From Streptomyces sp. NBC_01571 (GTDB taxonomy: Bacteria; Actinomycetota; Actinomycetes; Streptomycetales; Streptomycetaceae), in assembly GCF_026339875.1 (NCBI RefSeq), contig NZ_JAPEPZ010000002.1, positions 930,001 through 994,000 of the forward strand: a DNA stretch of 64,000 nucleotides, given 5' to 3'. The position numbers were made by a program, and so were the translations under genes. The notes beneath the pieces were generated by a model. The model made no database searches and had not been told where the DNA came from. It was given only the letters and a program-made list of their open reading frames with translations. Position 1 is the first letter of the stretch. Every line of letters starts with the position of its first letter. Shown here piece by piece: positions 1-64,000 of this stretch.

Positions 1-274
1 GCCACCCTGGACAGCCTGAACGAAGGTCTGGCTATCGGGCGGCCCGGGAACCTCTGGCACCCTGGGATCCCGACGCACGGTCACCGTCCCCCTGGCCCAT
101 TACGTGACGTTCCGGGTTGGGCATTGGCTGACCGTCGACACCACGGCGCTGAGCGCGGCGTTCGGTTGGTTCTGCCGGCGACGAACGGCCGCTGAGGGAA
201 CTCCTGTTGCGTGGGTGTGTGTGGTCCCGCCGGGGCGGAGGGCTGAGGGCCGTAAGGTCGGTGGTACGGGGTGG
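1..274. other. Left window edge, no gene seen
   Basis: I see no reading frame here with a recognisable domain or a good ribosome binding site. The stretch lies downstream of the minus-strand oxidoreductase gene and may hold the end of a gene that starts outside the window. Confidence 0.4.
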
Positions 275-874
275 TCATCCCTCTCGGATGGCGTGCAGAC
301 CGGTCAGCGGCCCTCCGTCCACTTGCATGAGGCGACCCATCACCAGCGGACCGAGGTCGACGGGAGCGAATCCGAAGCCCTCGACGACGGAGCGGAAGAT
401 GCTCTTGGCGTCCTGGTCGTCGCCGGCGTAGAAGAGGATCCGGCGGCCGGCTTCGGTGACGGGGTCCGCTGCGACGTAGCGGCCGTACATGTTGTCGAAG
501 GCCTTGATGACATGTGCCCCGGGGATCAGCGAGGCGACCAGTTCACTCCCACCGATGTCGAGGTGCTCTGCGACAAACGAGGGGGTGAGCTTGATCCACT
601 GGTTCGTTGCGTCGATGACGATCCGCCCCTCCCTGGCCGGCAGGTGGCGCACCGCCTCGCGGACCTTCGACCAGGGGACCGCGAGGACGACGATGTCCGC
701 GGCACCGGCCTCGGCCACACTGCCGGCCGAGGCGCGAGGACCGAAGGCGGCCACGACGTCACCCAGCGTCTCGGGGCCGCGGCTGTTGCTGAAAATCACG
801 TCATGTCCGGCCTTCACGACGTGACCGGCGATGGCGCGGGACAGCGTTCCCGCACCGATCATCCCGAACTTCAT
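275..874 (-). CDS. NAD(P)-binding oxidoreductase, F420-reductase-like
   Basis: A 199-residue protein that opens with a Rossmann dinucleotide fold (GMIGAGTLSRAIAGH, residues 4-18). After it come the alternating strands and helices expected of the NADPH-dependent F420 reductase / NAD(P)-binding family (AADIVVLAVPWSKV, then VIDATNQW). The length fits the family. It most likely moves hydride between NADPH and a deazaflavin or small substrate in the cytoplasm; the substrate cannot be read from sequence. It is transcribed divergently from a MarR regulator across about 230 bp that holds two TTGAG-nn-CTCAA palindromes, so that regulator probably controls it. Start at an ATG in good context. The family call is firm, F420 use is inferred. 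Confidence 0.75.
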   Translation of the reverse strand: MKFGMIGAGTLSRAIAGHVVKAGHDVIFSNSRGPETLGDVVAAFGPRASAGSVAEAGAADIVVLAVPWSKVREAVRHLPAREGRIVIDATNQWIKLTPSFVAEHLDIGGSELVASLIPGAHVIKAFDNMYGRYVAADPVTEAGRRILFYAGDDQDAKSIFRSVVEGFGFAPVDLGPLVMGRLMQVDGGPLTGLHAIREG

Positions 875-1042
875 CGGTGTGCTCCTTCACTGCTGTGGGC
901 TCGCACGATCGGCCGCCCTCCGGGCGATGACCGCGGCGATGGTGCCTGCGTATCAGGGGACGTACTGCGGTGCAGCCGATCAGTACCGGGGCCGGGCCGC
1001 CGACCAAGCCGTCGGCGGGGCGCGGCCCTCCCCGGCAAAACG

Positions 1043-1084
1043 GTTGAGGACTCAACAATAACTCCATTTGATTGAGTACTCAAC
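1043..1084. promoter_or_regulatory. Paired MarR-type operators
   Basis: Two copies of the same palindrome lie 16 bp apart just upstream of the MarR gene: GTTGAGGACTCAAC at 1043-1056 and TTGAGTACTCAA at 1072-1083. Both read TTGAG-nn-CTCAA. The second ends 20 bp before the start codon, so binding there would block transcription of marR and could also cover the divergent oxidoreductase promoter. Confidence 0.65.
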
Positions 1085-1103
1085 CTCCAGCTAGAGTGGG
1101 CGC

Positions 1104-1595
1104 ATGCCCACTGAGCCGAAGTGGCTCGACGCGCGCGAGGACCACGCCTGGCGGACCTTCATGCACGCGCACCACCAGCTTCGTGTCCGCCTGCAGCGGC
1201 GCCTCCTCCAGGACTCCGCACTGAGTGAGGCCGACTACGAGGTCCTGGCCGTACTGTCGGAGCATCCCGAGGAGTGCTTGCCCGCGCGAGAGCTGTGCGA
1301 CCTGCTTCTCTGGGAGAAGAGCCGTCTCTCCCATCAGGTTCGGGGCATGCAGCAGCGCGGACTGGTCGCCCGCGAGGCCAACCCGGCCGACGCCCGTAGC
1401 ACCCTCGTCCGCCTGCTGCCTGCCGGACGCCGGGCGATCGAGGAAGCGGCACCCCAGCACGTGGACAATGTGCGCCGGTACTTCATCGATCTGCTCGCCC
1501 CTGACGAGCTCGACACCCTTGCCGCCATCCACGAACGCATCCTCCGCCGGCTTGTCGCCGAAGCCGCCCAAGATGACGGCACCGCCGAAAGCTGA
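1104..1595 (+). CDS. MarR-family transcriptional regulator
   Basis: A 163-residue winged-helix protein. The recognition region reads LSEADYEVLAVLSEHPEE...ARELCDLLLWEKSRLSHQV, followed by the wing GLVAREANPADARSTLVRL, which is the standard MarR arrangement (helix 3, helix 4, wing with D-x-R). It would act as a dimeric repressor released by a small ligand. The start at 1104 lies 20 bp after the second TTGAGTACTCAA palindrome. Its divergent neighbour is the NAD(P)-binding oxidoreductase, the likely target. The ligand is unknown. Confidence 0.85.
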   Translation: MPTEPKWLDAREDHAWRTFMHAHHQLRVRLQRRLLQDSALSEADYEVLAVLSEHPEECLPARELCDLLLWEKSRLSHQVRGMQQRGLVAREANPADARSTLVRLLPAGRRAIEEAAPQHVDNVRRYFIDLLAPDELDTLAAIHERILRRLVAEAAQDDGTAES

Positions 1596-2007
1596 GCGGC
1601 CGCCGGGCGACCCGATGGACACCCGCCACCCACCCCCGCCCGCCAGGGCGGAGTCGGGGAACGGCCTCACCGTGTTCGCCACCGTCGTGCAGGAACTCCT
1701 CGACGCCGGACCGGAGGACTTCGCCGGCGGCGTTCAGGAGATCGACAGGGATCTGCGTGGTCCGGCCCTCGTCGGCCCGCGGCCTATCCACTCGGCGAAC
1801 CGCCGGACGACGAGGCCGGCGGTTCACTCGTGACGTCCCGCCGAACCGGGCGGAGGTCTACGGAGGGCAGCGGCTCAGTGTGGTCGTCGCTGCGATCCAT
1901 CCCAGCATCGCGCGGCCCTGTCGTCCGAAGTCCAACAGCGGACGACAGCCGCTGATCGGTCTCGTATCGCCGGGAGAGGGGCAGTGATCAGGGCGAATCG
2001 GATTCCC
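1596..2007. other. Intergenic stretch without a recognised gene
   Basis: About 410 bp between two convergent MarR genes. Short open frames exist on both strands, but none shows a family motif or ribosome binding site. It may hold decayed coding sequence. Confidence 0.35.
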
Positions 2008-2487
2008 TCAGCTAGGACCTTCTGCGTTTTCGAGCTTGGCCCATATCCGGGTGATGGCAGCGATGTCATCGTCGTCGAGGGGATCGACGAAATATTTCTT
2101 GACCGAATCTTCGAAGGTTCGTCTGACCGTCTCGGCGTAGTGCCGTCCGCTCTTGGTGAAGCTGATGAGCGACACCCGACCGTCGCCTTGGTCGGCTCCA
2201 CGTTGTAGGTGCCCAGCATCGATCAGTTCCTGAACCAACCGTGATGCTCTGGTCGGGCTGACGCTGACCAGTTCGCGAGACAGACCTCGAACCGACTGAG
2301 GCTCGGCCTCCAGGAGCCAGCAGAGGATCTCGACGGTGCTGAACGAGATCTTGTGCTTGTCCATCAGCACGGCGTCGATCCGACCGGTGACCGTGGCGTG
2401 GGTGAACAGCAGCGCAAACCAGCCGTTGACCTGGTCCGGGGAAATGATTCGCGGTTGCGACACGGGTGCCTTCACGCTCGGCAGCAT
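2008..2487 (-). CDS. MarR-family transcriptional regulator
   Basis: A 159-residue protein when started at the ATG at 2487; the frame stays open upstream to 2532, but the extra 15 residues look non-coding. The winged helix is clear: FSTVEILCWLLEAEPQSVRGLSRELVSVSPTRASRLVQELIDAGHLQRGADQGDGRVSLISFT. It is divergent from the SDR-MFS-flavin monooxygenase genes at 2677-5960 and is their probable repressor. Base composition is lower in GC than the RiPP genes further on. A 14-bp palindrome sits in the shared promoter region. Confidence 0.8.
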   Translation of the reverse strand: MLPSVKAPVSQPRIISPDQVNGWFALLFTHATVTGRIDAVLMDKHKISFSTVEILCWLLEAEPQSVRGLSRELVSVSPTRASRLVQELIDAGHLQRGADQGDGRVSLISFTKSGRHYAETVRRTFEDSVKKYFVDPLDDDDIAAITRIWAKLENAEGPS

Positions 2488-2638
2488 ACCCGAAAATTGG
2501 ATGCCCTGCCATTTACACGCGCGCGCACGCATCTGTTACGGTCGGCATGCAGTACGAACGGGAACCGATCCCGCTGCGGAGCGCTACTCACAACCGGCGT
2601 CACCCCGCCGGCCCCACGTAGCTCGCAGGTCCACATAT

Positions 2639-2652
2639 CGATCGGCCGATCG
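2639..2652. promoter_or_regulatory. Perfect 14-bp palindrome, candidate operator
   Basis: CGATCGGCCGATCG is a perfect palindrome, 25 bp before the SDR start codon and inside the divergent MarR-SDR promoter region. It is partly repeated just downstream (GATCGGCCGA), which suggests a repressor site. Assignment to the MarR protein is inference. Confidence 0.4.
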
Positions 2653-2676
2653 GCCGACAGAAAGTAGAAGGACAAA

Positions 2677-3411
2677 ATGCCCAAACTTGATGGCAAGGTC
2701 GCCGTGATCACTGGAGCGACCTCTGGGATGGCGTTGGCAACGGCCAAGTTGTTCGTGACCGAAGGCGCCCACGTGTTCATCACCGGACGAGACAGGCAAA
2801 GGCTGGACGAGGCGGTCGCGGCCATCGGCCACAACGTGACGGGCGTACAGGCGGACTCGGGAAATCTGGACGACCTGGCTAGCTTGGCCGAGACCGTGCG
2901 GGAGCATCACGGACGAGTGGACGTCCTATTTGCGAGCGCTGGCGTCGCGTCGGTATCGGACCCGTTGGGAAGTATCACCCCCGATACGTTCGATGCGCTG
3001 GTGGGCGTGAACTTCCGCGGCACTGTGTTCACCGTTCAGTACCTGCTGCCATTGATGAGCGACGGTGCGTCGATCATCCTGAACGGCACGAACAGCGCGA
3101 CCAAGGGCATCCCCGGTGCCGGTGTCTACTCGGCGAGCAAGGCCGCCGTTCGTTCACTTGCCCGCACCTGGGCAGCGGAGTTGAAGGTCCGCGGTATCAG
3201 GGTGAATGTCGTCAGTCCCGGTTCGATCGACACCGCGCTCTTCAGCACCGTGCCCCCCGAGTTTCGGGAACAGATCACCGCCGCCATCCCGCTGGGACGG
3301 CTGGGCACCAGCGAGGAAATCGGGGCTGCCGCGCTGTTCCTGGCCTCCTCGGACGCCAGCTTCATCACCGGCGCGAACCTAGTCGTCGACGGCGGGTTCA
3401 GCCAGATCTGA
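2677..3411 (+). CDS. SDR-family NAD(P)-dependent oxidoreductase
   Basis: A 244-residue classical short-chain dehydrogenase. The cofactor motif is TGATSGM (residues 12-18, variant of TGxxxGIG), the NNAG position reads ASAG (86-89), and the active-site pair is Y151-K155 in YSASK. The residue 13 before the tyrosine, normally Ser, is Thr138; Ser140 is the nearest serine. The C-terminal SFITGANLVVDGGF ending is typical. A strong ribosome site (AGAAGGA) precedes the ATG. It heads a set with an MFS pump and a flavin-dependent monooxygenase and would oxidise or reduce an alcohol/ketone in the cytoplasm. Substrate unknown. Confidence 0.85.
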   Translation: MPKLDGKVAVITGATSGMALATAKLFVTEGAHVFITGRDRQRLDEAVAAIGHNVTGVQADSGNLDDLASLAETVREHHGRVDVLFASAGVASVSDPLGSITPDTFDALVGVNFRGTVFTVQYLLPLMSDGASIILNGTNSATKGIPGAGVYSASKAAVRSLARTWAAELKVRGIRVNVVSPGSIDTALFSTVPPEFREQITAAIPLGRLGTSEEIGAAALFLASSDASFITGANLVVDGGFSQI

Positions 3412-3479
3412 CGGCGAGTGACGACCAGAGAAGTGCCTCATGTCGGCGCTCCGACCTGACCGCACGAGGAGCAGAGAAA

Positions 3480-5021
3480 ATGAGCAGTAACGAGACATCC
3501 AGGGCCCCTGGCGTCTCAGCCGTCGCGAAAGCCGACGCGGCGCAATCGTCGGTTACGCACAATCCCTACTACGAGCGACGGTGGATGGCTCTGGGCGTCG
3601 TCGTGATCGCCCAGATCGTGATCCTGCTGGATGCGACTGTCGTGAACGTGGCCTTGTCTACGGCGCAGGCCGACCTGGGCTTCTCTGACGCCAACCGGCA
3701 GTGGGTCATCACCGCTTAGGTGCTGGCCTTCGGCAGTTTGCTACCGCTTGGCGGCCGACTCGCCGACGCGTACGGCCGCAAGACCATGTTCATCGTGGGA
3801 CTGCTGGGCTTCGCGATTGCCTCCGCCGTCGGTGGCGCCGCCCCGAACATCGGCACGTTGATCACTGCCCGGGCCTTTCAGGGCGGGTTCGCCGCGATTC
3901 TCGCGCCGGCCGCGTTGTCGCTGATCACCGTGATCTTCACCGACCGCCAGGAGCTGAACAAGGCGTTCGGGATCTTCGGAGCGGTGTCCGGCAGCGCCGG
4001 CGCCATCGGCCTGCTGCTCGGTGGATTGCTGACCGACTACGTCAGCTGGCGCTGGTGCATGTACGTCAACATCGTCCTCGCGGTCGTGGGGATCACCGGT
4101 GGACTCGCATTGCTGCACAACTCCTCCGAACCCGACAAGCCCAAGCTTTCCGGGCCGAGCACTGTCGTCGGCTCGGCGGCAATCTTCGGGTTGGTCTTCG
4201 GATCGGCCAAGGCCCAGACCGACGGCTGGGGCTCGGCGGTCACCCTGACCCCGCTGATCGCCGGTGTTTTTCTACTGGTCGGCTTCGTCGTGCTTCAGAA
4301 GGTCGATCGGCACCCGCTCATCCCGCTGCGCGTGCTCGCCGACCGCAACCGCGGTGCCGCCTATCTGACGCTCTTCCTGTCGAACGCGGCGGTGTTCGCA
4401 GTGTTTCTGTTCCTGACGTACTACTTCCAGGGCGTGCTGGGCTACTCGCCGATCACGACCGGCGTCGCGTTCCTGCCGCTGATGGTCACGGTCGGGGTGG
4501 TGGCGACGCTGACCCAGGGCGTGCTGCTGCAGCGCCTGACTATGCGAGTCATCGTCGCCGCCGGGTTGATCGCCTCCGGTGCCGGGGCGGCCTTGCTGGC
4601 CCAGGCCGATGCGGGCAGCCCGTACGCGGCCTGGGTGTTGCCCGGCCTGATCCTGATCGGAACCGGTATTGGCTCGGCCGCCGTCGTGGCCGTCGCGGTC
4701 GGGCAGTTGGGTGTCGAACCGCGCGACGCCGGCACCGCGGGGGCGCTCAACAATGTCTCCCAGCAGCTCGGCTCGGCGCTCGGCGTCGCCCTGATCAGCA
4801 CCTTCGTCGCTACCTCAGCCCACCATTACCTGACCCACCATGGCAGCACGGCCGTTGTTGGTGCCACCGTGCACGGGTTCACTGTCGGCTTCTGGTGGGC
4901 CGCCGGCCTGTTCTGGGCCGCCGCTGTCGTCTGCGGTGCTTTGATCCGCGGTGGCACCAGCCTTCACCACGAGGCCGGCCAGCCCGAGCCTCTCGACGAA
5001 ATCGTCAGCGTCCTGATCTGA
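3480..5021 (+). pseudogene. DHA2/EmrB-type MFS efflux transporter with internal amber stop
   Basis: The reading frame encodes a roughly 14-helix drug:H+ antiporter of the EmrB/QacA type. After an N-terminal tail comes helix 1 (WMALGVVVIAQIVILLDATVVNVAL, with the motif D1 region LDATVVNVAL), then motif A-like GGRLADAYGRKTMF. At 3717-3719 a TAG stops the frame where the family has the tyrosine of WVITAY. The same frame continues without other damage to 5021. A GTG right after the stop could restart translation but would lose the first helices. So this is a one-base nonsense mutation, a sequencing error, or a site of suppression. It sits between the SDR and the flavin monooxygenase, which it presumably served as exporter. 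Confidence 0.8.
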
Positions 5022-5087
5022 CGACACGCTGTGCGCGACGACGTCGCGTCGCGGCTGACCACGAACGAACGACCGAAGGAGACATCG

Positions 5088-5960
5088 ATGCCTGACTACG
5101 GTCATCCCCTGCGTTTCGCAACATTCATCGGTCCCACCAACTCCCCGCCGAGCCGTCCGGTCGAGTTGGCACAGCTAAGTGAACGGCTCGGCTTCGACTT
5201 CGTCACCTTCCAGGACCATCCCTACCAGTCGAGCTTTCTCGATACCTGGACTCTGCTGAGCTGGGTGGCCGCGCGAACCGAGCGCATCAGCGTGTCCGGC
5301 AACATGCTGAACCTGCCGCTGCGCCAGCCCCCCGCCGTACTCGCCCGCGCGGCGGCCAGCCTCGACCTGCTCTCCGGTGGACGGACCAGCCTCGGACTCG
5401 GAGCCGGCTACTACTGGGATGCCGTGCAGGCGATCGGCGGACGGCGGCTGACCCCACTACAGGGCGTTGCGGCACTTGACGAGGCAATCGACATCATCCG
5501 CGGGGTCTGGGATGCCGACGGGCCCGGCGGCGTCGACGTTGACGGCGAGTTCTATTCGGTCCACGGCGCCGAACGTGGACCCGCGCCCGCCCACGAGATC
5601 CCGATCTGGGTCGGCGCCCACAAGCCGAAGATGCAGGGCTTGGTGGGACGCAAGGCCGATGGTTGGCTGCCGTCACTGCCGATGATGGAGCCGGGCGGCG
5701 TGTCAAAGGGAAACGCGATCATCGACGATGCCGCCCGGGCCGCCGGCCGCGATCCCCGCGAGATCACCCGTCTACTCAACATCTTCCCGGGCCAGCAGAC
5801 TCCGGAGGCACTGACCCAGCTGGCCGTCGAGGACGGCGTCAGCACCTTCATCCTGGCCAGCGACGACCAGGACGTAATCGAGCGCTTCGCCGCTGAAACC
5901 ATCCCCGCGGTACGCGAACACGTCGCCCGCGAACGCAACGAGGGTCCGTCTTCAAACTGA
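5088..5960 (+). CDS. LLM-class flavin-dependent oxidoreductase
   Basis: A 290-residue bacterial-luciferase-fold monooxygenase. Seen in the sequence: FATFIGPTNSPPSRPVELAQLSERLGFDFVTFQDHPYQ near the N terminus, the SGGRTSLGLGAGYYW segment after strand 4, and IPIWVGAHKPKMQGLVGRKADGWLP near the middle, all family landmarks. It should use reduced flavin (FMNH2 or F420H2) and oxygen on an organic substrate. The start at 5088 is chosen for its AAGGAGA site 7 bp upstream. It closes the SDR-MFS set. Its 3' end abuts an IS5-family fragment whose stop codon overlaps the last codons, so a few C-terminal residues may have been altered. Confidence 0.85.
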   Translation: MPDYGHPLRFATFIGPTNSPPSRPVELAQLSERLGFDFVTFQDHPYQSSFLDTWTLLSWVAARTERISVSGNMLNLPLRQPPAVLARAAASLDLLSGGRTSLGLGAGYYWDAVQAIGGRRLTPLQGVAALDEAIDIIRGVWDADGPGGVDVDGEFYSVHGAERGPAPAHEIPIWVGAHKPKMQGLVGRKADGWLPSLPMMEPGGVSKGNAIIDDAARAAGRDPREITRLLNIFPGQQTPEALTQLAVEDGVSTFILASDDQDVIERFAAETIPAVREHVARERNEGPSSN

Positions 5961-6236
5961 TCTTGCCCAGAGCAGGAATGACGCGAGACTGACCGCTGCC
6001 TCGTAGGAGGCGGCGGTCTTGTCGTATCTGGTGGCGATGCCGCGGAAGCCTTTGAGGCGGTTGAAGCAGCGCTCGACTACGTTGCGGCGGCGATAGATCT
6101 GTCGGTCGAATGCCGGTGGCCGGCCGCCGCGACGGCCGCGGCCCAGCCGGTGTCGCTGCTGGTCGGCTTTCTCCGGGATGGTGCACGCGATGCCGCGTTT
6201 GCGCAGGTAGGCGCGGAATCCTCGGGAGCTGTAGGC
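5952..6236 (-). pseudogene. IS5-family transposase, C-terminal part (split by IS110)
   Basis: The minus strand encodes AYSSRGFRAYLRKRGIACTI... through NVVERCFNRLKGFRGIATRYDKTAASY to ASFLLWARS, the usual IS5 C terminus including the catalytic Glu region (NVVERCFN). The missing first part is at 10004-10527, ending QVIADK. Joining the two gives QVIADK-AYSSRGF with no lost codon, so the gene was split by the IS110 insertion at 6237-10003. Confidence 0.85.
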
Positions 6237-6264
6237 CTAATAGGCGTTGAGGGCTGGGAGTTGG

Positions 6265-6535
6265 ATCAGCTCTGGGCAGGGGTCGAGCGAGATGTCTTGC
6301 TGTATGCCGCGCTTTGAGTGCTTCGACAAGAGCGACGCGTGCGCGACCCCTGCCGCTTAGCACTCGACCGCCGTAGCGTGCCGTGGTTCGAGCCGTTCCC
6401 AGGGCCACCTCTTGATCAGCCGGAGTCGTGGAGCTCTTCACGAGAGCGAGGACCCTGCGAACAGCTGGGGCCACGGACGGCTGATGGGGTGGTGCGCCGA
6501 CGAGCGCTTCTATTAGGTCGCCGAGTGGTCCTGCC
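6265..6535 (+). ncRNA. Putative IS110 bridge RNA
   Basis: The left end folds into two guide-bearing hairpins. Hairpin 1 has an 11-bp perfect stem (GGCAGGGGTCG 6275-6285 with CGACCCCTGCC 6344-6354). Its loop holds GCTGTATGCC (6299-6308), 9 of 10 equal to the left target GCTGTAGGCC (6228-6237), and CGACAAG (6324-6330), the exact complement of the right target CTTGTCG (10004-10010). Hairpin 2 (stem about 6469-6481 with 6520-6530) holds ATGGGGTG (6484-6491), identical to the right end of the element (9995-10002), and CTATTAGG (6510-6517), complementary to the left junction CCTAATAG (6236-6243). This is the layout of target-binding and donor-binding loops in IS110 bridge RNAs. Exact RNA ends are estimated. 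Confidence 0.8.
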
Positions 6536-6580
6536 GCGGCTCGACGCCAGCGGACAGCGACGTATCGAAAAGAGGCGTGC

Positions 6581-9500
6581 ATGCAGGTGACCTGCGGAAT
6601 CGACTGGGCCGAAGACCATGTGCGCCACGAGGCGCTTGAAGTCGAGCGGGGGTGAGAGACCTTCGACTCCTGGCCGTCGCAGCGGTCGGGTGAAGCTGAG
6701 GGCAGCCTGATCCGGGAGACGCCGGGGAGGGTGGGAGCAGCCCTGACAACGCCGGGACGTGCCAGTACTGCCAGATGGTGCGGGTCCGGTCAGCGAGACG
6801 GGAAGGTGTACGAGAGGAACTGGTGTCTGACGCCCCTTAACGGCCCACCAGCTCAAATCTGGCGGATATGGGCTGGTCGCGGTGCATACCTGCTCCTCGT
6901 GCGAGAGCGGGTAACTCCTGGTCGCCATGTGATCAACGGCCAGGAGGCCACGGTGAATGTCTGCGGCGTAGTCGTGGCGATGCCGCAGGGGTAGAGCTGG
7001 GCGCCTCACCCGTCGATCGACTCTCAAGTGAACGTGGGAACCGTCCGGTGTCGTCCTCGCCCCGCGCAGCCAGTGCGGCGGAAGGACAGGCACGTCGTCA
7101 GCCGACGGCGCCGGGCGGGGCGGAGGCTCCGTAGTAGTCCGAGGTCGGGAAAGCCGGCCGCATGGCGAAGGGGGCCAGCAAGTCAGTAGTGGAAGTACTG
7201 GAAGACCAGGAGACCGCTGGTGAATACGAGTGATCTGCCGCTCGGCTCGTTCCGGGCTGAACGACGGGTACTGGAGATCCAGACCAAGCTGCACCGTTGG
7301 GCGAACGACGATCCTCATCGTCGGTTCGACGATCTGTACAACCTCGTTGCTGATCCCGCGTTCCTGGCCATGGCCTGGGAGCGGGTAGCGGGGAACAAGG
7401 GTGCGCGCTCGGCCGGAGTGGATGGCATGACCGTCACCTTCGTCCGGGAACGGATTGGCGAGGCTCAGTTCCTCGCCGAGCTGCGGGAGCAGTTGAAATC
7501 CCGCAGCTTCCGTCCGGTGCCGGTCAGGGAACGGATGATCCCCAAGCCGGGGTCGCGCAAGCGGCGGCGCCTCGGGATTCCGACCGTGGCCGACCGGGTG
7601 GTCCAGGCGTCCTTGAAGCTGGTGCTGGAGCCGATCTTCGAGGCGGACTTTGCGCCGTGTTCGTACGGCTTCAGGCCCAACCGGCGTGCGCATGACGCGA
7701 TGGCCGAGACGCGCTTTCTGGCATCCAAGACCTACGAGTGGGTGCTGGAGGGCGACATCAAGGCGTGCTTCGACGAGATCTCGCATTCGGCTCTGATGGA
7801 CCGAGTGCGGGTTCGGATCGGGGACAAGCGCGTGCTCGCCCTGGTGAAGGCGTTCTTGAAGGCGGGCATCCTCACCGAGGTTGGCACCTCCAAGGAGACC
7901 GTCACTGGCACTCCGCAGGGCGGGATTCTCTCGCCGCTGCTGGCCAACGTGGCCCTCTCGGTCCTGGACGAGCACTTCACCAAGATCGAGGGCGGACCAC
8001 AGACCAGCCCGAAGCGACGGTTCACCCGGCGCCAGAAGGGGTTGGCCAACTACCGGTTGCTCCGATACGCGGACGACTTCGTCATTCTGGTCTCGGGCAC
8101 CCGAGCTCACGCGGAAGCACTGCTTCCCGAAGTGGCGGAGGTCCTTTCCACCGTCGGCCTGCGGCTGTCGGAGGAGAAGACACTGATCACGCACATCGAC
8201 GAGGGCCTCGACTTCCTCGGCTGGCGCATCCAGCGCCACCAGAAGCGGGGAACCGACCGGCAGTACGTCTACAACTACCCGGCCAAGAAGGCACTTCGGT
8301 CCATCAAGGCCAAGACGAAGGCGCTCTGCCGGATGAACGTCAGCCTGCCGCTGGCAGTCCTGCTGCACAAGCTCAACCAAGTGCTGCGGGGCTGGACGGC
8401 CTACTTCCGCCCCGGGGTGTCTGCCCGGGCCTTCCAATACCTGCGCATGATCGTCTGGCGTCAGGTCTTCGGATGGCTCCGCCGCAAACACCTCGGAACC
8501 GGATGGAAGGAACTCCGCCGCCGCTACTGCGACGGCGGATGGTGGCCACACGACGGCGACGTCGTCCTGTTCAACCCGGGCTCGGTAGTAACCACGCGAT
8601 ACCGGCCCAGAGGGACGACCATTCCGTCGCCCTGGCCCAGCACGACCTGAGGAAAGCAACTGCTCAACGGGGCTTGTGGAGAGCCGGATGCGGGGCCAAC
8701 TCGCACGTCCGGTTCGGGAGGGCGGCGCGGAGAAACGGGCTGGGAGGAACCCCAGTACCGCGCTCCGCGCCGACCCCACCATGACGTGGCGGTGGTTGAC
8801 TGCGACGCTCGCCTGCTCGGCAAGCTCAGGGTCAGTGACGACGCGGCGGGCTTCCAGGACCTGCTCCGTCTGCTCGCCGAACACGGCGACACTCCCGACG
8901 ATCCGATCCCGATCGCGATCGAGACTTCGCGCGGACTCATGGTGGCCTGTCTGCGGGCCTCCGGGCGTCAAGTGTTCGCGATCAACCCAATGGCCGTGGC
9001 ACGCTACCGAGACCGGCACTCCGTCTCCGGCAAAAAGTCCGACCACCAGGACGCCGTCGTCCTGGCGAACATCCTACGAACCGACGCACAGCTTCACCGG
9101 CCTCTGCCGGGCGACACTGAGCTGGTCAAGGCGATCGCCGTCCTCGCCAGAGCCCAGCAGGACGCGGTCTGGGACCGCACCCGTGCCCACAACCGTCTGC
9201 GCTCGCACCTGCGCGAGTACTACCCGGCAGTCCTTGAAGCGTTTGCCGACAAGCGCGAGAAGCTACTGGCACGAGAGGCTCGAGCGATCCTGGCGATCGC
9301 GCCCACACAGGCCAAAGCCGCCAAGCTCGCCCGCAGCAAGCTCAAAGCCGCCGTCAAACAGGCTGGCCGCCAGCGCCGGATCGAGGCCGAGACCGACCGC
9401 CTGCTCGAGGTATTCCGCCGGACCTGGCTTCGTCAGCCGGCTTTGGTGGAGACGGCGATGGGACAGCAAACACTTGCCTTGCTCGCCCAGCTCGAAGCCG

Positions 9501-9982
9501 CCTGCAAGGCCTGCGACGAGTTGGCGAGCGCCACCGAGGAGCTCTTCCTGCAGCACCCCGACGCGGAGATCATCACGAGCTTCCCGGGTCTCGCCGCGCT
9601 GACCGGCGCCCGGCTCCTCGCCGAAATTGGCGACGACCGCACCCGGTTCGACACAGCCCACGATCTGAAGGCTTACGCCGTAAGTGCCCCCGTGACGCGA
9701 GAGTCCGGCAAAAGCCGCCACGTCAGCCACCGCCGGATCAAGAACAGCCGCCTGGCCGCAACCGGCCGGCACTGGGCTTTCGCCGCACTCACTGCCTCAA
9801 TCGGCGCCCACGACCACTACAACCGCCGAAGGCAGACCGGCGATCGCTACTACGCGGCTCTCCGAAACCTTTTCAACCGCATGCTCGGCCAGCTCCACCA
9901 CTACCTGACCACCCGCCAGAAGTTCAACGAGGCAATCGCATTCGCCCCACCAAAACCATCACCACTCACCGCAGCTGCTTGA
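6581..9982 (+). CDS. IS110-family recombinase, interrupted by group II intron
   Basis: Exon 1 is 6581-6619 (13 codons, MQVTCGIDWAEDH) and exon 2 is 8780-9982 (HDVAVVDCDARLLGK...). Joined they give 413 residues with no shift, a full-length IS110 recombinase. Seen: the first catalytic Asp in GIDWA, the RuvC-like DEDD region (AIETSRG, KKSDHQDAVVLANILR), and the C-terminal Tnp20 domain with FPGLAALTGARLLAEIGD and the serine of SAPVTRESGKS. The protein would cut and exchange strands guided by the bridge RNA encoded upstream. It can be made at full length only after the intron is spliced from the mRNA; otherwise translation stops a few codons into the intron. Confidence 0.88.
7220..8650 (+). CDS. 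ltrA: Group II intron reverse transcriptase/maturase
   Basis: A 476-residue intron-encoded protein. Seen: FRPNRRAHDA (151-160), the first catalytic Asp region WVLEGDIKACFDEI, TPQGGILSPLLANV (231 on), and the polymerase core YADD (283-286). The maturase X domain follows (LNQVLRGWTAYFRP). No HNH endonuclease motif is visible at the C terminus, so retrohoming would have to use other DNA ends, for instance replication forks. GTG start with AGGAGA eight bases upstream. It helps the intron RNA fold and splice and reverse-transcribes it at new sites. The symbol is the usual family name. Confidence 0.93.
   Translation: MNTSDLPLGSFRAERRVLEIQTKLHRWANDDPHRRFDDLYNLVADPAFLAMAWERVAGNKGARSAGVDGMTVTFVRERIGEAQFLAELREQLKSRSFRPVPVRERMIPKPGSRKRRRLGIPTVADRVVQASLKLVLEPIFEADFAPCSYGFRPNRRAHDAMAETRFLASKTYEWVLEGDIKACFDEISHSALMDRVRVRIGDKRVLALVKAFLKAGILTEVGTSKETVTGTPQGGILSPLLANVALSVLDEHFTKIEGGPQTSPKRRFTRRQKGLANYRLLRYADDFVILVSGTRAHAEALLPEVAEVLSTVGLRLSEEKTLITHIDEGLDFLGWRIQRHQKRGTDRQYVYNYPAKKALRSIKAKTKALCRMNVSLPLAVLLHKLNQVLRGWTAYFRPGVSARAFQYLRMIVWRQVFGWLRRKHLGTGWKELRRRYCDGGWWPHDGDVVLFNPGSVVTTRYRPRGTTIPSPWPSTT
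8681..8715 (+). ncRNA. Group II intron domain V
   Basis: The stretch starts GAGCCGGATGCGG and ends TCGCACGTCCGGTTC. It forms the conserved hairpin with a bulge that coordinates the catalytic metal ions. The GAGCCG...CGGTTC outer pairing is typical of bacterial group II introns. Confidence 0.88.
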
Positions 9983-10003
9983 CCCGATAGCTGCATGGGG
10001 TGT

Positions 10004-10527
10004 CTTGTCGGCGATGACCTGGTCGGGTTTGGAGCGGGGCCGGCCAAGGCCGGTCCGCGGGACGCGGATGCGTTCCAGGAGGGGGCGCGCGCAGATGCTG
10101 TCGTGGCGTTGGCCGGGTGTCAGCAGGATCGCGAGCGGGCGGCCCTTGCCGTCGCAGGCGAGATGGATTTTGGTGGTCAGGCCTCCTCGGGATCGGCCGA
10201 GGGCGTGATCGTCCGGTTCGTCCGGCGGGTGGTTCCCCCTTTTCGGCCGGTGGCGGCGGCGTGCTGGTGGGCGCGGACGATGGTGGAGTCGATCTGGACG
10301 AGCCAGTCGATGTCGCCGGCCGCGTCCGCGTGCCTCTGGATCTGCTGGAGGGCCCGGGTGAACACGCCGTCCAGCGCATAGCGGCGGAAGCGGGTGTAGA
10401 CCGTCTTCCATGGCCCGTAGCGATCCGGCAGGTCACGCCAGGAGATCCCGGTCCGGATCTTGTAGACCATCCCGTTGATGACCTGCCGATCCTCCACACG
10501 CGGACGGCCCGTCGCGGCCCGCGGCAT
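10004..10527 (-). pseudogene. IS5-family transposase, N-terminal part with frameshift site
   Basis: Two minus-strand frames overlap. The first (10527 downward) reads RPRVEDRQVINGMVYKIRTG...DLPDRYGPWKTVYTRFRRY and has the catalytic DSTIVRAHQHA. The second continues GLTTKIHLACDGKGRPLAILLTPGQRHD up to QVIADK. The switch falls at an AAAAGGGGG run, as in IS5 elements that use a programmed -1 frameshift. It ends where the IS110 element begins; the rest is at 5952-6236. The 5' flank runs straight into the next IS at 10535. Confidence 0.82.
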
Positions 10528-11504
10528 CAGTGGAACGAGTTGGTGCGTGATAGCGAGTGAGGCGTGTTTGCCTCGCTCACGGCGTTCGTCAAGCGGTGGT
10601 GGTGCGGTCGGATGCCAGGGTGGCGATGGCTTGGTATGTGTCGGGGGGGGCGGTCACGGCGGTGGGTCCAGCGCTGGAGTTGCTTCCAGCGTTTGTGGTC
10701 GGCGAGGGCGTGTTCGACGGTGATGCGTCGCGAGGAGTGGTCGTGTCGCTGGCGTTCTCGGTGCTCGACGAAGGGCGCTATTGCTCCCGGTCGCAGTTTG
10801 TGTGGCGGGGTGAGGGCCTTCCCTCGATGGTCTCGGCTGAGGCCGAGGTAGCCGTCATCGAGGAGGACCTGGACCAGGTCGAAGTGGTCGAAGCATCTGC
10901 CGATGCCGGCCGTGCGGGCGGCTGTGATGTCGTGCATGCGCCCTGGCCGTAAGGCGTCGGTCCACAGGGTGCGGCCCTGGTCGTCGGCGACAACGGTGGC
11001 TTTCATCGTGTTCTGTTTCTTCTTGCCCGATACGAACGCCCTGCGGCCGCCCCGGCCTGCAGCGGGCCGGCGGACCTGAATCTCGGTGGCGTCCAGCCGC
11101 AGCTGAACGCCCTCGGTCTGGGCGTAGGCGAACACGTCCTCCAGGGTCCGCAGCCGCACACCGGGCCGGTCCGGTACGGCGAACCCCCGCCCGGCCAGCA
11201 GCCGACGCACCTCACCGACCGCGCGGGTCACGGTGGAACGGTCCACTTCGTACAGAAGGGCCAGGACCGCGTGCGGGAGGTCATGACGCAGATGAATGAG
11301 CGTTGCGACGAGTCGGTCCACGAACACCAGCTGATGACGGGCACCGGCCCCGGGCGCCCGCTTTCTGGCCCCGCCTCGTGCCTGGTGTCGGCGACCCTCG
11401 ACCCCGACCACCCACGGCCTGGCCAACTCCGTCACCAACGAGGACAGATGAGCCGTCGAGATGCCCGTGAACAACGGATGCGTTAGAACCGAGCGGTCCA
11501 CCAT
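10527..11504 (-). CDS. DDE_Tnp_4-type transposase, copy 1
   Basis: About 325 residues from the ATG at 11504 (MVDRSVLTHPLF). An N-terminal helix-turn-helix (HDLPHAVLALLYEVDRSTVTRAVGEV) precedes the DDE core: first Asp in LRLDATEIQVRRP, second in VLLDDGYLGLS, Glu in TVEHALADHKRW. Probably the IS5 superfamily group with a winged-helix N terminus. In this copy the frame runs past the element end and stops in flanking DNA at 10527-10529, adding Phe-His, whereas copy 2 stops exactly at its border. Confidence 0.82.
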   Translation of the reverse strand: MVDRSVLTHPLFTGISTAHLSSLVTELARPWVVGVEGRRHQARGGARKRAPGAGARHQLVFVDRLVATLIHLRHDLPHAVLALLYEVDRSTVTRAVGEVRRLLAGRGFAVPDRPGVRLRTLEDVFAYAQTEGVQLRLDATEIQVRRPAAGRGGRRAFVSGKKKQNTMKATVVADDQGRTLWTDALRPGRMHDITAARTAGIGRCFDHFDLVQVLLDDGYLGLSRDHRGKALTPPHKLRPGAIAPFVEHRERQRHDHSSRRITVEHALADHKRWKQLQRWTHRRDRPPRHIPSHRHPGIRPHHHRLTNAVSEANTPHSLSRTNSFH

Positions 11505-11552
11505 GCCTCTCACCAGCAGAGCATGCCCACCCGCTATCACGCACCAACTCGT
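10535..11552 (-). mobile_element. 1,018-bp IS with DDE_Tnp_4 transposase, copy 1
   Basis: Bounded by inverted ends ACGAGTTGGTGCGTGATAGCG and its complement. The body appears identical to the second copy at 14320-15337, which is in the opposite orientation. No convincing target duplication is visible around this copy (flanks GGA and AAG). Its right tip touches the IS630 element at 11554. Confidence 0.82.
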
Positions 11553-11553
11553 A

Positions 11554-12714
11554 AGAGGTCCTACTGACCTATCTGTTGAGTTGTCGGGTGACTTTCCTTG
11601 ATCCCTGCGGTAGTTCGGGGTCATGAGGTATGCCCAGGGCGGTGGGCTCACTCCGCAGGGACAGGCCGTGCGTGAGCGGGTGCGTATGCGCGCCGCCGAC
11701 GGCTTTGCGCGGGGCGAGAAGAACGTTGTGATAGCCAAACGGCTTCGGGTCAGTGCGCGGTCGGTGGAACGGTGGCGTCGGTCCTAGCGTGAGGGAGGCC
11801 GGCAGGCACTGTGCATTTCGGGTCCTGCCAAGCGGCCGAAGGTCGGCGACAGTGACTTCGCCGAGCTCGAGCCGCTCCTGCTCAACGGTGCGATAGCCCG
11901 GGGCTGGACGGACGAGCGGTGGACGCTCTCGAGGGTACGCGTGCTGATCGCGGGACGGCTCGGTGTGTCGTTGTCGGTCCGAGGAGTGTGGGAGCTGCTG
12001 CGACGGCATGGCTGGTCGTGCCGGCAGCCCGCGCGGCGGGCGGTCGAACGGGATGAGGCGGCGGTGGCCGGCTGGGTGAAGGAGACCTGGCCCCAGGCAA
12101 AGCCACCGCGGCGGCGCTCGGGGCATGGCTGGTCTTCGAGGACGAGGCCGCCGTCTCGATGACGTCGCACCGCTCACGCACCTGGGCACCCAGAGGGGAC
12201 ACACCCGTGGTGCGGTTCAACGGCGCTTCCCGCGGCCGCATCTCGATGGCCGCACTGGTGTGCTTCAAGGCCGGCGAACGCAGCCGCCTGATCTACCGCC
12301 CTCGCATCCAGGGCCATCACCGAGGCGCCCACCGTGGCTTCACCTGGCAGGACTACCGTGACCTTCTCGTACGGGCCCACCTCCAACTCGGCGGCGCCGT
12401 CGTGGTGATCTGGGACAATCTGAATGTTCACCGCTGCACCCGATTACGTGAGTACGCGGCAGAGCACGCCTGGCTCACCATCGTCCAACTGCCCAGCTAT
12501 GCCCCCGACCTCAATCCCGTCGAGGGCATCTGGTCGCTGCTTCGTCGCAGCACTACCGCCAACGTCGTCTTCCGTGACCGTGACCACCTTGTCGACGCCG
12601 TCCGCAGCGGCCTGCGCCGCATCCAACGACGCCCCGACCTCATCGAGGGCTGCCTCGCCGAAACCGGACTTTCGCTCGACACGACAACTCAACGGAAAGG
12701 TCAGTAGGACCTCT
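11554..12714 (+). mobile_element. IS630-family element
   Basis: Terminal inverted repeats AGAGGTCCTACTGACCT at 11554 and their complement ending at 12714, flanked on both sides by TA (11552-11553 and 12715-12716), the TA duplication typical of IS630/Tc1 elements. It lies against the right tip of the 1,018-bp IS and interrupts an older IS630 transposase gene whose N-terminal half is at 12717-13146. Confidence 0.82.
11623..12707 (+). pseudogene. IS630-family transposase, broken
   Basis: The N-terminal part (VIAKRLRVSARSVERWRRS) ends at a TAG where the relatives have Trp, then the same frame continues with PAKRPKVGDSDFAELEPLLL...WELLRRHGWSCRQPARRAVERD. A frame change near 12105 is needed to reach the DDE domain: AWLVFEDEAAVSMT (first Asp), VVIWDNLNVHRC (second), LNPVEGIWSLLRR (Glu). 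The frame change may be a natural -1 shift, but the amber codon makes it inactive unless suppressed. Confidence 0.8.
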
Positions 12715-12716
12715 TA

Positions 12717-13146
12717 CCCGCGGCCAGGTCTCCTTCTTCCACACCTCGACCGTCACGTCGTCGCGCTCGATCGCCCGCCGGGCGGCCTGCTGCCAGGACC
12801 AGCCGTGCCGCTTCAGCAGCAGCCACGTGCCCTCCACCGTGTAGCTCACGTGGAACAGGCGGCCGATGAACGTCTTGATCCGTGCAAGTGTCCACCGCTG
12901 GTCGGCCCAGCCGTGGGCCAGCGGCCCGCGCTCCAACTCCCGCTCCGGCCTCGCGATCTGCGCTTCGCTGAGCCTCGGCCGCCCCGGCGATCCCTTCGAC
13001 AGGACCCCCGCTTCGCCACGCTCGCGCCACTGGCGGCGCCACCGCTCCACGGACCGCTCGCTGACCCGCAGCGCGGCAGCGATCTCCCTGTTCTTCTGCC
13101 CGCCCTCGAAACGTTCCACGGCCTGCAGTCGGACCCGCTCCCTCAT
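12717..13146 (-). pseudogene. IS630-family transposase, N-terminal fragment
   Basis: The minus strand encodes MRERVRLQAVERFEGGQKNREIAAALRVSERSVERWRRQW and on to SYTVEGTWLLLKRHGWSWQQAARRAIERDD, a clean IS630 helix-turn-helix plus linker. The frame is then cut by the inverted repeat of the other IS630 element at 12714, and the catalytic domain is not seen. Confidence 0.8.
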
Positions 13147-13512
13147 GGCCCTCCCCCGGCGTCGGTCAACCCGCCGCCCTGCGCGTATCTCACGATCCAG
13201 GGCTACCGGAGCGGACCCGCCGCCGTCAGGCGAACGGCTCCGACATCACCCAATCAAGTTCAGCGGCGTGCAGGTGAAAGCAGCTCACCAACCCGACGGT
13301 CTTCTCTTCACTTGGCATGTCTGAATTCGCACCGCTCTCTCTATTGCAGACACCTTCCGCACCCCAAGCGCCTGCCTTTTAACTCAGGCCGCCCGAGTCG
13401 TGCGGATGGCAGGACACGCCCGGCCCCGGTGCTGTCGCAATGCCGGGACCGCGACCTAGGATCGCGGTCGAGAGACGGCGCCGCGCCTCTCCGTAAAGAA
13501 AGGACATCTCCC
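13147..13512. other. Spacer upstream of tautomerase gene
   Basis: About 365 bp with no recognised gene. Local AT content is higher between 13290 and 13380, so the tautomerase promoter probably lies here. I could not name a -10/-35 pair with confidence. Confidence 0.35.
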
Positions 13513-13929
13513 ATGCCGCTCGCGCGAATCGACCTCGTAGAGGGGAAGTCAGTAGAGTACCGCCAAACCATTGCGAACGTCGTATACGACAAGATGATCG
13601 AGCATCTGGGTGTGCCGGAAGACCGCTTCCAGGTCATCACCGAACATAAAATTGAGAACTTCCTCTATGACCCCGACTACCTCGGCATCTACCGGTCCGA
13701 GAACTGCATCTTCATCCAACTGGATTTCCTGGACGTCGCGAGTCCTGAGCAAAAGGCCGGGTTCTACAAGGCTGTCGTCGACGAACTGCATGAGAAGCTG
13801 CACCTACGGCGGGAGGACGTCTTCTTCAACCTCTTCACCGTTACCCCAGCGGATTGGTCTATGGGTAACGGTGTAGCTACGTATAACAACGGGGTGCCCG
13901 CTGATCGTCTCGACCCCAACTCGGTCTGA
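13513..13929 (+). CDS. Tautomerase family protein
   Basis: A 138-residue protein beginning M-P-L-A-R-I-D-L. Removal of the Met would expose Pro as the catalytic general base, the hallmark of the 4-oxalocrotonate tautomerase/MSAD superfamily. A second half (FIQLDFLDVASPEQKAGFYKAVVDELHEKLHLRREDVFFNLFTV) fits the repeated beta-alpha-beta unit of the longer members. A GAAAGGA site precedes the ATG. GC is clearly lower than the flanking insertion sequences. It is the only intact non-transposon gene inside the IS pile and is flanked by the two inverted 1,018-bp IS copies. Substrate unknown. Confidence 0.82.
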   Translation: MPLARIDLVEGKSVEYRQTIANVVYDKMIEHLGVPEDRFQVITEHKIENFLYDPDYLGIYRSENCIFIQLDFLDVASPEQKAGFYKAVVDELHEKLHLRREDVFFNLFTVTPADWSMGNGVATYNNGVPADRLDPNSV

Positions 13930-14021
13930 GGGTGTCCCGTAAGCGATCACGAGTTGGGGGCCTTTGGGGGGCGCACCTATCCCGCGAGTGTGCGGTGGGG
14001 CTGCGGACACTCTGGGTGACC

Positions 14022-14072
14022 AATGGCCTCCGTGAGCCCGGCGTCATGTTGCCGTGAATCGTGGAGGCCATT
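14022..14072. repeat. Inverted repeat downstream of tautomerase gene
   Basis: AATGGCCTCC (14022-14031) and GGAGGCCATT (14063-14072) are perfect complements around a 31-nt loop. It may be a terminator or the tip of a lost insertion element. No T-run follows. Confidence 0.4.
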
Positions 14073-14109
14073 GCGGTAGTACAAGGGACAGCGGTCTAAC
14101 TGACTCTTA

Positions 14110-14317
14110 GGGCTCGCAGAAGAACAACACGCTGATGTCTGATTCGCGTGCGCCGTCATGTGGTAAACGGCTCGCTGAGCTGCAGGATCTGCCTGACCAC
14201 CGTCGTGGACGCCACGCTCTACAGCGACGGCTAACGTCGCATCTTTCCTGGTCGCCGAGGTCTACCACAACGATCTGCCCCAGAACCGGAATCAGCGTGT
14301 TGTTCTTCTGCACGCCC
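14110..14317 (+). repeat. 208-bp MITE-like element, copy A
   Basis: Non-coding element with imperfect terminal inverted repeats: it begins GGGCTCGCAGAAGAACAAC and ends GTTGTTCTTCTGCACGCCC (two mismatches near the tips). TTA flanks both sides (14107-14109 and 14318-14320), a 3-bp target duplication as made by some IS5-group transposases. Copy B at 15340 appears identical. Confidence 0.8.
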
Positions 14318-14319
14318 TT

Positions 14320-15337
14320 ACGAGTTGGTGCGTGATAGCGGGTGGGCATGCTCTGCTGGTGAGAGGCATGGTGGACCGCTCGGTTCTAACGCATCCGTTG
14401 TTCACGGGCATCTCGACGGCTCATCTGTCCTCGTTGGTGACGGAGTTGGCCAGGCCGTGGGTGGTCGGGGTCGAGGGTCGCCGACACCAGGCACGAGGCG
14501 GGGCCAGAAAGCGGGCGCCCGGGGCCGGTGCCCGTCATCAGCTGGTGTTCGTGGACCGACTCGTCGCAACGCTCATTCATCTGCGTCATGACCTCCCGCA
14601 CGCGGTCCTGGCCCTTCTGTACGAAGTGGACCGTTCCACCGTGACCCGCGCGGTCGGTGAGGTGCGTCGGCTGCTGGCCGGGCGGGGGTTCGCCGTACCG
14701 GACCGGCCCGGTGTGCGGCTGCGGACCCTGGAGGACGTGTTCGCCTACGCCCAGACCGAGGGCGTTCAGCTGCGGCTGGACGCCACCGAGATTCAGGTCC
14801 GCCGGCCCGCTGCAGGCCGGGGCGGCCGCAGGGCGTTCGTATCGGGCAAGAAGAAACAGAACACGATGAAAGCCACCGTTGTCGCCGACGACCAGGGCCG
14901 CACCCTGTGGACCGACGCCTTACGGCCAGGGCGCATGCACGACATCACAGCCGCCCGCACGGCCGGCATCGGCAGATGCTTCGACCACTTCGACCTGGTC
15001 CAGGTCCTCCTCGATGACGGCTACCTCGGCCTCAGCCGAGACCATCGAGGGAAGGCCCTCACCCCGCCACACAAACTGCGACCGGGAGCAATAGCGCCCT
15101 TCGTCGAGCACCGAGAACGCCAGCGACACGACCACTCCTCGCGACGCATCACCGTCGAACACGCCCTCGCCGACCACAAACGCTGGAAGCAACTCCAGCG
15201 CTGGACCCACCGCCGTGACCGCCCCCCCCGACACATACCAAGCCATCGCCACCCTGGCATCCGACCGCACCACCACCGCTTGACGAACGCCGTGAGCGAG
15301 GCAAACACGCCTCACTCGCTATCACGCACCAACTCGT
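14320..15337 (+). mobile_element. 1,018-bp IS with DDE_Tnp_4 transposase, copy 2
   Basis: Same element as 10535-11552 but inverted; every frame I compared matches, so the copies are probably identical. It lies exactly between two directly repeated 208-bp MITE-like elements, with their TTA and TAA duplications forming its left and right neighbours. Confidence 0.82.
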
Positions 15338-15339
15338 AA
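14368..15339 (+). CDS. DDE_Tnp_4-type transposase, copy 2
   Basis: A 323-residue protein equal to copy 1 except at the very end. The start at 14368 (MVDRSVLTHPLF) is preferred over a GTG inside the terminal repeat. The DDE residues are intact. Its stop codon TAA (15337-15339) is built from the last base of the element and two bases of flanking DNA that are also the target duplication of MITE copy B. Confidence 0.82.
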   Translation: MVDRSVLTHPLFTGISTAHLSSLVTELARPWVVGVEGRRHQARGGARKRAPGAGARHQLVFVDRLVATLIHLRHDLPHAVLALLYEVDRSTVTRAVGEVRRLLAGRGFAVPDRPGVRLRTLEDVFAYAQTEGVQLRLDATEIQVRRPAAGRGGRRAFVSGKKKQNTMKATVVADDQGRTLWTDALRPGRMHDITAARTAGIGRCFDHFDLVQVLLDDGYLGLSRDHRGKALTPPHKLRPGAIAPFVEHRERQRHDHSSRRITVEHALADHKRWKQLQRWTHRRDRPPRHIPSHRHPGIRPHHHRLTNAVSEANTPHSLSRTNS

Positions 15340-15547
15340 GGGCTCGCAGAAGAACAACACGCTGATGTCTGATTCGCGTGCGCCGTCATGTGGTAAACGG
15401 CTCGCTGAGCTGCAGGATCTGCCTGACCACCGTCGTGGACGCCACGCTCTACAGCGACGGCTAACGTCGCATCTTTCCTGGTCGCCGAGGTCTACCACAA
15501 CGATCTGCCCCAGAACCGGAATCAGCGTGTTGTTCTTCTGCACGCCC
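15340..15547 (+). repeat. 208-bp MITE-like element, copy B
   Basis: Apparently the same sequence and orientation as copy A. TAA flanks it on both sides (15337-15339 and 15548-15550). No open frame of note. The matching transposase source is not in this window. Confidence 0.8.
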
Positions 15548-15549
15548 TA

Positions 15550-16450
15550 AGAACTCGTAACAAGATCTTGGGCGAGTGCGCTGGTCGCGCGTGTCCGATG
15601 TGATGATCCGGCCGTTGATGGGCTCGTGAGTACTCGGCCGTGGATCGTGGACGATGACCTATGGGAGCTGATCGAGCCGTTGCTGCCGCCCTGGCCCGAG
15701 CGGTCGCCTGGGCCGAAGCCGGTGGATGACCGGCGCTGTCTGCAGGGCATTCTGTACGTCTTGGTCAATGACATCGCCTGGCAACTCCTGCCGCTGGAGT
15801 TGGGGTTCGGCTCCGGACAGACCTGCTGGCGCCGCCTGGACCGCTGGCAGCAGGCCGGGGCCCTCGACCAACTGCACCGCATCCTGCTCGCGAAGCTGCA
15901 CGCGGCCGGTGAACTCGACTGGACGCGTGCGTGCGTGGACGGCTCCCACGTCCGCGCGAAAAAGGGGGAGCCGCGACCGGCCCGTCACCGGTCGACCGGA
16001 GGAAAACGGGCAGCAAGCACCATCTGATCTGCGACGGGAAGGGCACCCCGCTGTACGTCATCACTACCGCGGCGAACGTCAACGACATCACGCAGACCCT
16101 CGCCCTCGTCGACGGCATCCCGCCGGTGGCCGGATGCCCCGGTCGTCCCCGCCGACGCCCCGCAGCCGTGCTGGGCGACAAGGCGTACGACTCCCGGGCC
16201 GTGCGCCGCGAACTCCGCCGGCGCCGGATCCTCCCGGTGATCTCCCGCAAGGGCTCCCCGAACATCAAGGGCCTGGGCAAGCTCCGCTACGTCGTCGAGC
16301 AGACCCTCGCCCTGCTCCACCAGTTCAAACGCCTCGCCGTCCGCTGCGAGCGACGCGTCGAACTCCATGACGCCTTCGTCTCGTTGGGCTGCAGCCTGAT
16401 CTGCTGGCGCCGCCTCAAGAAGGCCCGCTCATGATGCTGTTACGAGTTCT
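15550..16450 (+). mobile_element. IS5-family element, about 900 bp
   Basis: Ends are AGAACTCGTAACA at 15550 and TGTTACGAGTTCT ending at 16450, perfect inverted repeats. The left tip overlaps the TAA duplication of MITE copy B by one base. No clear target duplication. Confidence 0.78.
15626..16434 (+). CDS. IS5-family transposase, two frames joined by -1 shift
   Basis: The first frame (STRPWIVDDDLWELIEPLLPP...LDWTRACVDGSHVRAKK) carries the N-terminal DUF4096-like domain and the first catalytic Asp (CVDGSHVRA). The second (GPSPVDRRKTGSKHHLICDGKGTPL... to FVSLGCSLICWRRLKKA) carries GDKAYDSRAVRREL with the second Asp and the Glu in YVVEQTLALLH. The frames meet at an AAAAAGGGGG run, so a programmed -1 shift is likely. 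No other damage is seen; the transposase may be active. Confidence 0.82.
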
Positions 16451-16557
16451 GAGAAGGCGGCGAATACGCCGGGGCACCCTCCACGCGCTCGCTTCCTACT
16501 CACCTGTCTCGTGCTCCGCACGATCCATGGCGGGCGGCTCGTTGTAGGTGATCCCGG

Positions 16558-17034
16558 TCAGCCTGTGGGCAGGCCAATCTGGTCGCGTTCGAGCACGGAG
16601 CGCAGCTCCGAGAGGATCTGTACGGCGGCCAGTCCTGAGGGACCGCCGAGGACGTCTGCGGTCAGCTCGGCCAGTGTTTTGGTGAAGGTCGCCTCCGCCG
16701 CCTCGACGAGTTGCAGGCCTCCAGCGGTCAGGTCCAGCAGTGATGAGCGGCGATCCGATGGATTGGTTCGCCGTATGACCCATGCCTGCTTCTCCAGGCG
16801 GTCGATGCCCTTGCTGGTCGCGCCGATCCCGATGGCGAATTCGGTGGCGAGGTCCGCCACCCGGGACCCGGGGTGGTCGCGCAGGAAGCGCAGGAACTCG
16901 AACTGCGAGGTGACGATCCCGTGCCGCTCGCGGAGGCGGTCGTTCAGCGCGTTGTAGAGGCGTGTCTCGCAGCGGACGAGATCGGCGAAGAAGCCCGGGA
17001 GGTCGATCGGGCTACGGCTTGACTTAGATGCCAT
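16558..17034 (-). CDS. MarR-family transcriptional regulator
   Basis: A 158-residue winged-helix protein: GIVTSQFEFLRFLRDHPGSRVADLATEFAIGIGATSKGIDRLEKQAWVIRRTNPSDRRSSLLDLT. It is divergent from the alpha/beta hydrolase gene; only 67 bp separate the two start codons and these hold two palindromes, one of which covers this gene's own start codon. That gives a simple picture of an autoregulated repressor of the hydrolase. Confidence 0.85.
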   Translation of the reverse strand: MASKSSRSPIDLPGFFADLVRCETRLYNALNDRLRERHGIVTSQFEFLRFLRDHPGSRVADLATEFAIGIGATSKGIDRLEKQAWVIRRTNPSDRRSSLLDLTAGGLQLVEAAEATFTKTLAELTADVLGGPSGLAAVQILSELRSVLERDQIGLPTG

Positions 17035-17069
17035 GGCATATAGTCTAATCTATATGCCATGGCATATAG
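17028..17069. promoter_or_regulatory. Double palindromic operator, MarR/hydrolase
   Basis: ATGCCATGGCAT (17028-17039) overlaps the MarR start codon, and CTATATGCCATGGCATATAG (17050-17069) is a perfect 20-bp palindrome. The shared core is ATGCCATGGCAT with 22 bp between centres, two helical turns apart, as for two repressor dimers on one face. The AT-rich arms may also form the promoters. Confidence 0.65.
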
Positions 17070-17101
17070 TTCTTTGGCATGCACTTGCGATGGAGGCGAC
17101 A

Positions 17102-18025
17102 ATGAGCAGGCAACAGCGGGCGGAGATCGACGCGATGGTCCGACGGCCTCAGCCGGAGAGCCCTCGGTCGGTGGAGGAGCTCCGCGCCGGGTTCAGGGCG
17201 ATGATGGGGGAAATGATCGTCCCGGCCGGGATCCGCACCCGGACTGCGACGCTCGGCGATCGGCCCGCGGTGCTCGTCGAGCCAGCCAGCACTCCGAAGG
17301 CAGGGACGATCCTCTACTTTCACGGCGGCTCTTACGTGGTCGGTTCACCGGAGACGGCGATGTCGCTGACGGGGAACCTGGTGACCAGAACCGGGTTCAG
17401 GGCGTTTTCGCTGGATTACCGGCTTGCCCCTGAGCACCCGTTCCCGGCCGCGATCGAGGACGGGCTGAGCGCCTACCGCGCACTTCTCGAAAGCGGCGAA
17501 GACCCTTCGGCGACCGTGTTCGCCGGCGACTCCGCCGGTGGCGGCCTCACTGTCACCACCTGCCTCGCCGCTCGCGACGCGGGCCTGCCCATGCCCGCCG
17601 CGATCGTGGCGTTCTCCCCCGGACTCGACGGGACCCGGACAGGCGAGAGCATGGACACCAAGGCGAGCATCGATCCGTTCTTCACGCGTGAGGGCCTGGA
17701 ACACACCGGGGCCATGTATCGCGCGGGACAGGACCCCCACCAGCCCATGCTCAGCCCCGCCACCCTCGCCGACCTGACCGGCTTCCCCCCGATGCTTCTG
17801 CAGTCGGGCACCAACGAAATGCTCCTGGACGACTCCACACGCATGGCCACGCGCGCGAGGGACGCCGGAGTGGATGTCATCCTGGACATCACCGCTGACG
17901 TTCCACATGTCTTCCAGGCGTTCACCGGCGTCCTGGACGAAGCCGACGAGGCACTGGACCGCGCCGCTCTCTTTCTCAGCCAGCACATCCGCCCCAGGGA
18001 CACGGCACGCACGTCGGCAGGCTGA
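17102..18025 (+). CDS. Alpha/beta hydrolase, hormone-sensitive lipase type
   Basis: A 307-residue esterase/lipase of the HSL (alpha/beta hydrolase fold-3) family. Oxyanion motif HGGS (74-77, variant of HGGG), nucleophile Ser144 in GDSAGGG, and near the C terminus an acidic/His pair in ITADVPHVFQAF. The start at 17102 is chosen for the GGAGGCGAC site; the frame stays open further upstream but runs through the operator. No signal peptide, so it is cytoplasmic. It probably cleaves short-chain esters; the divergent MarR suggests induction by the substrate. Confidence 0.85.
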   Translation: MSRQQRAEIDAMVRRPQPESPRSVEELRAGFRAMMGEMIVPAGIRTRTATLGDRPAVLVEPASTPKAGTILYFHGGSYVVGSPETAMSLTGNLVTRTGFRAFSLDYRLAPEHPFPAAIEDGLSAYRALLESGEDPSATVFAGDSAGGGLTVTTCLAARDAGLPMPAAIVAFSPGLDGTRTGESMDTKASIDPFFTREGLEHTGAMYRAGQDPHQPMLSPATLADLTGFPPMLLQSGTNEMLLDDSTRMATRARDAGVDVILDITADVPHVFQAFTGVLDEADEALDRAALFLSQHIRPRDTARTSAG

Positions 18026-18177
18026 AGCCCGCAGAAGGTCTCACGCGGACCGAGCCCCGGCCCGCCGTTCCCAATTCCTGACGCCCGGCGCCCCACCTCG
18101 CTCCGAGGGCCGTTCAAGACCCCGGAGGTGCGTTCTCCGTGGGCGCTGGCTCACGCGAGGATGCTAGATCTACTTGC

Positions 18178-18444
18178 GTGACGCGAGTGCAACTGACCGA
18201 CAGCGAGGGGGAGTTCGTCGATCCGTACCTGCCGATCGGCGAGTATGGCCCGTACCCCGAGCGTCTGCGACAGCAGTTCGAGGGCGTGATCTGGCGGTTC
18301 AAGACGGGAGGCCGCCCCTGGAGCGTCCGAGGAGTCGAAGAACGGACGGCCGCCGAGCGGCGGGAACGGGAGAGGGCGGACCTGATAGAGCAGGATGATC
18401 CCTGGGGCGGCATGGGCGAGTTCACCCAGGAGCCCCCGCTGTAA
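18178..18444 (+). pseudogene. IS5-family transposase N-terminal fragment
   Basis: GTG start followed by QLTDSEGEFVDPYLPIGEYGPYPERLRQQFEGVIWRFKTGG, the DUF4096 N-terminal domain of IS5 transposases. From about residue 50 the sequence no longer follows the family (WSVRGVEERTAAERRERERADLIEQD), so the rest has been lost or replaced. Confidence 0.7.
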
Positions 18445-18565
18445 GGGCCATGCACCGCGGACCTTCACCCTGGTTCCGGCTTGGTTCCGGCTCTCGCTGT
18501 GGGCCGGTCGGGTGAACCACCCGCGATGGGAGAACCCGATCCCGCGATGGTGCGTCGTGCCGGGT

Positions 18566-18760
18566 GTGGAAGCGATCAACGAAGTACGCGTATCGGAGTC
18601 CGGTCTGGTCGTGGTCGACGTCGCAGCCGCCGACGACCAGACCGCCTTCGCCTTCCAGGCGGCCCTGACCGGAATGTGGGCAGCCACAACCTGGGACCCC
18701 GGACAGCCCGGCGTACGGCTGCGCTGCTACCTCGACATGCGCCAGAGCCTCAGCCCCTGA
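18566..18760 (+). CDS. DUF6207 family protein
   Basis: A 64-residue protein from a GTG start: VEAINEVRVSESGLVVVDVAAADDQTAFAFQAALTGMWAATT, then the conserved GQPGVRLRCYLDMRQ ending. This matches the small Streptomyces family DUF6207, of unknown role. A degenerate second copy is at 33139-33240. No operon partner is obvious. Confidence 0.7.
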   Translation: MEAINEVRVSESGLVVVDVAAADDQTAFAFQAALTGMWAATTWDPGQPGVRLRCYLDMRQSLSP

Positions 18761-18897
18761 CCAGGCCCGGCCCGCCGCCAGAACAGAGGCACCCGGCCCT
18801 CTACGCCCGGGACGATCTCTGTCGAGCCATAGCCCCAGGTGAGCCTGCAGCCGTGACGGGGACTGTCAAACGAGTGGTGTAACTAGGGTAGTTGAGG

Positions 18898-19298
18898 CTA
18901 CTGACGGGCTGCCGACAGGCGGCCGTCGAGGGCGATGCCGAAAGCGTTCAGCGCGGTTTCCAGCGCACGGTCCAGCGGGCCTGTCCCTTGCCGGTGGGGT
19001 CGAGGGACATGATCGCCATGTAGACGCACTTCAGGGCGGCCTGCTCATTGGGGAAGTGGCCGCGGGCCTTGACCGCCCGACGAATGCGCGCGTTCACCGA
19101 CTCGATCGCGTTCGTCGTGCAGACGATGCGGCGGATCTCGGTGTCGAACCGCAGGAAGGGGGTGAACTCTTCCCAGGCGTTCTCCCACAGTTTCACGATC
19201 GCCGGATACTTCCGGCCCCAGGCATCGGCGAACTCGGCGAGCCGCTCCAGGGCCGCCTCCTGCTCCGTGGCACCTCCGGCACGGCAGTGCGAACTCAC
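18898..19298 (-). pseudogene. IS256 (Mutator)-family transposase C-terminal fragment
   Basis: Minus-strand reading ATEQEAALERLAEFADAWGRKYPAIVKLWENAWEEFTPFLRFDTEIRRIVCTTNAIESVNARIRRAVKARGHFPNEQAALKCVYMAI, diagnostic for IS256 transposases (NAIESVN...R). Near 18960 the frame breaks: the true C terminus TALNAFGIALDGRLSAARQ continues in another frame. The N-terminal two thirds are missing. Confidence 0.82.
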
Positions 19299-19813
19299 CT
19301 GGGCGTCGCGATCCGTGGCGAGGAATACAGGAACTGGTCCCTACCCAGGGGTTGTTCCTCGGCCTTTCCACGCCACAGGAGTACGCCGTGGCGTCGCTCC
19401 CAGAAGAACGTGTACACACCTTTGACGATCCGCTCCGGTACAAAAAAGAGCCCCCAGCTGATGACCCAAGGACCCCAGAGCAGGCCGAAAACTAGGGTCG
19501 GCAGCGCGACGATGACAACGAAGGATCCGTCGAAGCTGCGGCGCATCGACTCACGCGGGGCGGGGAGTATCGCCTCGGGGTCGGCCAAGGGGACTGCGTT
19601 CTCGAAATCGCGCTTCTCGCCGCCCAGCCAGCCCGAGCGGGTCGAAACCGCTAGCAGGCCGAAGAGCGCGCTGGATCCCAAAACACACAAAAGAGGAAGT
19701 GCATAGTTGCTCTGCGGCAGCCCGTGCACGCCGAGGACCACAGGAGCAGCCACGCCAATGGCAGCCCCCACCTCGAAGATCGTCGCCAATTGAAAGTGAA
19801 CGTAGCGCACCAT
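19295..19813 (-). CDS. Hypothetical membrane protein
   Basis: A 172-residue protein with four likely membrane spans (IFEVGAAIGVAAPVVLGV; LPLLCVLGSSALFGLLAV; SFVVIVALPTLVFGLLWGPWVISWGLFF). A polar loop GGEKRDFENAVPLADPEA lies between spans 2 and 3. I do not recognise the family. The 3' end touches the IS256 fragment, so the last residues may be foreign. No operon partner. Confidence 0.5.
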   Translation of the reverse strand: MVRYVHFQLATIFEVGAAIGVAAPVVLGVHGLPQSNYALPLLCVLGSSALFGLLAVSTRSGWLGGEKRDFENAVPLADPEAILPAPRESMRRSFDGSFVVIVALPTLVFGLLWGPWVISWGLFFVPERIVKGVYTFFWERRHGVLLWRGKAEEQPLGRDQFLYSSPRIATPR

Positions 19814-20344
19814 GGCATCCCCCTCTGCCCGCGCCTGCCTGGGGCGGGCGCGGAACCCACTATGGACACCGTGCGTCCCCCGGTAAAACCGCCCGCCCCC
19901 TCGGCTCTAGACCGGCATGCGCTGTTGACTGCTCGTTCGCACGGCATTTGCGGAACCGTCACTTCAACATCAGGAAGGCCCCGAGCTGCTGGCATCGCGA
20001 TCAGTGGGAAAAATGTGACGCGAGCTTGCACAGCCCAGGAAGGACCCGGGCCGCAGAGGTCCGGGGTCTCGTACTTTCTGATCATCATGGCCGCTGAGAC
20101 TGAGGACACCGCCGCGGGCGGGTGCGTGCGCCGTCGCTCCCGTCCGCGCCTGGTGACAGCCGGCTCGGTTTTCACCGTATGACGGGGCGTGGATGTTTTC
20201 CGCCAGATTGAGTACCTCTGCGGCCAATCGGTAACTCTATGCAGTCATCGTGCTGCGCTATGTGTGCATTCTGATGTCCGCCGGGTTCCTCGAGTCACGA
20301 GCCCGGGCAGGCCGGTACGACATTCGCCGGTGGAGAGGGAGACC
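19814..20344. other. Intergenic region without a recognised gene
   Basis: About 530 bp between divergent genes. No frame shows a family motif. The section 20190-20270 is comparatively AT-rich and is the best place for the promoter of the propeller gene. Confidence 0.35.
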
Positions 20345-21697
20345 ATGGCCATTGACCAGTCCACCGAGTCCCAGGACAGCGCGCCGCAGAGCGGCGGGCT
20401 CTACGACACGCCACCGCCGGAGCTGGTGGAAAGGGCGGAGCACGCACGCAAGGAGCTGGAGGCGCTGGGCGCCACCGTTCGGTTCGAGGCGAAGTGGTGG
20501 GGGTTTGAGGTTCACCTGAACCAGGCGGCGGTGGACGCGTACCTGGAGATCAAGGACCTCCTCGCGGACATCCTCGGCGAAGCTCTCAAGGAGCCCCTGT
20601 CGATGCTGGTCACTCTGGCAGCCATGGCGCAGAAGGTCTGGGTGCAGGCGGTGTCGAGGGGGTATGGCTGCAAGCTGGTCTCGCCGTGGATCTCGCCGAC
20701 GATGCTCATCCCGATCGGTATCAATCCCTCCGAGGACCCCAACTTGTGGTGGACGGTGTTCGGTCGGAGCGCGGATACCGGTCACTTTCAGTGGAACGAG
20801 GACACCATGTTCCCGGCCCATGCCAGCGCCGCGAACCCAGCGGCGGCGGTGTTCAACGGCCGTCTGATCCTCGTCCACCGCGGCTTCGACGACCAGCGGC
20901 TGTGGTGGACCTCGTTCGACCCCGACAGCGGCTGGTCTGTGGACACGGAGTTCGGCGCCCACTCCAGCGCCGCCGGCCCGGCTCTGGCGGTGTACGACGG
21001 GAAGCTGCACTGCGTTCACCGCGGGCACGGCAGCGACACCAAGTTGTGGCACACCACCTTCGACGGCCGTGGCTGGTCCGCAGACAGGCCGCTCGGCGCC
21101 CATTCCAGCTCTGTCGGCCCGGCTTTGGCGGTGTACGACGAGAAGCTGCACTGCGTCCACAAGGGCGCCACCTCTGACAGCACGCTGTGGCACACCACCT
21201 TCACCAGCTCGGGGGGCTGGACCCAAGACACCCCGCTCCCCCGCCACTCCACAGCCTCGAACCCTGCACTGGCGGTGTATGGCAGCACGCTCCACATGGT
21301 CCACCGAGGCAGCGGCAACGACACCTCCCGGTGGCACACCACCTACACGAGCGACGGGGGCTGGGGCTCGGACAACAAGTTCCGCGCCCACTCCAGCCTG
21401 GAAGGGCCCGGCCTGGCAGTCTTCGACAACAGGCTCTACTGCGTCCACCGCGGCCACGGCAACGGGGACCAGAACCTGTGGTGGACCAGCTACAAGCCCG
21501 GCAGCGGCCCCTGGACCGACGACCAGAAGTTCCCCGGCCACACCAGCGGCGCCGGACCAGCGGTCGTCGTGTACCGCGACAAGAACGGCACGCAAGACCA
21601 ACTCATGGTCATCCACCGCGGCTACGGTAACCGCGCCGCCGGCACCGACAGCGCCGAAGTGCAGGCACAGATCGCCGCCGAGGAAGACGCCAGCTGA
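20345..21697 (+). CDS. Six-repeat beta-propeller (lectin-like) protein
   Basis: A 450-residue protein. Residues about 1-130 form an N-terminal domain with a long amphipathic/hydrophobic stretch (DAYLEIKDLLADILGEALKEPLSMLVTLAAMAQ) and no signal peptide. From about 135 there are six tandem units of 47-52 residues, each with x-LWWT/HTTF ... GW/D ... H(S/T)S...GPALAVYD...LHCVHRG, so a six-bladed propeller is likely. Conserved Trp, His and Arg positions suggest a carbohydrate-binding lectin, but the family is not firmly recognised. A GGAGAGGGAGACC site precedes the ATG. It stands alone. The head-plus-propeller plan could suit a toxin or a surface-binding protein; that is speculation. Confidence 0.65.
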   Translation: MAIDQSTESQDSAPQSGGLYDTPPPELVERAEHARKELEALGATVRFEAKWWGFEVHLNQAAVDAYLEIKDLLADILGEALKEPLSMLVTLAAMAQKVWVQAVSRGYGCKLVSPWISPTMLIPIGINPSEDPNLWWTVFGRSADTGHFQWNEDTMFPAHASAANPAAAVFNGRLILVHRGFDDQRLWWTSFDPDSGWSVDTEFGAHSSAAGPALAVYDGKLHCVHRGHGSDTKLWHTTFDGRGWSADRPLGAHSSSVGPALAVYDEKLHCVHKGATSDSTLWHTTFTSSGGWTQDTPLPRHSTASNPALAVYGSTLHMVHRGSGNDTSRWHTTYTSDGGWGSDNKFRAHSSLEGPGLAVFDNRLYCVHRGHGNGDQNLWWTSYKPGSGPWTDDQKFPGHTSGAGPAVVVYRDKNGTQDQLMVIHRGYGNRAAGTDSAEVQAQIAAEEDAS

Positions 21698-22304
21698 TCA
21701 CCGCGCTCCCGCCGACCGGTCCTGATCACCGGTCGGCAGGGGCCCCACCCGCCCCGGCCTACCGGTGTCTGTCACCCACCCCGCGGCGCGGGAACCGAAC
21801 TGGAGCGCGCCGCCCTTGGCGCGGTGAGAGCCGAGGAGAATCGAGCAGCTGGGCGATCGGTTCGATGCCATAACGCCGCTCCTTGCAACTGCTCGCTGTT
21901 CGAATCGAGAACTCCCCCCAGTGCTGTCCGAAGTGCTGAACAACTGCTGTCCGATCGGAGGTTCTGGCTCGCTTTCCGTGACGCGTGCACGGTGAGTGAT
22001 CTCTGCTGGGGGACGAATGGGACCGAAGATGGGTCTCAGGTACAGACGATGGGGCAGCCGCGTCGGATCGAGTGCTGGGCGGCGCGCAGGAACAGCGCGA
22101 CGTAGAAGGCTGTGTCCAGGTCCTTGGTCCACGGTCCTGTCCGAGCAGTGGCCAGTTCCTTTGCTTGGTGCCTGAAAGAGATCAACGGCCCTCAGACCAA
22201 CCTCATTGTCGCACCACCACGACGGCTCCACAGGGCAATCCGCACCAGGGGACTCGGCGTCAGCCGTCGACACGGAGCCGTCCGCAAGGCCAGTACGAGG
22301 TGTG
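21698..22304. other. Region without a recognised gene
   Basis: About 600 bp. Several short frames occur on the minus strand (for example one reading TKDLDTAFYVALFLRAAQHS near 22100), possibly remnants of a decayed gene, but none has a start with a ribosome site. Confidence 0.35.
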
Positions 22305-22853
22305 TCAGAGCCGTCTCGTGGTGAACAGGTTGGTCCCGTACACCGCGTCCACTTCCTTCCGCTCGGTTTCAGTGAATCCGATCTTGGCCAGCACACGGCG
22401 AGAAGCGGTGTTCCAGTCCCAGACCGTGGCCCACAGACGTTCGTACCCAGATGATCTCGCCCATTCCAGAACCGCCAACGATGCCTCGGTCGCGTATCCC
22501 TGACGCCAAACTCGGCGTAGCAGCTCGAATGCCAGTTCAGGTTCCCCTGCCGATCCTCGCTCGCTGTCGACCAGCCCGCAGTAGCCGATGACGTCACGAG
22601 ATGCCTTCCGCTCGACCGCCAGCAACCCGCTCGACCACAGCTGGTTGGTGCGGACCGAATCCTCGAGCTCCGCGACCGTGGGGTGTCCGTCCGCGTCGAT
22701 TCGGCGGTGCGGCGGCACTCGTGGATCACGTTCGGTCCACAGCTCATGCTGGACGACGGCCTCGGCTACCCGCCAGGGCCTGAGCAGCAGGCGACTTGTC
22801 TCGAGTACAACCTCACTGCCCGGAGCCGCGCCAACTGTCATGGCAGCAACCAT
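22305..22853 (-). CDS. GNAT-family N-acetyltransferase
   Basis: About 182 residues: LETSRLLLRPWRVAEA opens a RimJ/RimL-type GNAT domain; VIGYCGLVDS forms the central strands; ELAFELLRRVWRQGYATEASLAVLEWA contains the acetyl-CoA loop (R-x-x-G-Y/A pattern); ERLWATVWDWNTASRRVLAKIGF closes the fold. It would acetylate an amine or protein N terminus using acetyl-CoA. Start 22853 is one of two close ATGs (the other 22841); neither has a good ribosome site. No linked genes. Confidence 0.78.
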   Translation of the reverse strand: MVAAMTVGAAPGSEVVLETSRLLLRPWRVAEAVVQHELWTERDPRVPPHRRIDADGHPTVAELEDSVRTNQLWSSGLLAVERKASRDVIGYCGLVDSERGSAGEPELAFELLRRVWRQGYATEASLAVLEWARSSGYERLWATVWDWNTASRRVLAKIGFTETERKEVDAVYGTNLFTTRRL

Positions 22854-23310
22854 GGCACGGGTGAACGCGCTGTCGTGCCACGGGGTGCGCTTGGTCCTCC
22901 CGATCATGGGCGCTCGATAGGCGGGACAACCGAGATCAATCCCTGAGCATCGGCTTGGACGTGCACGTTCGGCTATACCCGGTGGGCCACGTTGCCCCAT
23001 ACACCGACACCAGGCTCAGTTTCTCATGCCTGCCCGGCTCCTCGCCGGGGGCCGAGCGTCTTGTGCTGCCCATCTAGCCGCCTTCGGATCGCCTCGTTCG
23101 AATCCTGACCTGAGAAGACTCTCCATCCGAGGTTCAGACACAGGCACTCATCTTGTCGTTTATGGTCCGGCATCGAACGGGGCTCGAACTTGTTCGGTGT
23201 TTTCCCAGCTCACCAGATGAGTGAGGGGCGGCGGGCCGATCCTGTGCAGAGCGACAACGCAGCGCGGAGGCCGGGATCGTGGACTGGTCGGGCATAAGGT
23301 TCAACGAGAC

Positions 23311-23490
23311 GCGTTGACGGTGGTGGCGGCGTTTCGGTCGGAGTTGTACGCGTGCCTGACCTCGCGGAGCGACGCCCTGTTCGAGCTGTGCGACGCATTG
23401 CTGTGCACCGATGGTCCGGTCCGCACCCTCGTGGACCTGGCGCTCGCTCCCGAACATCGGCGCGGGCACGGGGCGTTGTACTCCGGGATC
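23311..23490 (+). pseudogene. IS701-type transposase N-terminal fragment
   Basis: Plus-strand reading VVAAFRSELYACLTSRSDALFELCDALLCTDGPVRTLVDLALAPEHRRGHGALY, the N terminus of the IS701/NF041680-like Streptomyces transposases. The match stops abruptly at GALY, where universal-stress-protein sequence on the other strand begins. Confidence 0.68.
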
Positions 23491-23684
23491 AACCACGGTC
23501 GGAACATGCGGGTGGGGTTCTGCCCCGGAGGCCACTCCAGAGCGTGGACCAGGCGCAGCGGCAGATGCCGCATTGCTGCTTCCTCCGCGGCCCAGGCAAC
23601 GCCGGCCTTGCTGGCCTCCGACCGGCTGACGCCGACGACGAAAGGCTTGAGGCCATGGGGACTGGATACGGGAACGGTGGCCAT
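23491..23684 (-). pseudogene. Universal stress protein, N-terminal fragment
   Basis: Minus strand: GLKPFVVGVSRSEASKAGVAWAAEEAAMRHLPLRLVHALEWPPG, the first beta-alpha-beta unit of a UspA domain, with VGVSRSEAS in place of VGVDGSEAS. It is truncated at the junction with the IS701 fragment, so the ATP-binding G-x9-G motif is missing. Confidence 0.7.
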
Positions 23685-23824
23685 CGGGGGACTCGCCTTC
23701 GGTTGGCTGCGCCTGCGTGCCGGTCTCGATCAGCCTCCTCACCCTCACCCCGGACGGCGAGGGCCGAGGGTACACACCGTGAGCCGAAGGTCCCGGCGTA
23801 CGGACATCGCCTCGCAGTGCGCAC

Positions 23825-24328
23825 TCAAAGCAGCCTGATGGTGCCGGAATCGCCGTCGCAGGGCGTGAAGAGCATCCACAGCCCCGACCGGAGTCGGGCG
23901 GCGACAGCGCGTTCGGGTATGCCCAGGAGTCGGGAGACGCCGGCGCAAGAGCGGTCTCCGACGAGGTGGAGAGCGAGTTCGATGCGGTCGTACGGGGAGG
24001 CGGCCAGGTCAGGACAGTGGTCGCGGGTGGCGGGCAGGTGGGAGGGCGCGGGCTGCGAGCGCGCTCGGTGGGTGGTGGTCACCGCCGGAGGGTGATCGTC
24101 TCCTTGGCTGCAGCCGAGGGCAGGCTCCACGGGATCCTTGAGCACCTCGGACAAGGCCGCGTCGACAACGCCGGGATCGTCCGTCATGAGCGTGGACAGC
24201 GCGTGGATGGCCATCAGATGACGGTCGCACCAGGCGACGATCGAACGTCGGCGGGCAAGAAGGTGCTCGATCGGGACGTCATCGGGCGGCGTGTCAGTGG
24301 TTCGGGTCCTGTCCGGTGTGGTCACCAC
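23825..24328 (-). CDS. Sigma-factor-like protein (region 4 helix-turn-helix)
   Basis: About 167 residues from a GTG at 24328. The C-terminal part RIELALHLVGDRSCAGVSRLLGIPERAVAARLRSGL resembles sigma-70 region 4 of ECF factors. The N-terminal part (HLLARRRSIVAWCDRHLMAIHALST...DDPGVVDAALSEVLKDP) is laid out like region 2 but weakly conserved. It could be a small or diverged ECF sigma factor or a decoy. The linker is rich in Pro/Thr. No anti-sigma gene is adjacent. Confidence 0.5.
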   Translation of the reverse strand: MVTTPDRTRTTDTPPDDVPIEHLLARRRSIVAWCDRHLMAIHALSTLMTDDPGVVDAALSEVLKDPVEPALGCSQGDDHPPAVTTTHRARSQPAPSHLPATRDHCPDLAASPYDRIELALHLVGDRSCAGVSRLLGIPERAVAARLRSGLWMLFTPCDGDSGTIRLL

Positions 24329-24876
24329 AGCCGACTCCGGAAACTCAGTCCGGTGGCCGGGTGGGCGGTCCCAGGCGGTCGGCCAGGTTCGATGCGCGCG
24401 ATCCAAACCCTGCCGGATCCGCCTTTCCCACCGCTCAGACCAGGGGCTTGGCTGCCGTGCGGATACGCCGTTGGTACCTGAGGGGCAGGCATGGTGCCTC
24501 AATCTGGAAGCCAAGGGCACGGCGGCGTTGTGGAAGGCGGGCGTGCAGTCTTCGCGAGACGAGGACCGGAGCACCCGCCCCTGCTGACGCCTGCGGACAG
24601 ACGATCGTGAGTGCCCAGCGCAGCACAGCCGTGCATGAACGCGGCCTACGGCAGGAGAGTCGGAACCTGGCCGGCGGCCGCCGGGGAAGTACCGGGTGGC
24701 CATACCACGCCACATCGGTCCATCCGTGTCAGCTGGCGGTAAGTCGCCGGGGTCCGGGACATCTGTCTTTCACCCTAGCCCCATTCGAGCAGGGCACAAG
24801 GGCGCCACCATCGCGGGCAAGGACAGTGGCCTGCCAGAACGCATGTTCCGGCAGGCCACGACAGCGGCGTGCTTGA
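24329..24876. other. Region without a recognised gene
   Basis: About 550 bp between two minus-strand genes. No frame shows a family signature; probably the promoter region of the sigma-like gene plus decayed sequence. Confidence 0.35.
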
Positions 24877-25740
24877 TCAGACCGGCTTGGGCGCCCCGTT
24901 CAATACGTGCTCCGGGAGGGCGGTGATGCGGTCGGCCGGCGGCGGCGTGGTCACGGCGCCCGTACCTGCGGCCGCGGACTCGCGGGCGAGGAAGGAGCCG
25001 AGCTCGCCGATCGTGCTCATCAGCGGGGCGGGGAAGACGACGGTGGTGTTCTTGTCGACGCCGATCTCCACCAGGCTCTGCAGATTGCGCAGTTGGAGGG
25101 CCAGGGGATGGTCCATCATGATGTCCGACGCGTCCCCGAGCGCCGCTGCGGCCAGCGACTCGCCCTGAGCGTTGATGATCTTCGCCCTCTTCTCCCGCTC
25201 GGCCTCGGCCTGGCGGGCCATCGCGCGCTTCATGCTGTCCGGCAGCTGGATGTCCTTGAGCTCGACCAGGGTGACCTCGACGCCCCACTCGACGGTGGCG
25301 ATGTCGAGGATCTCGCGGATGTCCAGGTTGATGCGGTCGGTCTCCGACAGCGTCTCGTCCAACGTGTGCTGGCCGACGACCTTGCGCAGTGTGGTCTGGG
25401 CGATCTGGTTGATCGCCGCGTGCACATTCTCGATCGCGATGACCGACTTCACCGCGTCCACCACACGGAAGTACGCCACAGCCGAGACGTCGACGCTGAC
25501 GTTGTCGCGCGTGATGATGCCCTGTGACTGGATGGGCATCGTGACGATCCTCAGTGAGACCCGGTGGAGGACATCGACGAACGGGATGATGAACCGCAGA
25601 CCGGGAGAGCGAGGGCCGACCAGCCTTCCGAAGCGGAACAGCACCCCCTTCTCGAACTGCTTGACGACCTTGATCGCCATGCCGACCATCACGATGACCA
25701 GCACGGCCACCACGATGATCAGGAAAATGAGTACTCCCAT
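24877..25740 (-). CDS. SPFH/Band 7 (slipin-type) membrane protein
   Basis: A 287-residue protein. One N-terminal membrane span (VLIFLIIVVAVLVIVMVGMAI) leads straight into the SPFH domain: VKQFEKGVLFRFGRLVGPRSPGLRFIIPFVDVLHRVSLRIV, then VDVSAVAYFRVVDAVKSVIAIENV and the QTTLRKVVGQHTLDETLSETDRIN segment typical of slipins. A coiled-coil helix follows (KRAMARQAEAEREKRAKIINAQGE). It would oligomerise on the inner face of the membrane as a microdomain scaffold. A GAGGAG site precedes the ATG. Usual partner NfeD is not adjacent. Confidence 0.88.
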   Translation of the reverse strand: MGVLIFLIIVVAVLVIVMVGMAIKVVKQFEKGVLFRFGRLVGPRSPGLRFIIPFVDVLHRVSLRIVTMPIQSQGIITRDNVSVDVSAVAYFRVVDAVKSVIAIENVHAAINQIAQTTLRKVVGQHTLDETLSETDRINLDIREILDIATVEWGVEVTLVELKDIQLPDSMKRAMARQAEAEREKRAKIINAQGESLAAAALGDASDIMMDHPLALQLRNLQSLVEIGVDKNTTVVFPAPLMSTIGELGSFLARESAAAGTGAVTTPPPADRITALPEHVLNGAPKPV

Positions 25741-26154
25741 GTGCTGCTCCTCAGCTAGGGCACGACACCTGTGGCCCTTCGCGCTCCAGCCGGAGCACGA
25801 AGGACACGGAAGCCGGACGGCGCTCCTGCGTCCGTGGGGACGAATGGCTCCGGAGCGGCGGGTCCTGCTGACTCGGCAGTCGTGCCGTGTTCCGAGTGTG
25901 GCTCGCTGCCTGCGGCGCGCGCTGGGGCCGAACGGTCCCCAATCCTGTGCCTCACACTCGGCAGGCATGCACGAGGCGAGAGGGGCAGGGCCGACCGGCC
26001 CCGGTGGTAGGGCCGGTCGGCCGACCGCCGGACCGGCGAAAGTGAGTAGCGTGCTGCTGTATGTCTCCGGTGTCCCAGCGACGGCCGCCATGCACGGATC
26101 GGCGCCGCACTTCGTACGTCGGCTCAGTTCTCAACCGACCGTCAGGAGAACGAC
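25741..26154. other. Intergenic region, SPFH / universal stress protein
   Basis: About 410 bp between divergent genes with no recognised coding sequence. It must hold both promoters. A GC-rich inverted stretch GGGCCGACCGGCCC occurs near 26000. Confidence 0.4.
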
Positions 26155-26612
26155 ATGCCCCAGCACACGGACAAGAAGCCCTGGCCCGTCGTCGTGGGGG
26201 TCGACGGATCGACCGGCTCACAGGCGGCCCTGCGATGGGGACTGGCCCAAGCCAAACTGACCGGAAGCACCGTCGAAGCGATCGCCGCCTGGCAGTACCC
26301 CGAGGTGTACGGGTACGGCTATGGATGGATCCCCTCGATGCCGGAAGGGGGCGAGTTCGCCAAGACCGCCGAACACGCCCTGCAGGAAACCGTTGACACC
26401 GTACGCGGCCAGATGGACCACCCTGCGCAGGTGTCGATCCGGGTGGCCGAGGGCCACCCGGCGCAGGTCCTGATGGACGCCGCACGCAACGCACAACTGC
26501 TCGTCCTGGGCAGCCGGGGCACGGCACCTTCTCAGGCATCCTGCTCGGCTCGGTCAGCCAGCACTGCGTGCAGCACGCGCCCTGCCCGGTCGTCGTCATC
26601 CCTCAACCGTGA
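26155..26612 (+). pseudogene. Universal stress protein with late frameshift
   Basis: Starts MPQHTDKKPWPVVVGVDGSTGSQAALRWGLAQAKLTGS, a single UspA domain, and runs correctly to LLVLGSRG. There one base is missing near 26518. In the +1 frame the rest reads HGTFSGILLGSVSQHCVQHAPCPVVVIPQP and stops at 26612, exactly the expected ATP-binding end (G-x2-G-x9-G-S/T). In the present frame the tail is a random run ending at 26640. A one-base deletion or a sequencing error explains it. AGGAGAACGAC is the ribosome site. Confidence 0.78.
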
Positions 26613-26618
26613 CCCGTG

Positions 26619-27520
26619 CGACGCAACGTCGGTCGGGTAGAAGCAACGATCCACTGGGAGAACCGGTTGAACGACTCCACCTTGTTCGTCGCCGCAGTCA
26701 CCCGCCGCCGCAGCGGCGCGTCCGAGAGGTAGCGCAGCAGCTGCACGGTGCGGATCACGCGGCCGACCTCGCGGAACGCGCCGTAGGTGGCGTTCTTCCG
26801 CGACCCGGAGCGCAGCCGCTTGAGCAGCGCGGAGGAGGAGATCGCCCCCTCCCTCACGGAGACGGCCACGCGCATCAGGTGCCGAAACTGGGAGTCGATC
26901 AGGTCGAAGGCGATGACGTGCTTGCCCGGCTCCCCGAACAGCGCGTCGATGTGCACGTACTTGCTCTGCTTGGACGGCCGGTAGAAGGTCAGTTCCTTCC
27001 AGTTCCTGATCCTGGGCATCAGGTCGAAGCCCAGCAGGTGGGCGAGCGCAAAGACCGGGAAGTTCTGGCCCTGCGTATCTGCGTGCACGGTGGTCGGCTG
27101 CACCTCGCTCGTGTTCTTCAGGAGGCCCTCGAATGATGTAGGCGGCCTCCCACACTCCACACGGGATGAAGTGGGTGAACAGCGCGATGTACGTGTCCGA
27201 GATGTGGTGGTAGGCGATCCCGCCCGGCTTGCCGTACCTGACGCTCATCTCGGAGAGCAGGTTGTCGAGATAGGTGTCCATGTGGGTGCCGTCCGCCGCG
27301 ACGGCGGTCCCGTCGCCCGACGCCTGCGAGATATCCAGGCGTGCGTGCGCGTTGACCAGGTCGGAGATCGCCTCGTTCTTGCGGAACTGATGCACCATGA
27401 CCCCCAGCGGGTCCACAGCTACGTGGACTGCCGTCTCCGCTGACCGCGCTGTGCTGAGCCGGGACGCGACGACCGCGGCTTGGGCCATCGGCCCCGCGGC
27501 CCGGTGCGCGAGGCCACCCA
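26619..27520 (-). pseudogene. Tn3-family transposase fragment
   Basis: The upstream frame reads HQFRKNEAISDLVNAHARLDISQASGDGTAVAADGTHMDTYLDNLLSEMSVRYGKPGGIAYHHISDTYIALFTHFIPCGVWEAAYI. After a frameshift near 27131 it continues EGLLKNTSEVQPTTVHADTQGQNFPVFALAHLLGFDLMPRIRNWK to TNKVESFNRFSQW. This is the Tn3 DDE region. Both ends of the normal ~1,000-residue protein are missing, and no resolvase or 38-bp ends were found. Confidence 0.82.
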
Positions 27521-27753
27521 CCGGTAGTCCCGAACCGTCGAATACGCCAGACCGACCGGCGGGCTCAGCGCGGTCACGCAGGCGGTGGAGGGCTTCGGCG
27601 GGTTGCCCTGCGCTTCTCGGACAGCGGTGTTGAGGGTTCCGCCTATGCCGCTGCCGGCAGCATCACCTGCCTACGCGGCTCCGAACACCGTCGTGAACTG
27701 GTCGTCTGAGGGAGAGTGCATCTTGGTCCCGGATGTCGTGGCAGGCTCACCGG

Positions 27754-28054
27754 ATGGATCACGCATTCGACGCTCCACCCGCTGACCGAGAGGTCCTCGA
27801 CTTCGCCGTCGGATTGGCCACGCGTGCCGAGCAAATGTCCGCGCAGGGCTTCTTCGGGGACTGGGAGCCACCGCAAGGAAGACGGCAGCGAGGTCACGGA
27901 GATCGACCTCGCGGTCGAGGAGTCGGTCAGGAACGAGCTGGCCCGCCACATGCCCGAGGACGGAATCTACGGCGAGGAGAAGGGATCGACCGCCGGAATG
28001 TCAGGGAGACGCTGGATCATCGACCCCATCAACGGCACCACGCGACTCGTATGA
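27754..28054 (+). pseudogene. Inositol monophosphatase-family fragment
   Basis: Begins MDHAFDAPPADREVLDFAVGLATRAEQMSAQGFF, then after a frame change near 27870 reads RKEDGSEVTEIDLAVEESVRNELARHMPEDGIYGEEKGS and RRWIIDPINGTTRLV. The metal-binding motifs GEE and DPINGT are intact, but the protein ends there with the last two thirds missing. Confidence 0.72.
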
Positions 28055-28147
28055 ACGGCCCCTATTCCCCAGCAAGATCAAATGCGACGGCCCGGCAACC
28101 GCGAAGCACCGTTCCGGTTCGCAGAACCCGTTCCCACTCAAAAAGAG

Positions 28148-28309
28148 GTCCAGCACGCGCACGCCGCGGCCGCCTTCCGGCAAGCCGAGCCGGCGCGCGG
28201 GGCGGCGCAGGTCGCGGTGGTATCCCGGGTTGAAGGCCACCAGCGTGTCGTAGCAACGAGAGGCGTGGTTGAACGCGGAGGCCGACCCCTCGTCATGCAG
28301 CAAGGTCAT
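28148..28309 (-). pseudogene. SAM-dependent methyltransferase N-terminal fragment
   Basis: With a strong AAGGAGACC site the frame begins MTLLHDEGSASAFNHASRCYDTLVAFNPGYH and reaches GVRVLDL, the start of the SAM-binding motif I (VLDLGCGTG). At that point the sequence changes to unrelated DNA, so the catalytic domain is lost. Confidence 0.65.
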
Positions 28310-28540
28310 GCGGTCTCCTTGAACAGGGGCGCGATCGGGCCCGGTCACCAAGACGCCCCTATAGGTGCGAGGTCCAGGCGTGCGGTGGTGCCGATCGTCC
28401 CTTGCAACTGGCCCCCTGCCGTGCAGCCCGCAGGGATGGCTGCCTCGTGTAGCGATGATCGGCCTCACGACCTCCATCGCTTCGAAAGACTAGGCTGACT
28501 TCTGTGCGGGCCGGTTACAGGGAGCGGGGAGGCTGGGGCC

Positions 28541-28888
28541 ATGGGTGAAGGGCTATCGGGGGTATCGGTCTCTTCTCGCTGGGCTCCGGCCGAGGGTCAG
28601 CTGCCTGGTGATCTTGCTGTACTCACCGGCCCTACCCACGGCGTCGTGGAACTTCCGCTGCATCTGGCGTGGTCCGGGCTGCGCGCGTTCGATCTTGGCG
28701 ACGAGAAGCTGCTCCTGGGCATGTACCGGATCGTTTTGCTCAACGGCAGGTACGTGGACTACACCCGTTACTTGGACGCCGCGCTGCTGGTAGCCCACTG
28801 GCCCATCCTCCGCAAGATGCTGGGCGGTGGCGTACGCACCGCCTGGGAGGACCGTTTCACGCAGCTGCGGCCGGCGGCCGCCGCGTGA
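28541..28888 (+). CDS. Hypothetical protein upstream of AbiEii-like gene
   Basis: A 115-residue protein with a GGGGAGG site before the ATG. The C-terminal half (LLLGMYRIVLLNGRYVDYTRYLDAALLVAHWPILRKML...VRTAWEDRFTQL) is helical. I do not recognise the family. Its stop overlaps the GTG of the next gene (GTGA at 28885-28888), so the two are translationally coupled. By position it could be the antitoxin-like partner of the nucleotidyltransferase. Confidence 0.6.
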   Translation: MGEGLSGVSVSSRWAPAEGQLPGDLAVLTGPTHGVVELPLHLAWSGLRAFDLGDEKLLLGMYRIVLLNGRYVDYTRYLDAALLVAHWPILRKMLGGGVRTAWEDRFTQLRPAAAA

Positions 28889-29564
28889 CCCTGTCCGGCC
28901 TGCCCGACCATCATCGCCGCCTGCTCTCCGACGCCCTTGCCGCCGGACACCCCTACGGGCTCGCTCTGATGGGCGGCTACGCGGTCCAGGCGCACGGCAT
29001 CGTTCACCGGCCCAGCCAGGACCTCGACTTCGCCACCGAGCACCCGGCATCCATGCACGAGATCATCGACCAGATCACCCAGTCCCTCAGCAGCCGGAGC
29101 TGGCGCATTACCGTCATCGACGTGGCCCCGCTCAAGGCACGATTCCTCGCCACCGACCCAGACACTGAAGCCACCTGCGAAGTGGATCTCCTCAAAGAAG
29201 TCCTCTGACGTCCTCCCGTCGTACTGGACGTCGGACCCGTGCTCGACCTGGACGACCTCATCGGGACGAAAGTACGCGCTCTTGGAGACCGCGGTCTCGC
29301 CCGCGACGCCATCACATCCACGCCGCCCGCCACCACTACACCATCCCCCAGCTGGAAAACCTCGCAGCCAGACGCCCAGAAGAATTCGACCTCCAGGAGC
29401 TCCACGACCGGCTGGAAAGCCTGGAATGGATCAGTGATGCCGAGTTCGAGGCATATGGATTGGACTCCGCCGGGATCGCCGAACTACGTCACTGGGCCCA
29501 GGAGTGGCTGGAGGATCTCGCACAGCGGCTCGCCGAGCCCTACCAAGAGCCTTTCGACGAGTAG
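28885..29564 (+). pseudogene. AbiEii/AbiGii-type nucleotidyltransferase, broken
   Basis: Reads GHPYGLALMGGYAVQAHGIVHRPSQDLDFATE, the MGG...R-x-S-x-D-(L/I)-D nucleotidyltransferase motif, then VTLLKARF-like and CEVDLLKEVL. A TGA at about 29206 replaces an expected Trp and the same frame goes on RPPVVLDVGPVLDLDDLIGTKVRALGDRGLARD. Near 29311 a frameshift moves the rest (HIHAARHHYTIPQLENLAARRPEEFDLQELHDRLESLEW... to FDE) into another frame. Two independent lesions suggest real decay. Confidence 0.75.
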
Positions 29565-29736
29565 CAATCGCCTCAGCAGCCCGGACCCGCAGCCCGCTCA
29601 AACGCCAGCTGGGGGCGCAATCGTCTGAAAAATGTGCAGTGCGCCGGGGTCATGCGCCGCTGACCTCGCTCTGCGAAATGCCCGCGTTCCCGGCCGGGGA
29701 CGGCCGGGAACGTCTCGGTGAGGGAATTATGTGCAG

Positions 29737-30069
29737 TCAGTGGGCTTTGCGGTAAGCCTCGTGGATGCTGGCCGGGACACGGCCGCGGTCGTTGACCTCG
29801 TAATTGTTGGCTCTGGCCCAGGTCCGGAGCTCCTCAGAGCTCGGCCCGTCGACCGGCGCCTTGCGTGCTCGACCGACTCCGCTCGCCCGACCAGTCTTAC
29901 GGCCCTTCTCGATGAAGGGGGCAAGCGCCTCGAACAGCTTGTCATAGTTGTCCGAGACCAAGTCGATCTCATAACTCACGCCGTCGAGGGAAAAGGTGTG
30001 CGTACGCACCTCGTCAGTTTCTGCGCCCGTGAGGTCATCCGTGTAAACGGTAACAATTTTCTGAGCCAT
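29737..30069 (-). CDS. lsr2: Lsr2-family nucleoid-associated protein
   Basis: A 110-residue protein. The N-terminal dimerisation domain reads QKIVTVYTDDLTGAETDEVRTHTFSLDGVSYEIDLVSDNYDKLFEALAPFIEKGRK. The C-terminal DNA-binding domain SEELRTWARANNYEVNDRGRVPASIHEAYRKAH has RGR as the AT-hook-like residues that enter the minor groove. Lsr2 coats AT-rich and acquired DNA and silences it, so its presence in an accessory region is fitting. A slightly longer linker (TGRASGVGRARKAPVDG) separates the domains. This may be a paralogue of the main chromosomal copy. Confidence 0.93.
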   Translation of the reverse strand: MAQKIVTVYTDDLTGAETDEVRTHTFSLDGVSYEIDLVSDNYDKLFEALAPFIEKGRKTGRASGVGRARKAPVDGPSSEELRTWARANNYEVNDRGRVPASIHEAYRKAH

Positions 30070-30377
30070 ACGGGGATGGTACCGACTTTCCTCCCGGCGT
30101 CCAACCCGAACCTTCTGAAGCTGACAGATCCAGACCGGATGCCCTGCATTCGGGAGGAAAGAGGATAGAAGCAGATCAATCTCGGCCTCTTCGTCTCATG
30201 ATTACTGTCGAGCTAGCCATCGCTTCTATCGGACAGGCGCGAAGTAATAGATGGGTGCGTCGCCGCTCGGCGTTATGCGGCACACAGACGGAGTTGGCAT
30301 AAAACATGGATTCTCCTGCGTCTTGCCAGGTAGACGCCGGCGGAGCCGACCCGGAAGTCCTGCGAACCGTGGGAGTC

Positions 30378-31735
30378 CGAGAAACTCAGCCAGAAAAACC
30401 GTGAAACGAACACCGACCTGGACGACGCATCCCGGTCCGCCAGGGAACGGCTGCGCGCCGCGGTTCAGACACTGCACGTGCGTGCCGGACGCCCCGCTGC
30501 CAACGATGGCGCGGTCGCCAGCCGTTGGCTGCTGAGCACCAGCGCCGTTGCCTCCATTCTCGCTGCCCCGTCCTGCCCCACGAGGCCGTCCTCGAGACCT
30601 TCGCACGCGTCCTAGGCGGGGACACCGACCATTTCCACCAGCTCCTGGACAACGCCCGCGCTGAAACGCCTCAGGAGCAGTTCCTCGCCCATCCCTCACG
30701 GCGTGCCGCGTCGGCGCCCTCTTCCGCCGAACACTCCACCCCGCGCCGTCAGACGGGTCGGCACCCGCGAGGATCAGCCCGCCGGCGCGGACGCCGTCAT
30801 GAGAACCTTCAGCAAGGTCCTCACCGAGGACCGGACCCTCGATGACTGCTGTGCCCGGCCCCAGCCCTGCATCTCCCCCCTCGCCCAGGAACGTGACCCT
30901 CCCGTCCTGCCTTCCAGGGGCCCCGCCGCGTTCGTCCCGGGTCAGCCAGGCGTCCGCGCGGCGGGCCTCCGCCACTGCCGGTCCGCCGTTCGGTCTTGAG
31001 GGTGGCCGCCGGCAGGAACCGTGGAAGCTGTTGCCGCTGGCGCCCGGATGGCAGACAGCCCAGAATGCGCTGGATGAGCGATTGGGTGGCGGCCGCATCC
31101 GGGCTGGCTAGGGCGGGAGTTGGCACTGTGGCAGCCATCTGGGGCGGCAAAGGTGAGCGCGAACATGCTCAGCTTGCAGCTGCACGCAGAGGACCGGCGT
31201 CGGCAGCATGATCAACGGCAGGCGGCCTATCAGGCCATGCTCAAGGCCGACCTGCGTGTGACGGCTGCCGTCGGCTCGGCGTTCGAGAAGCGGCGAGGCA
31301 GGAAGTCCCCCTGCGGCCATGAGAGAAGCGGCCCTGGCGATGCGACAGCAGGTGTACGCGGCAGCTTCGCTGATCGAGATTGTCGTGCCTCAACGCGTAG
31401 CGGCCGCGGCGCGACAGCAGCGCCGCACCAGGAGTGTTCAATCAACTCCTTCCTCCGGGAGACGGTCGAGCCCGCTCTGGACGGCGGACGACAAAACCTT
31501 CCTCGCCAAGACCATCGACCCCACCACCAGCCTCACGTAGCCCCCAGCGTCCAGGTGATGCGGATGCCTGGTGTCACTGCTGTTCACCCGGCGAGGAACG
31601 GGGGCGGACGCGTACCGTGAGGGCGCGTCCGCCCCTGTCCCTGTCCGAAAGGCACGTTCCTTGTCCTCGACGCTCTGCCGAGTGCGCGAACCTTTCCCCG
31701 ACGCCCGGAGCGCCCTGACGCGGGCGCGGGCGATC
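30378..31735. other. Degenerate coding region
   Basis: No single frame is convincing. Plus-strand pieces such as RLRAAVQTLHVRAGRPAA and, in another frame, LPHEAVLETFARVLGGDTDHFHQLLDNAR look like parts of a helix-turn-helix regulator. At 31160-31420 MLSLQLHAEDRRRQHDQRQAAYQAMLKADL and MREAALAMRQQVYAAASLIEIVV look like a coiled-coil partner. I read these as a decayed regulator pair with several frameshifts. Confidence 0.35.
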
Positions 31736-32338
31736 ATGCACGACCTGGCTGACTGGACCGCCCTCCCCTGGCCTCGACTGAAGCCGGTCACCACGGCCGA
31801 GCAGTACGCACACGCCCTCCGAGCTTTCGACACCGCCCGCATCTACGGGAACCAGGGACAGCCCGGCGTCGGTGCTGCCCTGGACGAACTGCGGCGCCGC
31901 AGGGTCATCACGTTCGACAACGAAGAGCCGAACTCCTGGTTCGCGGGGTATCTGGGGCTCCGCCCCGACCTGGCCGGACTCTGGCCGCTGCCAGAGGGGC
32001 TGACCCTCACGCTGGACTCGGCCCTGCCCTTCGGCGATCCCCACAGCGAGCCCGACGAGAACTGCACCGAGGAGGAACTGGACCAGATGGTCTCGGTGCT
32101 CGGGCCGCTGACCTTGGACGTCAGATGGGACTGTGCCTGGCGCGGCCTGCCCGAGTTCAAGGACTGCGGCGTGCAACTCTGCCTGAACGGCGTCTGGACG
32201 GAGCAGATCGCCGAGCCGTCCCCCGGCGAGTTCGGCGTCTGGATCTCCCTCGGCCCCCGCGTCGCCCGGACGCCCGAGGGCCAGAACTGGATCCACGAGT
32301 CCGGACTCTCCCTGGGCAAACCCCAGCAAGGCTGGTGA
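31736..32338 (+). CDS. Hypothetical protein
   Basis: A 200-residue protein from MHDLADWTALPWPRLKPVTTAEQYAHALRAFDTARIYG. It is acidic and soluble with no membrane span; the middle (LTLTLDSALPFGDPHSEPDENCTEEELDQMVSVLGPLTLDVRWDCAWR) and end (GEFGVWISLGPR) look globular and intact. Family not recognised. Codon use is normal. Its stop overlaps the ATG of the next short gene (TGATG), which points to an operon now cut by an IS fragment. Confidence 0.6.
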   Translation: MHDLADWTALPWPRLKPVTTAEQYAHALRAFDTARIYGNQGQPGVGAALDELRRRRVITFDNEEPNSWFAGYLGLRPDLAGLWPLPEGLTLTLDSALPFGDPHSEPDENCTEEELDQMVSVLGPLTLDVRWDCAWRGLPEFKDCGVQLCLNGVWTEQIAEPSPGEFGVWISLGPRVARTPEGQNWIHESGLSLGKPQQGW

Positions 32339-32496
32339 TGACGAGCGTGCTGCTGCGCGACAGCCTTGGCGACTGGACCGACTTCGATGTCGCGGGGTAC
32401 CGGCTCGGCGAATTCCTCGGGGTGATCCCGCCGGAGCGAAGTTTCGGCACCGTGAAGGGCTCCTTCGGCACGGAACACTACTGGCCATCTCGCTGA
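32338..32496 (+). pseudogene. Hypothetical protein, truncated by IS fragment
   Basis: TSVLLRDSLGDWTDFDVAGYRLGEFLGVIPPERSFGTVKGSFGTEHYW begins a protein coupled to the gene before it. At about 32480 it passes into IS5-family transposase sequence in another frame and stops, so its C terminus is lost. Confidence 0.55.
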
Positions 32497-32861
32497 CCGG
32501 CGGAAATCGTCATGATGTCACCCAACTGATACCGCTGCTGGACGCGATACCGCGCATTCGCGGAGTCCGGGGTCGTCCGCGTCACAGGCCGGGCCGGCTG
32601 TATGCCGACCGCGGCTACGACTACGACAAGTACCGCCGACTTCTCCGGGCCCGCGGCATCACACCGAAGATCGCACGCAGGGGCACGGCCCACGGCTCCG
32701 GCCTGGGCAGAACCCGCTGGGTCGTCGAGCGGACCTTCGCCTGGCTCCACCAGTTCAAACGCCTGCGGATCCGTTACGAGATAGGCGCCGACCTTCATCT
32801 CGGCCTGCTGCAACTCGCCTGCAGCATCATCTGCTTGAGGCGACTCCGAACCTCATTCTGA
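32481..32861 (+). pseudogene. IS5-family transposase C-terminal fragment
   Basis: Reads LAISLTGGNRHDVTQLIPLLDAIPRIRGVRGRPRHRPGRLYADRGYDYDKYRRLLRARGITPKIARRG...RWVVERTFAWLHQFKRLRIRYE, ending LRRLRTSF. It is the catalytic second half of an IS5 transposase (Asp in ADRGYD, Glu in VVERTFAWL), related to the element at 60128 but distinct. The first half is missing. Confidence 0.82.
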
Positions 32862-33138
32862 AATGATCAGTAAAGGAGGAAGAGACGGTGGCGCACAGCA
32901 CGGGGCCCATGAGCATCGCAGAGGCACGGCAGTTCCCGGACAGCCATTTCTGAGCGGCCGTCGCGCCTGGCTCCGCTCATCAGGCCTCAGTGGAATCGAT
33001 CGTCTCGGGAACAGGGTGTCCCTGGCCGGGCTCCCCCGGAGTCGACGACGTTCGCTGTTTGTGCCGGGGTTCGGGCCCGTCGGGTGAACTGGGCGGTGTG
33101 GGAGAGCCCGCTGGTCGTGACTGTCCGTAGGAGCGTGT

Positions 33139-33240
33139 GTGGAAGCGATCAACGAAGTACACGTAGCGGAGTCCGGCCTGGTCGTGGGCGACGTGGCTCC
33201 CGCCGGTGCGAAACAGCCTCGTAGTAGTAGCCCGGCATAG
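33139..33240 (+). pseudogene. DUF6207 remnant
   Basis: VEAINEVHVAESGLVVGDVAPAGAK repeats the start of the DUF6207 gene at 18566 (including the shared GTGTGGAAGCGATCAACGAA start region), then stops early. About 90 bp upstream also resemble the leader of the intact copy. Confidence 0.6.
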
Positions 33241-33427
33241 ACGGCAGCGCTCCTACCGAGGGAAGCCGTCTGCGGGGATGGGGTGGTTGCCCACCCGGGT
33301 GCGTGCGATGTGGGCGCTGCCGAATTCGGACGCGGCGAGCCGGGCGGAGGCGCGGAGCAGTTGTGCGAGTTCCGCTGGATCTTGGCTCGTGTGGATGCCC
33401 GGCGGCCCCACAGGTCCAGGCGTGAAC

Positions 33428-33802
33428 TCAGGTGGGGTCCAGTGGCGTGATGCCTGTGCCCGCGTACAGCTCGGGTTCCAGCGAGAGGACGGTGAGCCGC
33501 TCTCCCGCTTTCACCGCGTGCCAGGCGATCGCAGCCGCATGAGCGACTGGCAACTCCACCTTCCCCCAGTCCATCGCATCTCTCGCATGCTCCTCCGTGA
33601 AGGGAACGCTCTCCGCGAAACGCAGGGATGCCGCGTGTCTGCCTGCTCCCACGAGCCGGCGCTCGGCAGCCAGGACGGACAGTGACGGGATGAGGACGCG
33701 GCCAGTGCCTCGTGAGGCTTCGATGTAAAGGCCGGTGAAGAAGGGGTCCGCACGGTACAGAGCGGTCAGAGCGGTGTGGTCCAGGACGGCCGTCAGGTTC
33801 AC
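33428..33802 (-). CDS. PIN-like domain toxin
   Basis: A 124-residue protein: NLTAVLDHTALTALYRADPFFTGLYIEAS with an early Asp in a hydrophobic strand, PSLSVLAAERRLVG with the mid-domain Glu, and a C-terminal HAAAIAWHAVKAGERLTVLSLEPELYAG. Order and length fit small PIN-fold ribonucleases of VapC type, although motif conservation is modest. GTG start overlaps the stop of the antitoxin gene upstream (GTGA). It would cleave RNA unless bound by the antitoxin. Confidence 0.65.
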   Translation of the reverse strand: MNLTAVLDHTALTALYRADPFFTGLYIEASRGTGRVLIPSLSVLAAERRLVGAGRHAASLRFAESVPFTEEHARDAMDWGKVELPVAHAAAIAWHAVKAGERLTVLSLEPELYAGTGITPLDPT

Positions 33803-34053
33803 GCGACGGCGCCGCCCTGATGGGTGCGGATCTTCGCCCAGGCGTCCTGACCGGCCTGATGGACCTGCTCGGTGTAGTCGATGCCGAGTTCGGCGGCCGC
33901 CTCGACGGCACGCTGTTCCCGCTCGGTTTCGGTGAGCTCACGGCTCGCGAGCTCTTCGAGGAGCTCGGTAATCGTGGTGCCGCGTTCCGCGGCGAGGATA
34001 CGCAACCGGTTGCGTACCTCCTCGCTCGTCTTGATGCTCGTGGGCCTGCTCAT
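33799..34053 (-). CDS. Ribbon-helix-helix antitoxin
   Basis: An 84-residue protein: MSRPTSIKTSEEVRNRLRILAAERGTTITELLEELASRELTETE is a ribbon-helix-helix DNA-binding domain, followed by an acidic helix and a flexible toxin-binding tail. It precedes and overlaps the PIN toxin gene, the normal order of type II toxin-antitoxin operons. It should neutralise the toxin and repress its own promoter through the palindrome at 34062-34078. Confidence 0.78.
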   Translation of the reverse strand: MSRPTSIKTSEEVRNRLRILAAERGTTITELLEELASRELTETEREQRAVEAAAELGIDYTEQVHQAGQDAWAKIRTHQGGAVA

Positions 34054-34061
34054 GTAGTCGA

Positions 34062-34078
34062 TTCTACCGCCGGTAGAA
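34062..34078. promoter_or_regulatory. Operator of the RHH-PIN operon
   Basis: TTCTACCG-C-CGGTAGAA is a perfect palindrome 8 bp before the antitoxin start codon. Its position and form suit autoregulation by the ribbon-helix-helix protein. Confidence 0.6.
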
Positions 34079-34130
34079 CTTCGGAGCAGCATGGCTGCGG
34101 AAGTCAGCACAGAATCCGTCTGGACCACCT

Positions 34131-34460
34131 CTACCCCGGCGCGCAGCGGCCGCGGGGCCGCGCATCTTCAGCCGGCCTCGAGGCACCACGCTCTCCCTCT
34201 CCGCTTTCAGTACAGACAGCCAGATGCCCGGCTCGCGCCGCGTGAGAACTCTGTGCTCGCTCGGTCATACCGCCCCACATCCCGAACTCGAACCGGTCGT
34301 CGAGCGCCTCAGCCAGATACTCCGTGCGCACGGGACACCGCAGGCAGGTGATCTTGGACCGCTTCTGGCGTGAGCTGTCCGCGAACAGCTCCGCCGCATC
34401 GGCGCTCCACACGCGGCGTTCTCTCTCCAGTCGGCCCTTGCACTCGTCTTGGCTTCCCAC
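34131..34460 (-). CDS. WhiB-like protein lacking one cluster cysteine
   Basis: About 109 residues from a GTG at 34460. The first Cys is in DECKGR, then VWSADAAELFADSSRQKRSKITCLRCPVRTEYLAEALDDRFEFGMWGGMTER. The WhiB signature C-x2-C-x5-C is here C-x2-C with Tyr replacing the last Cys (CPVRTEY for CPVRTEC). The GMWGGMTER turn is present, but the basic tail that should follow is replaced by unrelated residues. With three cysteines a normal [4Fe-4S] site is doubtful. It may be decaying or altered in function. Start uncertain. Confidence 0.6.
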   Translation of the reverse strand: MGSQDECKGRLERERRVWSADAAELFADSSRQKRSKITCLRCPVRTEYLAEALDDRFEFGMWGGMTERAQSSHAARAGHLAVCTESGEGERGASRPAEDARPRGRCAPG

Positions 34461-34631
34461 TCCCCACGGCTGAGCAAGTTGATCACGCTGTTGCAGGTTG
34501 CCCTCTCGGCTCGACCCCCGGACCGCGCGCACTGTCCCGCCCCGCCCCCTTCCAACGTGACGCCGTCGTCCCGACGCCCCAGCTGCGAAGCGCGCCATGC
34601 CCGTATCAGACGAGTTCTGTACCGGTACCGC

Positions 34632-35534
34632 GTGGCGGAGGAAAGCCGGCACCACGGGATCTTCGACGACGGGCTGCTGTGGCTGGATTCCGAGCAGCTG
34701 CAGGCATGGGCCGCGGACTCCCCGTTGTCCCTTTCCGTGACCGAGTTCCGGGTGCTCGACCGTCTCGTACGCCATGCCGGAACCGTCCAGCACTTCGCGA
34801 CGCTTCTCAAGGCCGGCTGGGACGTTTCGGATCCGGGCGCGCGGGGCCGGGTCAAGTTCACGGTCTCCCGGCTGCGTGGCAAACTCGACGCCACGCCTGT
34901 GGGCGGCGGGTCCATCGTCTCCGTCCGCGGCATCGGTTACCTCTACCGCTCCCCCACCGCGCCTCCATTGCCTGCCGCCAGGCCGCCTTCCGCACCAGAG
35001 GGATACACCTCACGCCCACGCCCTGCGGGGTCTGTGACGCGGCGGCGGCGTCCCGCAGACACAAGAGACCCGTTGCACGGTGCTCCTCTGGGCGGATGGC
35101 AGGTGCCGAACGTGCGGGAGTCGCCCCAGCGCCTGGCGGGAGCCGCTTCGCGGTTCGCGATCACCCGCGGACTGATCGTGCGGATCGCCCTCGCTCCCTT
35201 TTCGCAGGCCCGAGTGCTGTCCGCGACAACGCTCATGCCCATGTCCACGAAGGTTCCGCTCGGGGCCGGGCCGAAGAACCTTCACGGCCGCGCCTTCGAA
35301 GGCCTGCCCGAAGTGCAGAACCGTGCAGATCCGAGCCCACTCGGCTTTCTGTCACCACGAACGCATCACGTGCTCTCGATACTCAGCTGTCGGTCGATGT
35401 CGGCTGCAAGGTCGGCCAACTCTGCGACGCGTGGTCGAGAGCGGCGTTCTCCGGATCGAGCCGAAGACAGCTATGAAAGCGTTGACAACTCTTATTGCGG
35501 ACTCGTCATCCAAGCGCAGCCCATGCACGGGTAA
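34632..35534 (+). pseudogene. OmpR-type winged-helix protein with chimeric tail
   Basis: Residues about 15-110 form a Trans_reg_C winged helix: SVTEFRVLDRLVRHAGTVQHFATLLKAGWDVSDPGARGRVKFTVSRLRGKLDA...GGSIVSVRGIGYLYR. No receiver domain precedes it. After LYRSP the frame continues for 190 residues through DNA that, from 35225, is an inverted piece of the S1-like gene at 58050, so the tail is not native. Probably a 3'-rearranged regulator. It is divergent from the WhiB-like gene. Confidence 0.5.
35225..35366 (-). repeat. Inverted partial copy of the S1-like gene
   Basis: The minus strand here reads ATGCGTTCGTGGTGACAGA.GCCGAGTGGGCTCGGAT and on to GTGGACATGGG, closely matching 58042-58180 on the plus strand. 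It covers the start and first 40 codons of that gene and carries indels, so it is a decayed duplicate. Confidence 0.72.
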
Positions 35535-35618
35535 AGATCCGTACAACCAACCCCACTCCTCGTGAGTCATGATCATCACGGGCCGGAACTCCCGTCCCGA
35601 TCAAGACCAGAGGGCCGA

Positions 35619-37350
35619 ATGAACTCAACTCGACGATGCACGTCCACGGCGTCCGCAACCGCCGTCGTGCTCGCCACCGCCGGCGGTCTGCTCACCGTCA
35701 CCGCCGTCCCCGCGTCCGCCGCGACGACCTGCACGTCGCCGGTGTACAAACGGCAGTTCTACGCGAACACCACCTTCTCAGGAACTCCGAAGCGGACCGA
35801 CTGCGACAGCACGGTCGACGAGAACTGGGGCGCCAAGGCCCCCGCCTCCGGCCTGCCGACGAACAACTTCGCGGTCCGCTGGAGCGTCACCCGCGACTTC
35901 GGCTCGGGCGGGCCCCTTCACCCTCTCGGTCGCCGTCCAGGACGGCATCCGCGTCTACGTCGACAGCTCCCGCAAGGTCGACCTGTGGAAGAACGGCTCG
36001 ACGACGACGAAGAAGACCGTCAACGTCACGATCCCGGCGGGCCGGCACACCCTGCGCGTGGACTACGTCAACTGGACGGGCTCGGCGAACATCAAGTTCG
36101 GCTATGCACCCACCACTTCGGCGACCGCCGACAAGGTCAAGCCGCTCCCACCGGTGGGCGCGTCGGCTTCGTACGACAAGACCACGGGCAAGGCGAAGCT
36201 CGGCTGGACGAAGAACAACGAGATGGATCTCGCCGGCTACCGCGTCTATCGCCGCCTCAAGGGCGCGGCCTTCGGCAGCACTCCTCTGGCCACCACCACC
36301 TCCACCTCGTACACCGACACCCCGCCGGCCAGCGGCGAGGTGTACTACTACGAGGTCCGCGCCCACGACAGGGCGGGCAACGTCTCCGCGGGCTCCGCCG
36401 ACCAGGCTGTGGTGAGCGCCGACCGCACCGCACCCGCCGTCCCCACCGGATTGAGCTCGGCCGCCGAGTCCAACGGTCTGCGGGTCAGGTGGAGCGCGGT
36501 CGACGGGGCGGCGTCGTACCGGGTCTACCGGGCGGCGACCGCCCAGGGGACGTACACCCTGGTCGGCAGTACCGGCCAGGTGTCGTACACGGACACCTCG
36601 GCCGCCGAGGACGTGAGCTACTCCTACCGCGTGACCGCCCTCGACACGGCGGGCAACGAGTCAGCGCGGTCCGCCGCCGTCAGCGGCACACGCAGGGACC
36701 TCACCCCACCTTCCGCCGTCTCCGGAGTCACCGTCGTCCCGACCGAATACGGTTTCGCGGTGAGCTGGGACGCGAACCCCACCCCGGACCTGGCGAGCTA
36801 CGTGGTCCGCCGCGGCGAACTCTGGGGAGACGACGACGAGAAGATGTGCTCCCTCTATCCGGGCTACTACGTGTCGGCCGACACCACCTCGTACGCGTAC
36901 ACCACCGTCCCCGACGGCGAAGAGAGCTGCTTCATCGTCGACGCCGTCGACGATGCCGGGAACTCCGCCTTCCAGTGGACCGGCGAGGCACAGATCGTGA
37001 CCGCGACCGAGTTCGACATGACGCCGAGCGTCGCAACGCCCGACGGCTCGCCCCTGCGCCTGGAGGCTTCCGCCGCAGAGGGCGCGGAAGGAAACCGTCT
37101 GACGTGGTCCGGGCTCGCTGCGGGCGAGGAAGGCTCGTCCGCACCCGCGCTGGGCTTCCGCGTCTACCGGTGGAACCCCGCCACCGCCGCCTACGAGAAG
37201 ATCCACGAGGCCCCCGCCGGAGCCTTCGAGTACCTCGACACCGGCGCCCGGCGTGGCACGACCAGCTACTACTGGGTGACAGGCGTGAATTCTGACGGCA
37301 CCGAAACTCTGCCCGCCGGCGACTGGGCCGTCACCGCACCCGCGGCGTGA
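35619..37350 (+). pseudogene. Secreted PA14 / fibronectin type III protein, frameshifted
   Basis: A signal peptide (SATAVVLATAGGLLTVTAVPASA) starts the protein. A PA14-like domain follows (VYKRQFYANTTFSGTPKRTDCDSTVDENWGAKAPASGLP...NNFAVRWSV), then at about 35913 one extra base shifts the frame. The rest reads FTLSVAVQDGIRVYVDSSRKVDLW and continues through four fibronectin type III repeats (each ending near SYTDT...YYYEVRAHDRAGN or similar) to 37350. Without the shift it would be an intact ~576-residue exported, probably wall- or sugar-binding protein. Part of repeat 3 (36683-36806) recurs at 57602. Confidence 0.82.
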
Positions 37351-37480
37351 CCTGACCCGACGGACAGGCTCGAACAGAGACTCCCCCTGGATCCGAGCCA
37401 CGCATGATCGCTTCGGAGATCGCCGCCCACCCGGCCGGTCAGCGATGGGCGACCACCCTTGTCGCGTCGGCCACACCAGA

Positions 37481-37509
37481 GCCCGCCGGGTCCACATTTC
37501 CCGGCGGGC
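37481..37509 (+). terminator. Terminator-like hairpin after the PA14/FN3 gene
   Basis: GCCCGCCGGG and CCCGGCGGGC form a perfect 10-bp stem around a 9-nt loop, followed by TTC. It lies 130 bp past the stop codon. Confidence 0.6.
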
Positions 37510-37773
37510 TTCACTGTATGGCTGCCCACCGGAGGCCCCTGATCGGCGCCCGACCGTCCCGGCAAGCTCGAGAGATCTGGCTGCCCGACCGTCGGGGACG
37601 GCAGAGTCTGGCGCCGCACACCGCTCCTCCTGCTTTCTTGGCGGGGCTGTCGGCCGGGCCGGGAGCGGCGATCTCCGGCCGCCCAGAGGGGAGAGGGCGC
37701 GGCGTGTCTGCCCCCAACGGCTGTCGTTGAACGGGCACCGCACACGGGTCCCCTACAGCCCGTGGGCGGGGGC

Positions 37774-37807
37774 GAGGGCCCGGGCCGTTCTCTGGCTCCG
37801 GGCCCTC
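37774..37807 (-). terminator. Terminator-like hairpin at the M20 gene side
   Basis: GAGGGCCCGG and CCGGGCCCTC form a perfect 10-bp stem with a 14-nt loop. It would end transcripts coming from the M20 gene and the small frame after it. Confidence 0.5.
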
Positions 37808-37895
37808 AGCGCTCCAAGTGACCCAGCCTAGTTGCGCAGTTGCCGCGCAGGCGGCACTTCAGGCGCACACCTCCCACCGGACACGTACAGGACGG

Positions 37896-38024
37896 TCAGC
37901 GCCCGAGAAGAACGCTGGCATCGGCCTCGCGGCGCAGCGCGAACGCGTTTGTCTGCTCGCCAGTGGGTCCGCCCTGGTCGGTGACCAGGGCGAACCGCCG
38001 CTCCGCCGCTTGCCCGTACGGCAC
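37896..38024 (-). CDS. Small open frame after M20 gene
   Basis: Forty-two residues from a GTG: VPYGQAAERRFALVTDQGGPTGEQTNAFALRREADASVLLGR. It lies in the same frame as the M20 gene, 15 bp beyond its stop. The composition looks coding, but I know no family and see no ribosome site. It could be the real C-terminal tail of the M20 protein if the TGA at 38040 is wrong, or a separate short gene, or chance. Confidence 0.3.
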   Translation of the reverse strand: MPYGQAAERRFALVTDQGGPTGEQTNAFALRREADASVLLGR

Positions 38025-38039
38025 AGGCAGAAGGACCGG

Positions 38040-39386
38040 TCAGTCGTCGGGACCGGCCAACCGGGCCAGAGCGGCTGTTGCGAGTGCGGTCGTTCCGGTC
38101 TCCAGGGTGAGACGGACGCTGGGCAGGTAGCGGGACGAGTGGTTGCCCGGCAGACTGCGGAATTTCTCGGCGGCGGCGGTGCCGGGGGCGGCCGCCCACT
38201 GTGCGACGCCGACCGCACCGAGCATCCAGTATGCGCCGCGGATGCCGGGGCGTCCGTGCAGGTGCGCGCCTGCGCCGGTCAGGAGCGGGAAGTCCTCGGT
38301 GGCCGAGGTGGCGGGCCAGCCGGTGACGCGGGAGGGGCCGAACGCGGCTACGTGCGCGGCGCGGACGGCGGCTGTGACGTCCGGGTCGGCGACAGTGACA
38401 CTGGAACGGGACGACTGCGCGACGGTGACCCGCGGAGGCATGGCCGCGGAACCCGCCTCAGCGCGGGCGATCCGCTCCACCGCGAGGGCGGCACGGTCGA
38501 GGGCCGCCTCGGAGAAGGCACGGACGGTGACTCGCAGCACCGCCTGTGCGGCGATCACGTTCCCGGTGTGCCCGGCGTCCGCGGTCCGCAGCGAGGACGC
38601 CGAGACGACCAGCCGCTCCGCAGGGTCGGTCTCCTGGGCCACGATCGTGGAGAGCCGCGTCACGGAGCCGGCCGCGGCGAGCAACGGGTCGGCAGCGAGG
38701 TGCGGAGTGGCGGCGTGACCACCGTCGCCCTCGAAGCGCACGTCCAGTGTCAGGCTGCCTGCCAGCACCGGACCGTCCGCATGGGCCACCATCCCCGCCG
38801 GGAAGGACGCCGTGTGCTGCGCGAGGACCACGTCGGGCGGGGGGATCCGCTCGTACAGGCCGTCCTCCAGCATGGCCCTGGCACCGCTGAGGGTCTCCTC
38901 GGCGGGCTGACCGACGACGAGAAGGGTGCCGCGCCAGCTCTCCCGTCGGGCCGCGAGCCACCGTGCCGCGGCCGCCACGCAGGCCAGATGGGCGTCGTGG
39001 CCGCAGGCGTGCATCACCGGGACGGGCCGTCCGTCCGGTCCGGGCGCCGTCACGGTGCTCGCGTAGGGGACGCCGGTCTGCTCGGCCACGGGCAGCGCGT
39101 CGAGTTCGGCGCGCAGGAGGACGGCCGGACCCTCGCCGTTGGAGAGCGTGGCGGCTATGCCGTGTCCGCCGATGCCACGCAGTACGTGGAAGCCGTCCGC
39201 GGCAAGCCAGTCCGCGAACCGGGCGGCGGTACGGCGTTCGGCGCCGGAGAGTTCGGGATGGCTGTGCAGGTCGAGGTACAGCTCGGCGGTGGCGGGCAGC
39301 AAGGTGTCCAGGCCGGGCAGTGCGCGCGGTGCCGGGGGGCTGCCGGAGCCCTGGGGGGTGCGGGGTCCGTCGTGGTCGCTGGTCAA
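38040..39386 (-). CDS. M20D-family amidohydrolase/peptidase
   Basis: A 448-residue zinc amidohydrolase of the AbgB/IAA-amino-acid hydrolase group. Seen: LDLHSHPELSGAERRTA, the metal-binding MHACGHDAHLAC, the catalytic GQPAEETLSGARAMLEDG, and the lid domain with GHAATPH. TTG start with GAGGAG upstream. It is divergent from the precursor gene, sharing a 368-bp promoter region, so it may belong to the RiPP cluster. Possible roles are trimming of the leader or product, or self-protection; neither is proven. No signal peptide, hence cytoplasmic. Confidence 0.8.
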   Translation of the reverse strand: MTSDHDGPRTPQGSGSPPAPRALPGLDTLLPATAELYLDLHSHPELSGAERRTAARFADWLAADGFHVLRGIGGHGIAATLSNGEGPAVLLRAELDALPVAEQTGVPYASTVTAPGPDGRPVPVMHACGHDAHLACVAAAARWLAARRESWRGTLLVVGQPAEETLSGARAMLEDGLYERIPPPDVVLAQHTASFPAGMVAHADGPVLAGSLTLDVRFEGDGGHAATPHLAADPLLAAAGSVTRLSTIVAQETDPAERLVVSASSLRTADAGHTGNVIAAQAVLRVTVRAFSEAALDRAALAVERIARAEAGSAAMPPRVTVAQSSRSSVTVADPDVTAAVRAAHVAAFGPSRVTGWPATSATEDFPLLTGAGAHLHGRPGIRGAYWMLGAVGVAQWAAAPGTAAAEKFRSLPGNHSSRYLPSVRLTLETGTTALATAALARLAGPDD

Positions 39387-39754
39387 GGGCGGGACTCCTC
39401 AGATGTCGGCCGAGTGCACAGGGGTGGGATCACGGAACGGTGAAGCGGTTTGCGGCGGGAGTGCGGTGATGTGTGGTGGCCGGTGAGGAGGCGGCCTTCC
39501 GGTGTCCAGGCCGGCCCGAGGGCTACACGGCGTGGTGAGCGACGGTGGAGGGCGGTCGGCAGGGGTGCCGGTGGAGCTGCCGGTAACGGGACGGCGCGGG
39601 TGTGTCAGTGGGGTGACAGCGGGGAGCCAGGGCGCTGACGTCGGTGCCGCGTAGAAAGGTGGAGCCCGAGGTCTTGGCCTCCGGCAGGTTCAGCGCGTCG
39701 CCGGCCGGGGCTGTCCCGGTCGGTGCCCGGTCCCCGGACCCACAAGGAGACACC
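39387..39754. promoter_or_regulatory. Divergent promoter region of the RiPP precursor
   Basis: Gene-free region between the M20 gene and the precursor. It should hold the precursor promoter and a leader, with AAGGAGA at 39744-39750 as the ribosome site. I found no clear SARP direct repeat by eye. Confidence 0.5.
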
Positions 39755-39928
39755 ATGGCTGACAACACCCTCGCCTCCCTCGCCCAGGAGATCCTGGACC
39801 TCGAGTCGGAGACCTTCGAGATCACGGACTACTCGGACGCCAGCGAGGTCATGCTCGGCTCCTCCACGAGCTGCTCCTCCACCAGCACCTGCTCCAGCAC
39901 CACCAGCACCACCTCCTGCACCGCCTGA
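39755..39928 (+). CDS. RiPP precursor peptide (azole / dehydroamino-acid type)
   Basis: A 57-residue peptide. The start at 39755 is fixed by AAGGAGA; a longer frame from 39644 reads through the leader. Residues 1-35 form an acidic leader (LAQEILDLESETFEI then TDYSDASEVMLG) suited to bind a RiPP recognition element. Residues 36-57 are the likely core: 10 Ser, 8 Thr, 3 Cys (40, 46, 55) and one Ala, starting SSTSCSSTSTC and ending TTSCTA. Cys and some Ser/Thr can be cyclised to azolines, and the other Ser/Thr dehydrated. The leader/core style matches thiazolylpeptide-type precursors. The exact cleavage site is unknown. It is convergent to the biosynthetic operon. Confidence 0.9.
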   Translation: MADNTLASLAQEILDLESETFEITDYSDASEVMLGSSTSCSSTSTCSSTTSTTSCTA

Positions 39929-39942
39929 CGTCCGCGTCGCCA

Positions 39943-39984
39943 TCGACGGTCCCCGGCGCGCTCCTGCGCGTCGGGGGCCGTCGA
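39943..39984. terminator. 18-bp hairpin between precursor and operon
   Basis: Arms 39943-39960 and 39967-39984 pair over all 18 positions (two G-U wobbles) around the 6-nt loop CTCCTG, starting 14 bp past the precursor stop. No T-run follows on either strand. It can serve as a two-way terminator for the convergent units and would protect the 3' end of the precursor mRNA. Confidence 0.72.
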
Positions 39985-40068
39985 CGTCTGCGGCGTACGG
40001 CGTTCTCCCCCGCCATCGACCTCCGCGACCCGTGCCGAACTCCCTGCGGACGGCACGGACTTCGCCCC

Positions 40069-42111
40069 TCAGGGGAACGGGTGCGGCACCCGCCGCAGGT
40101 CCTCCTCCCGCAGCGGCGCCGGGACCAGACCGGCACGGTGCGGCGCAGTCCGCAGGCGCGGCATGTGCAGGGCACGCTGCCGCCGCCAGCCGAAGTCGAT
40201 CGGCAGCAGCCCGGGGGCCAGGGTCGCCACCGTACGCAGTCCCATCCGGCGCTGCTCCGGAGTGGTCTGGTCGACGGCGATGACGTCGCAGTCGGCGCCG
40301 ACGAGCAGATCGCGCAGGAGCAGCAGATCGTCGCGGAGGTCCTCGGTACGCGGCCGGCGCCCGTCCCAGCCGGCGAACAGTTCGCCGAGGGAACCGACCT
40401 GGGGCGGCGCGAGGTAGTTCGCGGCGTGCTCGCGCATCGCGGGCAGCCCGAACAGGGCCGCGTGGTCCGGAAGTCGTTCGACGAGGTCGAAGTCCTCGGT
40501 CATGGCGGTGAGTTCGGCGGGCCGTTCGGCGACCTGGCCGGGCAGGTGCGGGATGTAAGTGAGGATCTCGGAGACGGCGGACTCGACGGCCGTCTCCGGG
40601 TCGAAGGAGGCGCCGGCCGCGAACGCCAGTGTTCCCGGCCCGTCGTCGCGGCGGACCGCGAGGCCGGTGACGACGGGGACCGGCAGGTCCACCCGGTTGT
40701 CGAAGACATGGACGTCGTAGCCCTGGAGCGCGGCCCGCGCCACCATGGCCCGCACCTTCGGGCCGCGTACCGAGGCCAAGTCGATCTCGGACAGGGGCAG
40801 GTCGCCGTACCAGCCGAGCAGGAAGGCGTCCCGCTCGACGAGTTCGAGGAGGCCGAAGAAGACGGCTTCCTCCCAGGTCCCGCCGGTGGCGCAGCCGTTG
40901 GAGCACTCGAAGACGAAGTTGTCCTCGCGGGTACCGGCGCTGTAGTAGACGAGCCGGGCCGGGACGAGCACCGGACGCTCGTCGCGCAGCGACCATCCGG
41001 TGACCCAGGGCAGCGGCCGGGCCGGGTCGAAGGGCTGGACCATCGGGTCCAGGGCGTAGGTGCGGGGTTCGTACAGGCCGCACACGCGTGGGTCGAGGGC
41101 CCGGTCGCCGAGTTCGTCGAGGGACGCGGTGACGACCGGGGCACGGTGTCGGCGGTGGGTGCCCGCGTACCGTTCCAGACCTTCGAGGAACGCCAGATCG
41201 CGGCTGCCGGCGTAGGAGTTGGCCTGACCGCTCCAGGTGACGTCGGTGAGTCCGGCGTAGCCGCGCATGAAGACGCTGCCGGCGACCGGCGCGGTCGTGG
41301 GTGAGGTGACGTCGATCCAGGTGCCGCCGCCGAGCACCCCGCACACCGGGTTGGCGAGACCCTTGACCGGCAGCGGGTAGTCGTCGGGACGGCGCAGCCG
41401 GTAGGTGTCCGGGCCCGGTTTCCGGCGGGATGACGGCGGCTCCGGGGTGGCCTCGGCGGCGGCCCGCAGGGCGGCCTCCTCGGTGAACGGGCGGCAGTGC
41501 GGGCACATCGGCTCGGGCACCAGCGGGAAGGTGCGTACCCGGAGGGTCTCCAGGTCGAGTTCGGTGATCCGGGGCAGTGCGCCGTCGGCGCCGTCAGCGC
41601 CGTCGGCGGTGTGCGGCGCGGCGCCGGTGGTGATGAGCCGGTGCAGGGACCACACGGCGTCCACGGTGTGGTCCGGCAGGGTGGGCCACGGTCCGGCCGC
41701 GGTGGTCTCCGTGCCGGTCTCCAGTGCCTCGCGCTCGGTGCGGGTGCGCAGCCTCTGACGGCGCATGGCCAGGCAGGTTCCACAGGCCGGGTCGGCGTCG
41801 GGGGCGCCGCCCCAGGGGCCGAGCAGCACGGCCTGGGCGGTGAGGTGGACGACGGCCGCGTTCGGGGGCGCGGGCTGCCCGCCCGGGACCGCCGCCGTGG
41901 GCGTGGACTGCGTGTCCACCCCCTCCGTGACGGTTGCCGTGGGCACGGACTGGCCGGCCGGCCTGCCGAGGACGTTGATGTCGCCGATACGGGAGACGGC
42001 CGGGGCGGGCACACCGGCCGCCGCGGCGCGGGCCGCCAGGCGGGTCTGGAGTTCCGCGCGGGCGGCCTCCAGGGGCGGGACGGCGGGTGCGGGGGCGGTG
42101 ACGGTGGTCAT
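40069..42111 (-). CDS. YcaO cyclodehydratase (first of two)
   Basis: A 680-residue protein. The N-terminal ~250 residues contain CGTC and CPHC, two Cys pairs that could hold zinc, and probably a partner-docking region. The YcaO domain follows: SYAGSRDLAFLEGLERYAG (ATP/Mg region), FECSNGCATGGTWEEAVFFGLLELVERDAF, and ILTYI. It ends PHPFP, the Pro-rich C terminus needed for cyclodehydration in SagD-type enzymes. It uses ATP to turn Cys/Ser/Thr of the core into azolines together with the F protein. Last gene of the operon; its ATG overlaps the permease stop by 4 nt. Confidence 0.9.
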   Translation of the reverse strand: MTTVTAPAPAVPPLEAARAELQTRLAARAAAAGVPAPAVSRIGDINVLGRPAGQSVPTATVTEGVDTQSTPTAAVPGGQPAPPNAAVVHLTAQAVLLGPWGGAPDADPACGTCLAMRRQRLRTRTEREALETGTETTAAGPWPTLPDHTVDAVWSLHRLITTGAAPHTADGADGADGALPRITELDLETLRVRTFPLVPEPMCPHCRPFTEEAALRAAAEATPEPPSSRRKPGPDTYRLRRPDDYPLPVKGLANPVCGVLGGGTWIDVTSPTTAPVAGSVFMRGYAGLTDVTWSGQANSYAGSRDLAFLEGLERYAGTHRRHRAPVVTASLDELGDRALDPRVCGLYEPRTYALDPMVQPFDPARPLPWVTGWSLRDERPVLVPARLVYYSAGTREDNFVFECSNGCATGGTWEEAVFFGLLELVERDAFLLGWYGDLPLSEIDLASVRGPKVRAMVARAALQGYDVHVFDNRVDLPVPVVTGLAVRRDDGPGTLAFAAGASFDPETAVESAVSEILTYIPHLPGQVAERPAELTAMTEDFDLVERLPDHAALFGLPAMREHAANYLAPPQVGSLGELFAGWDGRRPRTEDLRDDLLLLRDLLVGADCDVIAVDQTTPEQRRMGLRTVATLAPGLLPIDFGWRRQRALHMPRLRTAPHRAGLVPAPLREEDLRRVPHPFP

Positions 42112-42860
42112 GGCCGGTTGCTCCAGCGGAAGATCCGGGTGGCGATCAGCCCGAAGACCAGGGCGAACACGGCGAGGCCCACGCAGTCCACACCGATGTC
42201 ACCGAGATCCCCGCGGCCGCCGAAGGCGTCGGTGAGCCCGTCGTTGAGGTAGTGCAGCGGCAGGACCTTGGCGACGTCACGCAGCCAGCCCGGCATGAGG
42301 TCGTCGGGGAAGAACGACCCGGAGAGGAAGGCCATGGGCACCATCACGATGTTGGCGATGGCCGCGACCGCCTCCGGGCTGTTGGCGACGCTGCCCACGA
42401 CCAGACCCATGGCGAGGAAGGCCGTGACTCCCCCTACCAGCAGCGGAATCGCCGCCCACCAGGTCCCGTTGAGCCGGAGGCCGAAGAACGGCAGCAGGGC
42501 GATGGCGGTGAACAGCACCGTCTGTACCAGAGCGACGCCCAGCGCCACGGTCCAGCGCGAGGCGAGCAGCGTGCGCAGCGGGGTCGGGGTCCGCCAGATG
42601 AGGCGGAGCAGGTCGTCCCGGCGCCACTGCATCAGGGCGAAGCCGACGGAGAACACCGCCGCGTTGCCCACACCCCAGGAGAGCACGCCCGGAGCGATGT
42701 AGTTGATGGACGACAGGCCGCCGTCGACGTGCTGGCCCTGGAAGATGAGGCCGAAGAGGACCAGGAAGGCGAGCGGGAAGGCGAAGGTGAAGAAGAGGGT
42801 CGTCCTGTCGCGCACGCTCGCGACGTAGGTGGCCCTGGTCAGTGCGGCGTAGGCGCTCAA
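42108..42860 (-). CDS. ABC transporter permease (ABC-2 type)
   Basis: About 250 residues from a TTG at 42860 that overlaps the stop of the ABC ATPase (TTGA). Six membrane spans of the ABC-2 type: DRTTLFFTFAFPLAFLVLFGLIF, SWGVGNAAVFSVGFALM, and the last VDCVGLAVFALVFGLIATRIF, with the typical SPEAVAAIANIVMVPMAFLSGSFFP loop. A longer upstream frame is a shadow of the ATPase gene. With the ATPase part of the preceding gene it forms an exporter for the mature peptide or for self-resistance. Confidence 0.85.
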   Translation of the reverse strand: MSAYAALTRATYVASVRDRTTLFFTFAFPLAFLVLFGLIFQGQHVDGGLSSINYIAPGVLSWGVGNAAVFSVGFALMQWRRDDLLRLIWRTPTPLRTLLASRWTVALGVALVQTVLFTAIALLPFFGLRLNGTWWAAIPLLVGGVTAFLAMGLVVGSVANSPEAVAAIANIVMVPMAFLSGSFFPDDLMPGWLRDVAKVLPLHYLNDGLTDAFGGRGDLGDIGVDCVGLAVFALVFGLIATRIFRWSNRP

Positions 42861-45271
42861 CGGTGGTGCTCCGATCCGGTTCCGGTCAGCGTCAGGTAGG
42901 CGTCTTCGAGGGTGGGGGTGCGGACGGTGACCGTGTCGATGTCCACGAGGTCCCCGAGGGCGGTGAGGACGCGGTTGGGGACGGTCGTCTCCAGGACTAG
43001 GTCGTCGCCCTGGACGGTGGCGCGGTCCACGCCGGCCAGTGCGACGGCCGCCTCGGCGGAGAGGCCGGCGGCGGGGACGAACAGGCGGGTGGGGGCGGCG
43101 AGGGAGCGGATGAGGTTGCGGGGCGTGTCGAGCGCGACGACCCGGCCGCCGGCGATGATCGCCACCCGGTCGCAGAGCGCCTCGGCCTCCTCCAGGTAGT
43201 GGGTGGTGCAGATGATCGTGCGCCCCTCCGCGCGCAACGAGCGCAGTACGTCCCACAGTTCGCGGCGGGCCTCGGGGTCGAGGGCGGCCGTCGGTTCGTC
43301 CAGGAAGATCAGATCGGGTTCGTGCAGCAGCGCGGTCGCGACGGCGAGGCGCTGGCGCTGACCGCCCGAGAGGTGGTCGACGCGGGCGTTCTCCTTCTCG
43401 GTGAGGTTGACGCGTTCCAGTGCGGTGGTCGCTGCGGTCGGGTCCATGCCGTAGAGCGCGGCGACCGTGCGCAGATGCTCGCCCGCGGTGAGGCGGGCGA
43501 AGAACGCCGACGCCTGCGTCTGTACACCGATCCGGGCCAGCAGCGCGGTGTCGCGGGGCCAGGGGCTCTGCCCGAAGACGGTCACCGTGCCGGAATCGGC
43601 CTCGCGCATGCCCCCGACGATCTCCACCAGGGTGGTCTTGCCCGCGCCGTTGGGGCCGAGGATGCCGAAGAACTCGCCGTGTCGTACGTCGAGGCTGACA
43701 CCGTCGAGTGCCGTCACCTCCCCGTACCGCTTGGTGACGCCGTCCACGGCGACGACCGGCTCAGTAGCGGTCACACCGACGGCGCTCTCAGCGGGGAGGG
43801 TCTCGGTGAGGATGGCCTCGGTGACGGTCTCGGACTTGCTTTCGGGTGCGCTCATCGCCTCTTTCCTAGGGTGGATCCGTGGGCTCGGGCCGTGCGGGAG
43901 CGGTCCGGTGCCCGTCGCCGGGGTGGGGTGCCCAGACGTGGCGGTGGGGGGTGTGGGGCCGGTGCCCTGGTCCTTCGGGGAGGCGGCGGGGGCACGTCCG
44001 TCGGGCGCGGGCGCCTGCGTGGGGCCACTGGTCGCGGCGGGCGTGGTGCGCCGGGAGCGGCCGAATGAACCCAGGGCCCACAGGAGCAGTACGGCGGCGA
44101 GCAGGGCGACGGGCAGCCACCAGGCCAGGACCGCGAGGCCGTCCGGCAGGGTGACGCGCAACGCGGCTCCGCACAGGGCGAGCAGCGCGGCGCTCTGTAC
44201 GGCGGTCAGCAGGGCGAAGCCGCCGTACAGGACCCGCAGTCGGGGCGGGTACGCGGTGAGGCCGGGTCCGCGGCGGAACGCGGCACGGACCGCGATACCC
44301 GCGAAGTCGCGGCTGCCGGTGGCGAGTTGGGTGACGCCTAGGGCGTGGCCGAGGGCCCGGTAGCCGTCGAGGGGTGCCAGCGGCAGCAGATTGGCCACGG
44401 CGGAGACCACCCCGAGGAGAAGCAGCGCGCCGAGCGCGGGGCGGGCCTGGGCCTGGGCGGGCAACAGCGCCCACACGGCGTAGAAGGGCACGAGGAAGAG
44501 CAGGTTGGCGAAGACGCCGGCGCAGGCGGTGGCGACCTTGCGGCCGCGGCTGCCGAGGAACTGGACGTCCTCCACCGTGCAGTAGAGATAGGTGGCGCCG
44601 AGGATCCAGCGCAGCCCGACTTCGGTGACGCGGCCGCCCCAGGCCCGTGCGAACAGTCCGTGGGCGAGTTCGTGGAGGGCGAGGCTGCACCACAGGACGC
44701 AGCCGACGGCGAGCAGCAGCGCGGGCTGCCGTGCCGTCTCCTCGGTGTGCCGCCAGAGCGGGCCGGCCTGGACGGCGACGGCGGCGAGCAGCGCGACGGC
44801 CAGCATGACGAGCAGGATCAGCACGGCGGGCCGTCGGGCGGGAGCGGTGGCCCGGTGCAGCCGGTCCATCAGCGCGGGCGCGTCGGCGACCAGCCGGGTC
44901 CGTCCGGCGAGGATGCTGCTCGGCGGATGGCCGGCCCGGGGAACGGTGGGCGGCGTGGAGGGCACGGCGGCCGGTGCGGGGCCGCTGTCTAGGAGGTCTC
45001 GGCCGTGCAGCAGCCGGAGCATCTGTCCCCACTGGGCCTCGCCGAGTCGCGCCCCGAACTCGCCCGCGTACGCCTGGCCGATCTCGTCGAGGCTGTGACT
45101 GCCGTCGAGCCGGGCGATGATGAAGTGCTCCTTGGGGCCGAACTCCAGGCGCCGACCGGTGCGCGGGTCCATCAGCAGGTGGATGCGGTCGGCACCGCGC
45201 ACCAGGCTGGGGCCGAACACGACGTCGCCCCGTACGCACGGCCGGGCGGCGAGGAACGCGTCGGTGCTCAC
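42857..45271 (-). CDS. PqqD-like/M50 metalloprotease fused to ABC ATPase
   Basis: One 804-residue frame. Residues 15-90 resemble a PqqD/RRE-like winged helix (EFGPKEHFIIARLDGSHSLDEIGQAYAGEFG). Residues 145-400 are an integral M50 (site-2) protease with HELAH (200-204) and the second metal motif NLLPLAPLDGYRA (Asp302). A Pro/Thr-rich linker (410-472) leads to a full ABC ATPase: GPNGAGKTT, LSGGQRQRL, LIFLDEPTAALD. An internal ATG at 43855 with GGAAAGAGG could give a separate 332-residue ATPase. GTG start overlapping the elimination-enzyme stop. The protease might remove the leader during export. Confidence 0.82.
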   Translation of the reverse strand: MSTDAFLAARPCVRGDVVFGPSLVRGADRIHLLMDPRTGRRLEFGPKEHFIIARLDGSHSLDEIGQAYAGEFGARLGEAQWGQMLRLLHGRDLLDSGPAPAAVPSTPPTVPRAGHPPSSILAGRTRLVADAPALMDRLHRATAPARRPAVLILLVMLAVALLAAVAVQAGPLWRHTEETARQPALLLAVGCVLWCSLALHELAHGLFARAWGGRVTEVGLRWILGATYLYCTVEDVQFLGSRGRKVATACAGVFANLLFLVPFYAVWALLPAQAQARPALGALLLLGVVSAVANLLPLAPLDGYRALGHALGVTQLATGSRDFAGIAVRAAFRRGPGLTAYPPRLRVLYGGFALLTAVQSAALLALCGAALRVTLPDGLAVLAWWLPVALLAAVLLLWALGSFGRSRRTTPAATSGPTQAPAPDGRAPAASPKDQGTGPTPPTATSGHPTPATGTGPLPHGPSPRIHPRKEAMSAPESKSETVTEAILTETLPAESAVGVTATEPVVAVDGVTKRYGEVTALDGVSLDVRHGEFFGILGPNGAGKTTLVEIVGGMREADSGTVTVFGQSPWPRDTALLARIGVQTQASAFFARLTAGEHLRTVAALYGMDPTAATTALERVNLTEKENARVDHLSGGQRQRLAVATALLHEPDLIFLDEPTAALDPEARRELWDVLRSLRAEGRTIICTTHYLEEAEALCDRVAIIAGGRVVALDTPRNLIRSLAAPTRLFVPAAGLSAEAAVALAGVDRATVQGDDLVLETTVPNRVLTALGDLVDIDTVTVRTPTLEDAYLTLTGTGSEHHR

Positions 45272-46434
45272 TCTTCGCTCCCCGGCGTCCGACCGCCTTC
45301 CGGCGCCGGGTCGGCGCCCGGTCCGTCGGTGCCCGCGGCCTCCGCGTCCCCCTTCTCCCCGGCGTTCCCGGACGCCTCGTCACGCAGAGCGCGGGCCAGG
45401 ACGTAGGAGAGGAACGCCTCGTCGCGGATGGTCATGCTCAGCCGGTTGTTGGTCATGTGCATGTACGGCGAGAGCAGCATGGGCAGCGCCTGGGCGGGAT
45501 CGGTGGGGCGGATGTCGCGGCTGTTGTCCCACGCCCGGAACGTCAGCTCACCACCCACCGCCAACGCCTCGGCCCGGTCGCGCAGTTCGGCGCAGTGCTC
45601 GGCCCAGCCGCGCAGAAACGCCGGGAGCCGTTCCGGCTCGCCCTGCGCGACCGTGTCGCGGATGCGGCGGAAACGCTCGGGAAGGCTCGCGCCCATCGCG
45701 CTGTAGGCGCGGTCGTAGCCCTTGTCCTCGGTGTAGTTGGTTCCGTTGAACGCCCGGTCCCAGAAGGCGTGGTAGCGGTCGAGGAAGGTGAGCAGCGCCG
45801 CGTCGTCCTTGAGGAAGGTGCCGGACATGACCATCATCAGCTGGGCGGAGAGCCCGAGGAGCACGGTGCGCAGGTGCAGGTTCATGCTGCGCGTGGCCTC
45901 GACGACCAGGTCGCTGGAGTGCTGGAAGTGCCACTCGGCCAGGGCGATGCCGCTGGGGCCGCCGTATTTGCCGTACTCGGGCTCGTAAGGCCGGTCCTCG
46001 AAGCTGTTGTTGGGGCGCAGTCGCATCCGTCCGTCGTCGCCGAGGAACGCGGCGCGCTGGTCCTCGGTGTACTCCAGGGTGAACAGGGTCTCGTACAGCT
46101 CGGCGAGGAAGCCCGCCTTCACCTCGTACAGCGCCGGCCGTTCCCGAAGGAAGGCGTCGAGGGCCGCGTGTGCCCGCTCCCGGACGACGGGGGCGTCGGC
46201 GGCCCGCCGGGGGCGCAGCCGCAGCCGCAGGTGCGGGCCCTCCAGCCAGTAGTTGATGAAGAAGTACCCGGCGAGCAGGCCCTCCTCGGTGAGTTCGTCC
46301 ACGAGTGGTCTGACGCACTGCAGGAGCAGCGGGCGGGGGCTGGCTGCGTAGAAGACGTGCACGGCGAGCCAGTCGCCGGGGGCGTCGTCGTCCTGGGTGC
46401 CGGGGGTGTCGGGGGATGCGGTGGGCGCGGTCAT
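45268..46434 (-). CDS. Split LanB elimination enzyme (SpaB_C / thiopeptide-type)
   Basis: A 388-residue protein; the ATG at 46434 overlaps the LanB stop (ATGA). The longer frame upstream is a shadow. It shows the thiopeptide-type bacteriocin domain: WLAVHVFYAASPRPLLLQCVRPLVDEL, then GYFFINYWLEGPHLRLRLRP with the H-L-R-L-R arginines used for glutamate elimination in NisB, and YGKYGGPSGIALAEWHFQHSSDLVVEA. It removes glutamate from glutamylated Ser/Thr to give dehydroamino acids. Pyridine synthases share this fold, but only one such gene is present and it pairs with LanB, so elimination is the better call. Confidence 0.85.
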   Translation of the reverse strand: MTAPTASPDTPGTQDDDAPGDWLAVHVFYAASPRPLLLQCVRPLVDELTEEGLLAGYFFINYWLEGPHLRLRLRPRRAADAPVVRERAHAALDAFLRERPALYEVKAGFLAELYETLFTLEYTEDQRAAFLGDDGRMRLRPNNSFEDRPYEPEYGKYGGPSGIALAEWHFQHSSDLVVEATRSMNLHLRTVLLGLSAQLMMVMSGTFLKDDAALLTFLDRYHAFWDRAFNGTNYTEDKGYDRAYSAMGASLPERFRRIRDTVAQGEPERLPAFLRGWAEHCAELRDRAEALAVGGELTFRAWDNSRDIRPTDPAQALPMLLSPYMHMTNNRLSMTIRDEAFLSYVLARALRDEASGNAGEKGDAEAAGTDGPGADPAPEGGRTPGSEE

Positions 46435-49190
46435 CGGGTGGGGTCCTCTTCGGGCAGGCCGGCCGGGCCGGGCAGTATCTCTACGGCGAGTTCGGCGACA
46501 TGTCGGCCGCGTGGTGAGGTGACGTGGAGTTCGCTCTCGCCGGGCAGCATCTCCTCGAAGACGGTGCGGGCGTGTTTCCCTGCCAGGAGGCCTTCGAGGG
46601 CGGTGAGGGAGAGCGGGCTCTCGAAGTCGACGTACTGGGGCTTGGAACCGCCGAACCAGCCGCCGCTCTCGCCCGAGGTCTCCTCGTGGACGGTGGCGAA
46701 CACCCGGTCGGGCAGCCCGTGCCGGACGCGCCAGCGGTGCCAGCCGAGGTACCACTCGCCGTCGGTGGTGTCGGGGGCGCGCAGCGGGAGGGTGCCGTCG
46801 GCCGCCGTCCAGGAGCGCCGCTGGAGCACGAGGGAGTGGTGGCGGACCCGGGGCCGCCGGGTGACGCCGTCGTCCTCAGGTCCGGTGGGCACCCCGCGCC
46901 ATACGTCCGGCACGGACCGGGCGGTCGGCGAGAACAGCAGCAGGGTGCGGGGGATCTCGGGCAGCACCATGGGAACGAGGTAGCCGAGGTAGAGCGGGAC
47001 GACCTCGCGGTCCAGGCGGTGTGAGCGCAGGGTGAGCCGGTCGCTGTCCGCGTCGTGCACGGCGTAGAGGTCGTCGAGGTGCAGTCGGGCCTCCTCCGGG
47101 GCGGTGCTGTGCTCACCGGGGCAGACGATCTCGTAGTCGGTGAGGCGGCCGTGGAGGTTGAGGTTGGTGGTGGCTGCACCGGCGGTGATCTCGGCGAAGA
47201 CCGCGCCGGGCGGCAGGAGTCGGCGCAGTTCCTCGCGCAGCGCCTGGGTCAGACCGGGGGCGTCCGCGCCGTCGAAGCAGTGCGTGAAGCGGGTGAAGGG
47301 GAAGCACAGGCCGCCGAAGGAGTCGTTCAGCACGACCAGCGGATCGCCGTCGCGGCGGGCCAGTTGGAGGAAGTGGCTGTGCGGCTGGAAGGTGGGCGCG
47401 GCGGAGCCGAGCGCTTCGGCCACCTCGGCCACGGTGGCGTCGTCGAGCACGAACTCTTCGGCTCCGGCGGGAAGTTCGGCCCAGTCGGCGCGCATCCGGG
47501 CGGTGAGGGCCGCGCGCGCCCGGTCGACGGCGGTGATCTCCGGCATGCCGAGCCAGTTCTCCTCCGGGGCGTGGCTGCCGTCCGGGAGGCGGTCGTCCTT
47601 GGTCGCGGTGAACTGGAGGTACTGCCGGAAGATGTCCTCGTGGAAGTCGTGGACCAGACGCAGCAGGTCCTCGCACCGCCCGCCGCGTCCGAAGCGGGCG
47701 AGGAAGAAGCCCTTGAGGGTGAGCCGTTGGGGCAGCGCCACGTCGAAGGCGGGCAGCACCCGGCCGATCGAGCGGAGCGGGGCGGCGGCGAGCGCGGTCC
47801 ACTCGGCGAGGCCGGCGCTGGTGGTGCCGGCGGACACGTCCTCGTAGACCAGGGTCTGTGGCAGTGCGGGCCGTTCGGCGCCGAGGTCGCTCTGGAGGGC
47901 GAGCAGGTCGGCGCGGAGCGTCCTGAGCAGGGCGCGGCGGCCGGGGACGTCCGCCTCCGGGTACCGGGCGAGGACGTCGGCCGGGCCGCCCAGACGGGCG
48001 GCGAGTTCGTCGGCCCAGGGGCGTTCGAGCGCGCGCAGCGACTGCTGGAAGGCGCGCAGCGGCTCGCGGTCGTGGACTTCGGTGGCGAGGCTGGGCAGTT
48101 GGAGCATGCCGAGGTCGAGCAGGGCGGTGAGGTAGTGTCCCGCGGCCTCGTCGTCGGCGCCGGTGGTGGTGGCCAGCCAGTTGGCCAGGTCGCCGTGGCG
48201 GAGGGTGGCGTCGTGGTCCCGCAGCAGGGCGAGCATGCCGTCCAGGGTGCCTCGGCGGCGGAGGAAGAGGAGCCGGTCCTGGGCGGCGTCGAAGCTGACC
48301 GCGGCGCTGTCGTCGCCCGCGGTGACGGCCCGCTGGACGTAGCGGACCCGGTCGTCGTCCAGCTTCCATCCGGAGGCGAGGGCCACCAGCAGGTCGGCGC
48401 GGCGCCGGGGGTCGGCGGCGACCAGTTCGGCGAGCCGGGTGAGGACCACGACGTTGAGCCGGCAGTGCCCCGTCCAGTCGTCGCCGACGTGGGTGGCCGC
48501 CGGTGTTCCGTCCGACGTCTCGAAACCGCCGAGGGCGACACCGGTGAGGGTGCTGAAGGGGCTGGTCTTGCAGGCGGTGCGGTAGACGTACGAGAGCAGT
48601 GAGCGTTCCATCTTGCGGGCCCGCTTGCCGGGGACGGGAGCGGGATCTGCGGCGAACGCGTCGAGCCGCTCCTCCAGAGTGGGCGAGGCGAGCAGCAGGC
48701 CTCGGCGCAGCCGGTCGTCCAGGGCGAGCTCGCGCAGGGCGGTGCGGGTGCGGGCGAGTCCGGCGGCGAGGACGCTCTCCCCCTCGGCGCGCAGGTCCGC
48801 CCAGCGGAGGCGGGCGTCGAGCCAGGTCGCGAGGTCGGCTCCGGTGTCCCCGCCGATCTCGGCGGCCAGGGCGCGGGCCGCGTCGAGGTCGTTCGGCAGA
48901 CGGTTGTTGAAGACGTTGCGGCGCAGCGCGAGCAGACGGCGGCGCAGCGCGGCGTCCTCGGTGGCGCCGACCACGGTGGACAGCGGGTCGCTGAGAGCGG
49001 CGCCGAGTGCGGCGAGCCGATCCTCTTCGTCGGTGGCGCGGGCGGCCCAGTCGGCTGCCTCGGGGGCGCGCAGGGCGACGACGGTGTCGATCGGGAGGCC
49101 TGCGACGCGCAGCATGAAGCGGCCGTGCAGGGACGCGGATCCACCGGCGTCGGTGGAGTCCTGGGCCGGACTGGTGGCGGTGGGGCTCAC
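46431..49190 (-). CDS. Lantibiotic-type dehydratase, glutamylation domain
   Basis: About 919 residues from a GTG at 49190 behind GGGGGAGG. The open frame extends to 49364 through a repeated, low-complexity stretch and is not used. LanB N-terminal features: RFMLRVAGLPIDTVVALRAP, SLLSYVYRTACKTSPFSTLTGVALGGF (the K-x-SPFS motif), LKGFFLARFGRGGRCEDL, NDSFGGLCFPFTRF and TNLNLHGRLTDYEIVCPGEH. It transfers glutamate from Glu-tRNA to Ser/Thr side chains of the precursor. It acts with the downstream elimination enzyme; such split pairs occur in thiopeptide and goadsporin-like pathways. Confidence 0.9.
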   Translation of the reverse strand: MSPTATSPAQDSTDAGGSASLHGRFMLRVAGLPIDTVVALRAPEAADWAARATDEEDRLAALGAALSDPLSTVVGATEDAALRRRLLALRRNVFNNRLPNDLDAARALAAEIGGDTGADLATWLDARLRWADLRAEGESVLAAGLARTRTALRELALDDRLRRGLLLASPTLEERLDAFAADPAPVPGKRARKMERSLLSYVYRTACKTSPFSTLTGVALGGFETSDGTPAATHVGDDWTGHCRLNVVVLTRLAELVAADPRRRADLLVALASGWKLDDDRVRYVQRAVTAGDDSAAVSFDAAQDRLLFLRRRGTLDGMLALLRDHDATLRHGDLANWLATTTGADDEAAGHYLTALLDLGMLQLPSLATEVHDREPLRAFQQSLRALERPWADELAARLGGPADVLARYPEADVPGRRALLRTLRADLLALQSDLGAERPALPQTLVYEDVSAGTTSAGLAEWTALAAAPLRSIGRVLPAFDVALPQRLTLKGFFLARFGRGGRCEDLLRLVHDFHEDIFRQYLQFTATKDDRLPDGSHAPEENWLGMPEITAVDRARAALTARMRADWAELPAGAEEFVLDDATVAEVAEALGSAAPTFQPHSHFLQLARRDGDPLVVLNDSFGGLCFPFTRFTHCFDGADAPGLTQALREELRRLLPPGAVFAEITAGAATTNLNLHGRLTDYEIVCPGEHSTAPEEARLHLDDLYAVHDADSDRLTLRSHRLDREVVPLYLGYLVPMVLPEIPRTLLLFSPTARSVPDVWRGVPTGPEDDGVTRRPRVRHHSLVLQRRSWTAADGTLPLRAPDTTDGEWYLGWHRWRVRHGLPDRVFATVHEETSGESGGWFGGSKPQYVDFESPLSLTALEGLLAGKHARTVFEEMLPGESELHVTSPRGRHVAELAVEILPGPAGLPEEDPTR

Positions 49191-49200
49191 GCCCTCCCCC

Positions 49201-49248
49201 TTTCGTGTGGGGTGTGCTGCCGTCTTTCGTGTGGGGTGTGCCGCCGTC
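49201..49248. repeat. 24-bp tandem duplication before LanB
   Basis: TTTCGTGTGGGGTGTGCTGC plus CGTC is repeated directly with one change (T to C). It lies in the 130-bp gap between the SagB-type gene and LanB, next to the LanB ribosome site. Confidence 0.75.
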
Positions 49249-49320
49249 CGCGGGCGGGCCGCCAGTCCGGTCGGCGACCCCGGGGCGGGGCGGCGTTCGG
49301 GGGCAGGGCCCGGCCGGGGG

Positions 49321-50910
49321 TCACGGCGCGACGATGTCGTAGCGGTAGTCGGCGGAGCGGGCACGCTCGTGGCCGATCATCATGATCAGCAGCGGGATCT
49401 CGCCCCGCTCGGCCAGCCCGAGTTCCTCCTCGAACGAGACGCTGTCGAAGCCCAGGGCGACACCGCAGCCGGTGCCGGCCGCGGAGGCGGCGGTGTAGAC
49501 GGCCTGGGCGACGGCGCCGACAACGGCGTTGACCAGGCGGTAGCCGCGGTCCCCGACGGCGTCCAGCACGGCGTGTGTACGTGCCACCGGCACCAGGACG
49601 GCGGCGGCCTGCTCCACGTTGTAGTTGGCGAGGAAGTAGTTCTGCTGGAGGAAGGAGCCGTAGTCGCCCGCCTTCAGCAGCACCAGCTCACCGGTGTCAC
49701 GGTCGTACTCGTAGAGGCCGGCCGGCACGTCGCGGACATGGTTGACGAAAACGCACAGCCGGGTCAGGGGTGCTCCCCCGGGCGATTCGGCGTCACTGTC
49801 CAGCGTGCTCGCGGCCATCGCCGCCCGCAGCGTGGCGGACAGCTTGGCCGCGTCGAGCGGCTCGACGGACGTGAACCGCCCGAAGCTGCTGCGGCGTTCA
49901 CGCAGCGCACGGCGTACGGGAACCTCCAGCGGCGCGGGCGCCGGCAGTGGGACGCGGTCGCCGGAGACGGCGGGAGCGGCGAGGGCGGCGTCCAGGACGC
50001 CGGGGGCGGGCCGGTCCGCGGCGCCCTCCAGGGTGGCGGCGTGGATACGTTCCAGGGTCGGGAAGGACAGCACCCGGTGGGACTTCTCGTCGGGGACCCG
50101 GCGCACGAAGGCGTCGGGTGTCGCCGGTGCCGGCGTCGGTGCGGCGGTGCCGGCCCAGCGCAGCGGTACGACGGCGAACACACCGTCCTCCTCGGGAGTC
50201 AGCCCGAGCAGCCGGCCGAGCCGGGGCTCGTCGAACCAGAGGGCGCTGCCGAGGTGGAGGCGGTGCGCGCGGGCCCACATGCGCCAGGTCTGCACGAGGG
50301 CGCCGATGTCCATCGTCACGGCGTGGTAGCAGAAGCTGTTGTACTTGAACGAGTTCTGCCAGAACGTCACGCCGAGGACGAGGAACTGGTCGGTCCCGGC
50401 GGCTTCCTCCAGATCGCCGAGGGCCGTGCGGACCTCTGCGCTCACGTCGCCCGACAGGACCCGGGTGACGCGGTGGTGCGGGGTGTCGTAGTAGTAGACG
50501 CCCGGCGTCAGGGGCCCGCTCGCCCCGCTGATCCAGTGCACGCCGATGGGGTAGAGGCCGCCGCCGGAGGCGGTGCCGCGCGACCAGTTGGCGTGCGAGT
50601 AGAACGGCAGGGAGCCCAGGTCGGTGTTGGCCTGGACGGCGAGACGGCGCCCGGTCAGACCGTAGGAGTCCCGGAGCATCGCGCCGAGCAGCGGCAGCGT
50701 GAACGCGCCCGTGCCGGACTCGCCGAACAGGCCCCGGCCGAGGGTCGCGTCCGCGGCGCAGCCGCCGTCGGGGAGTGGCACGTGCGAGGCGCCGGGGAAG
50801 AACTTGCCCTTGCGGGGGCGGTCGGACCAGTCGGGGACGAAGTCGGCCGGTTCCATGGGGACTCGGCCCCGCCGCATCACCGCGGTCGCGTACTCATGGG
50901 CGTATCCCAC
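49321..50910 (-). CDS. SagB-type FMN-dependent peptide dehydrogenase
   Basis: About 529 residues. GTG at 50910 is preferred because GGGAG sits 5 nt before it; another GTG is at 50916. The C-terminal nitroreductase fold shows RRSSFGRFTSVEPLDAAKLSATLRAAM, the FMN-binding HVRDVPAGLYEYDRDTGELVLL and GTGCGVALGFDSVSFEEELGL. The N-terminal half (ANWSRGTASGGGLYPIGVHWISGASGPLTPGVYYYD) repeats the same fold, as in longer TOMM dehydrogenases. It would oxidise azolines to aromatic thiazoles/oxazoles. Confidence 0.88.
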   Translation of the reverse strand: MGYAHEYATAVMRRGRVPMEPADFVPDWSDRPRKGKFFPGASHVPLPDGGCAADATLGRGLFGESGTGAFTLPLLGAMLRDSYGLTGRRLAVQANTDLGSLPFYSHANWSRGTASGGGLYPIGVHWISGASGPLTPGVYYYDTPHHRVTRVLSGDVSAEVRTALGDLEEAAGTDQFLVLGVTFWQNSFKYNSFCYHAVTMDIGALVQTWRMWARAHRLHLGSALWFDEPRLGRLLGLTPEEDGVFAVVPLRWAGTAAPTPAPATPDAFVRRVPDEKSHRVLSFPTLERIHAATLEGAADRPAPGVLDAALAAPAVSGDRVPLPAPAPLEVPVRRALRERRSSFGRFTSVEPLDAAKLSATLRAAMAASTLDSDAESPGGAPLTRLCVFVNHVRDVPAGLYEYDRDTGELVLLKAGDYGSFLQQNYFLANYNVEQAAAVLVPVARTHAVLDAVGDRGYRLVNAVVGAVAQAVYTAASAAGTGCGVALGFDSVSFEEELGLAERGEIPLLIMMIGHERARSADYRYDIVAP

Positions 50911-51034
50911 GGTCACTCCCTTTTCTGCTCGTGCTCGTCTGTGGTGGGCGCGGACGGCTGAAGTGCCGGGCGCCGTATGGGGCGTGGTGCGGATGTCGGG
51001 GGCCGGCGCGTCGGTCGAGCGACGGGTGCGGTGG

Positions 51035-52990
51035 TCAAGGGAAGGGGTGCGGGGCCGGGTTGAGGCCGTCCGGGGGCAGGTCGTCGGCGCGCAGTCCTGC
51101 CTCTCGCAGCGCGGTGCGTGCGCGGGGCATCAGGGGGCCGCGCTGCCGGTTCCAGCCGAAGTCGATCGGGATGAGGCCGGGCACCAGGACCTTGACCGTG
51201 TGAAAGCCGAGTGCCCGCTGTTCGGCGACGGTCTGGTCGACCACCACCACGTCGAATCCCCGTGCGGTGACCGCGTCGACGCACGCCGCCACGTCGTCCC
51301 GCAGATCGGCCGAGGCGGGCAGGGCACCGGGGCCGGAGGCGAGCGACGACAGCGGCACCCGGTCCGCGACGTCGCGGCCGCGCAGCAGGAAGTCGGTGTA
51401 CGGGCCCATCTCGGGCAGCCCGTACAGCAGTGGGTGGTCGTGCAGCACCCGCACCTCGCCGAAGTCCTCCGCCATCCGCCGGAGTCGACGCTCCTCGCGA
51501 GCCGTACGGCGGCGGAGGTTGACGGAGTCGGTGGCGATCTCGCAGAGCCCGCCGGCGAGCGCGTCCTCGGGGTCGAGGGAGGCGCCCGCGCCGAAGCAGA
51601 GCAGTCCGGGTCCGCCGTCGACGCGTTCGGCGACCGCCGTCACCACCGGCACCGGGAAGGTGACGCGGGTGTCGAAGAACCGTGCCCGGTAGCCGTACAT
51701 GGCGAGCCGGGCGACCATGGCCCGGGTGGCCGGCCGGGTGCTGCTCGACGGGTCGATCTCGGGCAGCCGGGCCCGGCCGAACCAGGCCAGCAGGAACGCG
51801 TCGCGCTCGATGGTCTCCATCAGGCCGTGGTAGACGGCCTCGGCGAGACTGCCGCCGGAGGCACAGCCGTTGGAGCTCTCCTGGACGAAGCGCCGCTGGA
51901 TACCCCCGGGTGCGTGGTAGTACGCCACGACCTCCGGTACGAGAACCGGCCGGTCCTCGCGCAGCGACCAGCCCCACACCCACCGCACCGGGCGGTCCGG
52001 GGCGAAGCGCGGCGCGTCCGGGTCGGCGGCGTGGAAGGCGTCGGAGTAAAGGCCGGTGACACGCGGATCGACCGCCGTGTCGCCGAGGTCGTCGAGCGCG
52101 GCGGTCACGACGGGCCGCTTGGCGCGGGCCCGCATCCCCGCGTACCGCTCAAGTCCCTCCAGCAGTCCCACGCGTACGCTCGCGTCGTAGGTGCCGGTGT
52201 GACCGCCCCAGTAGCACTCCCGCAGGTAGTCGCCCGAGCGGGTGGTGAACGCGCCGACCGTGGAGGAGGTGGAGGCGGACGTCAGGTCGGGTACGACGGA
52301 CGGTCCGAGCATCCCGGTGACGGGGTTGGCGAACGCCTCGGGCACCAGGTCGTAGGCGTGCAGCGGGCGCAGCCGGAAGCCGTCCGGGGCGTGCTTGGGG
52401 CTGGAGTCGAGGGTGATCCGGGCGGCTTCGGCGGTGTCGTCGGGACGTGACCCGCAGGACGGGCACTCACCGTCCGGTACCAGCGGGAACCGGGCCACGT
52501 GCAGCGTCTCCAGGTCCAGCAGCCACACCCACGGGTGTCGGGCGGCGCGGGGGTGCCGGGCCGCCGCCGCGACGAGGGCGGACAGGGCGTCCGCCACGAA
52601 GTCGGCCTGCCACGGCGGGATGCCGGTGGCCCGGGTCTCCCCGTCGCGCTCGATGGCGTCGCGCAAAAATCCGGCCCGTACCGACTGCCAGCGCCGGGCC
52701 AGACAGCCCGGACAGCCCGGACCGCCGTCCACGGTCGGCGGGCCGACCACGGCGTGGTGCCCGTACAGCCCGACCGGTACGGCGTCGGCGGCGAACTCCG
52801 CCGGTCCGGCGGCCAGTTCATCGCGACGGCCGAGCGGGACCACTACGGCCGGCGGTGTGCCGGGGTGGCGTCCCGCACGCTCCGCGAGGGCGTCGGTCAG
52901 CGCGGCGCAGACCTCGTCCCAGGGCCCGGTGGACCCCGTTTCACGTGCCGCGGCCCGGTCGCGCGGCGCGGCCACGGTGTCAGTCGGCAC
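51035..52990 (-). CDS. YcaO cyclodehydratase (second of two)
   Basis: A 651-residue relative of the 40069 protein with the same plan: Cys pairs CPGC and CPSC in the N-terminal domain, then SVRVGLLEGLERYAG, QESSNGCASGGSLAEAVYHGLMETIERDAF, and the terminal PAPHPFP. GTG start overlaps the F-protein gene by 11 nt. Two full cyclodehydratases in one operon suggest a division of work, for example Cys versus Ser/Thr residues or different regions of the core. Which does which cannot be told from sequence. Confidence 0.9.
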   Translation of the reverse strand: MPTDTVAAPRDRAAARETGSTGPWDEVCAALTDALAERAGRHPGTPPAVVVPLGRRDELAAGPAEFAADAVPVGLYGHHAVVGPPTVDGGPGCPGCLARRWQSVRAGFLRDAIERDGETRATGIPPWQADFVADALSALVAAAARHPRAARHPWVWLLDLETLHVARFPLVPDGECPSCGSRPDDTAEAARITLDSSPKHAPDGFRLRPLHAYDLVPEAFANPVTGMLGPSVVPDLTSASTSSTVGAFTTRSGDYLRECYWGGHTGTYDASVRVGLLEGLERYAGMRARAKRPVVTAALDDLGDTAVDPRVTGLYSDAFHAADPDAPRFAPDRPVRWVWGWSLREDRPVLVPEVVAYYHAPGGIQRRFVQESSNGCASGGSLAEAVYHGLMETIERDAFLLAWFGRARLPEIDPSSSTRPATRAMVARLAMYGYRARFFDTRVTFPVPVVTAVAERVDGGPGLLCFGAGASLDPEDALAGGLCEIATDSVNLRRRTAREERRLRRMAEDFGEVRVLHDHPLLYGLPEMGPYTDFLLRGRDVADRVPLSSLASGPGALPASADLRDDVAACVDAVTARGFDVVVVDQTVAEQRALGFHTVKVLVPGLIPIDFGWNRQRGPLMPRARTALREAGLRADDLPPDGLNPAPHPFP

Positions 52991-55502
52991 AGGGCGCCCC
53001 GCGGGTCAGCAGGACGCGCGCCGCGTGGAGGTGCCCGGCCGCGAGGTCGGGGGCGCGCAGCGGTACCGCGAGGGCGTCCCGGCCGGCGGCGGCGAGGCCG
53101 TCGAGCACGGCGGCCCAGGTGGTGTCGGTGTCCGCCAGCGGTACGACGCCCTCGGCGACGAGGGTGGCGGCGTCCAGGTCGGCCCACATCGGGTCGCCGG
53201 TGTCGGGTCCGTCCGCGGCGCGGCGCAGTTGCTCGGCGCCGAGCAGGTCGCGCAGGGCCTCCAGTACGGAGTCGCGGTGCCGCAGGCCGCTGCCGGTCGC
53301 CCAGCGCACCTCGGCGGTCGCCGGATCGGTGAGGCGGGCCAGGGCGACGGGCAGCAGACCGTCGCCGGCTGCGGTGAGGTCGAGGATCTCGACGTCGACG
53401 CCCAGGTTCTCCGCCGAGCGCAGCAGGAAGAGCGCCTCGGGGTCGGCGGTGAGGGAGGAGGGGTCCACGGCGGGCACCGGTGCGGTGCGGCGGACGGCGC
53501 CGCGCAGCGCGTCGAGCGCGAGTGCGGTCGCCAGGGCTCGGGCGAGCGCGGGCCGCGGGGCGGTGGCGACGCCGGTGCCGGCCGAGGTCCGCTCGAACAG
53601 GCCCAGATCGTTCCAGCCGCCCAGGGTGCGGACGGCGCCCGCCGGTACCAGCACGGTCCGGCCGTCGGTCAGGGAGACGGCTTCGCTCCAGTGGGCGACC
53701 CGGTCCGCCGGGACGTCGAGCCCGCTGGAGACGGCGAGTTCGGCCGGCGCGACACGGGTCCACTTGCCGACGGCGGCCGGGAGCGCGGTGGCGTCGAGCA
53801 CCCGGGGCGGAACGACGTGTTCGGCGTAGACCTCCGCGGCACGGAAGAGCGCGGTGAGGCGGGCACCGGCCACGGTGTGGACATCGGCGGCGGAGATCCG
53901 GCGCGTCCGGCCGGGCGCGATGCCCAGGACGACGGTGCTGACCTTGAGCGGGGTCTGCTCCCAGTCCTCGTCGGCGAACGCGGTGAAGACACCGGCCCGC
54001 TCGTGGACGAGGACGCTTCGCTGCTCGAGTGCCGCGAGCAGGGCCTTGGCGGCGTCTTCGTCGGCGGCTCCGTCGGCGGGCGGCACCGCGGGCTCGTCGT
54101 CCGAGTGGGGCGTACGCAGCATCTCGCCCGGAAGGGCGGCGGGTTCGGTCGCGCTGGTGTCCGCGGCGGCGACGGTGGCCTGCTCGGCGCCGGCGACGCC
54201 CGTGACCGCGGCGATGTCCTTGACCGCACCGGCGTTCTCGTCCGCGGCGGAGTTCAGGGCCCCGCCGAGGCCCTCGGCGGCGCCGGTGTTCTCGATCCCA
54301 CCGCCGTCCTCGGTCCCCCCGGCATCCTCGGCCAAGCCCGTTTCCCCGGCCGCGCAGTACGGGCAGCGGGGGTGCGGGAGGAGCGGCTCGGTCAGTACGT
54401 CGAGGGAGTCGAGGTCCTGGACCACGATCTGGTTACGGGTCTCGGCGGGCAGCGCCTCGGTGGTGAGGCGGAACACCTCGAAGGCGAGGAGGTTGCCGAG
54501 CATGCCGGCGAGCGGGCCGGTGAGGTCGGGTGCGGGGGCGCCCAGCGGCGCGGCGGGGCCGACCGAGGCCCACAGTTCCGCGCTGTCGGCGGCGTCGGAG
54601 CCCGCGCCGAGCCGCAGGACGGCGCAGCACCAGCAGCCGGGATCGTCTGCGGTCATCACCGGGCCGACGACGGCACGATTGCCGAACGTCCAGGCTCCGA
54701 GCAGTCGGCGGCCGGCGGGCACGCCCTCGGCGAGCAGTCGGAGCAGTTGACGGCGCCCGGCCGCACCGGCGACCAGGACGGTGTCCCAGCCGTCGAGGTC
54801 CTGCCAGCCGTACGTCCCGTCGTCGAAGGGGGTGCCTGCGGCGGGCCGGACTTCGGCGGGCGAAGCCCCGGCGGTGGGTGCGGGCAGGCGGACCAGGCGG
54901 GGGGCGCAGCCCGCCTCGGTGAGGGCCGCGGCCTCGGCGTCGAGGTCGGCGGTGCCCTCGACCCCGTGGAGTTCGCGGGAGAGCCCGTCGTACGGCAGGT
55001 CCGGCTCGGTGATGGTCACGGCGGCGCAGCCGTTACGGAGCAGGCCGAGCGCCGCCCACCGGGCCAGGGCGCCGTCGCCCAGGACCGCGACGGGGGTGGA
55101 GCGGAAGCGCAGGAATCGGGCGGGCGCGTTGTCCGCGTAGTGGTCAAGGTAGTCGAGTTGACGCGAGAAACGTTTCTTTACCTGGGGTGACAAGCCGACC
55201 GCCGGTGGCGTAAGCCCGGCGTCCCGGGCGAAACCACGCGCGTAGAGTGCGCGCACGAGTTGGACCACCATGTCGCGCTGCTTGTCCCCCAGGCCGGCGC
55301 ACAGTTCCTCGACCCGGCGCTCGCCGTCGAGATGGGGCACGATCAGCGCGGCGAAGCGGTACGCGGACTGCGTGACGACATTGAACCCGCCGTGGGCGTT
55401 GTGGAAGAGCACCCCGGACGGGGTCCGGGTGAACAGCACGTCCCTGCGGATGCGGGGCCGCGACTGAGCGATCTCCTCGTGGGACGCGGGAGCGTAGGCC
55501 AT
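52980..55502 (-). CDS. F protein: RRE/Ocin-ThiF leader-binding protein, extended
   Basis: An 840-residue protein. Residues 10-100 form the RiPP recognition element (RPRIRRDVLFTRTPSGVLFHNAHGGFNVVTQSAYRFAALIVPHLDG). Residues 130-390 are ThiF/E1-like (FRSTPVAVLGDGALARWAALGLLRNG) with the zinc cysteines CWCC and CPYC. After a Glu/Ala-rich linker, residues about 500-840 (PLKVSTVVLGIAPGRTRRISAADVHTVAGARLTALFRAAEVYAEH...) look like a diverged YcaO-type domain without the ATP motifs. It should bind the leader and present the core to the two YcaO enzymes. ATG with GGAGG 13 nt upstream. Confidence 0.85.
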   Translation of the reverse strand: MAYAPASHEEIAQSRPRIRRDVLFTRTPSGVLFHNAHGGFNVVTQSAYRFAALIVPHLDGERRVEELCAGLGDKQRDMVVQLVRALYARGFARDAGLTPPAVGLSPQVKKRFSRQLDYLDHYADNAPARFLRFRSTPVAVLGDGALARWAALGLLRNGCAAVTITEPDLPYDGLSRELHGVEGTADLDAEAAALTEAGCAPRLVRLPAPTAGASPAEVRPAAGTPFDDGTYGWQDLDGWDTVLVAGAAGRRQLLRLLAEGVPAGRRLLGAWTFGNRAVVGPVMTADDPGCWCCAVLRLGAGSDAADSAELWASVGPAAPLGAPAPDLTGPLAGMLGNLLAFEVFRLTTEALPAETRNQIVVQDLDSLDVLTEPLLPHPRCPYCAAGETGLAEDAGGTEDGGGIENTGAAEGLGGALNSAADENAGAVKDIAAVTGVAGAEQATVAAADTSATEPAALPGEMLRTPHSDDEPAVPPADGAADEDAAKALLAALEQRSVLVHERAGVFTAFADEDWEQTPLKVSTVVLGIAPGRTRRISAADVHTVAGARLTALFRAAEVYAEHVVPPRVLDATALPAAVGKWTRVAPAELAVSSGLDVPADRVAHWSEAVSLTDGRTVLVPAGAVRTLGGWNDLGLFERTSAGTGVATAPRPALARALATALALDALRGAVRRTAPVPAVDPSSLTADPEALFLLRSAENLGVDVEILDLTAAGDGLLPVALARLTDPATAEVRWATGSGLRHRDSVLEALRDLLGAEQLRRAADGPDTGDPMWADLDAATLVAEGVVPLADTDTTWAAVLDGLAAAGRDALAVPLRAPDLAAGHLHAARVLLTRGAPCAD

Positions 55503-55561
55503 GGGGTGCGTAAACCTCCGAAGTGCGGGGGGCGGTCAGCCAGTGGTCGGCGGGGGGACGG

Positions 55562-56698
55562 TCAGCCGGCGGCCGGCGGGGAGAAGTACGTCGGATCGGG
55601 TGGGGCGGCGCTCGGGAGGCTGGTGCCGGCCGCCTGGACGAAGAGCCGAAGCAGGTCGTGGACGCGGTAGCGGCCGGACGGATCCTCTTCCAACAGCCCG
55701 GCGTTGACGAGGGCGCGCAGGACGAGGGTTCCCGAGGCCGGAGGTGAGGCCCGTCCGAGACCGGACGACGCAGCGGCTGTGGGTGGCGGAACACCTGCGT
55801 TGGCCGACCCGGGACGTCCGCCGGTTGGTTCGCCGCGCAGGACGGCGCCGTGCAGGTCGCGCAGTGCCGTGCCGGGCTCCACGCCCAGCTCCGAGGTGAG
55901 GTGCGCGTGGATCCTGCGATACTCGGCGAGTGCCTCGGCGCGTCGCCCGGAGCGGTACAGGGCCTCGATGAGCAGGGCGGACAGCCCCTCGTGGCCGGGA
56001 TCGGCTCGGATCGCCTCGCGGGCGTCGGCGACCATCTCCCGGTGTCGTCCCAGGCTCAGTTCACCGTCGAAGACGCGCTCGACCGCGAGGAGCCGTTCCT
56101 CGGTCAGGCGGGGCACGAGGTCACGATGGAGCTCGTCGGAGTGGACGTTGCCGAGGACCGGACCCTTCCAGAGGCGCAGCGCGGTCCGGGCGAGGTGCAG
56201 CGCGGACTCGGGGTCTTCGCTGGCACCGGCCCGTCGCAACAACTCGCGGAACCGGAGCAGGTCGAGGGTGTCGGCGTCGGCGTGGAGCCGGTAACCGCCG
56301 GGGACGGCCTCGATCGCCTGGTCGGCTACGCCGTACTTCGCGAAGAGCCGGCGCAGTCGCAGCACACAGGTGTGCAGCGCCGATCGGCCGCCGGCCGGTG
56401 GTCGGGTTCCCCAGACCACGCGCTGAAGCAAATCGGCGGAGACGACGGCGCCGGGATGCAGAAGGAGCGCGGCGAGCAGCGCACTGGGTCGGGAGGGTTG
56501 CAGCACGACCGTCTCGTGGCCGTCGGTGATGGCCAGCAGACCGAGCACCAGGAAGCGGGGTCGGTCGGTGGCTCCTGCTGCGGCGGTAGTCAGTTCAGCG
56601 AGTGCGCCGTCGGGCGCGGGGGCACCGGTCTTCACCACAGCCTTTCGCATCGCACGGTGGGTGGGGTGGTCCACCAAAGGCATTGCACGGCAACGCAC
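55562..56698 (-). CDS. SARP-family transcriptional activator
   Basis: About 378 residues. An OmpR-like winged helix (FLVLGLLAITDGHETVVLQPSRPSALLAALLLHPGAVVSADLLQRVVWG...ALHTCVLRLRRLF...AIEAVPGGYRL) is followed by the BTAD repeat domain (FRELLRRAGAS to VEPGTALRDLHGAVL). The last 50 residues (LVLRALVNAGLLEEDPSGRYRVHDLLRLFVQAAG) resemble the helix after the NB-ARC ATPase of AfsR-type proteins, although no ATPase is present. First gene of the operon, 59 bp before the F protein; it likely activates the cluster. Start codon uncertain (ATGs at 56698, 56683 and 56650). Confidence 0.85.
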   Translation of the reverse strand: MRCRAMPLVDHPTHRAMRKAVVKTGAPAPDGALAELTTAAAGATDRPRFLVLGLLAITDGHETVVLQPSRPSALLAALLLHPGAVVSADLLQRVVWGTRPPAGGRSALHTCVLRLRRLFAKYGVADQAIEAVPGGYRLHADADTLDLLRFRELLRRAGASEDPESALHLARTALRLWKGPVLGNVHSDELHRDLVPRLTEERLLAVERVFDGELSLGRHREMVADAREAIRADPGHEGLSALLIEALYRSGRRAEALAEYRRIHAHLTSELGVEPGTALRDLHGAVLRGEPTGGRPGSANAGVPPPTAAASSGLGRASPPASGTLVLRALVNAGLLEEDPSGRYRVHDLLRLFVQAAGTSLPSAAPPDPTYFSPPAAG

Positions 56699-56930
56699 TT
56701 GCCCCCGCCGGGGATGTGTGGCGGGTACAAGCTCGGTGCCGAGAGGGGAACTTAGATTCGATCAGGCCACCACGTCCAGTGGTTGGTATGAAACAACTGG
56801 TTACAAGTGCGGTCGCCGGGACCCGGGATGCCCAAGTGTGGGGGTGTGGTTTTGGCGGGTGGTCTGCCAGGGCATACGCTCCCGGAGGAGTGCCGGAGGA
56901 TCTCCGTATGCCGCACTCAGGGGAGGATTC

Positions 56931-57131
56931 ATGCCGTGGTGGGCGCTGATTCCGGTCGTCTCGATGATCACCGGGCCCGTCGCTCTGTACCTCATGACCC
57001 GACGCAAGCGTCGGCCCGAGGCCACCGATGAGCGCTACGAAGAGCTCTCGCGGAAGTACACCGCGCTGCTGGAGGACTCCACGTCGGGCGAGCTGCCCAA
57101 CGGCCGGGCCCGCTACCCGGATCGGCGTTGA
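56931..57131 (+). CDS. Small membrane protein
   Basis: Sixty-six residues: WWALIPVVSMITGPVALYLMTRRKRR forms one membrane span with a positive stop, followed by a charged tail ATDERYEELSRKYTALLEDSTSGE that could be a short coiled coil. A strong GGGGAGG site precedes the ATG. It is divergent from the SARP gene and lies at the outer edge of the RiPP cluster. A role in immunity or regulation is possible but unsupported. Confidence 0.6.
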   Translation: MPWWALIPVVSMITGPVALYLMTRRKRRPEATDERYEELSRKYTALLEDSTSGELPNGRARYPDRR

Positions 57132-57180
57132 GAGGCGTTTGATCCCGTTGTCTCATCGCGTTCACCGGGTGCGGTTCATG

Positions 57181-57393
57181 TCACGCGTCAGCTCGGGGTG
57201 GATTCGGCGGCGAGTCTGCGGGGCATGAAGTCGATCTCCGGCTCAGCCGCTCTTCGAGGAAGGGGCTTCCCAGCAGCACGCTGAAGACGGGGGCGAGCGC
57301 GATCAACAGGCTCGCCGTGTCGGCCGCCACCTCCACCTGGGCCACGACCTCCGCCGTGATCTCCCGCGCCGCCTGTTCCACCGCCAGGTCCAT
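57181..57393 (-). CDS. Short membrane protein or fragment
   Basis: Seventy residues: MDLAVEQAAREITAEVVAQVEVAADTASLLIALAPVFSVLLGSPFLEERLSRRS. One amphipathic helix and one membrane span, resembling the start of larger Streptomyces membrane proteins of effector type (ADTASLLIAL pattern). It ends quickly after the span, so I suspect a truncated gene. Confidence 0.4.
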   Translation of the reverse strand: MDLAVEQAAREITAEVVAQVEVAADTASLLIALAPVFSVLLGSPFLEERLSRRSTSCPADSPPNPPRADA

Positions 57394-57601
57394 TCCCGCC
57401 CCCTCGTCCGCACTGTTCGGACGATCATGTCAGCAGACTGCGACAGAGAGATCGGCCACCAGCACCGACGAGTCACTGCTGCCGCCCCCGAACATCCACG
57501 GCACCGCCCTCGACACCCCAGCAGCGCTCGCCAGCACCACCCAGGCGCTCCACGAATGCCCTCAATACCTCGGGTTGTACCTTCGATATGTTCGATATCA
57601 A

Positions 57602-57725
57602 GCGGCTCACGCGGGGACCTCGCCCCGCCTTCCGCCGTCACCGGAATCACTGTCGTCCCGACCGAATACGGTTTCGCGGTGAGTTGGGACGCGAACCCCA
57701 CCCCGGACCTGGCGAGCTACGTGGT
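57602..57725 (+). repeat. Copy of part of the fibronectin gene
   Basis: A direct repeat of 36683-36806 with about ten mismatches and no gap over 124 bp, including CGTCCCGACCGAATACGG and CCCCGGACCTGGCGAGCTAC. Flanking sequence is unrelated on both sides. Confidence 0.85.
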
Positions 57726-58049
57726 ACATGAACGCGGATCCTTCGGCGGAGTGAGGTCGTCCGCGATCCTCACCCGCGCCCATTCCCGTCCCTTGGCATT
57801 GTGGGCAGTTGAGACGATCACCAAGCGACGCTTCGCCGCGGAGCCCGGGTCTGGCTTCGTTCACTATCAGCGACAGCGTTTGTCGATGAGCTTCAGCAGC
57901 AGTCGAACGTTCGCCCGTCGGGGAATGGTCACGAGAAGTGACGGCAGCGCTGTGTCGCCCAGACGGGCGGGGCGATCGACGTCTGTGACTGGACCCTGCC
58001 GCCCGGGTGTAGTTGCTCATGACCCGGACGAGGGTGCGAAAATGCGTTC

Positions 58050-58463
58050 GTGGTGACAGATGCCGAGTGGGCTCGGATTCGCCGGGGGTTGTGCTTCGGG
58101 CAGGTCTTCGAGGGCACCGTTGTGAAGGTTCCCCGGCCCGGTGCGATCGGGATCTTCGTGGACATCGGCCTGAGCATCGGAGGCTTCGTCGACGTCCTGT
58201 GGCTTCCGGAACAGAGCGATGACTGGCCGGCGGAAGGCACGGTTGCGGATTTCGAGATCTGGTGGGCAGACAGCCGTCAACAGATCCGGCTGCGGCCGTT
58301 GGACTCTCGGTATCAGCGGAACGACTTCGCAGACTTCGAGGCACGTTTCCGTCCCAATTGGCCGTCCGAGGTCGGTCAGCCCGTTCTTGATCCCAGGCCC
58401 CCGGCCCTCGATGAGGTGCGGTCCGCGCTGCGATCTGACGGGCCGCCGGCCAGCTCCCCGTGA
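58050..58463 (+). CDS. S1-like RNA-binding domain protein
   Basis: About 137 residues from tandem GTGs. RRGLCFGQVFEGTVVKVPRPGAIGIFVDIGLSIGGFVDVLWLPEQSD has the strand pattern of an S1/OB fold (G-x-V...G-x-F-V-D-x-G...G-F-V). The second half (VADFEIWWADSRQQIRLRPLDSRY) continues the barrel. It likely binds nucleic acid. The start region is duplicated in inverted form at 35225-35366. No operon partner. Confidence 0.6.
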   Translation: MVTDAEWARIRRGLCFGQVFEGTVVKVPRPGAIGIFVDIGLSIGGFVDVLWLPEQSDDWPAEGTVADFEIWWADSRQQIRLRPLDSRYQRNDFADFEARFRPNWPSEVGQPVLDPRPPALDEVRSALRSDGPPASSP

Positions 58464-58712
58464 GTTCTGGTGACGTGAGTTCTGGTGAGGTGGCCGACTG
58501 TCGTGGCGAGAGCTAGCCGGCCCCGGCCTCGGCTCGGGCACGACTTTCGACATCTGCGGGCATGACCAACCCCTTTCACCAGGAGCATCCCACTGCTGCC
58601 CTGGCAAGCACCGCAGTGCTGTCAAAGCTCGTGAACATCACCAGACCCTGGATCGGGATGCCTCCCGAACCCGTGAACAACTGCTGTCGCTACCCGTGAG
58701 CAAAGCCACGGG

Positions 58713-59165
58713 TCAGTGGAACCAGGCAACGAGTCGCACGTTGCCTGCTCCGTGGAGTTCGCTGAGTGTCCGCATCACGCTCCAGACCGGCCCGCAGTGG
58801 ATTTTGTCTCCGGCGACCGATTCTCGGCTTCGTGTGCCGGAGCTGTCTGTCTCCTGCCAGTCGGTGGAGGCAAGCTCGGCCCAGGTGATCCATGTTGTGC
58901 CGTGGACGTCAGGAGGTCCGCTGTACGCGGCGTATCCGGTCTGCAGATCCTCAGACGCGTCGCTCGGAAAGCCGCGGCCTTCGGCCAGAGGGCGGAAGCC
59001 GAAGGAGTTCCGGATACCGAAGATGCAGGCGAGGGCGTCGTAGGCGTTGCCGTTGTTGAGCAGGAAGAGGTCGATGGCAGCGTGCCACACGGATTCCTCG
59101 TCGTCGGGGCCCCAGAGGCGGGCACCTGGTCGACACTCGATCATCCCGCTGACTTCGGTAGACAT
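58713..59165 (-). CDS. Hypothetical protein
   Basis: About 150 residues from MSTEVSGMIECRPGARLWGPDDEESVWHAAIDLFLLNNGNAYDALACIFGIRNSFGFRPLAEGRG. It is globular and acidic with conserved-looking Trp and His positions and no membrane span. I do not recognise the family; proteins of this style are common next to toxin-immunity genes in Streptomyces, but no partner is visible. Its start at 59165 is the better of two ATGs. Confidence 0.55.
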   Translation of the reverse strand: MSTEVSGMIECRPGARLWGPDDEESVWHAAIDLFLLNNGNAYDALACIFGIRNSFGFRPLAEGRGFPSDASEDLQTGYAAYSGPPDVHGTTWITWAELASTDWQETDSSGTRSRESVAGDKIHCGPVWSVMRTLSELHGAGNVRLVAWFH

Positions 59166-59662
59166 GCGGGCATGCTGCCCGCACGGTCCATGAGTCGGCA
59201 CCTGCTTTTCCTTTGACCTGCCTCGCCACCAGTTCCAGCGGCCGCCTCAGGCGCTCGTGCGGTGAGCCCTGATGAGTCGGTGATCCATCTCGTCGGCAAT
59301 GGCTCTACAGGTCAAGGCCGCTCCTGACCTTCCACACCCAGGGCCCGCAACGCAACGAGTTCCGGGCCCTTCTCGCCGAACGGTTCGTCCGGCGTGCTCG
59401 TGGCCGGGTGTTTCACCTCAGCGATGCCCAAGATCACCCGCCGGGGGCAGCCGGGCGCATTCTCGGCCCGGCCCGCGCTGCCCCCGCCAGCGCGGGTTAC
59501 TGGGGGCACGGGCCACTGATCCCCCGCAGCGCCCCGTTCCCTGTTTCTTCCCGGCCCTTCCCCTTTTCTTCTTGCCGTGACGGTCACAGGGTGCTCTGTG
59601 GGGGATGTCCGCGCCTCGACCACGCCCCGACGGGCATCTGACCTGCATGAACACGGGCCGCT
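59166..59662. other. Intergenic region without a recognised gene
   Basis: About 500 bp. No frame has a family signature. GC-rich short repeats occur near 59450-59520. Confidence 0.35.
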
Positions 59663-60127
59663 TCAGCCGATAAATTGACACGCCCAGTCCGGTCGGCCGG
59701 TACGGGTTCCGGGTGCAGGAGGTCCAGCCGGCGCAGGGCGGTGCGCCGCTGCACCACCGACAAGGCCGGCGACGGCGGCGCCGAGCACCAGCCAGCCGGC
59801 GGGGCCGGCGGTCATCACGGCGCCGGTCAGCAGCAGCGGGCCGGCAGACTTCTGCACGGACTGCGCCATCCCGGCCACGCCGAGGTACGAGGCACGGGCG
59901 TGCGGGGGCGCGAGGGAGACGGCCAGCTCCCAGGAGCTCACGGACCGGATCAGCTCGGCGCCGGTGACCAGCATCGCGGCGACGAGCAGGGCGGCGACGA
60001 GCAGGGCGGCCGAGGCGGTCCAGGCCCCGCCGCCGCCGGCGGCCAGGACCGCGCAGCAGGCGAGCAGCGCGAGTCCGTACAGGCCCACCGCGCGCGCAGC
60101 CTGACGCGGTTCAATGGCGTCGGCTAA
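59663..60127 (-). pseudogene. MFS transporter, C-terminal part cut by IS
   Basis: The frame reads ADAIEPRQAARAVGLYGLALLACCAVLAAGGGGAWTASAALLVAALLVAAMLVTGAELIRSVSSWELAVSLAPPHARASYLGVAGMAQSVQKSAGPLLLTGAVMTAGPAGWLVLG, the last four spans of an MFS exporter, with the usual S-Y-L/Q-G-V-x-G motif. At 60128 it meets an IS5 element. Beyond the IS (61016 on) the same frame may run for a few codons (GAALGFLL) but then reaches a terminator, so most of the gene was lost earlier. Confidence 0.75.
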
Positions 60128-61012
60128 GAGGTCCTAACAGAAGTTGTTGATCATGTGACCTTCGGCTTGGACAGTCGTTGGTCCAAGCGTGGGGAAACGT
60201 CAGTCGCGGCCGTGGATCGTGTCGGATGAACTGTGGTCGCTCATCGAGCCGTTGCTGCCCGAGCCGGGACCCAAGCTGGTCGAGGGTAGACCAAGGGTGC
60301 CGGACCGGCAGGCCTTGTGCGGGATCCTGTTCGTGCTGCACACCGGCATCCAATGGGAGTACCTGCCCCAGGAGTTGGGCTTCGGCTCGGGCATGACCTG
60401 CTGGCGGCGCCTGGCCGCGTGGAACGAAGCCGGCGTGTGGGATCAACTGCACCTGGTGCTGCTGAAACAGCTGCGGGCAGCAAAGCAGCTGGACTGGTCG
60501 CGGGCGGTGATCGACTCCTCGCACGTGCGGGCGGCCCGGCGGGGCCCAAAAGCGGACCCAGCCCGGTCGATCGCGCGCGGCCGGGCAGCAAACACCACGT
60601 CGTCACCGACGCCCAGGGCATCCCGCTCGCGGTGTCGCTGACCGGCGGGAACCGCAACGACGTCACCCAGCTCCTGCCCCTGATCGACAAGATTCCGGCC
60701 GTCGCGGGAGTCGTCGGCCGACCCAGACGCAGACCCGATGCCCTGCTCGCCGACCGCGCCTACGACCACGACAAGTACCGGCGCCTGCTGTGGCAGCGCG
60801 GTATCCGCCCAGTCATCGCCGAACGAGGCGTCGAGCACGGCTCCGGCCTGGGAACTTTCCGGTGGGTGGTGGAGCGCACCATCGCCTGGCTCCACGGCTT
60901 CCGCCGCTTACGCGTCCGCTGGGAACGACGCGACGACATCCATGAAGCCTTCCTCGGCCTCGCCACCTGCCTCATCACCCACAGGCACGTCCAACGCCTT
61001 TGTTAGGACCTC
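60128..61012 (+). mobile_element. IS5-family element, 885 bp, with TAA duplication
   Basis: Ends GAGGTCCTAACA at 60128 and TGTTAGGACCTC ending 61012. TAA flanks both sides (60125-60127, 61013-61015), a 3-bp TNA target duplication. It disrupts the MFS gene remnant. Confidence 0.85.
60189..61006 (+). CDS. IS5-family transposase, two frames joined by -1 shift
   Basis: Frame one: SRPWIVSDELWSLIEPLLPEPGPKLVEGRPRVPDRQALCGILFVLHTGIQWEYLP to AVIDSSHVRAARRGPK, with the first catalytic Asp in VIDSSH. Frame two: SGPSPVDRARPGSKHHVVTDAQGIPLAVSLTGGNRNDVTQLLPL to LADRAYDHDKYRR and WVVERTIAWLHGFRRLRVRWERR, with the other Asp and Glu. They meet at GGCCCAAAAGC, a likely -1 slippery site. No other lesion. Confidence 0.85.
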
Positions 61013-61021
61013 TAAGAGAAA

Positions 61022-61052
61022 GCCGAGTGCTGCTCCTGGGAGCCCACTCGGC
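61022..61052 (-). terminator. Terminator-like hairpin after glycosidase gene
   Basis: GCCGAGTG and CACTCGGC form an 8-bp perfect stem, extended weakly by GAGAA/TTCTC, 20 bp beyond the stop codon of the minus-strand glycosidase gene. Confidence 0.55.
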
Positions 61053-61071
61053 CGTGGTTCTCGCCCGCAGG

Positions 61072-62832
61072 TCAGGCGACGGCGTCGTCGCTCCCGGTGC
61101 CCGCGAGGCGGAGGTGGTGGTCACGGGCGAGGAGGAGGTAGCTGCTCGCGGTCCACGTGTAGGCGCGGTCACGCAGGCCGGTACCGGTCAGGGCGTCGAA
61201 GTTCTCGGCGAAGCCATGGGTCTCGCACAGGGCGCGGAACCGGGCGCTGATGTCGTCCGCCAGTCGGAGGTGGCCGGCGCGGCGCAGGCCGTCCTCGATG
61301 AGGACGGTGGCGGGGGCCCAGATCGGGCCGCGCCAGTAGCCGTCGGCCCGGTAGTGCGGGGAGGTGGTCAGCTCGGTGGCGAGGCCGTACGGGGTCAGGT
61401 GGGCCTTGATGCGGTCGGCCAGCGCGCTGGTGACCTCGGCGGGCAGGTGCTCACCCAGCGCGATGGGCATCAGGTCGAGGAGACTGGCGCTGCTCCAGGT
61501 CTCCCCGGTCCCGGCCGAGCGCGCGACGAACCTCTCTCCGGTCCAGAGCTGGTCGAGTAGCGCCGCCTGGATTTCCTCGGCTGCCCCGACCCACCGGCTC
61601 GCCTCGTCCGGTCTGCCCAACTCTCGTGCCAGTGCCTCGAGTTCGCGGAGCTGGAGGACGAGGAAGGCGGTGAGGTCTGCGGTGACGACCACCCGCCCGG
61701 GGTCGAAGGTGGTGGCGTTGTCCCACCCGCTGTCGTTGCCGTGCTGGTAGTAAGGCAGTTCGGCGCCGGGCGCGCGCCTCACCGTGAGCCAGAAGCCGGT
61801 CCAGCGCTCCAGGCGCTCGTATACTTCGGTCAGTTCGGCCCGGCCCAGGTGGGTTGGCAGACTGCGCCGCAGGTGGCCGAAGGCCCAGCCGTGGATGGGC
61901 GGCTTGACGAAGTTGTAGAGGACTTCGGAGTGGGTGACCGAGTCCGGCAAGGCGCCGCTCTCGTCCTGGTGGTCAAAGGGCAGATGGAACTGGTGCCAGG
62001 CCAGCTCCGGCGCACCCGACGCCAGGGCGAGTGCGTTGAAGCAGTGGTCCCAGCTCCAGACCTTGTCCATCCAGTGCTTGGACATCAGCACGCCCGGCCG
62101 GGTGACCAGGCCCTTCGCCGCCACGGTCGCGGACCAGACGACGTAGGCTGCGAGTTCGGCGGCGGGGGTGGCTTCCGAACGCCAGGGCGCCACCGCGTCC
62201 ACGAAATCCGTGAACGCTCCCTGCGCGGCCGACGCGATGTCGTCGAAGGACGCCGAGGATGCGTAGGGCGGGCGAGCGGTGTCGAGTTCCTCGACCGCGA
62301 CCTCCCAGTGGCCGTCTGCCTCCGCTGTCACAGTGACACCGCGATCGCTACTGCCCAGGGCCTGGTCTCCGGGCGCGTCCGCGAGGGTGCCGGACAGTAC
62401 GGTGACCCGGTATCGGCGGCCGGTCTCGTACGAGGTGAAGACGTGCGCGTTCGCGGCCGGATCGTGGAAGAAGTACGTTCCGCTGAACGGGGTGAGGGTC
62501 CGTACGGCGGCGAGGACGCCGAAGTCCAGGCCGCTGCCCCGAAGGCGTACGGCGTCCGGGGCCTCATAGGCGAGCTCGACGCGCCCGCTCTCGCCGACCC
62601 AGCTGAGCAGGCCCGGTATCGCCTCGACGCGGGTCTCGGCCCGCCCGCCTCCCACCGGTTCCAGGGGGACCAGACGCAGGACACCGTGCATGCCGTTCTG
62701 GTGCGAGACGAGGTGGAGGTCCTCGGCATACGTCTTCTCCGCGATCACGGGCGAGATGTCGAACCAGGACCCGTACGCGCTGAACGGGATGTCGTGGACG
62801 GAGAATGCCGGGCCGGACAGTGCGGCGGTCAT
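61072..62832 (-). CDS. MGH1-like glycoside hydrolase (amylo-glucosidase/trehalase fold)
   Basis: A 586-residue protein. An N-terminal beta-rich domain (residues 1-200) is followed by an (alpha/alpha)6 barrel: TRPGVLMSKHWMDKVWSWDHCFNALALA, YYQHGNDSGWDNATTFDPGRVVVTADLTAFLVLQL, and YWRGPIWAPATVLIEDGL, the hallmarks of the GH63/GH37-like family (W-x-W-D, NDSGWDN, Y-W-R-G-P-I-W). Probable acids are Asp of SWDH and Asp/Glu of the NDSGWD region. No signal peptide. It is co-directional with sugar ABC permeases, so it likely processes an imported oligosaccharide. Confidence 0.85.
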   Translation of the reverse strand: MTAALSGPAFSVHDIPFSAYGSWFDISPVIAEKTYAEDLHLVSHQNGMHGVLRLVPLEPVGGGRAETRVEAIPGLLSWVGESGRVELAYEAPDAVRLRGSGLDFGVLAAVRTLTPFSGTYFFHDPAANAHVFTSYETGRRYRVTVLSGTLADAPGDQALGSSDRGVTVTAEADGHWEVAVEELDTARPPYASSASFDDIASAAQGAFTDFVDAVAPWRSEATPAAELAAYVVWSATVAAKGLVTRPGVLMSKHWMDKVWSWDHCFNALALASGAPELAWHQFHLPFDHQDESGALPDSVTHSEVLYNFVKPPIHGWAFGHLRRSLPTHLGRAELTEVYERLERWTGFWLTVRRAPGAELPYYQHGNDSGWDNATTFDPGRVVVTADLTAFLVLQLRELEALARELGRPDEASRWVGAAEEIQAALLDQLWTGERFVARSAGTGETWSSASLLDLMPIALGEHLPAEVTSALADRIKAHLTPYGLATELTTSPHYRADGYWRGPIWAPATVLIEDGLRRAGHLRLADDISARFRALCETHGFAENFDALTGTGLRDRAYTWTASSYLLLARDHHLRLAGTGSDDAVA

Positions 62833-62913
62833 GTGGTGTGACTCGTTTCTCGGTCAGGGGGTTCCGGCCGGCTGGCGCGGGAGGGCGCCGGTCGGCGTGG
62901 CAGGTCCGGGGAC

Positions 62914-63741
62914 TCAGTCCTTGACGGCGCCGGTGGTCACGCCGGCCGCCACATAGCGCTGGGCGAGGACGAGAATGACCGCGGCGGGCAACGACGCCAC
63001 GACCGCGGTGGCCATGATGGCGTTCCACTCCTGGTTGTTGTTGCCGATGTAGTGGTAGATGCCGAGGGTGATCGGCTCCCGGGCGCCGCCGTTGACCAGG
63101 GTGTTGGCGAAGACGAAGTCGGACCAGGACCACAGGAAGGCGAACAACGAGACCGTGACGACGGCGTTGCGGCTCATCGGCAGGACGATCGACCAGAAGG
63201 TCCGCAGCGCCCTCGCTCCGTCCATCTGCGCGGCCTGGAGCAGCTCGCCGGGTATACCCGACATGAAGGCGGTGAAGATCAGCACCGCGAAGGGGACGGC
63301 CAGAGTGGAGTCGGCGACGATCAGGCCGGGCACGGACTGGAGCAGGCCGAGCTGGAGGTAGACGGCGTAGAAGCCCATCGCCATGATGATCCCGGGGATC
63401 ATCTGGGCGGCCAGCAGGACGAAGCTCAGCAGGCCGCCGCCGCGCGGGCGCAGCTTGGCCAGGGCGTAGCCGGCGGGCGCGGCCAGGGCCACGGTCAGCA
63501 CGACGGTACCGAGGGCGACCACCAGGCTGGTGCCGAGGTAAGGCAACTGCTCGTCGAGGACGGTGCGGTAGCCGGCCAGGGTGCCGTGGGTGGGGAACAG
63601 GTCCGGCGGGCTCTTGCGCATGTCCTGGTCGCGGGTGAGGGACACGTTGATCATCCAGTAGACCGGGAAGAGCATGACCCCCGTCAGCAGCAGGCCGACG
63701 GCCGTCTTCCAGCCTGTCTTCGTGACAGCGTCCGTTCTCAT
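62914..63741 (-). CDS. Carbohydrate ABC transporter permease (MalG type)
   Basis: A 275-residue protein with six spans. The cytoplasmic EAA-like loop reads PGELLQAAQMDGARALRTFWSIVLPMSRNAVVT. Helix 1 is WKTAVGLLLTGVMLFPVYWMINVSL. It starts with an ATG that overlaps the stop of the upstream permease by 4 nt. With that partner, a binding protein and an ATPase outside this window it would import an oligosaccharide for the adjacent glycosidase. Confidence 0.9.
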   Translation of the reverse strand: MRTDAVTKTGWKTAVGLLLTGVMLFPVYWMINVSLTRDQDMRKSPPDLFPTHGTLAGYRTVLDEQLPYLGTSLVVALGTVVLTVALAAPAGYALAKLRPRGGGLLSFVLLAAQMIPGIIMAMGFYAVYLQLGLLQSVPGLIVADSTLAVPFAVLIFTAFMSGIPGELLQAAQMDGARALRTFWSIVLPMSRNAVVTVSLFAFLWSWSDFVFANTLVNGGAREPITLGIYHYIGNNNQEWNAIMATAVVASLPAAVILVLAQRYVAAGVTTGAVKD

Positions 63742-64000
63742 GACAGCGCCTGCTTTCGCTGGACACGGACGTAGATCAGGCCGAACACCAGAGCGGCGAC
63801 CACGAGCAGGTTGCCGACGGCCGCACCCGGGCCGAAGGCCGGCAGGAGATTGCCGAAACCGAGCTGGTAGGACCAGGTGGCGAAGGTGGTCGACGAGTCC
63901 GCCGGGCCGCCCTTGGTCATGATCCAGATGAGGTCGAAGACCTTGAGGGTGTAGACGAGGCCCAGCAGCAGCGTGATGGCGGAGACCGGCCGCAGCAGCG
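63738..64000 (-). CDS. Sugar ABC transporter permease (MalF type), partial
   Basis: Only the C-terminal part is inside the window: LKVFDLIWIMTKGGPADSSTTFATWSYQLGF...GPGAAVGNLLVVAALVFGLIYVRVQRKQAL, the end of a MalF/UgpA-type permease with the F-D-x-I-W-x-M-T-x-GGP motif. The gene continues beyond position 64000. Confidence 0.88.
   Translation of the reverse strand, partial: LLRPVSAITLLLGLVYTLKVFDLIWIMTKGGPADSSTTFATWSYQLGFGNLLPAFGPGAAVGNLLVVAALVFGLIYVRVQRKQALS

Follow-up and report, generated by a model that had tools for sequence, protein, structure and literature searches.

A widespread orphan family of actinomycete gene clusters predicted to build azole- and dehydroalanine-containing peptides on Ser/Thr/Cys cores

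During analysis of a 64,000-nucleotide stretch of the genome of Streptomyces sp. NBC_01571 (the whole of which is termed the window) we encountered a short open reading frame for a precursor peptide whose core (residues 36-57, SSTSCSSTSTCSSTTSTTSCTA) comprises 10 Ser, 8 Thr, 3 Cys and a terminal Ala. An exact recount of these 22 residues agrees with an earlier, sequence-only reading of this DNA, which described the core as Ser, Thr and Cys except for the last Ala, with 18 hydroxy residues and three Cys. The frame is preceded by AAGGAG, extends for 57 codons from the ATG at 39755 and ends at a stop codon at 39926-39928; it is flanked on one side by a divergently oriented M20 peptidase gene and on the other by the end of an operon that converges on it, and a scan of the surrounding sequence revealed no promoter or terminator. 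The run of 21 S/T/C codons in the precursor is not a chance occurrence, since the second longest run anywhere in the window, counting all six frames, is 8 codons and the longest run was at most 9 in every one of 100 order-2 Markov windows. The peptide exceeds the curated cut-offs of two NCBI families, NF033400 (45.8 bits, cut-off 30) and TIGR03892 (42.5 bits, cut-off 25), and the existing NCBI model name for such precursors is "thiazolylpeptide-type bacteriocin".

The converging operon, as delineated by Pfam and NCBIfam matches, runs from 56698 down to 40069 on the minus strand and encodes, in this order, a SARP, an F protein, cyclodehydratase A, a SagB-type dehydrogenase, the glutamylation half of a LanB, a SpaB_C protein, an M50-ABC fusion, an ABC-2 permease and cyclodehydratase B (Table 1). 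All of the enzymes listed in the sequence-only reading are present according to Pfam and NCBIfam, but the precursor is encoded on the strand opposite to the operon, the M20 peptidase gene was overlooked, and the first 144 bases of the range it proposed (37896-56698) contain only a 42-codon open reading frame with no assigned role. The LanB glutamylation half is related to the solved chain 6ec7 (5.6e-35), which we take to be TbtB. The best NCBIfam matches of the transporter are the DrrA and DrrB models, both below cut-off; none of the genes assigned to the cluster was recognised as a duplicated antibiotic target, and the transporter is the sole candidate for self-protection among them.

Table 1. 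Positions in the window of the genes assigned to the cluster
Feature	Position	Strand	Supporting features
SARP-type transcriptional activator	55562..56698	-	BTAD and Trans_reg_C domains (Pfam)
F protein: ThiF/E1-like front half and pseudo-YcaO (residues ~470-840)	52980..55502	-	Predicted to bind the leader
Cyclodehydratase A: C domain lacking the front part, and YcaO	51035..52990	-	ExxERD; C-terminal PHPFP
SagB-type flavin dehydrogenase	49321..50916	-	TIGR03605, 121.7 bits (cut-off 78.4); predicted azoline to azole oxidation
LanB glutamylation half	46431..49190	-	PF04738; likely GTG start at 49190
LanB elimination half (SpaB_C)	45268..46434	-	PF14028; GPHLRLR, YEPEYGKYGG and HMTNNRL motifs
M50/site-2-type protease fused to ABC ATPase	42857..45271	-	HELAH; NLLPLAPLDG
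ABC-2 permease	42108..42860	-	Probable TTG start overlapping the ATPase stop
Cyclodehydratase B: C domain and YcaO	40069..42111	-	ExxERD; C-terminal PHPFP
Precursor peptide, 57 aa	39755..39928	+	Leader 39755-39859, core 39860-39925; ATG start; family models and homologues
M20 metallopeptidase/amidohydrolase	38040..39386	-	PF01546, 5.3e-24; divergent from precursor; putative peptide trimming

The whole genome contains three YcaO matches, all of them within this operon. Two belong to the cyclodehydratases, which score 309 and 328 bits with TIGR03604 (cut-off 219) and in both of which the TIGR03882 C domain is above cut-off. The third lies in the F protein, which on fold comparison corresponds to a whole heterocyclase whose YcaO half lacks the ATP-site motifs; the two YcaO enzymes and the F protein named in the sequence-only reading are thus present, with the correction that the F protein also bears a third, degenerate YcaO domain. 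Across the window and 20 relatives, ExxERD and the C-terminal PHPF are found in 21 of 21 A proteins, in 20 of 20 B proteins (a count that omits the Pseudonocardia locus L101, whose 20-kb stretch ends before the second YcaO gene) and in none of the 21 pseudo-YcaO domains of the F proteins. Two proteins with a YcaO domain and an intact ATP-site motif support placing the locus among the clusters predicted to form azole-containing RiPPs (LAP/TOMM).

The two LanB halves bear on how the remaining residues may be modified. In the SpaB_C proteins the YxPExxKYGG-type and HMTxNRL motifs are kept in all 21 clusters (20 relatives and the window) and GPHxRxR in 19, and the motif regions align with those of the dehydratase MibB. 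Substitutions R786A, R826A and H961A in NisB are described, in the available portions of the reports, as permitting glutamylation without elimination (PMC4979651; also PMC4341554). The closest solved fold of SpaB_C is TbtD, and the precursor family is named for thiazolylpeptides, but we rejected membership of the thiopeptides because the genome has no pyridine synthase over the family cut-off: the sole match to NF045556 across the 15 contigs is the SpaB_C protein of the cluster itself, at 101.5 versus 325 bits. The corresponding rival reading, in which this single SpaB_C both eliminates glutamate and forms a pyridine, or forms the pyridine alone, is improbable: its motifs fit the MibB elimination domain, in alignments with TbtD and 7cww they are absent or changed, and it is the only PF14028 protein in the genome, so that elimination would otherwise have no enzyme. 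Lanthionine formation by attack of Cys on dehydrated Ser or Thr is conceivable where one core holds both Cys and dehydratable residues, but appears exceedingly improbable, since Pfam detected no LanC-type cyclase in any protein assigned to the cluster and the Cys residues would be contested by two cyclodehydratases. No N-acetyltransferase was found either by Pfam among the assigned proteins, for which part of the flanks was also scanned.

A protein search returned 160 precursor homologues at E <= 10, of which 120 were listed. Most precursor variants have cores composed solely or almost solely of Ser, Thr and Cys, including representatives from Actinomadura (five), Pseudonocardia (four) and Nocardioides (two), and from plasmids carried by Streptomyces sp. 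NBC_00316 and by Actinomyces oris; among the matches listed, some homologues have other residues, for instance Lys or Pro, near the end of the core, and two precursors (L103 and L105) carry a glycine-rich stretch between leader and core. After rows outside the 23-column core had been dropped (19 of 120 listed homologues and 12 of 75 locus rows), Ser was invariant at core columns 10, 13, 17 and 20 in 91 distinct common-type precursors (52 distinct cores) and in tighter subsets too, and Cys never occurred at Ser columns 7, 8, 10, 13, 14, 17 and 20, column counts that are non-independent as the precursor sequences are related. Across 54 distinct DNA cores the four invariant Ser residues are written with TCN as well as AGY codons, the residue staying the same. 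Pairs of Ser followed by Thr or Cys are also more numerous than in any of 2000 shuffles per set: 47 common-type cores contain 287 of them (shuffle maximum 235), and 39 other cores contain 237 (shuffle maximum 200); Ser is also common after Cys.

These features bear on a further rival, in which the two YcaO enzymes cyclise almost every Ser, Thr and Cys to a near-complete polyazole that contains hardly any dehydroamino acids or none. The intact motifs of both cyclodehydratases, a dehydrogenase and a core in which nearly all residues are cyclisable would accord with this, but the occurrence of both LanB halves in 21 of 21 clusters, the retention of their elimination motifs and the absence of Cys from 7 of 10 Ser columns in the 91 precursors render it unlikely. 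A first count suggested in addition that Cys replaces Thr more readily than Ser (7/7 Thr columns versus 3/10 Ser columns, p 0.0098). This contrast proved not to be robust, being driven by divergent or apparently out-of-register cores: at six or fewer mismatches to the consensus it falls to 4/7 versus 3/10 (p 0.35), and nothing of it is left in tighter sets (p 0.35 to 1). Because the contrast failed, we hold both the favoured explanation and the dehydroalanine-azole chain set out below with less confidence, and two of the rivals with slightly more.

The pN/pS of the core is 0.63 (0.57 for columns 8-21), a value that does not show strong constraint and was counted by a procedure in which the path between the two Ser codon boxes passes via other residues. 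One amino-acid core is encoded by 26 DNA versions at 30 loci, which, together with open frames and the retention of catalytic motifs, argues against a silent or decayed cluster with no product. The failure to find a product in the open-licence literature speaks for such a cluster, a reading that we consider very improbable.

The cluster is not a one-off, given that two NCBI family models are passed, the identical core occurs elsewhere and the genes recur across genera. Among the matches listed, proteins of Streptomyces murinus and Streptomyces sp. NPDC020917 contain an identical 22-residue core, and that of Catenulispora acidiphila differs by one residue; the genome of the last-named organism (G038) has two clusters of the family (L102 and L103). 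Within the genus, a profile built from 30 precursors matches 66 of the 392 sampled genomes (including that of the window; one of these matches is weak, at 3.5e-4). Sampling of relatives gave 9 matching genomes out of 61, again counting its own, and in a sample of the phylum 5 of 396 match (its own included, one weak at 3.5e-4), all from the same genus; TIGR03892 is over its cut-off in 4 of the 396, its own among them. A scan of named genomes yielded at least 27 loci, and the gene set recurs in Streptomyces, Kitasatospora, Catenulispora, Salinispora, Nocardioides and others. The cluster is a member of a real, functional-looking and widespread orphan family.

Comparison of the window with 20-kb stretches from 20 relatives reveals a conserved arrangement, whereby genes for F, A (or a YcaO), SagB, both LanB halves and M50 follow one another in that order in all 20. 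These are usually followed by ABC, permease and B. The ABC and permease genes lie beyond B in L092. In the Actinomadura locus L100 a permease was not seen, and B and the precursors lie at the opposite side of F; in the Pseudonocardia locus L101 neither ABC nor permease gave a match, and the stretch does not include the second YcaO. A SARP was not seen in the L096, L100 and L101 stretches, although in the genome of L100 one is present just outside (L029). As in the window, M50 and ABC are fused in 6 of the 19 relatives with both parts matched, the two being separate frames in 13. The precursor gene does not always keep the position that it has in the window: it neighbours the SARP in L095 and L109, lies on the far side of M20 in L098 and L104, flanks M20 on either side in L096, is placed between F and A in L101, and in the genome of L099 is next to M20 but some 8 kb from B. 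M20 itself is beside the precursor or cluster in 16 of 20 relatives and was not seen in L092, L095 (cut), L100 and L101.

Several precursors may be served by one enzyme set, with five in Actinomadura (L100, 2267-3097) and four in Pseudonocardia (L101, 11860-12634); these differ in core order and possibly give rise to several products. A related cluster with four tandem precursors, two of which have identical S-rich cores, and two full-length YcaO matches is present on plasmid NZ_CP116225.1 (L111 20320-21391, L135) of the oral actinomycete Actinomyces oris. We had considered that a second YcaO is tied to Thr-rich cores and dropped the idea, since two full-length YcaO matches are present on this plasmid too, as well as in the Pseudonocardia genome, and only that of NBC_00316 carries a single one.

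The GC content of 37900-56750 is 0.737, compared with 0.667 and 0.680 in the flanks (about 6-7 points higher). The 20-kb stretches containing the clusters of relatives are likewise GC-rich (0.704-0.774), so that the high value in the window may reflect either the family's own composition or recent arrival. At the DNA level, plasmid records cover at most about 1% of the cluster (best 20 of 27 records). The window lies close to the end of a 1.05 Mb contig that carries 2 of 77 tRNA matches and none of three ParB_N matches and may be either a megaplasmid or a chromosome arm. At about 6-19 kb the window matches plasmid stretches, from Streptomyces and others, whose annotations are IS110, ISL3 and IS5 transposases and a maturase of a group II intron.

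Among known systems the closest likeness is to goadsporin. According to the available parts of its descriptions (PMC5303826; PMC4603692), the goadsporin pathway shares a cyclodehydratase, a flavin dehydrogenase, a split LanB pair and a peptidase-bearing ABC transporter thought to remove the leader, and has no [4+2] enzyme, its product resembling that proposed here in being a linear azole and dehydroalanine peptide; in contrast, the window has two cyclodehydratases, an F protein and an M20 gene, its assigned genes include no acetyltransferase, and its core is devoid of spacer residues. The combination of YcaO, dehydrogenase and split LanB with no pyridine synthase over cut-off makes the cluster a variant of goadsporin-type biosynthesis, not a new category. 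Coryneazolisin types 1 and 2, whose product is given as uncharacterised in the portion available, also have two D proteins, lanthipeptide-like dehydratases, an S/T/C-rich core and no [4+2] enzyme, but one D protein is discrete and the other fused to C, whereas both carry a C domain in the window, and their core has 10 S/T/C residues, then Ile, then 5-7 S/T/C, with no such Ile in the window (PMC4603692). Thiopeptides such as thiomuracin share the thiazolylpeptide-type precursor model, F protein, C-YcaO, glutamylation half and SpaB_C half, but the genome studied here has no pyridine synthase above the family cut-off. As far as their available description extends, the dehydrazoles and carnazolamide resemble the proposed product in their many azoles and dehydroalanines, with Ser dehydrated only before an azole, but employ a LanM-type (DUF4135) enzyme and a nitrile-hydratase-like leader in place of the LanB pair (PMC10676384). 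The spongiicolazolicins A and B, compared by description of the products in the accessible text, are linear azole peptides from a Streptomyces that are called goadsporin-related and have 29 and 28 residues as opposed to a core of 22 (PMC8838263; PMC10676384).

That the cluster specifies an azole- and dehydroamino-acid-containing RiPP, as the sequence-only reading proposed, is well supported by the enzyme set, from which the predicted product class is drawn, and very probably these genes turn a Ser/Thr/Cys peptide into a chain of rings and double bonds. The further suggestion of the sequence-only reading, that modification might extend to nearly the whole core, is a possibility. We regard a linear goadsporin-type azole and dehydroalanine peptide, made by the following steps, as somewhat the likelier outcome. 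The leader, in the region of LESETFEITDY, would be bound by the F protein, a heterocyclase fold devoid of ATP-site motifs, and cyclodehydratases A and B would convert Thr and Cys, and perhaps some Ser, to azolines, which SagB would oxidise to methyloxazoles and thiazoles. The LanB glutamylation half would then glutamylate Ser immediately before an azole, and elimination of glutamate by the SpaB_C half would give dehydroalanine. Leader removal may occur at export by the site-2-type protease fused to the ABC ATPase, with end trimming by the M20 peptidase, and no [4+2] pyridine ring would be formed. Dehydroalanine at S4 and S14 of goadsporin is stated to require azoles at T5 and S15 (PMC5303826, in the part available), and in carnazolamide an unrelated enzyme reportedly dehydrates Ser only where an azole follows (PMC10676384, likewise). 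Applied to this core, the azole-first rule of these two systems would yield largely a run of dehydroalanine-azole pairs, suggesting a residue map that assigns azoles to Thr and Cys, and dehydroalanine to any Ser preceding an azole.

A more specific and rather doubtful extension is that the mature peptide is a near-unbroken dehydroalanine-azole chain, conjugated and foldamer-like, in which the final Ala is almost the sole unmodified residue, the Ser/Thr/Cys order is kept from one actinomycete genus to another, and two cyclodehydratases share one leader held by a third, dead heterocyclase. As the sequence-only reading held, no known product can be assigned: we recognised no matching paper in the open-licence literature, a body outside which most subscription journals lie, so that the absence carries little weight. 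The family is common in the sampled genomes of the genus yet productless in the literature that could be searched. If the proposed chemistry is correct, it would provide a test of how two systems competing for the same Ser and Thr residues divide a core that offers little else, and of what the two cyclodehydratases and the dead third one each contribute.
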